Source of the DNA: Undaria pinnatifida | Lineage: Eukaryota; Sar; Phaeophyceae; Laminariales; Alariaceae | DNA length: 64,000 bases | Assembly: GCA_012845835.1 (NCBI GenBank) | Contig: JABAKD010000002.1 | Location: forward strand, 24,346,518 to 24,410,517 | Direction of reading: 5' to 3' | Part shown: positions 1-64,000 of the stretch, piece after piece | Position numbering within the stretch: position 1 is the first letter of the stretch | Layout of the letters: every line of letters starts with the position of its first letter | Notes under the pieces: model-generated | Told to the model about the DNA's origin: nothing | What the model saw: the letters and a program-made list of their open reading frames with translations, nothing else | Database searches by the model: none | Position numbers and translations under genes: made by a program

Positions 1-119
1 CCTAAAATCAAAATCTGCCAGCAGAATGAACGTTACCCGACAGGTGTTATCACCTCTTTACCTTTCGAGTCATCCGCATGCAGTAGCTCCAATTCATTTA
101 TTATATATGGTCTTCAAAT

Positions 120-290
120 TCAAATTCACTTCTCCCCCGCTCCCTCCTTTCCCGCCACCCCCACCATCTCCTAGACCCAGCACCACGCGTATAGTTAACA
201 ACCTCCTATACATTTATGTGACGTAAAACTCTTGGAACCCCGCCCCCCACCAAACTCTTTTTCAAGCCCCCGCCCTCGTGCCCCACCCCC
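120..290 (-). repeat. Module C copy joined to a C-rich tract
   Basis: Bases about 173-215 are the reverse complement of the module C core seen near 25,100 and 25,480 (shared words include CGCGTGGTGCT and an ATAAATGTA/ATAGATGTA stretch). Around it lie long C-rich tracts, as at the other copies. Module A follows directly, so C and A are neighbours here just as at 24.6-25.3 kb. Family unknown; by eye only. Confidence 0.5.
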
Positions 291-618
291 ACCCCTTAAA
301 AGCCCCGCCTTCCCCTCACCGGTTATACGACTTACATGATATATACTTGATAAACTGATGCAGTTCCTTCCGTAGCGGTCAGATTTTGTCCCCCTCAAAA
401 CGGGTGTTATAGTTTTCGAGCACAGAGTGATTAGCGTCACCCTGTTGAGCCTGGTACAAGCTACACTGCTGTATGTAGTTCTAAGGGGAGTCGGGCGATC
501 TATATCCTTAATGAGGACGCACACAGTAATACGCGCGATCGGAGTATCACACACAGCTTGCAAAGTATGAGTTTCGGCAAAATCTTCGATCTCCCAGCTG
601 GAGTGTATTCTTTTTATG
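291..618 (+). repeat. Module A, near-full copy
   Basis: About 330 bp that recur at 6.9, 16.9, 24.6 and 53.5 kb, plus shorter pieces. Diagnostic words in order are CCTCACCGGTTATACGAC, CCCCTCAAAACGGGT, CACCCTGTTGA, TCCTTAATGAGGAC, GCTTGCAAAGTATGAGTTTC and CAGCTGGAGTGTAT. Short copies always keep the CAGCTGGAGTGTA end, which is the truncation pattern of a retroposon 3' end. At 17.2 kb the opposite end abuts a LINE coding end, so A may be a LINE 3' tail. No coding capacity is visible. Confidence 0.8.
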
Positions 619-1568
619 TAAACAATGAAACTGCGTCATTGGCCGATTGGCCAATAGCGAGAAAACGGTATACCTTAGGACGTTTTTCGCGAGTTGGCGG
701 TATAGGGGAAATCCGCCAGACACATCTGCCTGCCTGCTCAATACTATGTTTCTTGATCCTAACCACCTTGACCAAAGTCGTGAGGCGATAATCTCTCGGT
801 GCCGTCAAATGCGTTTAGGACCAAGGTGGGATCAAACTTACGTGGATGGATGTCTAGGTGGGAATCAGTAGGTGAAATCCCTGCCCGATGGCACTGCTTT
901 TGCGTATGGGATTGTCTCCTTGTCCCGATGGCACATTGACCGCGGGTCTACGGGATCGATTGCCTGTGCGCTTACTTCAGGTTGAAACAGACGTGTCAGA
1001 TATGACTTCGACCAATATTGTTGACCGCTCGCAACTTTGAGCGGCTTGCTTTGCCCGGTTCCATTATGCCTGCGCTTTCCGTCTTGCACTCAACACCAAG
1101 ACATACGGTGCCTGGTTGGCAACTGCCACCTCCGGTGTTAGACCAGCGCCATCTGCCATTTTGCCCGTTGCCAGCGCTCTGGTCTCAAGGTGTTTGTCAT
1201 CACACAATTGCTACCCGTCACCGGTTTAGGCTAGCTCCCCCTGCCGTCCCGCCAATCGCCAGCCCCCCAGTCTCAGGCTGTTCTTCGCTACATCACTACT
1301 ATCCAGCACAGTTTTTCTCAAACCCTCCCCCACGCCCCCTACGCCCACTACTATACCCTGCAACCCCAAGGTCAGCGTCACCTGTCAACAAAGCATACCA
1401 ACCGTTCCCCGTTTTCTGTTCCCATGAGAACGTATCGCCGCCAAAGGAACTTCACGTTTCCCCCATCTATCGCGGGGGATGCCGTGACGCGTTTTCGTGT
1501 AGAAAGCTCCTGATTACAGTCCGTTAGCTCTTTCAGTAGCCCTACCACTCGTTCCTTGGTCAAAGAGT
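619..1568. other. Unassigned spacer
   Basis: No recognised gene. A proline-, serine- and histidine-rich open stretch spans 1,018-1,527 on the plus strand, but neighbouring frames look equally protein-like, so the real frame (if any) cannot be chosen. Confidence 0.4.
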
Positions 1569-2200
1569 TTTCGCGTTTTCACTATCCTGTCCCTGGGGAT
1601 GTACGTTGCATGACGTTTTCATGTCATATCATGGCAGTCCGCATGGCGTGCCATGACACTGCCATGGACTTCCATGGCGTTTTCACGACACGGTTCCATG
1701 GCGTTGTCATGGCGCCGTCATGGGTTGCCGTGGTAATGCAATGGGAGTCAGGATGTTTAATGGGCGTCTATAACAATTCCATGGGCGTTCATCACATTCC
1801 CTGGGCTTTCACATTTTTTAAAGGGCTTTCATGGCAATGCCATGGACTTTCATAGCGTTGCCATGGGTTTTTTCACGGCATCGGCCGTAATGGCACGCGC
1901 CACGAAAAAAACATTGCATTTCCGTTAAAAAATCCAATGGTGGACTGCCTTTGAAGTGCTATGACACTCCTATCCCCTAACCCCAACCCTAATCCTAGCC
2001 CTAAACCAAAGCCTATGACTGTGTATCCTTGTGGCGTGCTATGTTGGTGCCGTGGCGCATGGCATGGCAGCTGCTACGGCATTGGGGCCTTCGCGACGGT
2101 ATCATATGGAATTGCCACGGCATAGGCTGCATGCAATGCCCATGGCAGTACCACGGCAGAGTCATGGAAACGTCAACAGCGTGCGTCGCTGTAATAATGA
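1569..2200. repeat. CATGG-rich palindromic satellite, block 1
   Basis: Degenerate short units built around CCATGGC and GCCATGG, many self-complementary. A telomere-like stretch (1,973-2,010) interrupts it. Open frames here are by-products of the ATGG-rich unit. Related blocks lie at 39.2-41.5 and 59.5-63.35 kb. Confidence 0.75.
1973..2010 (-). repeat. Interstitial telomere-like repeat (degenerate CCCTAA)
   Basis: Several CCCTAA-type units with variants (CCCCTAA, CCCCAA, CCTAAT), inside CATGG block 1. Two other interstitial tracts lie at 5.93 and 49.02 kb. Confidence 0.7.
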
Positions 2201-3002
2201 CATAAGAACGGGAAAACGCAAGTGGAACATCTCGACTAGAGGGCAACCTCCAACGTGCCTGAAGCGCGATATATAATTGCTATCGAGGGAGAGGTGTGGA
2301 GGCTGTAGAAGATCTCGACATTGCCATAGTCCCGGGTTGGGGGTGTTGAAGAAGGGAACGAGAGTGGGGGGTGTAGGAGGAGGGTATCGGCAGGCGGGGG
2401 GATGGGGGGGTGGGGGTTAATATCCCCCCCTTTCCCCTCTGCAGATATTAAGTCGGAAAGTGGGAGGGGGGTGCAGGAGGAGGATATCACCAGGGGATGG
2501 GCACATAACTAGAACCGCTCCTCCCCCTCTCCGCAGCACATACGTAGTGCGGGAGGTGTGACCAATACTACGCGTTGCAAACAAAGCTATGCAATAGTCG
2601 CATAGCTTTGTTTGTAACGCGCGGTTGGAAGCGACGAAAAGAAACCATCAAGGCAACAGGCATGGTGTGTGGAGACAAAGGGGGGAGAGGGGAAGAAGAA
2701 GGAGGTAGTCCCCTGCGTATCGACTGTGATAGACGTATTCGGTGCGATCTGTCGATACGTATCAGTATGCACATCACACATGACACATGATGCACATATG
2801 CACATCATACGTGGGTGAGAATACATGACACCGGCCAACAAAGCTGGAAGAGGTTGAAGGGGTCTGCCGAAGAACAACATGATCTAAGATACTCCTACGA
2901 CGTGATGCTGGCTGCTGTATGATGAAGCCAGCTGCATGCCATGGATTATGATGAACCAGCCAATTTAATGAATACGGGGCAAAGTATATACGGTACGGTA
3001 AA
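2201..3002. other. G-rich spacer with a degenerate direct repeat
   Basis: Holds a GGGGG-rich stretch (about 2,330-2,480) in which a roughly 40-bp segment near 2,362 recurs in diverged form near 2,457 (shared GTGGGGGGTGYAGGAGGAGG-like core). A strong hairpin at 2,571-2,621 is listed separately. No convincing coding region. Confidence 0.5.
2571..2621 (+). other. 22-bp-stem hairpin, possible small-RNA precursor
   Basis: Arms 2,571-2,592 and 2,600-2,621 are complementary over 22 bp with one G/T wobble (in RNA) and enclose a 7-nt loop (AATAGTC). Short flanking CCAA and TTGG could add a lower stem. The flanks are unique in the window. It could be a pre-miRNA-like fold, a palindromic mini-element, or a chance product of an inverted duplication; sequence alone does not decide. 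Confidence 0.45.
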
Positions 3003-3321
3003 GTTTTTTTTTGTCTCACGCTTCTACTTTTCAGCTTCTGGAAAAAAAAGCCGTGGTCACACGTGTAGTCCCTTCTCCCCCCTATGGTGCTTGCTTTCAA
3101 TTTTTATTTCGCATAGGGCTCAGCAATCTCATACTGCTCGTCGATTTTTCATCGAGTGTTGCTAACGCACGCTCTCGAGCTTTCTGCAAGTCAATTCGTG
3201 CACAAGAAAAAGTACCTAGTGATTTATACGAGCATGCACTCGGTGGGGGGGGGTCGAACTCACGAAACTGACCTGTTGTACCAGGCTCGAGGATAACCTG
3301 ATACGCCACCGGGGCGACCGT
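3003..3321 (-). mobile_element. tRNA-derived SINE (family S), minus copy
   Basis: Reverse-complement partner of 3,439-3,745. Read on the minus strand it opens with a tRNA-like head: an A-box-like GGTGGCGTATCAGG and a B-box-like GAGTTCGACCC. A body follows (GTGCACGAATTGACTTGC, then AACACTCGATGAAAAATCGACGAG reduced to short words) and then a region with GACTACACGTGTGACCACGG-like sequence and an A-rich end. Features of a Pol III retroposon; no coding capacity. Confidence 0.65.
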
Positions 3322-3438
3322 ATAGAAAACTATATTGCATACCAGGTAGCAAACAAGAAACGAAAAGTTCAAGTCCGCACATACATCGACACGGAAAATC
3401 GACACGGCAACGGGAGGGTATCATCATATCATACATGC

Positions 3439-3745
3439 CGGTCGCCCTGGTGACGTATCAGGTTATCCTCGAGCCTGGTATAGGTCAGTATCGTGAGTTC
3501 GAGCCCCGCCGAGTGCACACTCGTTCAAATTCGTTGGGACTTTTTCTTGTGCACAAATTGACTTGCGGAAAGCGCGAGAGCGTCAGTTAGCAACACTCGA
3601 TGAAAAATCAACGAGCAGTGGGATTGCTGAACCCTATGCGCGATAAAAATTGAAGGCAAGAACCGGGGGGAAGAAGGGACGACACCTGTGACCACGGCTT
3701 GTCCAGAGGCTGGAAAGTAGAAGTATGAGAAAAAAGCAAAACAAA
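3439..3745 (+). mobile_element. tRNA-derived SINE (family S), plus copy
   Basis: Head with A-box-like TGGTGACGTATCAGG and B-box GAGTTCGAGCC about 45 bases later. The body contains GTGCACAAATTGACTTGCGG and CGCGATAAAAATTGAAGG, and the end (GTGACCACGGCTTGTCCAG, then AAAAAAGCAAAAC) is A-rich. Its heads face the 3,003-3,321 copy across a spacer of about 117 bp, giving a head-to-head inverted pair. Related bodies occur at 5.3, 23.5 and 48.8 kb. Confidence 0.7.
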
Positions 3746-5304
3746 ACATGCGTACGCGTTGTTGTTGTTGTCTCATATTAACTCTTATCAATAAATCTAG
3801 AGTCCGTGGTCACACAAAGGTGCTGGAGTCCTAGGAAGATCCGAAAATCCAAATATAATCAAAATTCGTCCGGGACATACTGCGCTTTCCCACCTAAAAC
3901 GCGCGATGCACCAAGGCGCACAACAAGTGAAATGATCCAACATAATAGTATGTGCAAACTGAAGTCACATGGCCGCGGGTATCCACTCAACTACAGCGTA
4001 GAATTCCCTGTTCCCACAACTAACTAACTCGCGGCTACAAACTACAATAGCGGTTGTTGTGTGGAGGGTGCTGTCAGAGTGAAGACCCGCGGGCATGCAG
4101 TGAAAAAAAGAGCAATCGAACCAAAAACCACCATACAAATACTCCGGAGTATCAATGATCGCCACGTCTTCCCGAGTTATCTGACAGGTTGCAGCGCAGC
4201 TACGACGCCCGTGCCTGAAAATTGCGGGGAATCGTTGCCGATGAAGGGGTTACAACTCTACCAACTCTACAAAAATCAGTGACGTACAAGTAACTTGTTG
4301 TACTACTGCCTCGTAAAAAAAACAGAAAAAAGATGATCGCTGCTCTCGTGATGGTGGTGTGCGTGCGGGTCGTGGGTCTCCGTGTGCCATCCTCCTGCTG
4401 CTGTGGTTCTCCATGGCCGCCTCATCACCTTAGCTCACTCGGTCCGCTCCTTCGCACGTGCTCTCCTCGTTGACACTCAATTCCACTCGGTTCCGTTCTC
4501 CCCCGTCCCAAAAAACAAAATGCTCCTCGCAGCTTGCGGTGCCTATCTGAAGAACAAAAATTCTCGTTCAGGGAGCGTTCGATCCGTCTTTTCCCCGCCC
4601 GTCGACGCTCAGTCGCCCTCCTCCTTCATCGTCGAATCTAGCCTCCTGCCGGCGCAGTTCCCTCCACGCAAACCGAGACTGCGCCGTAGTTTGGCTCGCG
4701 ATGGCGCCTGCCTCCGCACACGAGCATCCCGGTTAAGCATTGCTGCTCCGCCGCTACTGACTAAAAAGACGCGCGAATCGTAGGTGACCATGCATAACAC
4801 ACCATGTTCGACCCAACTCTACCGCCACGCCTAGGCCTCGCGGCCACACGCAACAGCAAGAAGGTATCACTCCTTGAGGGTGAGTCCGGCCTTACACCCG
4901 CCAGAAAGACCCCCCCCACTCGCTACAAGCCTGCTAGGGCATGCCTCGTAGCATGCCTTACCGAGGCGGCAAGGGGAACGAAGAGTACGTATCACATACA
5001 TACCAGGTATATCATAGATTCAGTATTATTCGAATTGAGGCGGCGTTAAAGGCAGCGAGGAGAGGATGATACAGGGTGCATGTAGAGTAGGTGAAGCAAA
5101 ACTACCCGTTTTTTCTCTCAGCGAAGAGAGATCCAAGGCATTCGATCCCCGCCTCAACCACGTAGTACTAAGTGGGAGTTGATCATGATGGGATGAGATA
5201 ATATAAATACGAATGAGTTTGTGTGTGTGTGGGGGGCGTTGATAGAAAAAGTCTCGGCTGCGAGAGCATGTACTATTGAAATAGGTATTATATAGACTAT
5301 GTAT
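3746..5304. other. Unassigned spacer
   Basis: No recognised element. A GC-rich open stretch lies at 4,382-4,783 (plus) with a competing minus frame, and another at 4,804-4,970 ends at a possible GTGAGT donor near 4,880. Neither shows a motif I know, so neither is called. A TACCAGGTA motif sits at 5,001-5,009. Confidence 0.35.
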
Positions 5305-5590
5305 GTCGCCCCTGGCGGTGGTCTAGTGGTTACCCTCGAATACTACTATTAATAGCTAGCGTTGGTCCTTGAGTTCGATTCCCACCGCGGTGAGATTTTG
5401 AGTTTATTTGCAAAAATGCAAGAAAAGAACCAACAACTAACTGCTGAGAATGCCTAGCATCGTGGGTAGGCACAATTCGACGCGAGTCGACGAGAGGGAA
5501 GAAAATATTTGATTCCAATTATTCTTCTCGCGATAAAAATGAAGGCACGTACCGTAGTTGGGAGGGGGGAGGAAAAGCCCTCCGGATCTG
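5305..5590 (+). mobile_element. tRNA-derived SINE (family S-like)
   Basis: Starts with a strong tRNA-like head: A-box TGGTCTAGTGGTTA, as in tRNA-Glu genes, and B-box GAGTTCGATTCCC. The 74-nt segment 5,317-5,390 even has complementary ends (GCGGTGG/CCACCGC), but the A-box is misplaced relative to that stem, so this is a derived head rather than a working tRNA. The tail carries CGCGATAAAAATGAAGGCA, shared with the 3.4-kb copy. Confidence 0.6.
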
Positions 5591-6404
5591 AGCTACTACT
5601 GGGAGGGAGGGCGAGCATAATTCGAGGATAATAAATGGGATGGAAAACATAAATGTACCTAATTGTCTCGTACATTCGTTGCATCCCCCACCCACATTCA
5701 TACATCCATTCATCTCTCTCTCTCATCGTGTACCAACGCTTGCTTCTTAATTATTACTAAGGGCATTAACCCAAAACGGGTATACCCGATCACTTTTCGA
5801 GCCAAAATCGGGTACAATCTAGAGCCAAGTCAAAAACGCACCCCCCACGGGCATACATTATTGTGCTTTTTCAACCATTTCACCCCAGTGACATCATTAG
5901 GGGGCATCCCGACCGGCGTTTCGTATGGGTTAGGGTTAGGGTTAGGGTTACGGTTAGGCTTAGTTCCATCCATGGTGAAAAATACAGCAAAGTAGGACAC
6001 CCGACTTTTCAGGCGTCCCTTTCGGATGTCGTTTTCGAGTCGACCGCTACCCGAAAAGGGAACCCAGAAATCGCATCTGGACATATTTGGTTTCCCGTGC
6101 GGGCAACAAGCAAAAGCGTGTAACACGCCGAGAACAGGGGTGGTGAGTGGTATATTATTTCGTAGCTGTATGTATGTAGTAGTATCAACCGCTTTGAGAC
6201 TTCAGCGTGAAAGTTGACGACGAAAATTGCCGATTACGGCACCGGCCACTGCTGATTGGCGATGATAAAACCGGTGTCGGAACGGCAACAATTCAAAGAC
6301 TCGTACGGGACGGGCGCAGCGTGCCTACTCGTACTGCTGCACGCTCACGCTACTGCCTGTCGTATTGATATTATCATACGGCAATAAAAAACAATATAAA
6401 TAGC
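5591..6404. other. Unassigned spacer with telomere-like tract
   Basis: Nothing coding is recognised. It contains a TTAGGG run at 5,927-5,962, listed separately. Confidence 0.4.
5927..5962 (+). repeat. Interstitial TTAGGG tract
   Basis: Four to five TTAGGG units, then degenerate TTACGG/TTAGGC units. It fits a TTAGGG telomere type in this genome. Confidence 0.8.
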
Positions 6405-6655
6405 ATTAACCCCCCTCCCCCTCCCTGCCCCGCCCCTTCCTTTTCAACCCCCGCCTCCCCCCCACCGGTTGTACGACTTACAGGATATACATGATAATAA
6501 ACTGATGCATTCCTTCCACAGCCGTCATATTGTGTTCCCCTCAAAACGGGTTTTATCACTTCCGCGCACAGAATAACCCCCCCCCCCCCCCCCTCCTTTT
6601 CAACCCCCCCCCCCGCCCCCCCCTGTCTCTGGAGCGGCCACACCAGAAATCAAAG
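6405..6655 (+). repeat. Module A fragment with poly-C tracts
   Basis: From 6,455 the sequence follows module A (CACCGGTTGTACGACTTACAGG, then CCCCTCAAAACGGG, each read as short words). It stops within the module and passes into C runs of more than 15 bases, where the next module begins. Confidence 0.6.
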
Positions 6656-6669
6656 TATCTCGTTGGTGC

Positions 6670-6912
6670 TGTCATCCATAATAAGCAAGAAAGTAGGCAC
6701 AAGGTGCCGAAGTCCGTCTTACGAGCGGTTCTTGGAAGGATGCAGCTCACCCTTCGTGCGACACCCCGAATATACTCCACGGCACTTCGCGCTTGGTGCT
6801 AGCAATGTCAATGTCTGCCTGGTTGGTGAAAACCCGACGTGCTTCGTCCCCCGGCATAGTAGTAGGGATGCGAGGGTCTAGGTTCATACGACTACGGCCA
6901 TGCACAAGCTGA
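6670..6912 (+). repeat. Module B copy
   Basis: About 240 bp with the words GAGCGGTTCTTGGAAGGATG, GCACTTCGCGCTTGGTGCTA, CTGCCTGGTTGGTGAAAACC and GATGCGAGGGTCTA. It recurs inverted at 53.85-54.05 kb and in shortened form at 59.02-59.17 kb. B is followed by a C run and module A, and the same order is seen (inverted) at 53.5-54.05 kb, so B and A behave as one composite element. Origin unknown. Confidence 0.7.
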
Positions 6913-7300
6913 GTACACTCCCACCCCCCCCCCCTAAAAACTCCACCCTCGACTCACCGGATATACGATTTACAGGACATTATTCATAATAGTCTATACT
7001 AGACATACATGAAAAACTGATGCATTTTCCTTCCACACACAGTTCTTCAGTAATATTTTGTCCCCCTAAAAAACGGGTTCTATAGTTTCCGCGCTCAGAT
7101 TGGTTAACATCACCCTGTTGACCCTGGTACAAGCTACATAGATAGTCTACACTGTGATTCTAACGGGGGTCGCCGGCCTAAATCCTTAATGAGGACACAC
7201 ACACCCAGTAACTAACCGCGATTGGGGTATCACACACAACTTGGAAATATGAGTTTCGACGAAATCTTCGATCTTACAGCTAGCTGGAGTGTGTTTTTAT
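6913..7300 (+). repeat. Module A copy following module B
   Basis: Begins with a C run, then the A words CTCACCGGATATACG, CCCTAAAAAACGGGTTCTAT, CACCCTGTTGACC, TCCTTAATGAGGACAC and GCTGGAGTGTGT. Confidence 0.75.
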
Positions 7301-9961
7301 CTTTACAACATACTTAGTCTACAAAACATGCATCAAGCATTCATCAGTGAGCAAGCAGCAGCATGGCATGTATCATCGGCGTACTCGTGCTGCTGCTGCT
7401 GCTGCTGCTCTGCTGTGTCCCGCTATCTACTGGCACACTCCTCGGGCCTCATCAACATAATAATGAGCCAATGGGATCGGATAGTATTATTACGAGTATT
7501 ATGGTGATTGTGGCGACTACCTGGTACGAGATAAGAGCCCCCCTTGTGAGTCTCCTCGCGGTCGCGATTGCAGCATCCCTTCGCAAAATTGAAACACAAA
7601 AAAGACAGCGGTATAGTCTAGACTATTAATCGTAGTACTCGACGGTCGTGCAGCTATTATAATATTGTGCTGCTGCTAGCTGCTGCTGTCGTCGAGGAAG
7701 AGGACAGCCGCCGTCTGCGATATGTCGTTGTTGATGCACGAGATTGACGGGGGCGAGGGGGAAGACAACCCTCCGCGCGTGAAGCGCACGCGACGTGTTA
7801 TCCCTCGCTCCGTCTACAAAGCTTCATCTGCGTGCGCTGAGATGCTGGTGCAGCGAACTCGTATGAGCACGTAGTCGAGGGATCGCCGTTCGTTGTTGTT
7901 GATTATTCGCAACCACAAATCTTCGGCTGTTGTTGTAGGTTGTCGATTCGATTCTGCCCTTCTGGTTCTAGACCCGAAAATCCATGCCAGGTACGCATCA
8001 TTTTCGGATTCTGATACATACTACCAGGGACAGCTATTTTAAGAAGTGGTACCTGGTAGACGAGAACGAGCCGAAAGGTTGTGCTCTCGGCTGAGAAACA
8101 TCATACTTGGTACATACATACGTGCAATCGAATAGCAACGGGCTTCGAGGTTCGTGCCGATTGCTGCAGAGACGCTGCGGAGGATGCGACGTTTGTATGT
8201 GCTTCGTGCCGATCTGTGAGGCGCTGCGGATGGATGCGGGTATCACATCGAGCGACTGGTACCAAAAGGTGCTCCCTTGGGTGTACGTACATGAACCGAT
8301 ACCTCACATTCATCGTGCTTGAACTACTACAGTACAACAGCAGCAGTTTCATGGCGAGAGTTCTTTCCGATAATCTTTCAAAACAGCAAGCAACAGCAGC
8401 AGCAACTGGACGGGCTGAAAATTACTCCTCTCCCGTACGTACATCCTTCCCGCTTGCCGCATACTGCATGCAGCAGCTGCTGCTTCTGCTGCTGCTGCTG
8501 CTGGTGATACACCAATTAATTGCTGTGCGCCCCCCCGACAACTCTGCATGCTCAGTGTTTGATAATCGACACGTCGTAAATAAAATACGTATTTTTGTCG
8601 TGCATTTTCTTCTTCATTTTAAGGCCGTACTTCCGTCGTTACTTGTTGCACCACCTGGAACCAGGGGTTCTCGTGTACATCTTCGAGCGCTGTTCATCTT
8701 CTGCGCGACCCTCGTGCGTCTTGGGACAACCCCCCCGTGCCGACTTAACTAATAATACAGCTACTACAACTGACTACTGCTGCCGTCTTAGCGAGGCGTA
8801 AATTGTTGCCAGTCGCCTCTTTTCACAGATTCGTCAACTATACGCTGCTGCGTTAAACTTGTTTTTTTCTCTACTCGTAATAGTACTGCTGTACAAGTAC
8901 GCACGTTGTTTGTGTTCTGTTCTTCTGTATGTTTCGCTACTATTAATATTGTTTGTCCGGAGTACATGTACAACAGGAGGAGGATCAAAAAGTCAGGTTT
9001 CATTGTTTTTTCGAAATCAATTTGTCTTCTGATGCTGCTCTCCTCATCGGCCATAGGGACTCGGTTGCATAGCCTCACGCCATTTAGAACCCCTCTCTGG
9101 TATTAACCATGCCCGTATGATAGCAAGCGCTTGTCGGTGTAATGGGATGTGCATCTGGTGTGAACCAAGTACGACAGCGCACGGTGTTGCTTGATGTTGT
9201 TCCACAACCAAAAGTAGGTTGTACGACGTACATACCCAAGGTGTATCTTGACAATGTGCCGGTATTTTGGTACCCACAAGATAACAATTACTTGTTCGTT
9301 GTCTTCCACAAACAGAACCAGAACAGCTAAAAAAAGGCTCTGCGTTCCCGCGCACCAAACAAAAATAGAGCTGTAGACTATACGGCGGTATTCACCACCC
9401 CGCTACCACCGGCGGCCCATCAGCGTGCATGATAACAATGACCAATGTCCGCATTGATTGCTTACTGTGGGCACCACTCGCCTCGCGGCTGCTCTGTGCG
9501 TGTAGGAGAGGCAGGGCTGAATTGTGCAGCGAGCTCTCGACCGCACACACACGGACTCTCATGCAGCTGCGGGTGCTTCGTGAGATTTCCAGCTTCTTCC
9601 CAAATGTTGTGTTTCCACCATCTCCGCTCTCTATTTAGGCTCTTTCGGAATGACAGGAGGATTAAAAATCTAAGGAACGGACCGGTCGTCATACTTTAGG
9701 TTCATAGGCGCACACACACCGTCCGTTGAGGTTTTGATTTTTGATGGCTTGCGTCCAAACACAAAACACAACAAACAACACACACAAGAAAACTGGAAAA
9801 TAACACCCCGGCGATTGATCAAGCGATCCCGCGCACAGCAGACAGACTCTTTCCTTCTCCATAGGAGTACACACACCCCATCATCCCCAACGCTCCACAC
9901 CACATCAGCCTGGACGCCGCACCGCACCGCACCGCACCGCAACACCTGGCCAAGCAGCAAG
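7301..9961. other. Gene-poor or intron-like stretch upstream of the zinc-cluster gene
   Basis: Contains CTG/CAG runs (7,382-7,412 and 8,466-8,502), a small GC3-rich open frame at 7,722-7,874, and open frames at 8,081-8,752 and 9,142-9,330 with no recognised family. TACCTGGTA motifs lie at 7,518 and 8,050. The last 200 bases before 9,962 are A/C-rich with five CGCAC-type pentamers (about 9,920-9,942) and look like a 5' leader of the downstream gene. Confidence 0.4.
7722..7874 (+). CDS. Possible 50-residue protein or first exon, unrecognised
   Basis: An ATG-to-stop frame of 50 residues. Third codon positions are clearly G/C-rich (about two thirds), unlike the surrounding CTG-repeat spacer. The peptide is acidic at the start (EIDGGEGED) and then strongly basic (RVKRTRRVIPR), reminiscent of a nuclear protein start, but I know no family match. 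No good splice donor is obvious at its end. It could be a chance frame. Confidence 0.2.
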   Translation: MSLLMHEIDGGEGEDNPPRVKRTRRVIPRSVYKASSACAEMLVQRTRMST

Positions 9962-10720
9962 ATGCGCAATTCATTCATCAACGACAGCAGCTCGGGGGGG
10001 AGGCAGCGCGGTGGAGTTTCCGAATCGTGGACTTACGGGAGTGCCCAAGAACTGTTCCAAGATGACCGCCTCAAGCCCGCGAAGATGCTTCGCTTGCTGC
10101 CGGCGACCATCCAGCTCCCGGAGACAGCTCCCGGTACTAGTCGCACGTTGCGGAAAAGCTGCGACAGCTGCGTGCGGCTGAAGCGCGCCTGCAACGGGGA
10201 GAGCCCCTGCCGACTCTGCGCTCGCATGGGAAAGTGTTGCTCCCGCAGCGCTAAAAAGCGAAGCGGCCCTCCAAAGGGCACCAAGTATCAACCCCGGAGG
10301 CAGCAGTCTCCGGAAGCCCTGGCAACTCACCAGCCCGACACCACCACCAGTGGCTCGAGTGGCTCGGCCGGATGCAGCGGCTCCGAGGCGGATCCGTCGG
10401 TCGGGGGCGGGCCTCACAAGGTCCCGAAGCTCCGCACGGGCGATGATGCAGCAGGTGCGGCGGCCTTTATTCGAAGGGTCGGGGGGGTCAGCAAGACGGG
10501 TTATCAGCAGCAACAGCAGCGGAGCCTGGGTCCGCCCCGCTCCTTGAATCCGGCTTCTTCTGCTGATTTGTGTGCCGAAAAGCCTGAGGATGACATCAGA
10601 GGGGAGAGAGAAGCGGTGGCGACCGAGGTGGACGATGGAGCTTTGTTGCTGCTACGGATGTTGAAGACCTTCCACCCTTCTTCAAGGAAGCTGGGATTCG
10701 CCACCAACGTTGAGACTACT
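9962..10720 (+). CDS. Zn(II)2Cys6 zinc-cluster transcription regulator, exon 1
   Basis: Residues 67-93 form a canonical zinc cluster, C-X2-C-X6-C-X5-C-X2-C-X6-C (Cys67, 70, 77, 83, 86, 93), with basic residues between the second and third cysteines (VRLKRA). It is followed by a basic linker (AKKRSGPPKGTKY). This domain binds two zinc ions and contacts DNA, and is known best from fungal GAL4-type regulators; it is also reported in stramenopiles. The rest of the exon is low-complexity (Ser/Thr/Gly, then a QQQQQ run near residue 182), as expected for linkers of nuclear regulators. I chose the ATG at 9,962 because the frame upstream to 9,734 translates an A/C-rich leader with repeated CGCAC. The frame runs to a clean donor, ACT|GTAAGT at 10,720/10,721, in phase 0. 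The effector or dimerisation region must lie in later exons. Family call firm; target genes unknown. Confidence 0.8.
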
Positions 10721-10851
10721 GTAAGTTGCCAACCCATCTAACCAACGTCGATTACCAACACGACATCCTCCTCAAATGAGCAACCCTATACTTCGCTGCC
10801 GGCTGCCTGCGGCATTTTGCCCAGTAGGCCTGTTGCTTTCTTCTGCTTCAG

Positions 10852-10965
10852 GCATCGCCGCACAACTCCACCATGAACTCATTTTTGCTACTCGTACCTG
10901 GTATTTGGTGTGTTTTACCAGTATTCTGCGCGATCTTTGACCCAAAACGACTAACGATTCGTTAA
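10852..10965 (+). CDS. Possible exon 2 of the zinc-cluster gene
   Basis: A pyrimidine-rich acceptor (TTGCTTTCTTCTGCTTCAG, ending 10,851) would give a 131-bp intron and continue the frame in phase 0 as ASPHNSTMNSFLLL and on to a stop at 10,965. The second half of this stretch contains a TACCTGGTA motif typical of spacer DNA, so the true exon may end earlier (near 10,893) at a GT and splice onward. Splice choice is inference. Confidence 0.35.
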   Translation, partial: ASPHNSTMNSFLLLVPGIWCVLPVFCAIFDPKRLTIR

Positions 10966-13853
10966 GGATTCATGCGCCACAACAGACAAGTAAGTGACGA
11001 GTTCACCAGGCGATATTATCACTAACAAAAAAAGCCACGAACTGCGAATGATGCCCTCGTATGGTTGATTATACATGCTCGTTTTCACGTGGACTGTGGA
11101 CTTCGATCTTGTTCAGACTTTTAGGTTCTGGAGCAGTCGTATACCATCCGCGCGTTGATGGTGCATTAGTCCGTACGTGGCGCCTGATTTTGTCGCCGAG
11201 CTGGACATGTGGAGCTGTCTGCGGCAGATCCACCCCCAGGTTGTGCAATATACAAATTATTTGTTCGACTTTACGTCGTCGTGTGCGGTTGATTTTGATG
11301 CTATGTTTCCCCCCGATTATTTGTTGATCCTAAAAGGCGGAGCAGAGAGCGTGTCTGGCACCCCCTTCTTGTTGTATGCTATGATGTTAATGTACTTCTC
11401 ATGATGTGATGTGAATGCGATGTGAATACGTACGTCCTCTCGTGTGTGCCGTTCTTTTTGGGTGTTGTGACGCAAACCACTGACTGCACCGAGGCTCGAC
11501 TACACCGAAGAACACATACATCTACATCGCACAAGTCAGTCAATCCTCGAGAGCATTGATTGATTGGGCGATAATCACGGTTTCGTGTGAAGACACTTGG
11601 CGCATACCGTATACAGTAATTAATAACCACTGTTTTGCTTCCTGCTCGCCGGGTGTGGCAAACTTTGGGCACTCAACAATGCATACATACGAAGACTAGT
11701 CTAATACCTGGTAAAATATCCAAGTAAGTCTGGTGGCGTCTAAGCCGGTCTATGCAGCGGTGCTTCCACGCCGCGATAAGCACCTTCACCAAGTAAGTGT
11801 TGTTTTTTTCCCATACTCACTCGTAAAAAGCAATACTACGGCTTCCACTTGCTGCAGCTGTTTGGGTTATTACTGTTGGTTGTCGTGTGCCTGCAAGCAG
11901 TACAACAGCAGTAGTAGATTATTAGAGCAGGTGCATGCGAGTTCCTCCGTTCCTCCAGTGATATGTAAAATAGTGTTCCAGGTCACCAAATAAACTCGCA
12001 CCACCTGCCTCGTATTTTGAGTAGACTCATACGTGGTACCGGTAGTTTCTTACCTTGCTACCCAGCACTTCCTCCGGCATTTATTTATCAAAGTTGGGTC
12101 AAACGCAAATCCGCAGCGGTAGCGGTAGCTGACCGCTGACTGACGTTGTTTGCTCTGGCTTTCTCTTCTGCGGCACGCTGCCGAGCATCCTCACTGTCAC
12201 ACCAAACGGTCACATACTTCTGAGCATTATTTTCAATATTCTTCCCCAAGCGAGAGATTCAGTTTTGTAGTGTTTTCTGCTCTTCTTCTTGCAATGCTTG
12301 TACGCCCTCGGCTCCAATCCTTGACTACGCCATGCTTTTCGTTAAAAATAAGCTCCAGACTCGTCGACCCTCACCCCCCTTTCAAGACTATGGCCATGCA
12401 TGATACCCCGCTGCTCCGTCTTGACAGAGATTCGTGGTCAATGGTGAAATTGCCATTGTAGGGCGAGCAGCAAATGACCCCCCCCCCCCCCATCGTCGAT
12501 ACAGCCAGTACGTGCTTCCCTGGTATTTGCCAGGTATCGCGCAATGACGTTAGCTCTTCCGTCGCTCGTCGACTCTCGTCGATGTGTAGTCTACACTGAT
12601 AAGAAGTACTTTCCGGTACGAGGGCGCTAGTGTTGTATAGTGTATATCCCGCCGTGGAGACGACTCCTCATGGAGACATCGCCGTAGCTGCCTTGAAAGA
12701 GGATTTCCTGCATTGTCCTCGTTTTTGTAAGACATAACGCAAGATTTAATTTTCCGGGCTCAAGTCAGTCGACACTGCGGTGGATATTAGGGGACCCGCA
12801 TATCGCGGAGGGAGGCCGAGACATATCTTACGGGTGAATACAGTTTAGCAGTCGGGATACCGAGGGCGTGGCAGACTTTTCCTCACGGCAAGCTTCACGT
12901 CCTGAACCACAGAAGCAATACTGACCGCACAAGGCCATCGCTCAAAAAACGTATGCACCAAAATACCGGGCTTTTTTACTGCTGTGAGTTCGACCAAACA
13001 AGTTGCTTTTTAAAAAAAAATTGTAGCGGGTTCCGATGTGTACTCACTTCACTGCCTGTCTTTTATAACTAATTTTTAAGGACGTCAGCCGTGAGTTCGA
13101 CGAATTTCAGGTCAATACTCATCTTTGCAAGCTGCGTTGTTGGTACTCGTAATATACTATATGGGTGATTTTTGTTACAACCCCCACAAGCAGAAACACC
13201 CTTCCTTGTAGCTAAGAGATTCGAGCCAAAGTCCTTAGCTGTGTTAAGGGCAGGCGTTCGAGAAGACCACAACTAAGCCATATCACGGGGGTGATCGGAT
13301 ATTTGTGCTGCTGCATCTGTTACTTTTTACATTTAGAACAAGTACAGGGAAGTCAACGAGTTCGGCTAAACAAAATGGTCGTATTTTGCGTGTAAGTAAG
13401 TCCGGACAACTGCTGTCTGACCTAAGAAGGGGAATACTCGTATATCAGTCCTTGTATGAACAAGCCGCTTGCAAAACGGGTTATTTCGGAAGCCGATGCT
13501 ACAACCCACGTCAAGTAATTTTGTTGAAGCCTCGTGTGACCTGTCATATTCCTGTCACATTCGTGCCGTCGCGACTAACGACAAAACCCGAAGCTCACAT
13601 AGACACTTTGTTGACACTTCGGCATGTATGCGCGTGCTGTTTTTGTGTTGAAGCAGTATTTTCGCCTTCTAACATCTTCCTGTTGACCCCACTGGCACTA
13701 AGCATGGACTCTATTCCCTTCACGAATACATGTAGAGCACGCGCGACTGATGTATCACCCAGTCCACAAAGCTAAGGACAGAGCAGCTTGACTGGACTAC
13801 AGTAGTCTCGCCTGGTCATTTTCAAAGCACACGTATCTGGTATTTTTGAAGCG
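10966..13853. other. Probable intronic or intergenic stretch
   Basis: No element recognised. It contains the open frame at 11,159-11,404 and another at 13,305-13,775 without known motifs, a C13 run at 12,479-12,491 and a TACCTGGTA at 11,705. It could be introns of one long gene running from 9,962 to about 14,585, or spacer between two genes. Confidence 0.35.
11159..11404 (+). CDS. Unrecognised open frame, possible internal exon
   Basis: Reads as a plausible globular segment (DFVAELDMWSCLRQIHPQVV, then a Tyr/Phe-rich part with CAVDFDAMFPPDYLLILKG). There is no ATG at its start, consistent with an internal exon rather than a whole gene. It sits 440 bp after the zinc-cluster exon on the same strand and might belong to it. 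No family recognised. Confidence 0.2.
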   Translation, partial: WCISPYVAPDFVAELDMWSCLRQIHPQVVQYTNYLFDFTSSCAVDFDAMFPPDYLLILKGGAESVSGTPFLLYAMMLMYFS

Positions 13854-14585
13854 ATGCCTCAACAACCATTAATATCCCATCCTGTCCTGTCGCTGGCTAG
13901 TAATGCATCTAAGTCTCACAAAGCGTCCGCACGATATGTTTTTCGTTTGAAACAGAACTCGTTGAAGGCAACGCCGCCGCAAGCCCAGCGTCTTCCGAGC
14001 CTGTTCGATCTGGGCGCCGTGTCATCCCCTGCGTACCCACCCTCTATCATGGAGCGTCAGGTAGTGGGCTGCAGGCCTTGCAGACAGACAATTCCAGCAA
14101 CGCGCCCACGACTTCAACAACATGCCGCCTACGCGCAGCCTCGAGAAGAGCAACTGTTGCCGAGCTTGTCCGCCAGTGTGACGCTTTCCCACGCGGTTGG
14201 TTCCCGTACCCGCCACCTACGCGAAACGCCTGCCTGGGGATCTTTCGTGGAAACCCCGTCCAAAAAAAACGTTTTTGATCCCTACGCCCGGGGATGGGTC
14301 CCCCCCCCGATGAGTTCGACGTTCGGGAGTGAGTTGCGAACGCATGGTGTGAGGGGAACGGGTGGCCTGATGACGGGGATGGGCATGGAACGTCGTCAGG
14401 ACTACCAGTTGTGCGCAAAGTACCGCCGAGTCGACGCCGGAGGGTTCGCGGGATCGCCGGGTATGGTCAGGGACGAAGCTAACCCGGGTATGGGTGCGAG
14501 ATTCTCGAAATGCTCGGGGCCTGCCAGATACCCAAACAACAATTTCCGCAGATTCATTGGGGGGGATGATTATTATTCGGGGTGA
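13854..14585 (+). CDS. Probable terminal exon, unrecognised product
   Basis: The frame encodes up to 243 residues. From about 13,955 on, third positions become G/C-rich, and a pyrimidine-rich acceptor (TTTTTCGTTTGAAACAG) lies just before, so the exon probably starts there. The product is Pro-, Arg- and Gly-rich without a domain I know. Its last 80 residues are Gly/Arg/Tyr/Asn-rich (RRQDYQLCAKYRR, NNNFRRFIGGDDYYSG). An overlapping plus frame at 14,078-14,278 also looks protein-like, so the frame choice is not certain. It may be the end of the zinc-cluster gene, 3.3 kb upstream on the same strand, given long introns; that link is inference. Confidence 0.4.
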   Translation: MPQQPLISHPVLSLASNASKSHKASARYVFRLKQNSLKATPPQAQRLPSLFDLGAVSSPAYPPSIMERQVVGCRPCRQTIPATRPRLQQHAAYAQPREEQLLPSLSASVTLSHAVGSRTRHLRETPAWGSFVETPSKKNVFDPYARGWVPPPMSSTFGSELRTHGVRGTGGLMTGMGMERRQDYQLCAKYRRVDAGGFAGSPGMVRDEANPGMGARFSKCSGPARYPNNNFRRFIGGDDYYSG

Positions 14586-14727
14586 GCACAGGTAGTTGCA
14601 TTACGTTTACCAGATAGGGTGTTACCTGTAAGGTAGTACCTCAAAAACGCTCGCGCTGGGTTTTCCTGAAATTGCGTTGGGGGAGTGTTCCTCTCTTTGT
14701 CGGCACACAGCCGCTTTGGTGCTGCAT

Positions 14728-15035
14728 TCACATGAAGGGTTTCAATGTAACATGCCCGCGATAGGGGTTAGTTGTAAAGGTTTTGATCTCAGTATGAAGC
14801 TTTGGCAATGGAATGGTTAGGTTCGGCGGTATATGTAGAAGGTTTGCCAAGAAATCCTTACCACATTTTTCCTGGAAGACTTGGAGACCCCTCATGAAGG
14901 TCAAGGCTTTGACCATCGGTGGCGAGGAGTAGGGGCGGGGCGGGGAGGGGGGGACGCATTCATTTGTTGCTGCCTTAGTCATTCGACCGTGGATCGCGCA
15001 TCCCTTTCGAGACGGAGGACCGTCTCTACTCACTT
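14728..15035 (-). mobile_element. LINE fragment, C-terminal and 3' end
   Basis: The minus frame SRDGPPSRKGCAIHGRMTKA resembles the extreme C-terminus of the LINE at 17.2 kb (SRNGAPFRNGMRGHW), and nucleotides 14,950-15,035 match 17,197-17,275 (CATTTGTTGCTGCCTTAGTC against CATTTGTTGCTTGCCTTAGTC). Only the end is present, so this is a 5'-truncated copy or fragment. A G-rich run occupies the position where module A joins the other copy. Confidence 0.5.
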
Positions 15036-16574
15036 GCGGAGTGGAGTGGGATGGGCCGGGGTGGGCTGGGGTGCGGTGCCGTTATTTCCCTGCATAGCGT
15101 AACTTTGTGTCGGCAGAACATGCCAGGATATTTGTATGACATTTGGCAGAGAGAGCTCTGCGAAGCGATAGAGGTTCGTGCTATATTAGTTTACAGTGTC
15201 GAGGTGTGCAGGGGCGTTCCGATTGTTGAGGGTGTAGATGTGATGTGCACATATCCTGAATTGTACCAGTCGCAGTGTGTCTCTGATATCCTCCGGCAGG
15301 ATGATACAGATAAGAATCGTGCTCATCATGAAGAAATTTGGGGTCTAAACGAAAGGCTTAGTAGCCGTGGGTATGTGGTAGGCGTGTTTTAGAGCTACTT
15401 GTGGGGATATTTTATGTACAAGCCGCAAGGCCGGTGTGTTTGTTTGCAACGAGGTACGAATGTATCATCGTAAGCGTGTTTGGCACAGAAGTTGTTACGA
15501 GGTGCGGAGAGATTTTTCGCCGTGCAAGGGCTAAGGTTTTACGGTGAGTACCATTTTAGGCTGCTGCAGTAGGGAAGGAGGTGGGCGTAAGGGAAATTTA
15601 GTTTAGCGTTTAGTGCCAGGGGTTTCAGTCGTTGGCCGCGAGTTTAGGCCAACAACCTGAATACTTCGTATCGCTCGATTTTGTCGATCTTTCAACACCT
15701 GGTATATGTTTACCAATTCCTCACCCGCGTAAGCTCTACTCCCCCCCCTTCTTTTATTTCGGGGGCCTGTGGATAGAGCGTGGGCATGGTTCCATGGATT
15801 CAGCATTGCTTCGTTTTTGTGTAATGACACACTTTGTTACGCGCGGAATGACTAGCTGTATTCATTTATCGAGCGGCGGTGGTTCTCTCGAACACAACCC
15901 CACTTAAATTTGCCTGGGCGGATGTCCCGTTTAAATTGGGTCTGGTCTGTAATATTTCCCTGCCGAGTATCAGAGGCCGTACTTGTCTTCGTTGTTCACG
16001 ATGTGACATGTCATCCGGTCACGTCTTCGGCACGTTGAGACACAGAATAACTGGATCGATCGGTGTCGTAATAGCCTGACGACAGCATCTTTTATAGGTC
16101 TGGTCAGATCCATACGTTGAGTTTGCCATACTTTCGTGTCATTGCAGACTCGTTATGTTGGCATGGATCTGGTGCTCCGATATGCCGTCCGGAGTAACAG
16201 ACCATCCGGCAGTTTTTCAGACATACTTGGTTTTATTGCACCCGCCCGCTTGCAAGCCCCCCGGCAGCCTGGTAACTTAATCAGTGGGCCCGCTATGACG
16301 GGAGCCTCCGCACAGGGTTTTACCCATACTTCGAAACATACCTGGTAGCGTGCGTCCGTGCATCATGACTTGAGTATTCTTGGCAGCCCTTTATCCTTGT
16401 ATCATGGTAGGACACGTGTAGCACCTTACGCACGTGTGCCGGTGGGCATTAACATGCCGAATCACGGGCTTGCCCAGTTTTTCTCACGGTTGCTCCTCTA
16501 CGGCAGTGTGACACCAGAAATGTACCAATCGTATGGAAACTGGCGCCAGAGAAAACGTTGTTGATGAGTGTTGG
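15036..16574. other. Unassigned spacer
   Basis: No recognised gene. Open frames at 15,051-15,392, 15,632-15,907 and 16,136-16,348 (plus) show no known motif. A TACCTGGTA lies at 16,339. Confidence 0.35.
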
Positions 16575-16860
16575 CTATGTAACTCTAGCCACTGAGCGAC
16601 TTAGACACGTGTGTCAGTAGGTCAGTGGGTAGTGCTACATAACCAACAAAATATATGTTTTCGAGTTCGTTATTTGAATCTCGCCGACTTCGCAAAAGGC
16701 ATCTCCCGGGCTCCCCCCTCGGCCCGTGATAGGTGTCTAGGACTACAAGAGCCTTCGAGCCTCTTTTTCCCGATGACACCGGCATTCGAACCCGCACACA
16801 CCAGGCTCAGAAGCGGACAGTCGATCAACTAGACCAATACGTGGCTCCGTGGGTAGTGCT
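16575..16860 (-). mobile_element. Family F element (tRNA-like ends), diverged copy
   Basis: Begins next to an ACACGTGT palindrome (16,611-16,618) from which two tRNA-like heads point outward (CAGTGGGTAGTGCTACATAACC to the right). The body has GAATCTCGCCGACTTCGC, and the far end, read on the minus strand, carries A-box TGGTCTAGTTGA and B-box GGGTTCGAATGCC. The ends are thus inverted tRNA-like segments, as in the better copies at 36.7-37.2 kb. Confidence 0.55.
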
Positions 16861-16885
16861 GTATAACCGCAACAAAAAAATATGA

Positions 16886-17195
16886 GAAATAAAAAGACTC
16901 CAGCCATGAGATCAAAGATTTGGTCATAACTTATCTTTGCAAGCTGTGTAATACTCTGATGGCGCGTATTACTGGGTGTGTGTCCTCAATAAATATCCCC
17001 TTAGAACTACAGTGTAGCTTGTACCACGGTCAACAGAGTGATGCTAATCAAGCTGTGCGCGTAAGCTATAAAACCCGTTTTTGAGGGGGACAAAATCTGA
17101 CGGCTGTGGAAGGAACGCATCAGCTTATCAAGAATATCACGTAAGCCGTATAATCGGTCAGGTAAGGGCGGAGTTTTTAAGGGGGCGGAGGGGGG
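16886..17195 (-). repeat. Module A copy next to a LINE 3' end
   Basis: Module A in reverse. It meets the LINE tail at a run of C (minus strand) near 17,190. This junction supports A as the untranslated tail of that LINE family. Confidence 0.75.
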
Positions 17196-18050
17196 GGGTA
17201 CTCATTTGTTGCTTGCCTTAGTCGTTTGACCAATGACCACGCATCCCGTTCCGAAACGGAGCACCATTCCTACTCCTAATAGAGACACCTCCAACATTTG
17301 GACGCTCATTACGTTTTTTTCCATATATTACATAGAAACTGCTTGCTTATCCTATCCCCGTCCTGTTTCGCCGTCTGCGGCCACCATCTATCTCCTAGGA
17401 TAGCGATCGTTTTCTCGTTACTCTCTTGTTTACCAAACTCTTCCATGTCCCTTACGTTTAATTTCCTCATGCCCTCCTCTAACGCATCCCGTTCCTCCTT
17501 GAATATTTCACATTCTCCTACTACGTGAGTCCTGCTCTCTGTTGTTTTGCCACACGGGCACATATTTGTAGCCACGTCTTCCTCCTCCCGACTACGGGTA
17601 TAGACTATCTCTTTCTTCTTTCTGGTACGTTCAGATCCCCTACACAAAATCGCAGTTTAAACTTTTTTGCGTAGTCCATTGGGCCGTGCAGACACGTTTT
17701 CATTCCAATATCTTCGCTCAACCCCCCGCATATCTCTAAGTGCTTCCTCTTTCGCCTTACTTCTTAGCGCTAGCCTTTCTCTTTATTCTACTATTTCTTT
17801 CACTTCTGTCTTGTACCCGCCAAACTTCTCTATAGACTGTACCTCTTCTTGGTCTCCCCCTTCCATATTTTCTCGACTACGTTACCCCATCTTATTCCAG
17901 CTCGCCCTTTTGTTATTTTCTCCCATACAGCTCTATCAACTATGGCTGGCAACCTCTTTTCTGGCACATTCTTTACTTTACATTGCCATTTCAACTTTCT
18001 CACGTCTCTGTTTGTTTTAAGTGGGTACATGGGGGGTAATATGTCTTGTC
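17196..18050 (-). mobile_element. LINE (non-LTR retrotransposon) ORF2 C-terminal fragment
   Basis: The minus strand encodes the region after the reverse transcriptase of a LINE ORF2. One part reads LPAIVDRAVWEKITKGRAGI, a basic helical segment. Further on a zinc-binding knuckle of the type found at LINE C-termini appears (CPCGKTTESRTHVVGEC, C-X-C-X7-H-X4-C), followed by KTIAILGDRWWPQTAKQDGD. The reading frame is broken between 17,650 and 17,830, so the copy is dead. The endonuclease and RT domains are absent: the copy is 5'-truncated or cut off at a family F element at about 18,050. Its 3' end leads into module A. Confidence 0.65.
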
Positions 18051-18278
18051 GAGTTCGTTGAATCTCGTCGACTTCGTAACGGATCTCTGGGGCTCTCCCC
18101 TCGCCACGTGCTATTATAGTAGTGTTCAGGAGCACACTATCGTAACCGATCGTGATGTCTCCAATGCGCACGCTCAAAAAGAACAAATATGAAGTCGGAT
18201 AGAACCGAACTCACGCCTCAACCGTTGTTGGTTGTATAGCACTGCCCATGAGCTACTCGGTCATGTGACTACGTTCTC
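18031..18278 (-). mobile_element. Family F element, minus copy
   Basis: Read on the minus strand: GTCACATGAC, a tRNA-like head (GTAGCTCATGGGCAGTGCTATA, then B-box-like GAGTTCGGTTC), a body with GACTTCATATTTGTTC and GAGCGTGCGCATTGGAGACA, and an inverted second end. It forms a mirror pair with 18,279-18,575 and sits at the left edge of the LINE fragment. Confidence 0.65.
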
Positions 18279-18575
18279 TGTCCTCCTACTGTTAGTAACT
18301 GATACACCTGGTATAGTGGATAGTGATTTATTACTAGCATGCGTGTGTCGAGGGTTCGAATCTCACTGACTTAATATTTGTTATTTTCGAGCGTGCATGC
18401 TGGAGGCACCATAAACACTTATGATAGTATATTCCTAGGCGCTAGTACGTGGCGAGGGGAGAGCCCCGGATATCCCTGTTACGAAATCGGCGAGAATCAA
18501 CCAACGAACTTCAAAACACACATTTTGTTGGTTATATAGCACTACCCACTGAGCCACTCAGTCATCAGTGACTCA
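18279..18575 (+). mobile_element. Family F element, plus copy
   Basis: A-box TGGTATAGTGGATAG and B-box GGGTTCGAATCTC open the element. The body shares GAGCGTGCATGCTGGAGGCA and GGCGAGGGGAGAGCCCCGGA with other copies. The right end is an inverted head (TATAGCACTACCCACTGAGC). Its right end abuts the Copia-A fossil, so one interrupted the other or the junction is a breakpoint. Confidence 0.65.
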
Positions 18576-18584
18576 TTTGCTCAA

Positions 18585-21500
18585 TGGGGAGTGATATCCA
18601 ACATTAAGCGACGTGCTCTGCTTCTGTTATGGACATTGTCACACGCCCCTGGTGCTACTTGCCCAGCTGACGGCCGCACCCCCAAGGGTAGCTGCCGTTT
18701 CCGATACCGAACGGCTGTCGTGAGACTCATAGCCGTAGTCAGCATCACTATACGCAGTCAAATACAAGCCCGAAATCGCGCAAACGTCAGACCTAGCTCC
18801 CTGGTGCCGTTAAGATGTGCCGTAATGTTTATATCTGCCTTTCAGTGGGTTATGAAAGTGGTGCGCCACAGCACGCGCAGTATTCGAAATGTCTGGCCTA
18901 GTCACGGCCGACAAACACATCACATCACCTACAGCCTCTCTATACGGCCAGTCTCCTATCGACTCGCCCTCCTTTTTTGGGCCTATCTTTACACCGGGGG
19001 TCGGGGGAATGTTAGACAATGAGGTAACATCAAAACCATTCAGGGTAATATCCAAGGTTCCCGGTTCCCAGTCGCGCTTGAAATCGCAACCCGTGTACCA
19101 AGTTAGTTCTCCGAGGTTATTCGTGGGTAATTTTGCAACCAACGCGGCGCGAAATCGCCCGAACGTGCAATCACGACGTCATCTACATGAACGGCCATCA
19201 TCAGGACTACCTTGCCGGCCACAACCATGCGAAAACACACGGATGAGTCCTAGATTGTTCCATGCCATATACTCGACTACTGTTTCTACCAGTAATCCGG
19301 CCCACCGTCGTCCGCTTTGCTTTAGACAATACAGTGATATGTTGAGGCGAACAGCCTTTTCTGACATGTCACCACACCCATCCCGAGGGTATTTTCATGT
19401 AGATTTCGTTGTCGCGTTTGTTTTTGCACTAGTAAATCTTGCGCGACGTCCAAATGCAATACTTTCAATCCCTTCTCAACTGTAGCAACCGATATAATTT
19501 GACGCTGGAGGGGGAGTTGGTGCGAACGTCTCAAATAAATCAACGTTCTGCACCTGACTAAATCTCTTAGCCTCAAGTCTGGTCAAGTCTGGCGTTTAGC
19601 TTCGCTATCAAGCTGTCTTGATTTGTTTAGGGCGAACACCCACCTTGCTCCCACAGGTTTCCGCCCCTTTGGCGGTTTTGCGGCGTTGTACGTTTCGTTT
19701 TTTTTTGTGACCGTCAAGTTCTAGTCTCATGGCCTCATGCCACGCCGCTCTGTACATCGATCCCTATACGCCAGCTATGGACTGCAGAAGCGGTTCTACG
19801 CCAGCAGGAAACCAGTCGGCATGCACACGCTCGACTCTCCATTGCTCTTCTCGGGTACTCAAGCCATCAATGACATTTCTTCCTCCGCGGCCTAGGGTGG
19901 ATGTCGAGTCGTCGTCCAACTTACAGCTGCCGCAAGCAGCGCTTCGAGGACCTTGGGGTCCAATCTTATTCTGGCCTCGAGCAGGGAGATTACCCTCTAG
20001 GTGTTGGCTCTGACCCGGGTCTGGCCCTGCATCGTCGCGGGGGTCCGTCGGACCCCGGTAGTCGCTAAGCTCGTGCGCCGCCCTCCTCGACAGGACCACG
20101 GGTGGATCCAGACCGCTCCCTTGGCCCGTAGTTGATGCCATCACTATCGGCCCTCCCTACTGGGGCCAACGGGGCATCCACCGTGCCCCCCTCAGACGAA
20201 CTTGTCGTCTCGGCTGTCCCGTCACTGGCCCCGCCGGATACAGACGCCTGCAAGCGCTCGACCAAAAACGCGTCTACACCATAATCCCGCATCACGTCAA
20301 GGTCGTCTAGATAACCCAGATCGTCGTCCAGTTTCATCCACTCCCCCCCACCACCACCTCGATCAGACGTGCTCTCCTTGTCCACGACGGACAGCCCCTC
20401 TTCCGCAGACAAGGAGTCATTCGTCTGTGCAGGCACAGGTGGTGCAGGCAACATGCGTTGCCAGGTGACATTTCGTGTGACTATCAAATTACGGTGCCTA
20501 GTCAGCACTCGTACAGAGTGTCGAGGGTAGCGGGAATCAGGGTCAAGGTAATGTACTCCTGCGCTTTCGCCTGTGACTTATTCTCCATCTTTACCTTGCA
20601 GCAGTCAGGAAATGTAGAGGTACTACCGGGGGGGGGCTACCATGCCACATCTCATACGGCGTCTTGCTCTCTGGGTTGGCCGTGGTCGCACGCCTAGAGG
20701 GACGCTTCAACCCACAACGACTCAGTGGTCAGAAATTACGCGCGGCAGGAAAGAGTTCAGAAGCCTAGATTCGGCCCGCCATTGCGGCCGTCTCGATCAA
20801 ACGTAGCGCGCGCTCTGCCACCCCATTGAATCGGGGACTGTCGGCCGTCGTCGACTCCTGCTTGGTACCTCTCGATCTACACAGGTCTCCAAACTTCCCC
20901 CGGCGGAATTTACCACCACCGTCTAATCGAGCAATTACCACCTTGAAAGGAACACCATTTGTACGAGTATCAGCAATGAACTGCCCAAACTGTTTCGAGG
21001 CATCCGGTGTGGGGCGGAGAAAGTACAACCACTTATGCCGAGAGGTATATTTTCACACTATGAGCGTGAGCCGTTTCCTCCCGGTAGACTCTACCATCTT
21101 GGGCTCGCACACTATGAGAGTGAGCCGTTTCCTTCCGGTAGACTACCATCTTGGGCCCTGCCAAATCCACGAAAAAACCTCCCGAGTTTTTTATCTGATC
21201 GTGTGTAATCGTGTGTGCGTGAATGGCTTGATGCCTTTGCGGAAGCTCGTAGCCATGTAGCACTCTTTGCACTCCAGCAGCTCGCCCTCGAGGACTGCTC
21301 CGCGGACTCTCGGATTAGACCCTCGTCAAAGTCTCCAGCAGCGCAGTGGAAGTCGTTGATGTTTATCGTAGACTTAGGGCGGTTGCCACGGGGCAGGTAC
21401 AGCATGTGTATGCCCCCCGCTAATGCTGCCGCTGCTGTCGACCCTATAGCCGTAAAGGCTGAACAGGATCCCACTCAACGGGAACGCGATCGAGCGCTCT

Positions 21501-22520
21501 GACTTGCGTGTAACGATAACACCCGTGGGGCGCCCATCGAAAACTTCCATTTTTGATGAGCGTGGGCAGCAAAAATAGGTGGCAACGAAGATCGGGCACG
21601 TGCGCAACGTCAATCAGCAACACATCCACTTAATCATTTCCGGACCGAAAGACAAAGTTGATATAAAGGTATTCTTTGATCGCGCGAGTTGTGCCGTCGG
21701 TGATAGTAAGTTTCGAACTATAGTCTCTGTATTTTTTCATCTGGTCAGTGAAGGCGTCATGTGAGTAGACGCTCCACTGTCGAATATCCAAGCCTCATCG
21801 CCTACTTGCCAAGCCAACTCCCCACCCCCCATTTTGCGTACCGCACCATCACACTTGACTGTTTCTTCAGTCTTGAAGGCTGAGACCTGAAGCGCATCAT
21901 CATCACTGTCGTCGGAGACGATGTCGAGCCCCTCTCCAACCTGACGCATTACCGCCAACACAGCATTTCCGTTTGCTGTGGGGCAGAGAGCAGCAGTCTT
22001 CCCCCTCCCGTGGCAGCGACTGCATAGCTTCACCGTGCAAAATTGTAGACCCGATGGCCCTTTTATCCACACATGAAACACCCCTCCCCGTGCCGGCATT
22101 TCCTTCATCGGCTTTGGCGCTGCTGCCGTTCTCGGTGTTGCTTCTATCGCCGGCCGAGCCACCACCGTCTTCGTTGGTGCCTTTACTGCCCCGTTCATGT
22201 CTTCCTCTGCCACGGGGTCTGGCTTTCCCTCGGCTGCCGCCGGCACGATCGCCGGCGTACATACCATGCCATCGTTCGACCTCTTCACCTGCCCCGCAAT
22301 TGAGCCCTTCTTTCTGTTGACAGAAAGTCGGTGGTGCCGCTCTCGCACAGTCTTGATGGTGTCATCGCGGCCGATGCTGTTGTGGGGCGCCATGTTTCAA
22401 GCCTCCATCTTGTACTCGAGTAGCAGAACGTCGATGAAAATGGTGTACAGCATGTGATCGGCGAGTGTGACACCAGAGCTGAGCTCATTTCTGCGACAAG
22501 ATCCTCTTCCCCATCCATCC
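18585..22520 (-). mobile_element. Copia-A: old Ty1/copia retrotransposon fossil
   Basis: Minus-strand parts in Copia order: gag end with a CCHC-type knuckle (about 22.0 kb), aspartic protease (FDSGASTHMT, about 21.8 kb), integrase zinc region and core (about 21.3-20.8 kb), a low-complexity linker (20.5-19.7 kb), reverse transcriptase (about 19.6-18.9 kb, with a LNISLYCLKQSGRRW segment) and RNase H (about 18.75-18.59 kb). Protease-integrase-RT-RNase H order is diagnostic for Ty1/copia. No LTR pair was found. The frames are broken in many places (about ten), so the copy is a fossil and probably the oldest or among the oldest here. Confidence 0.75.
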
Positions 22521-23100
22521 CTTGAAGCGTATTTCTCCCCTGCGCATTATCCTAACGCTGGTTAGGCTTGGGGAAAGGTTTGGCTTGGCCCCAGCTGCCT
22601 GGGGGCCGTACCAAGAATTGGGAATGTTCCCACTTCCCTCGGCGAGACACATCTGTGCAGTATGCTCTTGTCGCTCTTGGCCTTAGGAGACGTCAAGAGG
22701 AAGTATCTTGCCGGCGTGTGCTGTGTACACGTTCGAGGCTAAACTCCGTATCAACCAGTACCTGGTTGTCGCTTTTACTACGCCTAGCTTCCCAAGAGGG
22801 GCGCACTGCGCAGGGTCCGACCAAAGGCACTCGAATACAGCATATCGATTTCGAGTGCAACTTGGCATCTTTCGTCCATGGAATAAAGTCCCCTTTACTG
22901 CTCCAGAAAGGTGCTTAAAACCCATCATGCGTGACGACGACATACCAAAAGCACCAAGCTCACCGCTGGTGGAGTATATACCCCCCGTCTCCAGCCTTCC
23001 TCGGCTTTGACCCTTTTTGATACGCGAGGGGGGACACATATATACATAATCTCCCTCGAATTGAATGCAATAATTAATTCATGTCATGTATAGCACGATA
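22521..23100. other. Unassigned spacer
   Basis: No motif recognised; overlapping open frames on both strands at 22,568-23,039. It could contain the leader of Copia-A, but no LTR or primer site was found. Confidence 0.35.
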
Positions 23101-23500
23101 GCATTAGATTTTCGGTAAAAAAATAATAATACAATTTGTCGGCCATGGAATTGTGGCAGAAAAAATATCTGCCAGGGGCTCATACATTGCCAAAGAAGAG
23201 CAACTTCCACATTCATTCGCGCGAGACGATATATTGAACCGTCTACGATAGCATTATATTTTCGGTAAAAAAATAATAATACAATTTGTCGGCCATGGAA
23301 TTGTGGCAGAAAAAATATCTGCCAGGGGCTCATACATTGCCAAAGAAGAGCAACTTCCACATTCATTCGCGCGAGACGATATATTGAACCGTCTACGATA
23401 GTATTATATTTTCGGTAAAAAAATAATAATACAATTTGTCGGCCATGGAATTGTGGCAGAAAAAATATCTGCCAGGGGCTCATACATTGCCAAAGAAGGC
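23101..23500. repeat. 150-bp tandem repeat, 2.7 copies
   Basis: Units 23,101-23,250 and 23,251-23,400, then a partial third to about 23,498, nearly identical (one or a few changes per unit). The period of exactly 150 bp leaves a minus-strand frame open through all copies, repeating a 50-residue peptide (MSPWQIFFLPQFHGRQIVLL start). A diverged piece of the unit (GGCGAAAAAAATATC..CATTGC) recurs at about 23,800-23,870. Confidence 0.85.
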
Positions 23501-23735
23501 CGTACTTTGTGGCATCGACAGGCCGAAAGTGCGAGAACGTGAGTTTGTTGGCGAAGTTCGATGCAAATCGACTATTAATAGCATAGTCTAAACATATTAA
23601 AGATGGGAATGCTGAAACCTATGAGTAATGAAATGAAGGTAAATACCGGTGGGGAGAAGGAAAGACACCTGTGACCACGGCTTGTCCAGAAGATCGCTGA
23701 CGATAAAACTCTATTACGACTTGATCTGGAGGGTA
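23501..23735 (+). mobile_element. SINE body fragment (family S-like)
   Basis: Shares GTTCGATGCAAATCGAC, GGGAATGCTGAACC-like and GACACCTGTGACCACGGC with the copies at 3.4 and 48.8 kb, but lacks a tRNA-like head; the tandem repeat stands in its place. Confidence 0.5.
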
Positions 23736-24628
23736 AAAGTGACGATTAAAGACACAATAACAATAACATTGATAATCTCGGTCATCATGCAATTATTATG
23801 GCGAAAAAAATATCCATCTGCCAGGGTCTTATACATTGCAAAAAAAGGCCGTACTTCGTGGCAATCCCGTGCTATACGTGGCTGTCTCTAATGTTGTGGC
23901 AACCAACCAGAACGAATGGGCCTAGAAAAGCCGCGGCCGTTTTTCACTATGAATGATTGAGACAAATTATCGCTTGGGATAGATCGTCGTGTCGGATTCT
24001 TCTGGCAAGGTTGTTGCGTCTACTATCGAGGTATGGCAATGGGCGTGTTCCCAAGCAGACGGCATTGTTCCCTAAATGTCGGGCTACCTCGCCCACTGAC
24101 CCCGATGTGGGAGCCTCAGGCCCGACATCAGTTCATGAGCGCACTCGAGAGACGTCGGTTTTCCTTCGTCCTTACTGTTCGCCTTTCGTGTCGGGAGGGC
24201 ATCTCCGTAGACTATGTTACTGAAGCAGTCACCGTGTCAAATTGCGTGGTGGGGACTTGTTCGATCAGCCGTGTATCTATCTGCTGTAGCTCGTGAACAC
24301 CGCGGGCTGTGCTCGAGTTGTTGGACGAAAAAACACATTAACTATTGCCAGGTATATGCGACCATGTGAACGAGTATCAAGCTCAGGTATATAATATACC
24401 GGCATTATATTTGACTCTTCCTGGTAATGACGGCCCGAAAGGGTCTCACCTGGGTACCCTGGATTTCGTTCGCTTCTGCTCGTGTGCTTTCATCACCACT
24501 TACTTGTGCTTGACATGCATACGCACCTGTAACATCGTCAAAAGAATTCCGCCCAGGTCCGTGGTAGTTTATCTAGAGCAGTACAGCAGTTAGTACATGC
24601 TATTTTTATTATATTATAAAAATTAAAA
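23736..24628. other. Unassigned spacer
   Basis: No recognised element. Two TACCWGGTA-like motifs with one mismatch (near 24,345 and 24,420). Confidence 0.35.
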
Positions 24629-24945
24629 TACACTCCAGCTGTGAGATCGAATATTTTGTCGAAACTCATCTTCGCAAGCTGTGTGTGATACTCCGGTCGC
24701 GCGTATTACGGGTTATTGTGTGTCCTCATTAAGGATATAGGTCGGCGACTCCCCTTGCAACTACAGTGTAGCTACTAGGGTCAACAGGGTGATGTTAGGC
24801 AGTCTGTGCGCGGAAACTATGAAACCCGTTTCTGAGGGGGAAAAATCTGACAGCTGTGGAAGGAAATGCATCAGTTTATCAAGTGAATACTGTAAGTCGA
24901 ATAACCGGTGAGGGGAGGGCGGAGTTTTTAAGGACGTGGGGACCT
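24629..24945 (-). repeat. Module A copy
   Basis: Near full length in reverse, from CACTCCAGCTGTGAGATC to GGGCGGAGTTTTTAAGG. It continues into a G-rich region and module C. Confidence 0.8.
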
Positions 24946-25945
24946 GATTTTGATCAAAAGGGGGGCGGGAGAGGGGGAGGGGGGGGGGAGGGGACGGGTG
25001 GGGCAGTTCAATTTGTGCGTGGAAACTATAAATATTTCTTGTGGGGGAGGGGGGGGGGGGATGTGCCGGGGGGAGGCGGGGGGTGGAGGGCGAGGGCTTT
25101 AGGTCGCATAGATGTAGGGGTTTGCTATACGCGTGGTGCTAGGTCTATGCGATGGTGCGGGTGGTGGGGAAGGAGGAGGCGTTGGGGGCGGGGGTGGGTG
25201 CGAATTGCAGCAGCGGCATGGACGGCTCTAAAACGATAACGAGGCGATATCCAGGGCGTGGGAGTGTTTATTACTCTGGCGGATTTCGATATTAGGTGGG
25301 GCGTTTAGAAAAGAGAAAGCGAGGAAAAAAAATAAGGAGGGGGGGGGGGGGGAGGGATTTGAAGAGGTTTATGTTACATATAATATTAAAATACTCTCCA
25401 GCTATGAGATCAAGGATTTGGTCGACACTGATCTTCGCAACATTGTGTGTGATCCTCCGATCGCGCGTATTAATCATATATGTAGGGGCTTGCTATACGC
25501 GCGGTGCTGGATCTAGGCGATCGTGCGGGGTGCGGGGAAGGAGGGGGCGTTGGAGGGGGGGAGCGGGGATGAATGAGAACTACTTCATGGATAGCTAGAA
25601 ACATAATGACGTGGTATCAGTTGCTTAGAAGTGTTTATTACTCTGGCCGATTTTGATTGTAAGTGGGGCGTTTGAACGAACTGGGCGGGCAACAAAAGGG
25701 GGGGGGGGGGGGCGGAGGGCGGAGATGAGTTGGAGCTACGACATGGATGGCTAGATGGATAATGAGATGATATCAGCTGGCTGGTAGTGTTTAATACTCT
25801 GGTAGATTTTGATTTCAGGTAGGGCGTTTGAACAAGAGGGATCGGGGGGGGGGGGGGGGGGGGGGGGAGCGAGCATTTCAATATGTGCGCGGAAATTATA
25901 AACCCTTAAAGGGGACGAATGTGACGGTTGCAGCAAGAAGACACC
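24946..25945. repeat. G-run-linked array of modules C and A fragments
   Basis: Module C cores at about 25,090-25,310, 25,480-25,690 and 25,695-25,850 (words: GCTATACGCGYGGTGCT, TTTATTACTCTGGC, GATTTTGAT, GTGGGGCGTTTGAA). Truncated A pieces lie at 25,385-25,470 and 25,865-25,940. Units are separated by G runs of up to about 18 bases. One more C copy lies at 54.37 kb. Confidence 0.65.
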
Positions 25946-27619
25946 CCTTTATATCACCCGCCTGGTAATGTTTATTATTCTAGAAGGTTTGATGTTACAT
26001 GTAGTATGCAACCCAGTTCTTAGGTGTAGTAACAAACGTGTAGTAACAAACGTGTTCTAAGCTTCACAATTTGTTATTGTGCATGGATCGAAAGATAGAA
26101 TACTTCAATCGATAGGTACAATCATGTAGATACCATTATTTTCTGACATCGCTAATTATAAGAAAGAAAAGCATATTGCCAAATACAACAGTCGAGGTGA
26201 TGTGGTCATGCAATGTCACCGCCATTGAGAACGAAAGGGAGAAATAAATGCGGATCGTTATTGTTTTGAAAGGAACGCTTTACGCGCTCAATTACGTTAC
26301 TTCGTTAGTCATACTTCGGTTGGCATAGGTTGGGAGGCGATCATGCAGACGGTATGTACGAAATACCTTACGTAATAAGTTGGTAGTGCGGTTTACCGCA
26401 ATTTTAACATATTATTATATATATGTACAGCAGGAGTTACCAGGGTACCAGGGTTGGTGTATCACCTCCTAGCGTCAAGTCGCTCACAGCATTGACGAGG
26501 TTGTCAAACGCTGTCATTTTGTGGCTCTTCTATGCGTGTCCAAGTGAAGGGTCATGAATGATGCACCGGTACACCAGGGGCTGCGATTTTCCGGTTCATT
26601 CAGAAGAAGCAATGTGGCTAACTGCGGAGAAATCTGTTTATGTCACCGAACGGAGTACCAGGTACATGACACCACACGCAGGCAGGTCCAACACGCTGAC
26701 ACTAATGTGCAGCGGACTCCTTACGCAAACTCTACACGTCTTTTACGTATGCCAGTTAATGACCGCCTTTTCGATTGAGAGGCAGAGGTTTTCTATGCGT
26801 TGCCTCCAAAATCCCACCAAGCATAGTATTATGCTGACTGATGTTAACAATATCTGCCCTCCGGCACCACTGGAGCGATGTAGTAGCGCATTGGAGCCTG
26901 TACAAGTACAACTAGTCCAAGCCTTTTAATTTACTTTTGGGGCAGTTTGGGGGTTGGAGCGGCGACACATGGTTAGATGCTACTGATATCGACTCGCGCA
27001 CCGACGATCCACTTCCTCCGCTACATAGCTTGCTGTAAGTCGCTCTTGCCTGCCAACGTTGCGCTCGTCTCTACGCCGTTCGCGCACACGGGTTCATTGC
27101 ACGTGTTTGTTGGATCGCACGGAACATGGAAACCAGTGGCCCAAGATTAACGCAGCCCATTGGGAAGTCGACCAGTGGGCACGCAGCTAACCACCAAACT
27201 TACAATAGCAAAAATTACTCTTAATAATTAGCCCTTGAGTCTGTGTTCTAAAAATCGCGTAGGCCGTCTATAGGGGAGACAAAAGTCGAGTGCCTTTCCC
27301 GTTACGGGAACCGGTAGGGTTGTACAATAGTACTGCTCGTCACGTGCCTAACGCTGGATTGCCCATCGGGACCTAGGCGGCCGTTTAGTATAGCAAAAAT
27401 AGCATTCAGATAATTGAAAATTCGGGAAAGCGGCGTGTCTACAACTCAGACTATATCTATTGACCCACGGCCAACACTTACTTTGTCTAGGCGCTTATTC
27501 ATGTACATACCTGTTGGTTGTCCTCTTGCTCATGATGGACATGTTCCATCGGAGATTAGGGAGTTCCATACTTGACGTGTTCCGACATCGATGAGATAAT
27601 TCGTGATGCCCACTTGGTA
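25946..27619. other. Unassigned spacer
   Basis: No recognised gene. Contains a short direct repeat (GTAGTAACAAACGTGT-like, 26,026-26,055), an open frame at 26,554-26,929 without known motifs, and a TACCAGGTA at 26,656. Confidence 0.35.
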
Positions 27620-28389
27620 GAAAATGTGGAAAGGACCGTCACGCCCCGTACGTCGGAGGTGCTTAACCCGCCGGCACCGGGGCTGGTGGTGGTGGCAGTA
27701 TTGGAGGAGGAGGTGGGATGCGAAAAGGGGTGAAGAGGAGAGGCGGGAGGAACAAGGTCGGACAGCAGCAGCAGCAGCACCAGCAGCAGCGGCACCAGCA
27801 GCAGCGGTACCGACAGCAGCAGTACCCACCACCAGCACCACCAGCATTGACAGCCACAGCAAGAAGAGCAACAGCAGCAGCGCCATCGTAACCAGCATGG
27901 TGAGCCTATGCCGAGTGGGCTAACTGGTCCAAGGTGGCGCTGGGATGCCTCGATCGGTCTGTACCATTAGTATAACACAGGCCCCCAGCCGTTCAGGACT
28001 GGAGGAAAAGTGCCCTCTATGGTCTGGATTCCTAATGAGCCACCGCGAGGTGCCTTGCCTCAGGCTCCGGCGGGCGCTCCGCACGGCTGGGGTCAGCCAC
28101 CGGGAGATACGCCAAGGGCTCGCCGGGTAAGGGGGCTGTATCACCGTTGCAAACAGCCATGGCACTATGTCGCGGAGTGCCCCCCCCCCCCCCGTCCATG
28201 TCAACGGCATGTCACCCCCTATTCCTGCTTACGATCCCCAAGCATTCACTTTCTACGGCGGGGCTGTTACTGCTTCTACTTCTTTTTTCCCGGACTACGG
28301 CAGTGGCTGGCAGCAGGACTCGACCTATGGCAGTGGCAGGTATACCTCGGCCGGAGCTGCCCCGCCTGCAACCTTTCCGACTTCTTCCC

Positions 28390-28935
28390 TGATAAATATT
28401 AATAGTAGGATCCACAAGGAATCCATCGGTTGAAGGTAGATGTTCATTACATAGTCAACTGAGTGTATGCAGAGTACTGGGTAACCTATCGAACCATGTG
28501 TTAGAAGTTGTTTTTTTTTGTATGGAAGAGGACACATGTATGGTACTGCGTTCCACCAAGTAATAACGCGTTGATGGGTCACGCGCGTAAGATCGAAGTG
28601 TTGACTACGCCACGTGCGTAATATCGAAATGTTTACCACGTCACGTGCGTAGGATTGACCTGGGTGTCGTATGTAGTGGATACTACCATACGAGATAATT
28701 TGTTACAGTAAAAAGGAATAAACACGAGTGCTTGCACATTGAGTTCACTCTTCACATCTGCATGTGAACTTGGACAGTTCATAGCGACATAAGTTTTTGT
28801 TGGCCCAACGAGAGCCCATTTAAAGCGATCCACCATCGTCTAAACCATCATCAGTCAGGCTCGAGCTCATCTCGCCACGACTCTGTGTTAGCCTCTGAAG
28901 ACCGTCATCGGTCAGGCACTACCGCATTTTTAACA
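28390..28935 (+). repeat. 5' LTR of Copia-C
   Basis: Runs from TGATAAATATT to TTTTTAACA, directly before the primer site. Pairs with 35,054-35,593. Confidence 0.9.
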
Positions 28936-28946
28936 GGTTATGAGCC
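28936..28946 (+). other. Primer-binding site of Copia-C (GGTTATGAGCC)
   Basis: Directly follows the LTR. It is complementary to GGCTCATAACC, the anticodon-arm sequence of initiator Met-tRNA (as in yeast and bacterial initiator tRNAs), not to a tRNA 3' CCA end. This suggests priming by an initiator-tRNA half, as known for Drosophila copia and yeast Ty5. The same 11 bases stand at the same place in Copia-D. Confidence 0.75.
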
Positions 28947-29080
28947 CCGGTAGCGTGTAACACACAGCGCATGAACATCCCCTGCGGTGGAGCACAAGAC
29001 TGGTGATTTTGCTGGAATACTACGCAAGAAACTTGGAACCAAACTTGAGTCAAGTCGAACGGCACTGGAACAACGTGCAC

Positions 29081-29350
29081 GAAGAAAAAGGAAGCCCGGA
29101 GGACAAACCGGCAAGCTTAAGGCGATTTGCGTACAATATCACTGAACGAGAAAGGAAGCCCGGCGGACGGACCGGCACGCTTCAGGCGATCTGCGTACAA
29201 GATCGAGCTGAACGAGAAAAGGAAGCCCGGTGGATAGACCGGCACGCTTTAGGCGATCTGCGTACAATATCGAGCTGAAAGAAAAAAAAGGAAAGCCTGG
29301 TGAGCGGGTTGGCACGCCTCAGGCGTCCCACGGATAGGATCGAGCTGAGG
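29081..29350 (+). repeat. About 66-bp tandem repeat in the Copia-C leader
   Basis: Four units, each starting near GGAAGCCCGG (29,090; 29,154; 29,221; a variant at 29,290) and containing ACCGGCACGCTT and GGCGATCTGCGTACAA. It lies between primer site and gag. Confidence 0.85.
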
Positions 29351-32300
29351 GCGAGAATGAACACGAAGGCACAGGCCAGCACAAGCAACGCATTCAGCGC
29401 AGTTATGGAGTAACCCGGTAACGTGGTGACATCAACCATAAGGAATATTGCCAGATTTGATGGGACCAAACCGGAGAACTATCGCGAATGAATGGAGCTC
29501 AAAGGCCCGCGTAGTCTTGTCTATGTCAAGCAAAGACGTGATTGATGTTCTGAACGGATCAGTTGAACCGGCACCAGCAATCACAGACAGTGACACCCCG
29601 GACACTCCGACGAATCTGGTGGAAATTCAACGCTGGAAGCAAGCGTGCGAGACCCTCTTCTCCGTACTTGACCTTGTCACTAGCGGTCCTGTAGCTACAC
29701 TAGTTCGACAATATGAAGACAGGACTTCGGCGGGAGGTTTGGAACACGAACAGAAGGCGTGGAACGCTTTGTACGCCAAGTACAACAGCAACAACGAGGA
29801 AACACGGCGGGCCTGCTACGGGAAGCTTGTGAGCTTCTGGATGGAGGAAGGGCAAGATCCTGATGACTATACCATCAAGCTAATGGAGATTTGAGGGCGG
29901 CTGCTTGAAATGGGAGAGAAGATCTCGGACGAGAGGTTTGAAGACATTTTATTGCAAGGCCTGACCGACGACTACAAGTTCGTAAAGATGACGAGCTTTT
30001 ACAGCCCAAACTTTAACGAGATTCAATCAATGATGAGAAACTTGTACATCGACCAGCTCTCGAGACCAGGACATGCAAACAATCTAGCCGGCAAAGGAGC
30101 GGCAATGACAACCACCAAAGGATCACGGAAGGTGCGATGCTACAGCTGCCAAGAATTTGGACACATCAAGCGATACTGCACAAACAGCGAGAAGGAGCGA
30201 TCTGTTACACCAAAATGGTGCTCGCTACACAACGCTACGACACACAGCGATGCTGAGTGCAACGCTCAGAAAGGGAAGCACAATACGAAGAACCAACCAC
30301 AGGGAGAATTACAAAGTGCTCACACAGCGACCGAGTCGACGGCGACGGAAGAAGAAGACGACTTCGGGTATGCCTTCGTGACGTCTGGGTGGACCCCATC
30401 AGCAAAGTTTTGGGGAACTGCGCAGACAACCAAGAGAAGGGAGACTAGTGCTGGCACGTCCAGATTTTGCTCCGAAAACCTTGACCATTCTGGTGGATAG
30501 TGGAGCATCTGGGCATCACTTTGATGATGAATTTCACCCGGATCTGAAGGACAAGCTGCTAAACTACAAGCCACTCGGGAGACCCCACAAGATAGTGACC
30601 GCAGGACGACACGTTTCACTAGGAACGGCCACTGGTACGGTTTCCGGTAAAATCATTGACACGGAAGGCAACAAGCATCAAGTGAACCTTGAAGGCTTGA
30701 TTGTACCTGAGCTGGGGCATCACCTTTTCTCCACACCACAAGCAGCTAAAACCGGAATAACCACCATCATCGACTTTCGTCCGCGTCTGGAGAAAAATCA
30801 CCACGTCCTGCCACTACACCAGCTGAACATGAACCTAGAGCTGCTCTTCTTTGACCTTGAGATTGCGGAAGCTACTAGAGATGAGGAGGCCCTCTCAGCG
30901 ATACGGGTACCGGCTGACATTTGGCACAGACGAATGGGACACATTAACTCCCAAAGTTTGAGGATTCTGCGCGACGCCGGAGAAAATGGCATCAACTACT
31001 GTGACAACGTGTCGCCATGCGACGTGTGTGCGTTTGGGAAAAGCAAGCAACAGCGACATCCCAAGACAATTGCCCACACTACCGATCGGCCTTTCCAACT
31101 GGTGTACGCCGATCTTCTCGGATCCGTATCCCCACCTGCATTTGGAGGATTTCGCTACGTCAGCAAATTCACGGACCAGCACAGCAAATGGAAGGAAGTA
31201 TTTCTCATCAAAGAGAAGGGTGATGCGGTAAGCTCACTCCAACAGTTCGTGCAGACCGTGGTAATTCCGCGGGGCCTGCGGATCGAACGCCTTCGCAAGG
31301 ACCGAGGGAGGGAGTATACCGCAGGGTACTTTGAAAAGTATTGCCTTGACACGGGGATTCGTCACGAGTTTGCCGCATCGACACTCCTCAACAAAACGGG
31401 GTGTCAGAACGAGACGGGCGAACAATTGCCAACATTGCACGCTGTCTACTGGAAAATGCGGGATTCCCGAAATCTCTTTGGGGATAAATGTTTTTCACGG
31501 CAACGTACTTGGCCAACCGCATGCCGCACTCCGAGTCCCAATCACAAGCCCTTTTCACGGTACTGTTCGGCGTACCTGCCAAGCTGGATCACCTCCGCAC
31601 GATCGGAGCTAGGGCCTTCGTACACGTCAAAACACACACGTCGAAGCTCTAGGACAAGGCCTGGGAAGGTAGACTCTGTGGGTACAGCATTAACAGCAAA
31701 GCGTGCCGGATTCACAGCAACAAGACGGGACGCGTGACAGAGAGCCGCAATATAATCTTCATCGAAACCTCAGCATTGACAGTGGCTGACTCTACTGAGG
31801 GCAACACCGCCGGTGACGCAGTCAGTACTCACGAAGACAGCTCGCTTGCAGAAAACACGGACGAGATCTGTATCACCCACAGCGAAGAGATAGACAGCCT
31901 CCTGAAGGAACTGTCGAAGCTCACGAGTAGGAGCATGAACCACGCAACATCAGCTGGCGCGGAGGAGCCGGCCGCTGAACGCGCCGACAGTGACCAGACA
32001 CTCGAGACGACCCAGACAGGAGCATTGCCGATAGACAACGAACTCGGAGGCGCAACACGTACGGGCACACGTGCAAGTGGTGCCGTAGCTCCGGTCTCAT
32101 ACGAAGGACTAAACCCTCACCAGCAGCGAGAACTGCGTAACCTGGGATTGCTCACTAGCCCACTGGCAAGTAACGCAGAGGTAGCGCACGAGAAATAAAA
32201 CATGATGGAATACGCGCTGGTAGCTGAAACCGAACACAGGTCAGATGGAGTACAAGAACACAGGATGGGAAGTATACTTTGACTACGCCCTAGCTACTGG

Positions 32301-35053
32301 CAACCCCGTCTCTGAGCACAGTTCGGACGTGGAGGTCATTACAATTCCGAACACATTCAAGGGCGCGATGGAGTCGCCACTATCGACCAAGTGGAAAGAA
32401 GCCACAAACCAGGAGATGGACAGCCTCCAGAAACATGCAGTCTTCGACCTGGTATCTCCAGACTCAGTACCACCGGAGCACAAGGTGATCGGGACCAAAT
32501 TGGTCTTCAAGGTTAAAGCCGATCACACGCTGAAAGGTAGTACCGGGAATCGACTGTGGCTGGACATATGCACCAGTATACCGTATCCAGAGCATTTGCA
32601 TGGCACTCGCCATAGCTGCGAGCGAAGACTGAGAATTATTCCGGTTTGATGTACAGACGGCGTTTCTAAACGCCGAGGTACAGGAGGAGGTGTGAAGACT
32701 CCTCCAGGCTACGAATCGCTTGAAGCTATAACTGGATGTCCCAACGTGATGAAACTCAAGAAGAGCCTGTACGGACTTCGTCAAAGCCCTCGCAACTGGT
32801 TCAACACCATCGACGATTCATCGAGAGACATGGGGTTCACAGCGACTGCGTCTGATCCATGTGTCTACATCTTCGGCTCAGATGACAACCTCAGCGTTCT
32901 GACCATGTACGTAGACGACTTTCTTCTTCTTGGAGGAGACACGCCGCTACTAAAGGGCCTTAAAAGCCAGCTGATGGACCGGTTCGCCATGACCGACATC
33001 GGAGACGTCTCGATGGTGCTAGGCATGCAAATAACCAAAGACGGAGGCTAAGATTCTGACCGTTAGCCAAGAGCATTACGCCAATTCAGTCCTGGCGCAA
33101 TTTGGTATGGCAGAATGCAACCCAGTGCACACGACCGGAGCAGGAGTGGAGTTATCTCTCAAGCAGCCGGACACGATGCTGCTAGACTCTACGGGCATCC
33201 AACTTTAACAGGCTATCACGGGGTTTCTGATGTTCCTGAGCTAATGCACGCGCTACAATATCACCTACGCCGTCAACCAACTGGCCCGAGCCATGAGCAA
33301 ACCATCCAAACTACACATGATAGCAGCAAAGCATCTTCTCCGCTACCTAAAGGGAGAAATGGGACTGGCAATCACGTACAAGACAGGGTGTTTCGAAATA
33401 ACGGGGTATTGCGATGCGAGCTGCGGAAACAACCCTGACAACGGCAAGTCAACCTCCGGATACTTGCTCATGCTAGCTGGAGGATCTCTGAGCTTCAAGA
33501 CTGCGCTCCAGAACGTGACGGCGTAGTCGACTCTGGAGGCGGAACTCATCTCACAAGCACGGAGGCGGTGTATATATCCAACATGATGGCCGAGCTGGGA
33601 TTTGGAAAGCTGTTTGAAAGTGTACCGTTCTTTGGAGACAACGCCGGAGCCCCACACATAGCAGGAAACAGCACCTACAGCCCTCGCACAAAACACATCG
33701 CTCTGCACTTCTTTTACGTGAAGAAGCTAGTCAAGGACGGCGAAATCACCATCCACCACGTGGCAACACAAAAACAACTGGCAGACGTAGGGACTTAGTT
33801 CCCCACGAAGAACACGCATCGGCACCTACTGAACTTCATCGAGGTATACACCACAAGAAATGAGATCTTAGGAGGAAACGAGCAACCCAAGATCGACCCG
33901 AAGGAAGAGATTCCACAATGACGACGACAATGAGTACACGTCGAGAAACGACAAAGAGAAAAGGAAGTAATCCAATATCGACCTGAACGGAGACCAAGCT
34001 ATGACGGCAACATGCGTATTTTTTACAAATACAGGGATTCGATAGCTAGATGGATCGAGATCAGGAGGAGCCATTTGGACGAAGCCGCACATCATCATCA
34101 CACATTACTATATCAACATCTACACCATGTCCGACAACCAGGAACGCGAGGAGGCTCACACCGGGGATATTTCCGATGACAGTATAGCTACGAGACAAGG
34201 ACGGCGAACACGCTTGTACAACAGGGTTTCTTTCTGGAAGAAAAGTTCAGAGAAGAAGCAGGGGCGGAGATCGCCAATTGGACCATCAAGCAAGGCGTCG
34301 AAGACTACTCCGATAAGTCATTTGGAACGTTTGTGGAATGTGATAGAAATAGGAGAATATGAGAACTTGATGGAAGCCCAGCGCTTTTTTGAGTTTCTCA
34401 CCAGCGCATGGGCCAAAGCTGCCACCCCAAGTTTAGATAAGATGGTGTCAGCTCGAAAACGTCTCGATAGAAACGTGCAGGCCAAAGGGGTTGACCGCGA
34501 ACGGGGGGCGTAGAAGAAGTATTTTCTAGAGAAGCTCAAGGAGCAGGAAGACGAATGCAGGCGCAGCCTTAGTCGTACGAAGGCTAGACTCGAAAGAGAG
34601 AACGAAGTTGGAACTTACACACACAAACAGTCAGCAGTAATGGATGATGTTTGAGCAGAAATAAGACAGACCTCGTCGGAAGCGACGGAGTCGATTGCCC
34701 ATCTGGCCGAAGACACCATTGGCTCTTTAACGTCCACCGTGACGTGTAATGTCAGAGCTGAGTTGCACAACATCGTTGGAGAGAACCTACGGGCCAACGG
34801 GGAGGGTCGGTGAATGATCTTCGGAAGATCTAAAACATAGCATACGCAGGCTGAGCAGAAATAGGAGGGTACACTCTGACACGATCTTGTTTCTGCAAAT
34901 AACGCCTTAGACAAGGAAAGTAGAGCAAAGCTGAGCAGAGAAAGATGACACACTCTGACACGGTATTTTTGGCAAAATAGGGTTCAAACCAGCATGGTAT
35001 AAGGGTGATTATGGCCTCACGTATTTGGTATGGTAATTTCATCTAAGGAGGAG

Positions 35054-35593
35054 TGTTAAATAGTAGGATCCACAAGGAATCCATCGGTTGAAGGTAGATG
35101 TTCATTACATAGTCAACTGAGTGTATGCAGAGTACTGGGTAACCTATCGAACCATGTGCTAGAAGTTGTTTTTTTTTGTATGGAAGAGGACACATGTATG
35201 GTACTGCGTTCCACCAAGTAATACCGCGTTGATGGGTCACGCGCGTAAGATCGAAGTGTTGACTACGCCACGTGCGTAAGATCGAAATGTTTACTACGTC
35301 ACGTGCGTAGGATTGACCTGGGTGTCGTATGTAGTGGATACTACCATACGAGATAATTTGTTACAGTAAAAAGGAATAAACACGAGTGCTTGCACATTGA
35401 GTTCACTCTTCACATCTGCATGTGAACTTGGACAGTTCATAGTGACATAAGTTTTTGTTGGCCCAACGAGAGCCCATTTAAAGCGACCCACCATCGTCTA
35501 AACCATCATCAGTCAGGCTCGAGCTCGTCTCGCCACGACTCTGTGTTAGCCTCTGAAGACCGTCATCGGTCAGACACTACCACATTTCTAACA
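35054..35593 (+). repeat. 3' LTR of Copia-C
   Basis: TGTTAAATAG to TTTCTAACA, preceded by a purine-rich tract CTAAGGAGGAG and followed by the TTCCC target duplicate (35,594-35,598). Confidence 0.9.
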
Positions 35594-36603
35594 TTCCCTG
35601 GATCTGACGAACAACGGAAGCTATGCGCCCACGTTCGATCCCTATCTCCTCACCGCGCAGGTTGCGCAGCAAGGCAAGGCTGTTTGAGACAATGTTTTGG
35701 GGTATATGGGTTTGGTTTTGGTGTTGTTTCTGTTATTGATGAGGGACAATGATGGCTAGCCGATACCGGTGCAACGTACCACATCAACGAAGACCCCTCA
35801 TGCATGTTTGAGTGTAAGCCCCCCCCGTAGGTGAGAGTAAGCTGATGGTAAGCTAGATGGGGTCGCTAGACATCTTATTTTTTGGTAAGCCGTCCATGAA
35901 GATGCATAGCGCTGACGGAGGTTCGAATGTGACTCTGATCAACGTTGCTTTTGTATCGGAAGCTCGATTTTCGCTTGTTTTCCTTCGATAAATGATGCCT
36001 AGATATAGTGCAATGGTGGATGATTTTGGAGTGCGCCTATTGGGTGGCCGATTGACTTTTCCCCGTATCGGGCCTGGATAATATATCAAGGTAACCAGGA
36101 TCAGGCATGATCTGATTGCCGCTTCCGCCGTACTAGGACGGGGTGCCGCTCTACGAGGCCCCTGGAGCGTCTGTTTGTGGGCTTGTCGGGCAGGACGCCT
36201 ACGTCCGCCGCCGACGCGGTGTACCTCATGATGGTGGAGGACGACTACTCGCGGCTGGGCTAGCCATACTTGTTGCAATACAAGTCTGACGTGTCCGTGG
36301 TTTGTGCTCGCTTCCTAGCAGACATCGGTGCTCATGTGTCCCCGTCTCCCGTGGGGTGCATTCGCTCGGACAACGGCTCGGAGTTCATCAACCCGGACTT
36401 CGTGGGCTTGCTCGGTCGCCTTGAGACCCGCCGGGAGTACACGCCTGTTGGCTCTCCGAAGCACAAAATGGTGTGGCCGAGCGACGGATGATCGCGACCC
36501 TAGCGATGGCGCCATGCCTGGAGGCTCCCCGCCTGTTCGGCTATGCGAAATTACTATAAACGGGGCCTGTCTAGGCGGAGGGGGGTCACTATGAAGATAT
36601 GTG

Positions 36604-37282
36604 TTGGTTATGTACGTCGAAGTATCACTACCCACTGAACTACGCATTGTTAGTTATATAGCACTATCCACTGAGCTACGGAGTCACGTGACTCCGTGGT
36701 CTGGTGGATAACGCTATATAACTATATAACTAACAAAATTTGTTCATTCGGGTCCGTTGAATCCCACCGACTTTTCAACCAATTCCGAGGTATCTCACCC
36801 CTCGCCACAAGACTAGTTTCTAGGAACACACTATCATAACTATTCAAAATGTCTTCCAGCACGCACGCTCGAAAAATACAAATATGAAGTCGGTGATAGA
36901 ATCACAACCCACGAACCAATCTCTGTTAGGCATATAGCGCTATTCACTAGACCAATAATCCACGTGACTACGTAGCTCAGTGGGTACTGCTATATAACCA
37001 ACAAAGGATGTGTCGTGAGTTCGATTCTCCCTGACTTCATATATGTATTTTTCAAACGTGCGCGCCGGAGACATTATGAATGGTTATGATAGTTTTCTCC
37101 TGAGTACTACGGTACTGCGTGGCAAAGGGAAAACCCCGGAGATCCCTGTTATGAAGTCGGTGAGATTCAATTGCCGGACTCGCAAACATAATTTTTGTTG
37201 GTTGTATGGCACTACCCACTGAGCTACAAAGTCACGTGACTCTGTGGTTTAGTGAATATCGCTGTATAACTGACAGAATGCC
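36604..37282. mobile_element. Array of family F elements inside Copia-B integrase
   Basis: Successive mirror-image units meet at CACGTG palindromes near 36,684, 36,959 and 37,230 (spacing about 270-275 bp). Unit 36,960-37,238 (plus) starts with A-box TAGCTCAGTGGG and B-box GAGTTCGATTCTC, has a body with GTGCGCGCCGGAGACATTAT, and ends with the head inverted (CACTACCCACTGAGCTAC). Unit 36,683-36,966 is the same element in reverse. Partial heads flank both. Every end is thus a tRNA-like segment, in inverted orientation. Confidence 0.75.
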
Positions 37283-37734
37283 ATCAACATGACGGCGAGG
37301 GTCAACAACAAACCGGACCTGCTTACGCCGTACCGGAAATTCTACGGCAGAGCGCCGTTTGCGCGGCTGATCCCGTTGCTGAAGCCGAATTTCGACCACG
37401 TGACGAGGACGGATAAGTCCAAGCCCAAGACGCACCCATGTTTCTTCTTGAGAAGCGACAACAACCACGCGCAGGACTTCTGCAAGGTCCTGTTCCTGAA
37501 TGATTTTAAGTTTTGCACCCGCGACGTAACCTGGGAGCACCCGAGAAAACCGTCTGTTAGGCTATTTAGGATTTGAGATCTTAGGTTTTGAATGTTGATC
37601 CTAGATGTTGTCCCTGGATTGTGACTCTTGGTTTATGGAGTGGTTTTCAGGGACTCTGGTCTGCAATCTTTTTTTGTGCCACAGAAGTGCTGGAAGGATA
37701 TTGATTGTATTTACATTGACTCGTATTACCTTGA

Positions 37735-38310
37735 AGAAATAGCAATATGGGTGTGGCGGTTGACGTGTGTACCACCTCGTGGCTGGTGTATACGCTTGTA
37801 GACTCGATTGCCGATGGCCGACAATACACAATCTAATTGATATCAAGAAGCATGACGCAAGTCACGGTTAAGCGAACTTGCAGGGGTGTGAAAGCTTCAA
37901 TAGAAGAGAGAAGTTGTTGTTGGCAATTCCTGGCCAGTGGTTGACTCATTGTGCCCAACAAATATATCTGATGAGGGGCGGAGGAAGTGGAGGAATAGAG
38001 AAGGAGGGATGACATGGGGGCGGGGCGCGTGATGCGCTCGTTCCACTATCCAACGACAAAACCAAACACCATGACCCACGTCGTTCTGTCCAACTTGCTG
38101 ACCCAGCAAGCTATAATTATTAAAAACCCTAACGGCAAATTGTTGCTACTGGAGCATCTTCTTGATGCCGGACGGTGAGGGTACAGTCACGATCAAGTCT
38201 CCGCAGGATACGTACGTAGAACGCACACGATAGCAAGTAAACTGCTGTGTATCATACATCGTTACCACGTCCGTTACCAAGCTACGTATTGCCCAGAGGG
38301 GCTGCTTACG
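37735..38310 (-). repeat. LTR-like remnant related to the Copia-D LTR
   Basis: Shares ordered words with the LTR at 41,815: GTGGCTGGTGTATACGCT against GTAGCTGGTGTACGCTC, GTCACGGTTAAGCGAACTTG against GCCACGGTTAGGTGAGCCTG, and GTAAACTGCTGTGTATCATA. The family match is by eye; divergence is large. Possibly a solo LTR of an older relative. Confidence 0.45.
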
Positions 38311-39184
38311 GCAGCAATTCTACAACTCACATGATGCTATGCTGTTTATCTGTATGTAGGTAAAACCAGATAGTCTGTGTTATCCAGCACTAAATAGATG
38401 GTTGCACTATTATTGTTGTAATGAGTACCATCTCTGACATGGTTAGGGACAGGAACAGTGGTGTTTGAGGGGAGGGGGTGACGAGGGAAGGGCTACATAC
38501 AGAGCGAGACGTCGGGGATTCTCTCCTTGCTACGACCGATAGCAGTATTCGGCAGCAATACCGCACAATCTTCTGCGCGTTGAAACATACGCGCAGCAGT
38601 TACAAACAAGTCATTTATTTGGATAGCGCATTACCGTTTGATGCTTCTTTGGAAGCGCATGGAAAGGGGGACGTGGCTCTGGTGGATCGAGGAGGTAGGG
38701 TCAGGATGACATGGACGAACGCAGCACGCACATGTAATACTTATATTTGTTGGTTGTTGGATTATTGGTTTTAGTCTACACTTTTACTTTTCGTGATCTG
38801 GATTTTTTATTATTTCACCATAGCTTTTACTGTTGACAACTGCACATCGTCGGATGACGAATTGGATAATAATATGATGTCATGCCGTACAATTTACAAT
38901 ACAGGGAGGCTGTTGATTGTGTACTTGTATACGATACGGACATAAGGGCGGCTGATTATTGTGGGGGGTTTAAAGGATAGGTTGGCAACATGGTAGTGGG
39001 GTATCGGGATGGCGGAATACGTCCCGATCTATTTAGCCGCCACGTCTCCTACCGACTACGTCTTCTCTCCACGTTGTGCCTCGGCAAGGAGCGATAATAT
39101 AATACATTAATATTAATGGTGCATTTATCTACCTGCTGGTGACCCACCACCCCATTTCTGCCCGTGCAATGGGTAATCCCTCTA
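38311..39184. other. Unassigned spacer
   Basis: No recognised gene. An open frame at 38,478-38,774 (plus, with LDSALPFDASLEAHGKGDVA) has no known motif. Confidence 0.35.
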
Positions 39185-41520
39185 CGCTTCGACTTTCGGG
39201 AAATAGTATGATATACCATGGTTTTCCGGTGGTATATCCCGTGGAGCATGCCATGGTTGGCCCAGTGAGTGGGACACACTCCCTCATCAGGTGACCATGA
39301 TATAGAGCCCATGGGATACATCATACCCCATTGCAAATACCACGGTCCCGCCATGATCTTCCATGGGGTATCCCATGGGATAGCCCACAGGGAAAATTCC
39401 TCCATGGTGTGCTCCATTGGCTTCCATGTTTCTTTTACCAAGGGACACCGCATGATGTGGCCGTGGAGTATCTCAGCGATGCGTGTCATATGTTGTGTCC
39501 CATGGCACGCCCCGTGGAGAAAATCATTGCTTGCTTCATGGTTCCATGATGTACCCCACGAGAGAAAATACCCCACGGGTCATCCCATGCATCCCTTGGC
39601 ATTCCCCGTAATGCTATCCATGGATAAGTTGCTACATGGGATGTGCCATTGCACAAGTCTTTCGTTAAACAAGACAAATGATCCCATGGAGTGCCCCATG
39701 GGCGTCCATGGCAGTTATACCATGCACACCTTTGGTATGTAACAAAGTGTCATTACCCCACGGGACCAATACTCGCGTGGCGTGTCCCATCGGCCTCTAT
39801 GGTTTTCCATCATCGCATAAGCCATGGAGTGTCTCATGGGTTATTCCATGGTTCGTGGTGTATCCCATGTGTCCCATAGCGCGTCCCATCGTGCTACCCA
39901 TAGATACATTTTCATGGGGTATGCCGTGGCTGCGGCACGTGCGATGGAGCACCCCATGAGAAATCCCATGTGACAAATGCTCCAAGGAGCGCCCCATGTG
40001 TAATCTACTGTCCCACCAGACAAACGTTCCCACTTACTTTGTGCCCCATGAGCCTGAAATACTCATCATCATGGCATAAGCCATGAATTATCATGTAGCG
40101 TATCCAATGAGGCCATGGTGCATCTCATGAATATTCCCATGGAGGGTACGTCCATGACATGTGCCGGTGTGTATCCCACGGCACGCCCGTCATTGTGAAT
40201 CCCATTAAAATAATGTCACACGTTGTAACCCGTGGCGCCTCCCATGACGATAGTTAGTCATTGGTTTAACCCATGGTGCCTCCCATGACGATAGTTTGTC
40301 ATATGGCGTAACCCATGGCGCCTCCTATGACCACACCCATGGGTAATTCCGTTGGGTAAATGGCCTATGGGGAATCTCGTGGCTTTGTTCACGGTGCATA
40401 CCATACGCCTTGCACTATCTCTAAGCCTGAGAAAAGCCTACAGAGAAACAACGTATTGCCGCAAACAAGGGTGTCCCATGGCGCGCGATATGGCGCACCT
40501 GGTACCCCATACCAGGCGTTTAAAATTACCCATGGGATAATCCATGGGTAACACTATTGGGTGCGCCGTGGGATACACCATGGCACGTGGGATGGGAATA
40601 ACCGTATGAATGATTACCCATGGGAAAGGGCATACCACGGGACACGGTATATGACATATTATCGCTGAGATACTCCATGGGGTGCGCAGTGGCGCATGCC
40701 ATAGTGAAAACCGATGTATGGAGGTCCATGGGGTACACCATGGGGGTATTTGTCCCGTGGTATGCCCCATGCGATGTTGCATGGCGCGTGGCAAGGTATG
40801 CCCCATAGGACAAATTACCCATGGGATTTCTTGTGAGTAATACCATCGGGCGTGGCATGGGACATATCCGCCATGGGATACTCCATGGGACATCTGACCC
40901 ATATACATATTCATGGAATACGGCATAGCACTGCAGCATGGAAAACCCATGGAATACTTCATGGGAGGTGCCACGGAACACGATGTACATTTTTTAGATA
41001 AACCAAGGGAAACGACAATAATTTCGAAACCTATGGAGGCCTATGGTTCACACCGGGCTTTTTGACCGTAGGGTGTCCCATTGGATACTCCATGGCACAT
41101 GCTATGGCATGCCCCATGTGGCAAGTTACCTGGGATTCTCCACGAGATATACCACGGAATGACTCATTCATGAGGTACATCATAGGAACAACACTATCAT
41201 GACCAACCTCATGGGGCGTTGCATGGTTAACCCCATGGCGTACTCTGTTGAGTTTTTCGTGAGGTCGTGCGCTCCATGGCTTGTCCGTTGGGGTATGCCA
41301 TAGAGCATGCCATTGGGTGCCCCACGGCAAACCAGGGGGTGATCCACGGGATTTTTCGTGCGGTGCCCCATGAAGGGGAACACGTGATAAAGTGTGGAGT
41401 AGTCCCTAGGGCTATCATGGACTACTCCGTGGCACGTGTCATGGCATCCATAGGTTGCCCATGGTTAACCATGAATAATGCCATGGTATGCGCCATGGGG
41501 CATCCAACTACATATATACA
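39185..41520. repeat. CATGG-rich palindromic satellite, block 2
   Basis: Degenerate units of roughly 12-16 bp with consensus near CCATGGGRTATYCC, on both strands. It contains a local triplicate of 42-43 bp at 40,216-40,335 (core CCTCCCATGACGATAG). All open frames here are Met/His/Gly/Trp/Pro-rich by-products of the unit. Confidence 0.8.
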
Positions 41521-41814
41521 CCAGTGCTGTAATGTAGATCATTGGGGCAAGAAATAGGGGGGGTTGCCATACAGCGAGCTGTTGACGAAAGCAGAAACGG
41601 AATGGTAGACCGTGTAGCAAGGTACGGGTACGACTAGTAAGTGGAACGTGTGCTATTATAGCCCTGAATCCTACTACAGTGAATGGTAGTTTTTTTGTTA
41701 GTTTAAGGGCAGCAGTTCAGTTGTTGTCTTGCTTGTTTTGCTATTTGTTTCGCCTTGCTTCTTTCTCTGTTCCCTAGTTTCACAGCCCGCCGGCCCTATG
41801 CCGGTATTTTCTTC
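41521..41814. other. Spacer between satellite and Copia-D
   Basis: Nothing recognised. Ends in TCTTC, the probable target duplicate of Copia-D. Confidence 0.4.
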
Positions 41815-42639
41815 TAGAAAAGTCTACTATATATTAGATGGCACGTGGCGTGTATCAGCTCGTAGCTGGTGTACGCTCGGAGGCTCGCTTTCGGACGACC
41901 CGATGAAGACGCTGCCTATATGGATTTTAGAAACAAACGCAGGCCACGGTTAGGTGAGCCTGTAGGAGAAGAGCTTCGAACACAGAACAGAACAGAAGAT
42001 GATGTTGGTCGGCGACCCCAAGCCGATGTTGATTGCTGACTTGCTGTGCTCAGCAGATTAAAGATGGTGAGCAAGGTTCGGATGTGGAGATCTAATGTGG
42101 AGATGTGGAGTGACCACATGAGGGCGATACGCGTGTGCGCCACTCGCAGCTCAAAGACATAATACCCTCAGAATCCGGTACGAACAAAAAACAAAAAACA
42201 AGCTACGACCCCAATGCGAGACCCTACAGCCTTGTTGTTTAAACCGCTCGTATCTCAGGGTTTGTAATCATGACCCTATGTAGCCTATCTTGTTAATTTA
42301 GCAACATCTAGTGGGCGTATGACCCTATATGCTGCCGGTTCCGGAGGGATACTAAAGAATGTCCCTCTCAATGTACCAGTACGTACTACATGTACCAGGT
42401 ATCGGATATGACTTAGCCTGTAAACTGCTGTGTATCATATATCCAAGATATTGCTGCTGAGACTCTGCTGTGTATCATATATCTAAGATACTACTACTGA
42501 GACTCCTGCTTGCTAACTTGCATCGATAACCGGCAACTACCAGACTGAAAACTGTCTGTCGTACTAGCAACTTGCAATGTATACCAGAGGACTTTTAAGA
42601 GTTATCAAGTAACGACATGATGGTCACTGGTAAGTATCA
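41815..42639 (-). repeat. 3' LTR of Copia-D
   Basis: Nearly identical in order to 47,440-48,276 apart from scattered substitutions and small length changes. Contains a TACCAGGTA (42,393) also present in the partner LTR. Confidence 0.85.
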
Positions 42640-43554
42640 TCTCTAGTACCTTCTCTCGTTAAGTTAGCACTTTCCCGCTCTGCGTTACATGCTAAAAACT
42701 CCAAAACCGAAATGCATGCACAACAATGATAAAAGTTGCGAGGAAAATGTTTTGCGTAGAGCAAACTCATCTTGCTAAAGTACCCAAGGGGTGAACACAA
42801 AATAAGCGGACACGAAAAATCCTGCTCTGGCACTATACGTGCTTCTGCATATTTATGCAAGTTAACTTACTAGCTCACAATACTATAATCATCAGACGTG
42901 AACTGTATTCCGGTCGGTTAATCAACCAAGGAATAGAAGATGTTTGTAGTAGTCTAAACCAGTGAGTATGTTCATCATTCCGCAACAATCATAGGAGTAA
43001 ACAGTCTACCAATGTTGCTGCCGCCCACGAATAAAGGAACGAAGGAGCACTGCCAGCGATTTACCGCTGATAAGACCACTTCTTCTAGCAAAGGATCACC
43101 TGCCGTGTATCTTAATATTACGTGTGTACTTGTCCAGGTGGTGAATTTCTTGCCGTATATCCTGAAGTGCCGGAGATGTCGTAGTCAAATATAATATTCA
43201 ACTATCCAGCCGAAATTACGTCTTCGAATTGTACTCTTACTTGGTACTAACTACGATATTTCGCAATCTCCAAACTGCGCACAACACCGGTCGTTGTCTC
43301 TGCTCGCTTCGTACAAAGAGAATATACGACATTCTACGTACAGCTTTGGTAAAGAAATAACGTGTTTCACACTTCCAGTGGCTCGACCTTGCCGGTGTAG
43401 ACGTTGTTGGTGCAGACGTTGTAGATGTAGACGTCGTTAAATGTGGTTGGTCCGATGCCCGTGGCTTAGGAATTGAGGTAGAATGATTTCCTTTCAAAAC
43501 TGATTGCCGTCATCAGCTCCGCCTCGACTGTTGGTTATGTAGCTAGTCTGTGCG

Positions 43555-44650
43555 TCTTAGCCTCTATGTTTATGGGTTCTCTGTTCAGGAAGGAGAGGAA
43601 GCCTGAGGTTGGCTTGCGGGTGTACACGAAGGCCAGAGATGTCGCCAGTGGCTCTTGGTCGCTGTTGATTCCGCAGATCCTGTCTTGGGTTTGCCCCGCG
43701 GCTGTCCTTTTGCTGTCGTGAGCGTGTGAACTTCCTCCTGACGGTCTGTTTCGTTGTTGATCTTGCTTCCAAGGCGTGGCTCAAAAGTATCTGGTGCGAT
43801 CCCGAGTGTAGCGGACATTGTCGATCCGTCGACCCTTGGCTCAGCTGGTTGTCCGGTGGTCCCAGATGGCGATGATCCAGCGACTCTAATGGTCCCATGT
43901 GATGCCGTTGATCCAGCTGATGCTCCGGTGATCCGAAATGAAGTTAATCCAGCGACCCCGGATGCAGTCGCTCCGATGTGCGATGGTGATCTTGATGACG
44001 TTGCTCCAAAGATCCCATGCGAAGATGCTTTAATTTTCCCAGCTCCGGAGATTCCGGTTCCAGTGATGCCAGGCGATGCGTATCCGTGAAGGGATGACAT
44101 CTTAGTGAGTCGTTGGGGATTTAAATCACCCGGTTTCCTCCTCGGAAATCCGAAACGGGTTTCCCATGGTATAGGTGAAGTCCACACAAGCGATCGGTGG
44201 CTTTGCCCTCGATGCTGTTTTAATGTGCGTGAAGGTGTCCTCGACTCTTGGATTGGGTCGTGTACTGATGGTGTCGTGTTGCAGTATATCCGGTGCGGCC
44301 CCAGCCATAGTAGAGTGTACGTCCCCAGGCGAAATAGCAGGTGTAGCTCCTGACAAGGATACTCCAGCTTCTTGTGGTAATTATCCAGCCCTTGGTGTCG
44401 ATTCTCCAACCATGTACGTCCCCGGGCGAAATAGCAGGTGTAGCTCCTGACAAGGATACTCCGGCTTCTTGTGGTGGTTATCCAGCCCTTGGTATCGATT
44501 CTCCAATCTCTGGTGATGACGACGCTTCTTCTTTTTATGAGGACGCTCCAGCTCCCGTCGATGACGCTCCGGCTGTTGTCGATGACTTTTCCTCTTCCAG
44601 AAGGTTGTTCTCGTAGTAGTGTAGCATGACCTGGACTAGCGCACAAAAGC
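43555..44650 (-). repeat. Internal low-complexity region of Copia-D with tandem repeats
   Basis: Holds a 95-bp direct duplication (44,318-44,412 and 44,413-44,507, starting GTACGTCCCCRGGCG) and a run of short units of the type GATSCTCCRG (43,860-44,060). A 60-bp pair follows at about 44,649 and 44,709. Long open frames exist on both strands because the units lack stops either way. Confidence 0.7.
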
Positions 44651-47428
44651 GCTCCGTCTCAGTGACAGTGGCTTCCTCGGGCGTGATGTCCGGAATTTGC
44701 GCTTGTTGGCGCTCAGTCTCCGTGATAGTAGCCTCTTTAGGCGTGTTCTTTCGATCTGTTAGTGTGCACTCCTTTTGGGCCGCAACATATGTCCATACCA
44801 TGCGGATACCCTTTTTCGTTGGGGCGTTACCGTCGTGGAGTGCTCCATGGCGATGCCGGAGTTGGCGCAGAATTCTTGGAGCACTTTCAAGGAGCAGTCG
44901 CCTCGATTGGCGTCGTTGCTTGCCTGTGCCGCAGAAACTGAAGCAGGCGTTGATGATGTATCAGTCGTGCCGCCCAGGGTGCGATGAAATACCTCGTAAG
45001 AACATACGCCCTAGTCCTCTGGGTGTTGGGTGAGCGGAAGCAACGTGTTGCTGTCGAAATGCAAGTGGGGTTTTCCCGTCTCGAGGATAGTGCTTACCCC
45101 TGATCGCATTGCTTTGATGGAGGAAAGGACGTTGCGTCCCGGTTCAGGTACGAACATGGTCGAGATGCGAACAGGAACGCGCTTGCCAGCCTGGTCGATG
45201 ATGTACCCCCAGATGGTGCCTGTTGCTGTTGCAAATACCTTCTTGTTTCCGTTGGTCACGATGGTTTTCGGCTCATTTATCTTCTTGTAATCCCCCCTGC
45301 TTTTTCGCAGTCTTGGAATGATTCATATGCTCCTCGTCTATCAAGTGGTCCGACGCGCCGCTGTCCACAATAATCGTGGACCTGTCGCTGTTGAGGTGAA
45401 AACTCCTGTTGCCGCTGCCAGCCAGCAGCCCTGTAAACGCGAATGCCTTTTCGAAACCGTCATCGAAGTTGAGAGGCGGCTTCTCGTCGTCGTTGAAGGG
45501 GCGTGTGCTCGCGCCCTGCAGAGGCTGTGTGACCTCATCTACTCTGCGGTGGGCGTGGCGCTCCTTGCTTGTAGCATTCCGTGTCGACGTGAGCGGTAGT
45601 CTTGTGTACAGAACACCACTTGTGCTCACTTCCAACGTTGGATGCTGCCCTGCCCCTTGAAGATTATTTGTTCTTCTGCTTGTCGTGGGTGTCAGTAGAC
45701 TTGTTGTCGTTGTCGTCCTTCCTTCTCTAGCAGTTGCGGACGTAGTGCCTTTAATTTCCACAATGACTGCAAGTCGATGCCGTAGTCATGGCTACGCCAC
45801 GACCAGCGATCTTAGTGTCACTGTTGCACGAAAGATCGTCCAAGTATAGATGGCGCATCGTGCTTTGGATCTGATCGATGTCGAAAGTGGGGTCTCGGTA
45901 CATCACCATCTCGATGTCCTTGTATTCCGCCATGAACCTTTAAACTCATATGTTCTTCAATCTGCGGTCAGAAATCTTCTAGCCCATTTTCTTGAGCTCA
46001 GAGCGCGAGCATCTTTTCCGTAAAATTAGAGTCCGGGTCTTTCCCATGCTTCATACTGGAGTTGACGAGCTTGTCCATTTTCACCCGGATCACTTCGTCA
46101 GCGACCTTGTTGTACTTAGCAACAAGCTCTTGCATTGCTTTCTGTCCGTCGCCGGTCATCCCAGTCTCATCCTCGTGCTTGAGTACAAGCACAGATGCTG
46201 GTTTCTCCGTTAGTAGGTAGAGTATGGCGTACAGGTCTTGGTTCGCTCTTTCATAAGCTAAAATTTCTTGTGCGAGTGCTGTCTGTGATGCTTGTGCTCC
46301 AGGTGGTGCTGGTGAAGATCCTGTATCGGCCGTTGCTCCGGTCGGTCGAGGATGCCCTTCGATGAGGTTATCGATATCACGCCTAGATACTCCGATCACA
46401 GCAGCTAATCGTGTATGCCATTCTCGAAAATCGCCTGGGTTTCGTCCATCGAACATTCTCAAACCTTTCTTTGATGAGGTGAGTAATTGAAGTGCTGGTG
46501 TTGCCATCTCTCATGATGATGAGTAGTATGTCCCAGGTAGCAGTTCACTCAGATGTCTTGTTTGATACCGTATTGTACTACAGTGTATCCAGTAGTGTCT
46601 ATTCACGTTAGATACGTAAACAACTACCGTTCAGGGGTGCTGGTGTAGAAATTCGGAGGCGTTATGGAGATTTCCGAAATTCTAAAAAATACAGCCGTGC
46701 GGATCAGTACTGCTGCTGGGTGCTCGCTTGCACTGGTCGCCTTGATGATAAGAATCTCCTTTAACAGACATCTACTCTACTGCCGGAAAGTGCTCTCGGT
46801 ACAGCTGGTGCTCGAAGTTGGCGAATCCTTTCTGGAAAGTTACGCCTCTGGCCCGCACTCAACGAGGTTCGTTGGGCTCGTACAGCTAACTCGAATTTTG
46901 GTCCGAGTTGTCGGTTTGTCGGAGTCTGTCACGACCATTACACGCGAAGTTCCCTTGAATTAGAAGTCAGAGCTCTACCAGCAGACAGTAGCTTGTACCG
47001 TTGAGGGCTGCCTCTATACCGTTGTTGCTCAGAATGACTCACTTAACCTCAAGGGTTGTAAAATTGAGTCGAGGCAACGTACGGCAGTTGTTTGCTTGCG
47101 TATACCGAGATTTGTTTTTGGTGTCCCCGGCTAGCCAAGGGTCCCGGCAGAGCGAGGATTGGTTGATTTGGTACAACCTGCGATGTTGTACCGTTCTCCC
47201 CCTGGGTACCTCGATCACAGCTCTGATTAACTGTGTAGGGCCATCTAGATATGCTCACTCACTCACCACGCGTTTCCATCGCAGTACCCGTAGTCCTCCG
47301 TCCGATGCTTGAATTTCTTCTCGTCGTACTCGTGAAGCTCCCGTAAACAGCAGTAGATTTCTTGATCAAGCCCGTCCTCAGTAGTTATCTTGATTCTTGA
47401 TGCCGCTCCTCGCGTTTACGCAAAACGA

Positions 47429-47439
47429 GGCTCATAACC
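47429..47439 (-). other. Primer-binding site of Copia-D (GGTTATGAGCC)
   Basis: Immediately inside the 5' LTR (which begins at 47,440 in window coordinates). Same 11 bases as in Copia-C; complementary to the initiator Met-tRNA anticodon arm. Confidence 0.75.
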
Positions 47440-48276
47440 TATTAAAACCTCTTATATATGATATGGCACGTGGCGTGTATCAGCTCGTAGCTGGTGTACG
47501 CTCGTAGGCTCGCATTCGGACGACCCGATGAAGACGCAGCCTACATGGATTTTAGAAACAAACGCAGGCCACGGTTAGGTGAGCCTGTAGGAGAAGAGCC
47601 TCAAACACAGCACAAAACAGAAGATGATGTTGGTCGGCGACCTCAAGCCGATGTTGATTACTGACTTGCTGTGCTCAGCAGATTAAAGCTGATGGTGAGC
47701 AAGGTTCGGGTGTGGAGATCTGATGTGGAGATGTGGAGTGACCACATGAGGGCGATACGCGTGTGCGCCACTCGCAGCTCAAAGACATAATACCCTCAGA
47801 ATCCGGTACGAACAAAAAACAAAAAACAAGCTATGACCCCAACGCGAGACCCTACAGCCTTGTTGTTTAAACAGCTCGTATCTCAGGGTTTGTAATCATG
47901 ACTCTATGTAGCCTATCTTGTTACTTTAGAAACATTTAGTTAGTGGACGTACGACCCTATATGCTGCCGGTTCCGGAGGGATACTAAAGAATGTCCCTTT
48001 CAATGTACCAGTACGTACTACATGTACCAGGTATCGGATATGACTTAGCCTGTAAACTGCTGTGTATCATATATGTCCAAGATATTGCTGCTGAGACTCT
48101 GCTGTGTATCATATATCTAAGACTACTGCTAAGACTTCTGCTTGCTACGTACTGCATCGATAACCGGCAACTACCAGACTGGAAACTGTCTGTCGTACTA
48201 GCAACTTGCAATGTATACCAGAGGACTTTTAAGAGTTATCAAGTAACAACATGATGGTTACTAAAAACAAGTATAA
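47440..48276 (-). repeat. 5' LTR of Copia-D
   Basis: Partner of 41,815-42,639. Confidence 0.85.
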
Positions 48277-48281
48277 TCTTT

Positions 48282-49017
48282 CTCTTCTTACGTGTTGTTT
48301 CGTCCGTGCAACAGTTATCTGTCCCTCTTCAGCACGTATGCTGTTCTTGCAGCCTTTCTGGTCGTATTGCATCGCATTCTTCAGAACTCCTGTCGGCTTT
48401 CGGCTTTATTTTGTCTTTTTTGGTAGATAATATTTATTCATTTCATGGTCAGGATTGTTTGGTTATTTATTTGTTATTTCGTTGTGCTCACACATACCCT
48501 GTACGCTAGCGTTTCCCGTGTCTTTACCTTGACTAATTGCGGTTGTTTTTGGTTTTCTGTCTCAAGCCTGTGACCACATAATTTATATCTCTAGGATGAA
48601 GAATCGCCACGGACACTGGGTGTACCAATGTCGTTGGGTAGAAAGAAACGGTTTAATGTTGAAACAACACACACAGCCAGCGTCCTCCCGGTGGTTCAAT
48701 AGCGTGTGCCCCTTAACTATTGAGGCCGATATCGTAGGCTTGAACCCCCCAAAGGGACACCTCTTTCTTTCGAATTGGCAGGCCGAAGGTGCGACAGTGC
48801 GAGTTAGCGTAATTCGATGCAAATCGACGAGCATAGAAGGCTGGAGCGTGGGAATGCAGAACCCGAATACGAGGCGCCTTCACCGGCTTTGTCCCACAAA
48901 TCGTACCAGGTACTAGATAAAGCACCAAGTATTTTTCACTTTATTATGGAGGGTTTTAACATGTTTTTTTGTGTTTTTTTTGTGCTTTTTGTAGTCAAAT
49001 CGCGAGAGGGCGTCGAC
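48282..49017. other. Spacer with a SINE body fragment
   Basis: About 48,770-48,880 shares GGCAGGCCGAAGGTGCGA and ATTCGATGCAAATCGACGAG with the SINE-like segment at 23.5 kb. The rest is unassigned. Confidence 0.45.
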
Positions 49018-49066
49018 CCACCCTAACCCTAACCCTAACCCTAACCCAAACCCAAACCCTAAGCCA
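49018..49066 (-). repeat. Interstitial CCCTAA tract
   Basis: About four exact CCCTAA units followed by CCCAAA variants. The best of the three interstitial telomeric tracts. Confidence 0.85.
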
Positions 49067-51019
49067 GGCTAGGGCTCCGACCCGAGCGCGGCTTCGCCGC
49101 GCGTTTCGTTTTGGAAAAACTGATGAAAAATGTGCGGACCACCTCGAACATTGAAATATATGTGGTACTTAAGTCTTTATGTGGTATGAATTGTGGGGTG
49201 AGAACACCGCAAAGGCTACTCCTGCCGAATACACGTACTGGGCGGGCGAAGAGAAGGCATATGCGGGGCCGGCTTGTCCATAAAATCGCTGAGGGTACAC
49301 CTCTTACGACGTGAGCTGGAAAGAAAACACAATGAAAAAAAAGTAAAATAAAAAGTAAGGAAAAAAAAGGCTTCGTTATTACTAGCGTTCCACATTTCAC
49401 ACCAGCAGTTGGTATCACAATGCCTTCACGGGGGTGTCGACAAGGACGCAGTTTCGAATCTCGATGCCGATATACTGCACCAGGCATGTAGACTTCTTCA
49501 GAAAAAAACTACAGAATACGTGGAGCTCTAGAAACAGACGCTTGCTCTTGTGTCGCAAACATGACAACAATACCTGGTATCCCTGTCGATTGTCTATGGC
49601 GTAAGAAGACGCTCGACGCGCGACTCTCCTCACTGGGATCTACCAACCGGCACGATCCAAAGGACCCGCTGTTTCTACGAGGCGTGTGTTATAAAAAGCT
49701 TACCCCGACCCACAGTTTGTAGATAGAAAATACATCTATATCATGGATGCTTTGTAGCCCGGTTTTAGCCCGGTTTGAAACCAGGTACTGTAATCTACCA
49801 GGTAGGTAGGAGATGCTTTCGTGTTCCCAAAAAGCCGAAAAGCTTCCTGCCAGATACCAGGTTGTAGAGAAACACACAACACCCTATTTTTACGTTTGAA
49901 AAAATCCCCATGCTTTAGATGTATTTTCCCGACTGCACATAATCGGCACGGACACTGCTGGTAGAATGAACGGCTTAAATAATAAATAAAACACTATTAA
50001 TACTACTATTAGACTAGTAGTCTAGTGTAATAGCTAATAAACACATACGGTACATACCAGGTACCAAATTGACACTAAATAAATGAAATAAAATCTGAGA
50101 GTTTCAAAGACTACTTACAGTAGTACCGGGTACTTCACAAGGGCTCACCGTTTTTGTACACATAATCTTGAGCTGATCCGGCTATCTTGCCATCATCATC
50201 AGCAGGTAATAAACGTTTTTTGGGCAAGGACGGCCTGGCATGCCTCCACATCAGCATGTAGGCATGAGGGTCCAGCGAGGCTCAAACCGGGACTGGGGAC
50301 TGTGGGTTGCCACAGATCGGTATCTACAGATCGGGTCTATGATGATTCCAGTGACCTGTTGAACTTTTTGTTGGCCTATCATCTTGCGAATAGATCATCG
50401 GCGTAGGTCCGATCCTGTCACCCAGGGTCCGATCCTGCCTCTGGTCCAGATTTTCTTTAGAAGCGCACCCTCGTTTTAGGGGCGATTTACTCGTACTCGA
50501 ATTTAGTGTGTGAACATTCTTCCAGCATCATATTACCACCGTGGTACAATCTAAACAGGTCCTCACACGTAGCACAGCAACCAGAAGAGGGGCCCACAAA
50601 ACCACTCAATATTGCATATGGAGCACCTCAGGTTGGGCCACCCTTCGCCAGACTGAAGCCGGGCATTGCCCGCACCTGGGATGCCGCACCAGGTCTGTCC
50701 GTGACTGATCGATTGCGGTCGCAAACAGCGTTACCCGTCTGCCGTTGCGTTTTGCCGTGCTGCCTGCAGTTCAGTTTCACTATATGTTGTCTCCGATAGA
50801 TTCAATAATTGAAGAGGGATGAAATCCCCTGTAGATTTGCAGGCTTGTTTTTTTCAGGTTTACGTGTTGCCTGATACTCGGGGACATCTTACGACCCTGC
50901 CTTGCGACGCCCCTGCGGCGAGGGCAGACGCCGTTGAGTCGCCTTCTTGCCACCCCGCTGTGCGCTTGTTTCTCCAATGAAGGCGCCTAGCAAAAACGTG
51001 CAGCGGTCAAGGGGCAGAC
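49067..51019. other. Unassigned spacer rich in TACCWGGTA motifs
   Basis: No recognised gene. Exact motifs at 49,571, 49,796 and 50,055, with near-matches around 49,783, 49,853 and 50,123. A piece at 49,265-49,340 (GGCTTGTCCATAAAATCGCT) resembles the SINE-like end at 23.69 kb. An open frame at 50,506-50,799 has no known motif. Confidence 0.4.
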
Positions 51020-51690
51020 GCCCTAGGCGACGCTCAGGCGAGGGTGTTGTGCAAGCAAACCGAAAGGTGAGGCGTAGGGGGAGGTATCGACCATGCAGCA
51101 CGCTGTTTTCCGACTTGGCAACCTCGGTCCGGTCTCCCAGAGGGCAAAGGTCCCCCGACTGGCGGTGTTCATCCGCGAGATGCCGCTTAATAGCTTTTGT
51201 TCTGTACACCCGGAGCTCTCAAGACTCCAAGTGAAGACCGCAGCTCTCTTTAATAGAAGAGTTATTGATCACTTTTTTTTTTAATGGCACAGACAGCAGC
51301 AACGCTACAGTCTAGAGCTACGACGCACTGCACCAGACGCCTCTCTGTGTTTCTCGAGGGTGCTGTGCATGCCAACCGAAAGGTGGGGCTTAGGCAACGT
51401 ATCGACTATCTGTTGCACGCTGTTTTCCGTCTCGACAACCTCGGCCCCGTCTCACCAAGGCAAAAGTTTCCCCGATTCGGGATGTTCATTCTGAGATGCC
51501 GCTTAATAGGCTCTGTTCTGCAGACCCGGAGCTCTGAAGACTCCAAATATAGGCACAAGCTCTCTTTAGCAGAGCTAATTAACACTACAGTTCATACATA
51601 CTATGTGTTTGATAATACGGCAGTGCTACAGTCTAGAGCTATGATGTAGTGAGCCAGAAGTCTCTCTGTGTTTCTCGTTATGCGCTCCCT
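51020..51690. repeat. About 320-bp tandem duplication
   Basis: Two diverged units, about 51,020-51,345 and 51,345-51,690. Paired landmarks are CGAAAGGTG at 51,061 and 51,379, CACGCTGTTTTCCG at 51,100 and 51,417, GAGATGCCGCTTAATAG at 51,177 and 51,494, and CTACAGTCTAGAGCTA at 51,305 and 51,628. Plus-strand frames of both units share a peptide (NLGPVS, then short similar segments), so a decayed coding unit is possible; family unknown. Confidence 0.75.
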
Positions 51691-53520
51691 TGTTCATATG
51701 TTCATACTGCTGTGCACGTTTAGAATAACGGTGGACGGCTGTTGGTTTAGTCAGGCCGACCCGTATGTAGCCCATCATACCTGGTACGTAATAGCGGCGA
51801 TAACCCGTATTAGGCGGCGGGGCTCCCACACCCCACACACTGTTGTCTGCAGCTCCATCCAGTGTCCGCAATCGGTTTTATTTTTTGAGGTGTTTTCTTA
51901 CGCGTGGCCTACTGTACAGCCTACTGTACAGCCTACTGTACATCTACAGCCCATATTGTTATTGGCTAAAGGCCCCACGAACATGAACAAACACAACCAG
52001 AGGCATCCTATTTGCGCAGGATTTTTCTCACACATATTCCCATCCCTACCCAATGCGCCACCTGCCGGGCGCTATTATTCGACGTTTAACCCGTGCATTG
52101 GGACACCCGGCGCGCCGCACCGCATGTCTGGGCGATTAAGACCGAGATTTGCCTGCACTGGCAAACCGGATCGTGTCCATATGGAGGTGAGTCGTGCGGT
52201 ATATAGACTATATAGATCGGATTATCACACACAGTCACAGCTTGCAAAGATGAGTTTCGACAGAATCTTCGATCTCACAGCTGGAGTGTACGTATTTTCA
52301 TTTTTTATAATATTAAATATAGATCGGAGTATCACACACAGCTTGCAAATAGTATATCCCATTTTTCAGAAAACTCTGTTTAATACGGAGTATCAGTTTC
52401 GACAAAATATTGGATCTCACAGCTGGAGTGTACTTTGATTTTTATAATATAGACTAGACTATACTTCGAAATATGTAACAATACCATGTTTAGAACAAAA
52501 TAACGTGCTCGTTCGGGTATAGACTATAGGTTTAGACCAGCATGTTTCCGTTGAGTGCACACTTGCATTCGCAAATAGTTGGATATTTCATAGTGTTCAG
52601 GCCTGCGTCGTGCGTTCCGGTGGTGGGCGGCGGGTGCTTGCTGGTCATGCAGAAGTTGCAGACCGGATAGTCACCAAGGACACGCTACCCATGGGCGGAG
52701 GAGACCCACCCGTACGTAGTTCAGAGCTGCGACGAACAGTGGGGTGGGCGGCGGTTAAATGATCGACTTCTGCAAAAAGCATCAGGAGGATCGTGGTACA
52801 TGCAATGGTCTCTACGTAACATGTCGGCTTACATGTTGTGTGAGGAATGTGGTATTTACTGAAGGTAGACTGTATATCTTGGAACGACGCGATAGATCAA
52901 AGTCGATATTAATATTAAGAAGCAATAGGCGGACCAGGAACAACGGTACTAAAGTCGACTTTCTAAATCCCATTCTCAAGCTCGCGGCGTACACAACATG
53001 TGGCCTTCATCTTGCATGTTTCCTTCCTCTCAGCAAGGCGTCAAAGCAAAGCTTCGCGCAGGCCGGCCCACTGGCTGCAGGTGGCCTCACAGTCCTTGCC
53101 AAGGGACTACTGTTGATAGCACTACTACTGTGTACTGCTGCTACTGTGTGAGTAATATCGTGAGCTCAGACTGCGTACCAACATCATACCTTGTGACCCT
53201 TTTTACTATTTTCAGTATACTGCCCTTGGTGCGATTGACGGAAGCCTCTTCCCCTGCTGTCCCCGTTGTTATCCGCCAAGCCGGTCACTGTGCATTCGCA
53301 CATGGGCTTGGCGAGCTGAGGCATGCAACGCTCGACGACGAAACGTGAGTGCTATGTAAATAGTATGTTACAGACAGTAAGGAGGCAGCGTCCACACAAG
53401 TATTGCACAGAACAAACCTGGATGTTGCATGAAGCTCTAGTCTACAGGAGTAGAGCCACTATTTACTGATCGGCGTATACTTTAAATATATGTAGTCTAT
53501 ATTGTGAGAAGTCAAAATGC
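51691..53520. other. Spacer with truncated module A ends
   Basis: Two short plus-strand A ends, about 52,205-52,290 and 52,320-52,440, each finishing in CAGCTGGAGTGTA. Also a 12-bp tandem (CCTACTGTACAG, three units, 51,908-51,943) and a TACCTGGTA at 51,778. Open frames at 51,668-52,438 and 52,759-53,151 have no known motif; the first runs through the A pieces and is unlikely to be real. Confidence 0.45.
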
Positions 53521-53820
53521 CCTACGTACGGCTGTGAGATCGAAGATTTCGTCGAAACTCGTGTTTGCAAGCTGTGCGTGATACTCTGATCGCGCGTAAT
53601 ACTGTGTGTGTCCTCATTAGGCATATATGTCGGCGATCCCCTTGAGAACTAGCTTGTACCAAGGTCAAGAGGGTGATATTATTCAATATGTGCACGGAAA
53701 CTATAAAACCCGTTGTTGAGGGGGACAAAATCTGACGGCTGTGGATGCACCAGTTTATCATGTGTAATCTGTAGTCGTATGACCGGTAAGGGGAGGGCGG
53801 GGTTTTAAGGGGGGCGGCGG
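53521..53820 (-). repeat. Module A copy
   Basis: Near-full copy in reverse (GGCTGTGAGATCGAAGATTT to GGGGAGGGCGGGG), followed by a G run and module B, in mirror image of 6.67-7.30 kb. Confidence 0.75.
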
Positions 53821-53844
53821 GGGGGGGGTACTCGATATTCGTGC

Positions 53845-54045
53845 ATGGTCGTAGTCGTATGACCATAGGGTATAGACCCTCGCATCTCTACAATGCCGGG
53901 TCGGAGCATGTCGCGTTTTCACCGACCAGGCAGACATTGCTTGCATCAAGCGCGAAGCGCCGTAAGGTGTTCGGCGAGTCGCAAGAAGGGTAAGCTGCAT
54001 CCTACTAAGAACCGCTCGTTCGTGAGGCAGACTTGCATATGAATG
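53845..54045 (-). repeat. Module B copy
   Basis: Reverse complement of 6,670-6,912 with shared AAGCGCGAAGCGCCG and AAGAACCGCTCG ends. Confirms the composite B plus A layout. Confidence 0.7.
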
Positions 54046-54369
54046 GCAGCTTCAACGAGTTAATTTAATTTCCGCTATGGCCAGTTCCAGAGACAGCAAT
54101 GAATGGGGGGAGTACTGTGTAACTGCCTCGTGGGTGCCTTACCATAAACACTATGTGATACGATAATCCCCATTGTGCAGAGTAGAAGTTCTCCACCCCG
54201 CACAAATGATCTAACTCGATCGCCAGCTGTGATTGACCGCCAAAAACAGAAAAAACGGTACCTACCCTGATGGTCTAGCTAACATAGTAAGCGGCATGTT
54301 TTACAGTATCGTTGCCAACCGACGCTAACCCAACCTGTATATAATATATGCCAGGGAGGGTAAGGAGGG

Positions 54370-54640
54370 GGACATTTTTCAACATTTTTAGGTCGCATAA
54401 ATGAATAGGAGCTGAATGCACGCGTGGTGCTAAGTCTAGGTGATGGTGAGAGCGGCGGGGAAGGGGGGAACGGGGTACTGGAACTTGAAGACCATATAAT
54501 GTAAATTAATTGGAGCTACTGCGTGGATGCCTCGAAAGGTAATTAAGTGATATCACCTGTCGGGTAGTGTTTATCACTCTAGCGGTCTTTGACTTTTTTT
54601 GGTGGGGCGGCGGAGGAAGGAGCGATGTGTGGGGGTGTGT
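54370..54640 (+). repeat. Module C copy
   Basis: CACGCGTGGTGCTAAGTCTAGG and GTAGTGTTTATCACTCTAGC match the C cores at 25.1-25.8 kb; ends in G runs. Confidence 0.6.
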
Positions 54641-57600
54641 CGGGGGGGGGTGGGGGGGGGAGATGGACGGGAGGAAAATACTCTACCTGCATGCTAACTA
54701 ACTGCAGATAGATGCCCAATATTTCAAAGATAATTGGTGAGGTAGATGGGAGCAAAATACGTAGTGTTGTTTTTTGTTAATGTTGGGTTTTTTTTATCAT
54801 CTATGAGTGCTACGAATGTTACTACTGGTATGCTGTTGAATTGGTGAATCTGTATATACCCTGATATGATAATTAATTAAAGGCCGTCTGAATGAAGCGA
54901 CGATGGTGCCGCCTGAGTTATAATAGACAACTATATACGACATACGTCGAAGTATACTAACTTGCGGTACGGACACGGTTCCATCCGTGCCTGTGGAAGA
55001 TGCTGGACGACAGCATGCTACTGCTGTATAGCTCTGAGATCCGTGTGTGTTTTTGTGTGTTGCGCAGCACAAACAGGTTGAACAAAAGTGTGTACAAACG
55101 TGTGATAGGGACAAAATGTACACGCACGAACCTCGTGAGTGCGCAAAAAACTCGAAGGGGAAATCGGGGGGAACATATCGGGATTTATTTTTTCGAGGGG
55201 AAAAGTCTAAAAACTATTTTTCGAAAGTCGAATCAGAGATGAGCAGCAGTAAAAAAGAAACGAGAAACACGATAAAACGATAAAAACGATGGAAGAAACG
55301 AAAATCGGGGGAGGGGGGGGGAAGACGGGGAAAAAATGGCGAAAACAAAGCAAAAAAATATATCGCGAACCTCGAATCAGAACAGAAAAAAAGTAAAACC
55401 TGAGCGAGACAGTCGACAAAAACGAAAATAACGACGAAAGGAACGAAATACGAAGAGAAACGAAAGCATAAACCTGAAGAAAAGCAACGAAACCAAGAAA
55501 TTTCCCCAAAATGAGTTAAGAAGGCTTTACCCAGAGGGCGGCCTCTGAGAGCTGTTGTTATGGTATTGCCCTGGGAGTCGAGTTGTGTTTTAGTCCGTGA
55601 AATCGGTGCTTCCCTGAATCTTCAATATTTCTGCATGTATATTTAGCTCATCAGGGTGGGCTAGTGTTATGGTATTGAAGCCCAACAAGGCATAAGATCT
55701 AGGATACGGACACAATATAGAAGGGTTCACATGTCTTTGAAGGCATGTGCGTAAAGGAAAAAAGGGATGATGCATATGCTCGATGGATTTGCAGCGCGTT
55801 TTGCGCTCTTAATTCGTATCTATCTGTGGCTTGTGGGAATAATACTAGTAGAGCTTATATAATACAAGTGAGTGACCAACGTGGCACCTGCCTAGTGGAG
55901 ATACCTGTAAGAGGGTGGCCTGTGTCTGTAACAGCCCCTAGTCTTATAACAGAGTGCAGCATGGCCTTGTAATCAAGTGCGCCCAGAACAGAGCCAAATA
56001 TTGCAACTGAAATGGAGGCCTAGAAGAAGCCATCAGCCTCGTAGGGTGTGTCTTAACACCCCCCAAAAGGCGTGGAAACACTTGGAACCTCGAACGGAAT
56101 AATATTGCGATCGCTGACGATTGGTTATCAAATCGAACAGAGTTTTAGCGCCTCAACCTTGACCGTGAATCATGGAAGAAAAAGAACGAGTGCTGGTGTA
56201 GTTAAGTAGAACCGAACGGCCCACTTGAAAGTTACGGCTATTGATTGGTGCAGGGAGCGTTGTTCACATCTGGGAGTGTTTCTTTATTTGCTGGAGGCCC
56301 ACGAGGGTATGGGTGAACATGGGATGACAGAGGACTCACGGGATGGAGCATAGATGGACGCCGTAGGGCTCGCTTGTGGCGGGAGCTACGTGATACCGCC
56401 AAGGCCTGACCAGTATGGTCACGAGGGAAAAGATCGGGTGGCGAACGAGCCTCTGGCGATTTATTTCTGGCAACAGTATGGCACCCATGTTCATAGAAGT
56501 TTCGGCAGTCCTCGTCGAGCCACGACGGTAATATCACAACTTCCACTTTTTTGTCCCGAGGGTGCCAAGTGGATGGCTGCCACCATCTTCTGTAAGGCTT
56601 TCCGTCCGGCATGTTTGCGTGTCAAGCAATTATCGTGCGTATTAGAAGCACTCGCTGCTCACGAGACAACCCCAATACCCTAGAGTCGAGTTGCACGCCC
56701 GCCGTATAAGCCAGTTTAGTTATTATCTGTTCGGTTCGGTTGCCCAGAATTCATCATTTCACACCGGACACAAACAGATTGGAATGGAGCCAACGAACAT
56801 GCGATAGTCCCGTTCCATTCCAGCCGTTCCGAAGAGGTCGAAATCTGTTAAGATGCTCTGATGTAGTATAAAAGACGCCAGCAGCAACACTGGCTTATAG
56901 AATTGGCTGTTGGCCAATCGAATGCCTATTTTTTAGTTCAAAAGTTGTTTCAGCATCATAATAATGCTGACTTTGTGCCTTACAGAACAGGAGGCCTTGG
57001 CACCGGCTCGGGATTGTCGGCAATGCTTAGCACGCGACAGGCACAACTCGGCGCGACGTGAGACCCAGTTTTGCGTGTCCCCCACCCTCTCTACTCAGGC
57101 GTCAAAGTGGGGCTGAAACGCTCTGAGTCGCTAGACCACGATTACATGTTTTGTGCTGAAAATAATAGGCGCAAATCGCTCTGATCGGAAATATGGGAAA
57201 TGCTCGTATTTGAATATAAAAGCCAAATGGTCGTTACGTTGCCACCCAGATGTGTTTTCTGCATTCATTAGTCTATAGCAGGGGCATGAAAAAAAGAACT
57301 GTTTTTTTTAGGCACGATGTTCTACGGCGGCCGAGTTTTTTTTCTTGCGCATCGGCTGCGGGGTAAGCAGGGGGTCCGTCGGTACAGTACGACGCATGTC
57401 TGGGTCCCCACCGAGCTCCGTCGCGCGTGCTCTGATTATTCAAAGTCGCTGAGCTAACTATCGTGTCAAGGGGTTGCCTTCCGCCTTGCTGAGCCGAGTA
57501 GGGTCATGGAAAAGCCCACACTTGTTTGTTCTTTTTAATACTCCGCTCCGCTCTCACATTTATTTATCCCACTCCGCTTTCCCGCCCGCTACGCAGTATA

Positions 57601-58096
57601 ACATCACCAGTTCATTTTTTTCACTCTCTCTGCTGACGACGCAGCAGCAGCGCTCCTTCGTGACAGCCACAGGCGGTGCTTCGGTGTGTATGTGTGTACT
57701 TCTGTATGTGTGAGTGGAGTGTGTTGTCACAGGTGATCGGCACGCAAAACGATCGAGAAGAGTGATGGACCATTATTTTAAATCAGCCGCTCAGCCTTTT
57801 CGCCGCAAAATCAGTAGGTATACAACAGTACAGCAGCACCGGCAGTCGTGCTCCAGGCTCTTGCCTACGTGCCAGTTGTATGTGTGTGGTTGGTGCACAG
57901 CAGCGGGAGGCGATCAAACCCCGACAGCGTGTGCACGGGACTATCGAAGCCGAATCTACGAGGGGTCAAGGTACTGTAGAAGCTTGGGTGTCATAAGGAC
58001 GACAAGAAACCGAAGGAAGGGTGCTAACAAGAGACAAATGAACTGCGCCCTTAGAGAAGGACAAACGGACAACAAGTATGGTTGTGATCTCATGCC
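54641..58096. other. Unassigned spacer
   Basis: No recognised gene. Open frames at 55,745-55,972 and 56,354-56,683 (plus), 56,238-56,612 (minus) and 57,714-58,139 (plus) carry no motif I know. A purine-rich tract lies at 55,140-55,510. Confidence 0.35.
55140..55510 (+). repeat. A-rich purine tract (CGAAAA-like low complexity)
   Basis: About 370 bp in which the plus strand is overwhelmingly A and G, with recurring ACGAAAA and GGGGAA words and very little T. Diffuse, not a clean tandem repeat. Confidence 0.7.
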
Positions 58097-58165
58097 GCAG
58101 CAGAGAGGCCTCATTGGTCCCACACTATATACGAGTTAAAGCGTCGGCGAAATGTTGCAGCAGTA
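58097..58165 (+). repeat. Direct repeat, copy 1
   Basis: 69 bp starting GCAGCAGAGAGGCCTCATTG; pairs with 58,486-58,561. Contains TATATACGAG where copy 2 has a 7-bp longer form. Confidence 0.85.
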
Positions 58166-58485
58166 ATCTTGGAGCAAGACCCCGGGGACGGAAGAAGGCC
58201 GTCCCCCGGGTGGAAGAAAAGCCTGATAGTTGTACATAAAAAGCAGGACGATCCCACTTGCATCGTCGGCTCCCGTGCAGCAGCTAGAGATAGTAGGAAG
58301 CGGTTAGGTGAAACAGACCATCCCGCCCGCCCATCATTGTGCGCGAGACACGCCGACAACGACATCAGTTTTATTTTGTAGTGTTTATTTTACCGGGTCA
58401 ACTACTCAATGCGACGAGGTGCCGCGTTGATTACCATCGAATCAACGCGGGGGTAGTAGCCCTGGGTGAGAGTCTCCGGCTGATC

Positions 58486-58561
58486 GCAGCAGAGAGGCCT
58501 CATTGATCCCAAAGTATATACCTGATACGAGTTAAAGCTTCAGCGAAATGTTACAGCAGTA
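58486..58561 (+). repeat. Direct repeat, copy 2, with 7-bp extra block
   Basis: 76 bp. Aligns to copy 1 without gaps except for an extra CCTGATA after TATATA, producing TATACCTGATACG. Confidence 0.85.
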
Positions 58562-59019
58562 CACTAATACTGGTTTTCTTCTACTTTCTAGGAACGTTTA
58601 TGAGTGATAAACTTTGAAGCCCATGTTGCGCATTGTCGGACGGCAAACATAATACCTGGTAACAGCTATAATAGAAATCGTAAGTAAGCGCATTTCGGCT
58701 AGTACTAAGTGCGCCACTGCAGGGGTTGTCTTTTTATGCCCCGACCGTAGTAGAATCTGATGGAAAGGTGATAAGAACATGGTTTACGAGCACGACGCGC
58801 GTTCTTCAGTCAACGGTTGAGAGTTGATGTGGTCACTCAACATGCGCTAAACAAACAGAGGCCAGCTGCAGTATGTAGCGGTAGTGAGCTTGGCAGCACG
58901 AGTGCCGCTAGCTGAATTGAAGTAGGGCATTGTACCACGTATGAGCCTCGGTGCTGAGGGATACATTCACGATCATATCATGCATTTACAATGATGTGTC
59001 CGCTACGTCAATACCCCCC
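58562..59019. other. Unassigned spacer
   Basis: Nothing recognised. A TACCTGGTA lies at 58,653. Confidence 0.4.
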
Positions 59020-59165
59020 ATTTGTTGGGTACCACGGCGCTTCGCGCTTGGCGCGAGCAATATCTACCTGGTCGGTGCGAACCCGACGTGTTCCGTGCGG
59101 GCGTTGTGAAGATGCGAGGGTCTATAGTGTTAAGAGTATGACCATGCACATGTATATATGAAGTA
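59020..59165 (+). repeat. Module B, short copy
   Basis: Shares CGCTTCGCGCTTGGCG, CTGGTCGGTGCGAACCCGAC and GATGCGAGGGTCTATA with the other B copies. Not followed by module A here. Confidence 0.65.
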
Positions 59166-59519
59166 CACCGCCCCCCTGTTATGCCTGCGCCTGTACACCT
59201 TCGTCTTGTTGCGTGTAGAATCGCTGGAAGCATGAGCGAAGACAGCGGGTCCTGCATGTCGTCCCGAGATGTTTCTCCTGCCGGGAAGCTTCGACGCCGC
59301 CGTCGTCGTGAGCGACGCCTCCCTACGTTTATCAATCTCGGGAACGGGACCACTCTCACCGCCGAAAGGAAAGATGGAGGCCCGACAAATGCCTCTCATT
59401 CCTCGGTCACCCAAAGTGTCGGTGAGGTTCTTGACGATTCTCGGTTTTTTAATGACATATGTTCGTGTAGAATCCTGAAAATCACATTGAAACTGTGGGG
59501 GGGGGTGTACTTTGTTTGC
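59166..59519. other. Unassigned stretch before satellite block 3
   Basis: Open on both strands (plus 59,181-59,525; minus 59,130-59,528), Arg/Ser-rich, no known motif. Not called as a gene. Confidence 0.35.
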
Positions 59520-62500
59520 CTTTAGCATGACAGTGGTAGTGTCATGGCGATGGTGTCTATGGCAGTGCTATGGCAGTTCTGTGGCAGTGCCTTTCCCTAA
59601 AAGCTATATCGTCACCCCAACCCGGGTCTCATACTTCGTTGGCGGGCTTGTTGAGACTCCAGGATGCTGTACAGTTCCGTGCCATGACAGCTCATGGGAG
59701 TTGTTTGGCATTCCCGCCGTGGCGGTTCCATGACAGTGTCATGGCGGTGCAATGGTAGCGGTGCAATGGTAGGTGGTACCATAGCGGGGCAATGACAGAT
59801 ACTGTGGTGCCATGGTGACGTGCAACAGTACCATGGCAGTGCCATGAAACCCCATAGAAGTGGGAACACTCAGACGATCTGCATCGTTCGAGACACTGCA
59901 GCCATGGCAGTCACATAAGAGGTCAACGGCATTGCCACGCAATCCCCATAGTAGTATTGCTATGGAAAACTCACAAATTTCATTGTTTGGTACCACGGTA
60001 GTCTTACCATGGCAGTCCCATGGAAGTCTATGGCGGCGAAGATGCGCATTATCGGGTTTTCATATGGATACTTTGGCGCACCTTTCATGGAAATTGCATG
60101 GGTATTCCATGGAAACATCATGGGATGCCTGCGAGACACCTACGGCAGGTGCATGGGTATGGAGAGCCCATGGTCCAATACTTGAAAGCCATGGGTGACC
60201 GACGGGCCAGCACAATAAAACCCGTCGGAGATCCGTCGGCGACCCATCGGCTGCGACCCGTGGGCCAGCACTGTAAACCCATGGGAAACTCATTGTCGAG
60301 CCATGGTCCAGTGATATAAACCCACGGGCGACCCATGGGTCACCATCATAACCTCATGGGAGGCCCATGTACGAGCCATGGAAGATCCATGAGAGGCCAA
60401 CGGGAGATTCGTGGCTCACCCCTCTGCCGTAATGTAAATCATTGGGCGATCCTTGAGCGACTACAACGAGTGGTATGCATGGGTGACCTATGGGAAACCC
60501 ATGGGCGACCCATGGGCCAGCATTATATGGTCGATTCATGGGCCAATACTAAATACCCATGGGTGGACCATGGGTCACCACTACATCCTTGGGATACCCA
60601 TGGGTGAGTACTATGTACCCATGGGGGGGGCATGCGCGCCGCGCGACCAACCAACTGGAGACCCATTATTTGGCGACCAATAGGACACCCATGAGCCAGT
60701 ACTATAAACCCATGGATAATCCATGGGCAAGCACTATACCACCATGGGGGATCCATGGGTCCTTGAACGACCCATGGGTCAGCATAACATTCCAAAGCGA
60801 TGGGCAACACGTGGGCGACGCATGGGCGACCCATGGAGTAGCACATTAAACCCATGGGGGGGACCATGCGCGATCCATGGGTGACGCATGGGCGATCCAT
60901 GGCTCAGCACCTTAATCCCAAGGACAACCCATGGGTCAGTACTCTAAACCCATGCGCGACCCATAGGAGCATCCATCGGCCAACTCTCCAAGCACATGAG
61001 AAAGCCCATGAGTGACTCATGGTCGATCCATGGGCCAGTATTATAAGCGCATGGGTGACCCGTGGTCGATCCATGAGCCAGTAGTGTAAATGCATGGGCG
61101 ACCCATGTTGGGCGGCCGACAGGTCGGCCATGGCTCCCGTGGGAAACCCATGGGTGACTCACGGCGGATCCATAGGACAGTACTACAATCTAAAAAACCT
61201 TGGTGGCTCATGGACCTGGTTTCCCATGGCTCATGTCGCCCATTCGCCCATGAGTCCCATGAGTTTACAGTGCTGGCGCATGGGTCCCCCACGGGTCACC
61301 CATGGGTGCTACGAAGCGATGGTCCAGGGCTTCCTATGGGGCATGGGCCTCACATGGGTCATCTCATGCCTTCAAAGGACTGTCCCATGGGCCACCCGTG
61401 ATGTCTATGCCATGGTTCTACCGTAAGATGACCATGGATCCCCGTACTTCTCCAATGGGTCACCCATGGGTTTGCCGTACTGGCCTATGGGTCGACCGTG
61501 GGTCGCCATGGGTTTGAAATACTGGTCCAGGGCTCACCTATGGCTCACCCATGGGTTCATACTACTGGCCCATGGATTGACTATGGGTCACCCGTAGGTT
61601 CATAGTACTGGTCCATGGGTAGACTATGGGTCGCCCATGGGTTTATAATACTGGCCCATGGATCGACAATGGGTCGACCATGGCTGGCCCATGGGTCACT
61701 CATAGGTTTATAGCGCGCTGGCCCGGGGTTCTCCCATGCGGCATCCACGGGTTTATATACTAGTCCATGGGTTGACCATGGGTCTCCCATGCGGGTTGAT
61801 GTGCTCGACCATGGATCCACCACGGGTCACCCGCGGGTTTATTTTATTGGCCCATGGGTCGACCACGGATGGGTTTGGAGTGCTGGCCCATGGTTCGCGC
61901 ATGGGTCGCCCATGGACCACCCATGGGTTCATAGTCCTGGCATATGGATCTCCCATGGATTTATGGTTTATGTCACCCATGGGTTCATAGTCCTGGCCCA
62001 TGGGTCTCCCATGGATTTATAGTTTATAGTATTGGCGCATGGGTCACCCATGGATCACCCATGTGGGTTTTTGCTGGGCCGACCATGGGTCTCTCATGGA
62101 TATAAATTTCATAGCACTGGCCCTTAGGTCACCCATGGGTCTGCCATGGACTTCCCATGGGTCAACCATGGGTCTGCCATGGATTTTCCATGGGTCGACC
62201 GTCGATTATGAGTCACCCATGATGGCTCATGTTTTAGCCATCGGTTCATAGTGCTGGCCCATGGGCCGTTTCCCATAGATCGTTTTTTAGTGTTACCTAC
62301 GGGTTAGCCATGTGCTCAAAGTGGTGGTCCGTGGGTCTACCACGGGTTTCCGATGTGTCTGCCACGGGTCTCCCATATGGTAGTGTGTATTACGCCTTAA
62401 TGGATTTTTCATGGGCAAGGACAATATACCCACGACAGACCCTTGACAGACCCATGGCAGAGCAATGGATGGCCCATGGGTAAGTACAACAAACCGATGA

Positions 62501-63350
62501 ATAACTCATGGGGGACCCATGAGCGACCTGTGGGCCACTCATGGGTCATCCATAGGCTAGTAGTAGGTACTCCATGAGCCAGCACTCGTAACCCTGGGAG
62601 ACCCATGGCAGATGGCCCATGGGTTGTCCATGGATTGCCAATGGGTTTCCATGGGTTTGGACGGCCGCCAATGGGCTATAGTGCGTGTCCATGGGTCACC
62701 CATGTGTTTATAGTACTCATCCATGGGTCACCCATGTGTTTATAGTACTCATCCATGGGTCACCCATGAATCTACCACGGGTCTCCTATGGGTCGATACT
62801 GGCTTATGGGTCGACCATGGCCCTTCCATGGGTTTTGTTGCGTGTAGCTCTGTCATGTGGATACTTGCATGCGTTTATGATGCTGGCTCATGGGTCGCCC
62901 GTGGATCACTCTTGTGTCACTTATGGACCTCCAGTGGGTTCACAGTGCTTGCCCATGGTTTCACCCTTGGGGTCATATTGCTGGCCCATGACTCTCACAT
63001 GACTCTCCGATGGGTCTATCATAGGTCTGCCGAGGTTCGATATTGGTTCTCCCATGGGTGTCCATAATTGTCCTTGGGCTTATAGTGCTGGCTCATGGGG
63101 CGTCGCCCATGGGTCGCCGATGGGCCTCCCGCGGGTTCAAGTTGCTTTCCCATGGGTTACCCATGGTTCAAACTTGCTGAGTAATGGGTCTCTCATGGGT
63201 CTGCCATGGGTCTCCCATGGCAGTGCGCCCCATAGATAACTCATGGGGCTTCAGTAACAGACAAGTAATAGCTCACGACAACGCCATGGCAGCACTTGGT
63301 AGTGCCGCGGCGGCCCATAGCAGTGCTATGGCACTACTATGGGAATTCAA
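59520..63350. repeat. CATGG-rich palindromic satellite, block 3
   Basis: Outer parts (59,520-60,010 and 63,270-63,350) use GCCATGGCA/GGCAGTG units as in block 1. The core uses ACCCATGGGT units combined with a spacer TTTATAGTACTGGCC. The spacer lies in one orientation at 60,180-61,200 (CAGTACTATAAACCCATGGG), flips at 61,240-62,390 (CCCATGGGTTTATAGTACTGG), flips back near 62,400-62,640 and flips again to about 63,230. The repeated Met/Gly/His/Trp/Pro/Ser frames are unit by-products. Confidence 0.85.
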
Positions 63351-63791
63351 GTAATGTGTGTCGTTGAAAAGTGTGATTCGAATCAGGATCGAAGGTAGTG
63401 CTGAGTGTCATTACAAGGTATGGTAAGGGGCATCACCAGACAATGCTCTGACGGATGTTCGCCTTGCCTTCCCTTGCAAATGTATTGCTATGGGGTTCAT
63501 GCACACCATGATAAAACGTTGATAGTTTCCGGCGCAAGCCCTCGGTCAATGAACGGGAGATGAGTAAATCGGGGTCACGTCGGTTGCCCCCCCCTCTTCC
63601 TACAAAGTCACTCATACCTTTGATCCTCTGGGGCTTCAGTGAGAGAAAATGGAAGCTAAAAGTGGCGACAACAGCGTCGGCCACTACTTGGCTGCGGGGT
63701 GATGTATTTAGTTACCGATTCAAGCTAACCATACGGCACGAGCACAGCATTATACCGTTTTTAGTGTTCGCGGTCACACTATCGATGGCCC
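63351..63791. other. Unassigned spacer at the satellite edge
   Basis: No recognised gene. Open frames at 63,433-63,684 (minus) and 63,560-63,802 (plus) overlap, with no known motif. Probably the 3' flank of the partial gene at the right edge. Confidence 0.35.
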
Positions 63792-64000
63792 TCATATCAT
63801 GAGCGCTTGCCTTTGTTCCTTTGTGCTTCCACCCTCCTCTTGCACAGAAACGACGCACACCCAACCACCAGTCACTTCTCGTTCGACGACGACAGTTGCC
63901 GACACCTCGTACGGCTTGCCCGCTGTAGAGGCCCTCTCGATATCTCCGCTGTCTTCTGTCGATACCGAATACTTCACGCACGGCGGGGGAGCACCCTCTT
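63792..64000 (-). CDS. Partial 3' exon running off the window, unrecognised
   Basis: The minus frame is open from the window edge to a TGA at 63,792-63,794 and encodes KYSVSTEDSGDIERASTAGK, then VSATVVVEREVTGGWVCVVS and a polar tail. The composition is balanced and soluble-protein-like, with alternating Val/Thr residues typical of a beta strand, unlike the repeat-derived frames around it. No family recognised. No satellite sequence enters the frame. The competing minus frame (63,712-63,981) is Arg-rich and less protein-like. Confidence 0.35.
   Translation of the reverse strand, partial: EGAPPPCVKYSVSTEDSGDIERASTAGKPYEVSATVVVEREVTGGWVCVVSVQEEGGSTKEQRQALMI

Follow-up and report, generated by a model that had tools for sequence, protein, structure and literature searches.

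Tc1/mariner transposons are mobilized through staggered cuts and overhang repair (PMC7827188), and the footprints that they leave are given as 2–4 bp, with zero to three bp for ZB (PMC7913693). Sleeping Beauty has the consensus footprint TACWGTA (TACAGTA or TACTGTA), a net insertion of 5 bp (PMC4378557). In the brown alga Ectocarpus, the MITE TcMar-N1 is described along with TcMar-2, and almost 12,000 Mariner-Tc1 copies are reported (PMC12477816). HIP1 of cyanobacteria, GCGATCGC, is a highly iterated palindrome (PMC4390886). The 9-mer TACCWGGTA, which recurs across the 64,000-nt stretch of DNA analysed here (the window), resembles Sleeping Beauty and other Tc1/mariner footprints in having TA at both ends, an odd palindromic form and a W centre. 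It has five inner bases rather than three in all 16 exact sites, which places it outside the range quoted for Tc1/mariner in PMC7913693. Ectocarpus TcMar-N1 is comparable in abundance: it shows that very abundant Mariner-Tc1 MITEs occur in what may be a related lineage. With HIP1, as described in PMC4390886, TACCWGGTA shares the great excess of one exact short palindrome; HIP1, however, is an even palindrome, is prokaryotic and linked to methyltransferases, and the model for its gain invokes point mutation instead of TA insertion. A literature search for the 9-mer matched two papers, each with the string ACCWGGT alone, and one for short repeat strings or protein words from the window returned none.

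The 16 exact sites compare with a mean of 0.48 and a maximum of 3 in 100 dinucleotide shuffles, and with a second-order Markov expectation of 0.48 for the whole window, an excess of about 30-fold. A first-pass annotation of the same DNA had counted 16 sites, or 15 with an LTR pair taken once, where about 0.5 would be expected, and these figures were borne out. The sites, none of which is assigned a strand, read TACCAGGTA at 3340–3348 (between two SINE-like copies that face each other, in their spacer), 5001–5009, 26656–26664, 48904–48912, 49796–49804 and 50055–50063, and TACCTGGTA at 7518–7526, 8050–8058, 10895–10903, 11705–11713 (adjoining a TAGWCTA at 11697), 16339–16347, 49571–49579, 51778–51786 and 58653–58661. 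Another TACCAGGTA at 42393–42401 and the site at 48025–48033 occupy the same position in the two LTR copies of the second LTR element and are not independent events, so that 15 independent sites are left. When the LTR-element and satellite regions were removed, the remaining 42,039 bases contained 14 sites against 0.27 expected (Markov), and TACCWGGTA was the most deviant 9-mer in this remainder, homopolymer and CAG repeats aside. No exact site lies in the first LTR element (28401–35593) or in the two satellite blocks (P ∼0.006), an absence that fits the expectation for old scars.

The architecture of the motif is rigid. TACC and GGTA half-sites one base apart occurred 17 times against 0.97 expected, 16 of them with a W centre, whereas every other spacing from 0 to 24 gave 0–4 occurrences; the S-centred form TACCSGGTA was found once, with 0.45 expected (Markov). 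On the + strand the centre is A in eight of the exact sites and T in the other eight, but this adds no evidence, since in an odd palindrome a central A is read as T from the opposite strand; the informative feature is W rather than S. The first-pass description of fixed bases around an ambiguous centre therefore stands for the nine bases and their one-base spacing, whereas the ambiguity is an uninformative strand effect. The palindrome did not extend beyond the motif (49 flank matches compared with 47.3 after shuffling, p = 0.41). By a hand count, the flanks carry R before and Y after the motif at 22 of 30 symmetrised positions, a preference not used as evidence because other positions are equally variable and the flanks match palindromically no better than chance. 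AT content is 0.577 within 10 bases of the sites and 0.529 within 100.

A local duplication points to insertion at TA. A one-mismatch variant, TACCTGATA (58519–58527, no strand), lies in the segment 58485–58561 (+ strand), whose duplicate at 58096–58165 (+ strand) carries plain TA in its place, so that the variant constitutes a 7-bp TA-duplicating insertion. Collapsing TACCTGATA to TA converted the alignment of the 70-bp duplicate from 83% with a 7-bp gap to 91% without a gap and raised its score from 83.3 to 100 bits. Four loci with at most one mismatch have a spanning paralogue; besides 58519, the comparison was ambiguous at 18305, uninformative for the LTR pair 42393/48025 and, at 59065, gave a better alignment with the site kept. 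A partial satellite match at 41127 scored 46.4 bits with the site kept and 38.3 without it. The contrast between TA and TACCWGGTA that the first-pass annotation had proposed to look for was thus obtained within the window in one clean case, the variant at 58519; none of the exact sites has an empty paralogue there.

TA is also duplicated at insertions in other repeats. Among 63 rows of insertions between repeat copies, 11 duplicate TA, compared with 1.4–2.0% of random segments; AA is duplicated in 10 rows and CA and AC in nine each, and some of the TA-duplicating rows are simple tandem slippage. For distinct 7-bp insertion loci the fraction is three of four. One member of a dispersed repeat family has the 7-bp insertion TA-CAGTG-TA at 17010–17016 (no strand), which shows up only in comparison with the copy near 53.65 kb. 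Another copy of this family carries a 13-bp insertion with TA duplicated at 7135–7149 (no strand), including TAGTCTA at 7143–7149; it aligns cleanly with the copy near 17.1 kb, whereas the gap is placed differently against three other copies.

Related words are over-represented as well. In the 42-kb remainder, the top odd palindromes of lengths 5, 7 and 9 all have the form TA..W..TA: TAWTA (129 versus 58.7 expected), TAGWCTA (22 versus 2.63) and TACCWGGTA itself. TACWGTA, the Sleeping Beauty-type footprint, occurs 13 times with 5.63 expected. Distances between TA dinucleotides of 7 and 5 are raised 1.50- and 1.23-fold over expectation, and those of 3 and 6 are raised too (1.57- and 1.48-fold), so that TA–TA spacing alone is not specific.

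The first-pass annotation had suggested a search for DNA transposons or MITEs with CCWGG ends. Within the window this search came back empty: with 25 left and 32 right CCWGG ends to pair, no TA-flanked element was found. The only strong inverted pair, TACCAGG...CCTGGTA at 3279–3480, was considered as a predicted MITE and rejected, because its arms lie inside two facing SINE-like copies (3009–3320 and 3439–3735, 83% alike by self-alignment). Visual inspection showed tRNA-like box sequences in these copies and outer ends that are T-rich/A-rich, and an inverted SINE pair is therefore the simpler reading. Six-frame Pfam scans of 1–15.0, 15.0–28.0 and 48.0–59.0 kb revealed no transposase domain, and no Pfam domain of any kind was detected in 1–28 and 48–59 kb; as a positive control, two + frames of 25–40 kb returned copia reverse transcriptase (RT) and integrase. 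The surroundings of the sites thus look poor in known genes. In contrast to Tc1/mariner systems, neither an element in the window nor a transposase in the scanned parts was seen, and imprecise excision products are not clearly in excess: TACCTA is not enriched (12 versus 22 expected), TACCGGTA occurs once versus 0.77 and TACCAGTA five times versus 1.98.

The window is rich in repeats, including CAG repeats and TTAGGG repeats, the latter also described at Ectocarpus telomeres (PMC11541908). Together with LINE and zinc-cluster words, these repeats give grounds to suspect a brown-algal host. tRNA and Rfam scans of the window gave no matches. A search of viral contigs with the LINE-like protein found no relatives, and one with the copia RT protein found two weak loci in viral contigs, both without the motif, and none in genome contigs. 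SINE-derived DNA patterns had no match in genome contigs and a single 22-base match in viral contigs, in a phage-like contig of 67% GC with no further similarity.

We give about an even chance to the explanation that TACCWGGTA is the scar of a family of TA-specific, Tc1/mariner-like cut-and-paste DNA transposons or MITEs. An element of this kind would have duplicated TA on insertion; its transposase would later have excised it by cuts staggered by 5 nt, so that the end of each inverted repeat, CCAGG or CCTGG, stayed behind as a 3′ overhang. Pairing of these overhangs through CC/GG would have left a single A:A or T:T mismatch in the middle, from which repair would have produced TA-CCWGG-TA. We infer the element, its ends, the stagger and a common origin of the exact sites with the variant at 58519. 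The footprint reading of the first-pass annotation gains support from the filled and empty TACCTGATA pair, the excess of TAGWCTA and TACWGTA and the TA-duplicating insertions, and loses some to the missing CCWGG-ended element in the window and to the clustering of near-matches near full sites. A stronger version, to which we give only a small chance, holds that a precise TA-specific excision system with a 5-nt stagger, perhaps host-tamed, produced the same 7-bp scar roughly once per 4 kb, and that TAGWCTA and TACWGTA mark sister families whose stagger was 3 nt; the scars would then be uniform because excision was precise, unlike ordinary sloppy transposition.

The near-matches bear on the alternatives. 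One-mismatch neighbours are about twofold over-represented (26 versus ∼11.9, Markov, summed by hand; Poisson P ∼3e-4), with 16 versus ∼5.9 for mismatches in the outermost two bases of either end and 10 versus ∼6.1 for those in the inner five (by-hand sums). Six of the 26 lie within 100 bp of a full site, where 1.2 would be expected (p = 0.0012), as do six of 17 in non-LTR-element, non-satellite DNA (1.15 expected, p = 0.001); at 50 bp the clustering in the latter is not significant (p = 0.11). Examples are the clusters at 7985–8112, where one-mismatch sites at 7985, 8022 and 8104 surround the exact site at 8050, and at 49779–50132, where one-mismatch sites at 49779 and 49855 accompany the site at 49796 and one at 50124, together with TAGWCTA at 50010 and 50018, accompanies the site at 50055. 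Such homotypic clustering lends some support to the dimeric protein-binding site that the first-pass annotation had named as a rival: a homodimer on TACC/GGTA half-sites one base apart, regulatory or architectural and kept by selection. The rigid spacing and symmetry, the lean of mismatches to the outer positions and the avoidance of the first LTR element and satellites also agree with it. We nevertheless regard this explanation as unlikely, though well short of negligible, as it accounts neither for the exact TA opposite the 9-bp word at 58519 nor for the TA..W..TA form of the other excess words. The flanking bases are, moreover, not clearly constrained, the surroundings look poor in known genes in the Pfam scans, and, when the second LTR copy is excluded, no pair of full sites falls within 200 bp (0 observed, 0.66 expected).

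The same proximity of near-matches to full sites would also fit a self-spreading or repair-maintained mini-palindrome with a HIP1-like outcome, in which biased repair or methylation turns near-matches exact. The exact word is in large excess and its near-matches in mild excess only, the sites are scattered in unrelated flanks, and a repair-biased model is available for HIP1 (PMC4390886). That model, however, works by point mutation and not by a 7-bp insertion at TA as at 58519, neither the first LTR element nor the satellites contain the word, and HIP1 is described for cyanobacteria whereas the window looks eukaryotic; we consider the mini-palindrome improbable. An origin of the sites as fragments of some larger dispersed repeat, or as an artefact of composition, is very improbable and already disfavoured: two of the 16 sites do represent one LTR position and the window is repeat-rich, but self-alignment disclosed no common flank outside the LTR pair, on which ground a larger common repeat was rejected, and the Markov and shuffle controls both gave ∼0.5. 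Taken together, the evidence leans toward insertion at TA followed by excision.

If the sites are protein-binding sites, they indicate a very abundant, unknown dimeric factor. If they are footprints, the genome holds a countable record of excision even after loss of the elements, and the scar itself tells how long the stagger of an unknown transposase is; one of 5 nt, if true, would extend the mechanism known for TA-specific elements. Should the precise-system version be true, several generations of vanished elements would be readable from k-mer excess alone.

TACCWGGTA occurs at 16 exact sites in the 64-kb window, against a mean of 0.48 and a maximum of 3 in 100 dinucleotide shuffles, which confirms the over-representation reported in the first-pass annotation; the count becomes 15 when 42393 and 48025, one position in both LTR copies of the second LTR element, are taken as one. 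The excess is set by a spacer of one base: TACC-N1-GGTA was found 17 times against 0.97 expected, and no other spacer length between 0 and 24 gives more than four occurrences of the same half-sites. The A/T centre noted earlier holds as a preference for W over S (a single TACCSGGTA in the window), but A versus T merely reflects the strand read. In the 42,039 bases kept after removal of LTR-element and satellite regions, TACCWGGTA is the most deviant 9-mer, homopolymer and CAG repeats aside. The first LTR element (28401-35593) contains no exact site, and neither do the interior of the second or the satellite blocks at 38600-41500 and 58900-64000; for the first element and the satellites, jointly 15.2 kb, this has P ~0.006 at the density elsewhere in the window. 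No description of the motif or of a 5-nt TA footprint was found in the open-licence literature searched.

The window appears eukaryotic, judging by its copia element and second LTR-bounded element, inverted SINE-like pairs, interstitial TTAGGG and the stretches below that gave no Pfam domain. The LTR copies of the first element are 98% identical and flank copia integrase and reverse transcriptase (Pfam); those of the second (41828-48262) are 94% identical, and by eye it appears copia-like, with no Pfam match in the single frame scanned. The intervals 1-28 and 48-59 kb, scanned in six frames by the method that detected the copia genes, gave no Pfam domains, and no relatives were found in prokaryote and viral collections. 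The satellite blocks are degenerate long arrays based on CCATGGGT, with frequent 11-bp periodicity; the array word CCCATGGG, of that periodicity, occurs 37 times in the window against 2.35. Interstitial TTAGGG-type telomere repeats lie at 5927-5963 and 49020-49062, and a 150-bp unit is repeated in tandem (2.7 copies, 99% alike) at 23095-23498. A 355-aa open frame at 9674-10738, without a Pfam match at E 0.01, contains by eye CX2CX6CX5CX2CX6C, presumably resembling a Zn2Cys6 cluster.

TACCWGGTA has companions of similar form. In the 42 kb, odd palindromes are led by TAWTA among 5-base words (129 vs 58.7; 32 tested), which AT-rich simple repeats may inflate, TAGWCTA among 7-base words (22 vs 2.63; 128 tested) and TACCWGGTA among 9-base words (14 vs 0.27; 512 tested). 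The leading inner triplets of 166 TA-N3-TA are GAC/GTC (22), TAA/TTA (17) and CAG/CTG (13), and CCAGG/CCTGG leads the 202 TA-N5-TA with 14. TACWGTA occurs 13 times against 5.63; a passage of PMC4378557 gives TACAGTA and TACTGTA as the consensus Sleeping Beauty footprints. Across the whole window TAGWCTA reaches 25 against 3.96, with only 5 TAGSCTA; its sites, at times overlapping doubles, include 5293, 7143, 7614, 7619, 50010, 50018, 52450 and 52455.

Under the footprint model, excision of a TA-specific transposon with a 5-nt stagger would leave TA-CCWGG-TA where an empty site has plain TA. Every site within one mismatch of the motif (42 in all) was collapsed to TA and searched against the window, and four loci (five sites with both LTR copies) had a real paralogue across the site. 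In the LTR pair both copies carry the motif, which leaves no filled/empty contrast; 18305 (CACCTGGTA) borders a variable spacer and is ambiguous (collapsed, 107 vs 99.6 bits); 59065 (TACCTGGTC) gives the better alignment when the site is retained, against the model. At 58519 (TACCTGATA), the filled form matches 58096-58165 at 83% with a 7-bp gap and the collapsed form at 91%, gap-free, over 70 bp; as aligned, this is the clear filled/empty case among the four. A partial satellite match at 41127 scored higher with the site retained, and a 23-base match at 48904 (E 0.65) was discarded as chance.

Insertions were surveyed in alignments of repeats with E no greater than 1e-4, satellites excluded; an insertion was discarded when its 10 flanking columns contained over 3 mismatches. 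The 63 rows, which are non-independent and include tandem slippage, duplicate TA 11 times, AA 10, CA 9, AC 9, AG 8 and AT 7; scaled by dinucleotide frequency, TA ranks first, and random segments duplicate TA at 1.4-2.0%. TA is duplicated at three of four loci (five rows) with 7-bp insertions: 17010 (TA-CAGTG-TA), 53869 and 58518. A dispersed repeat several hundred bases long has copies at 198-617, 6720-7312, 16877-17247, 24600-24941 and 53488-54019; several indels distinguish them, and some of these indels duplicate TA. TAGWCTA lies within or borders insertions in one copy, at ~6981-7004, which is not clean, and at 7135-7149, a clean TA duplication when set against just one of the four copies compared; at 52450, the third site that has a paralogue, both copies carry the word.

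The TA-flanked element beginning CCWGG that the annotation anticipated did not emerge: among 25 TACCWGG and 32 CCWGGTA ends in the window, the sole strong pair, 3279-3480, was rejected, as it sits within two facing SINE-like copies. Such inverted pairs lie at 3009-3735, 18053-18574 and 36647-37275, with differing central spacers (that at 3321-3438 contains TACCAGGTA); by eye the units have tRNA-like box sequences, and ARAGORN and Rfam gave no match. Imprecise excision products of the motif show no clear excess in the window, whereas a passage of PMC7913693 gives zero to three bp for the footprints of one Tc1/mariner element studied in cells. That passage quotes 2-4 bp for the family; the 5 nt implied here lies beyond that range.

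One-mismatch sites cluster around full sites: 6 of the 17 lie no more than 100 bp away, against 1.15 expected (p 0.001; among the five distances tested, p 0.11 at 50 bp and 0.02 at 400 bp). This fits a dimeric protein-binding site, which we regard as a candidate of rather low probability, and local transposon re-insertion could also produce it. A self-spreading palindrome like HIP1 of cyanobacteria seems distinctly improbable. The 58519 insertion and the companion TA..W..TA words tilt the balance towards transposon footprints, a reading to which we give roughly an even chance. Because neither the element nor its ends or transposase came to light, and the motif's length exceeds the quoted range, we claim no Tc1/mariner membership; it is in mode of action that TACCWGGTA would resemble a Tc1/mariner-type scar.
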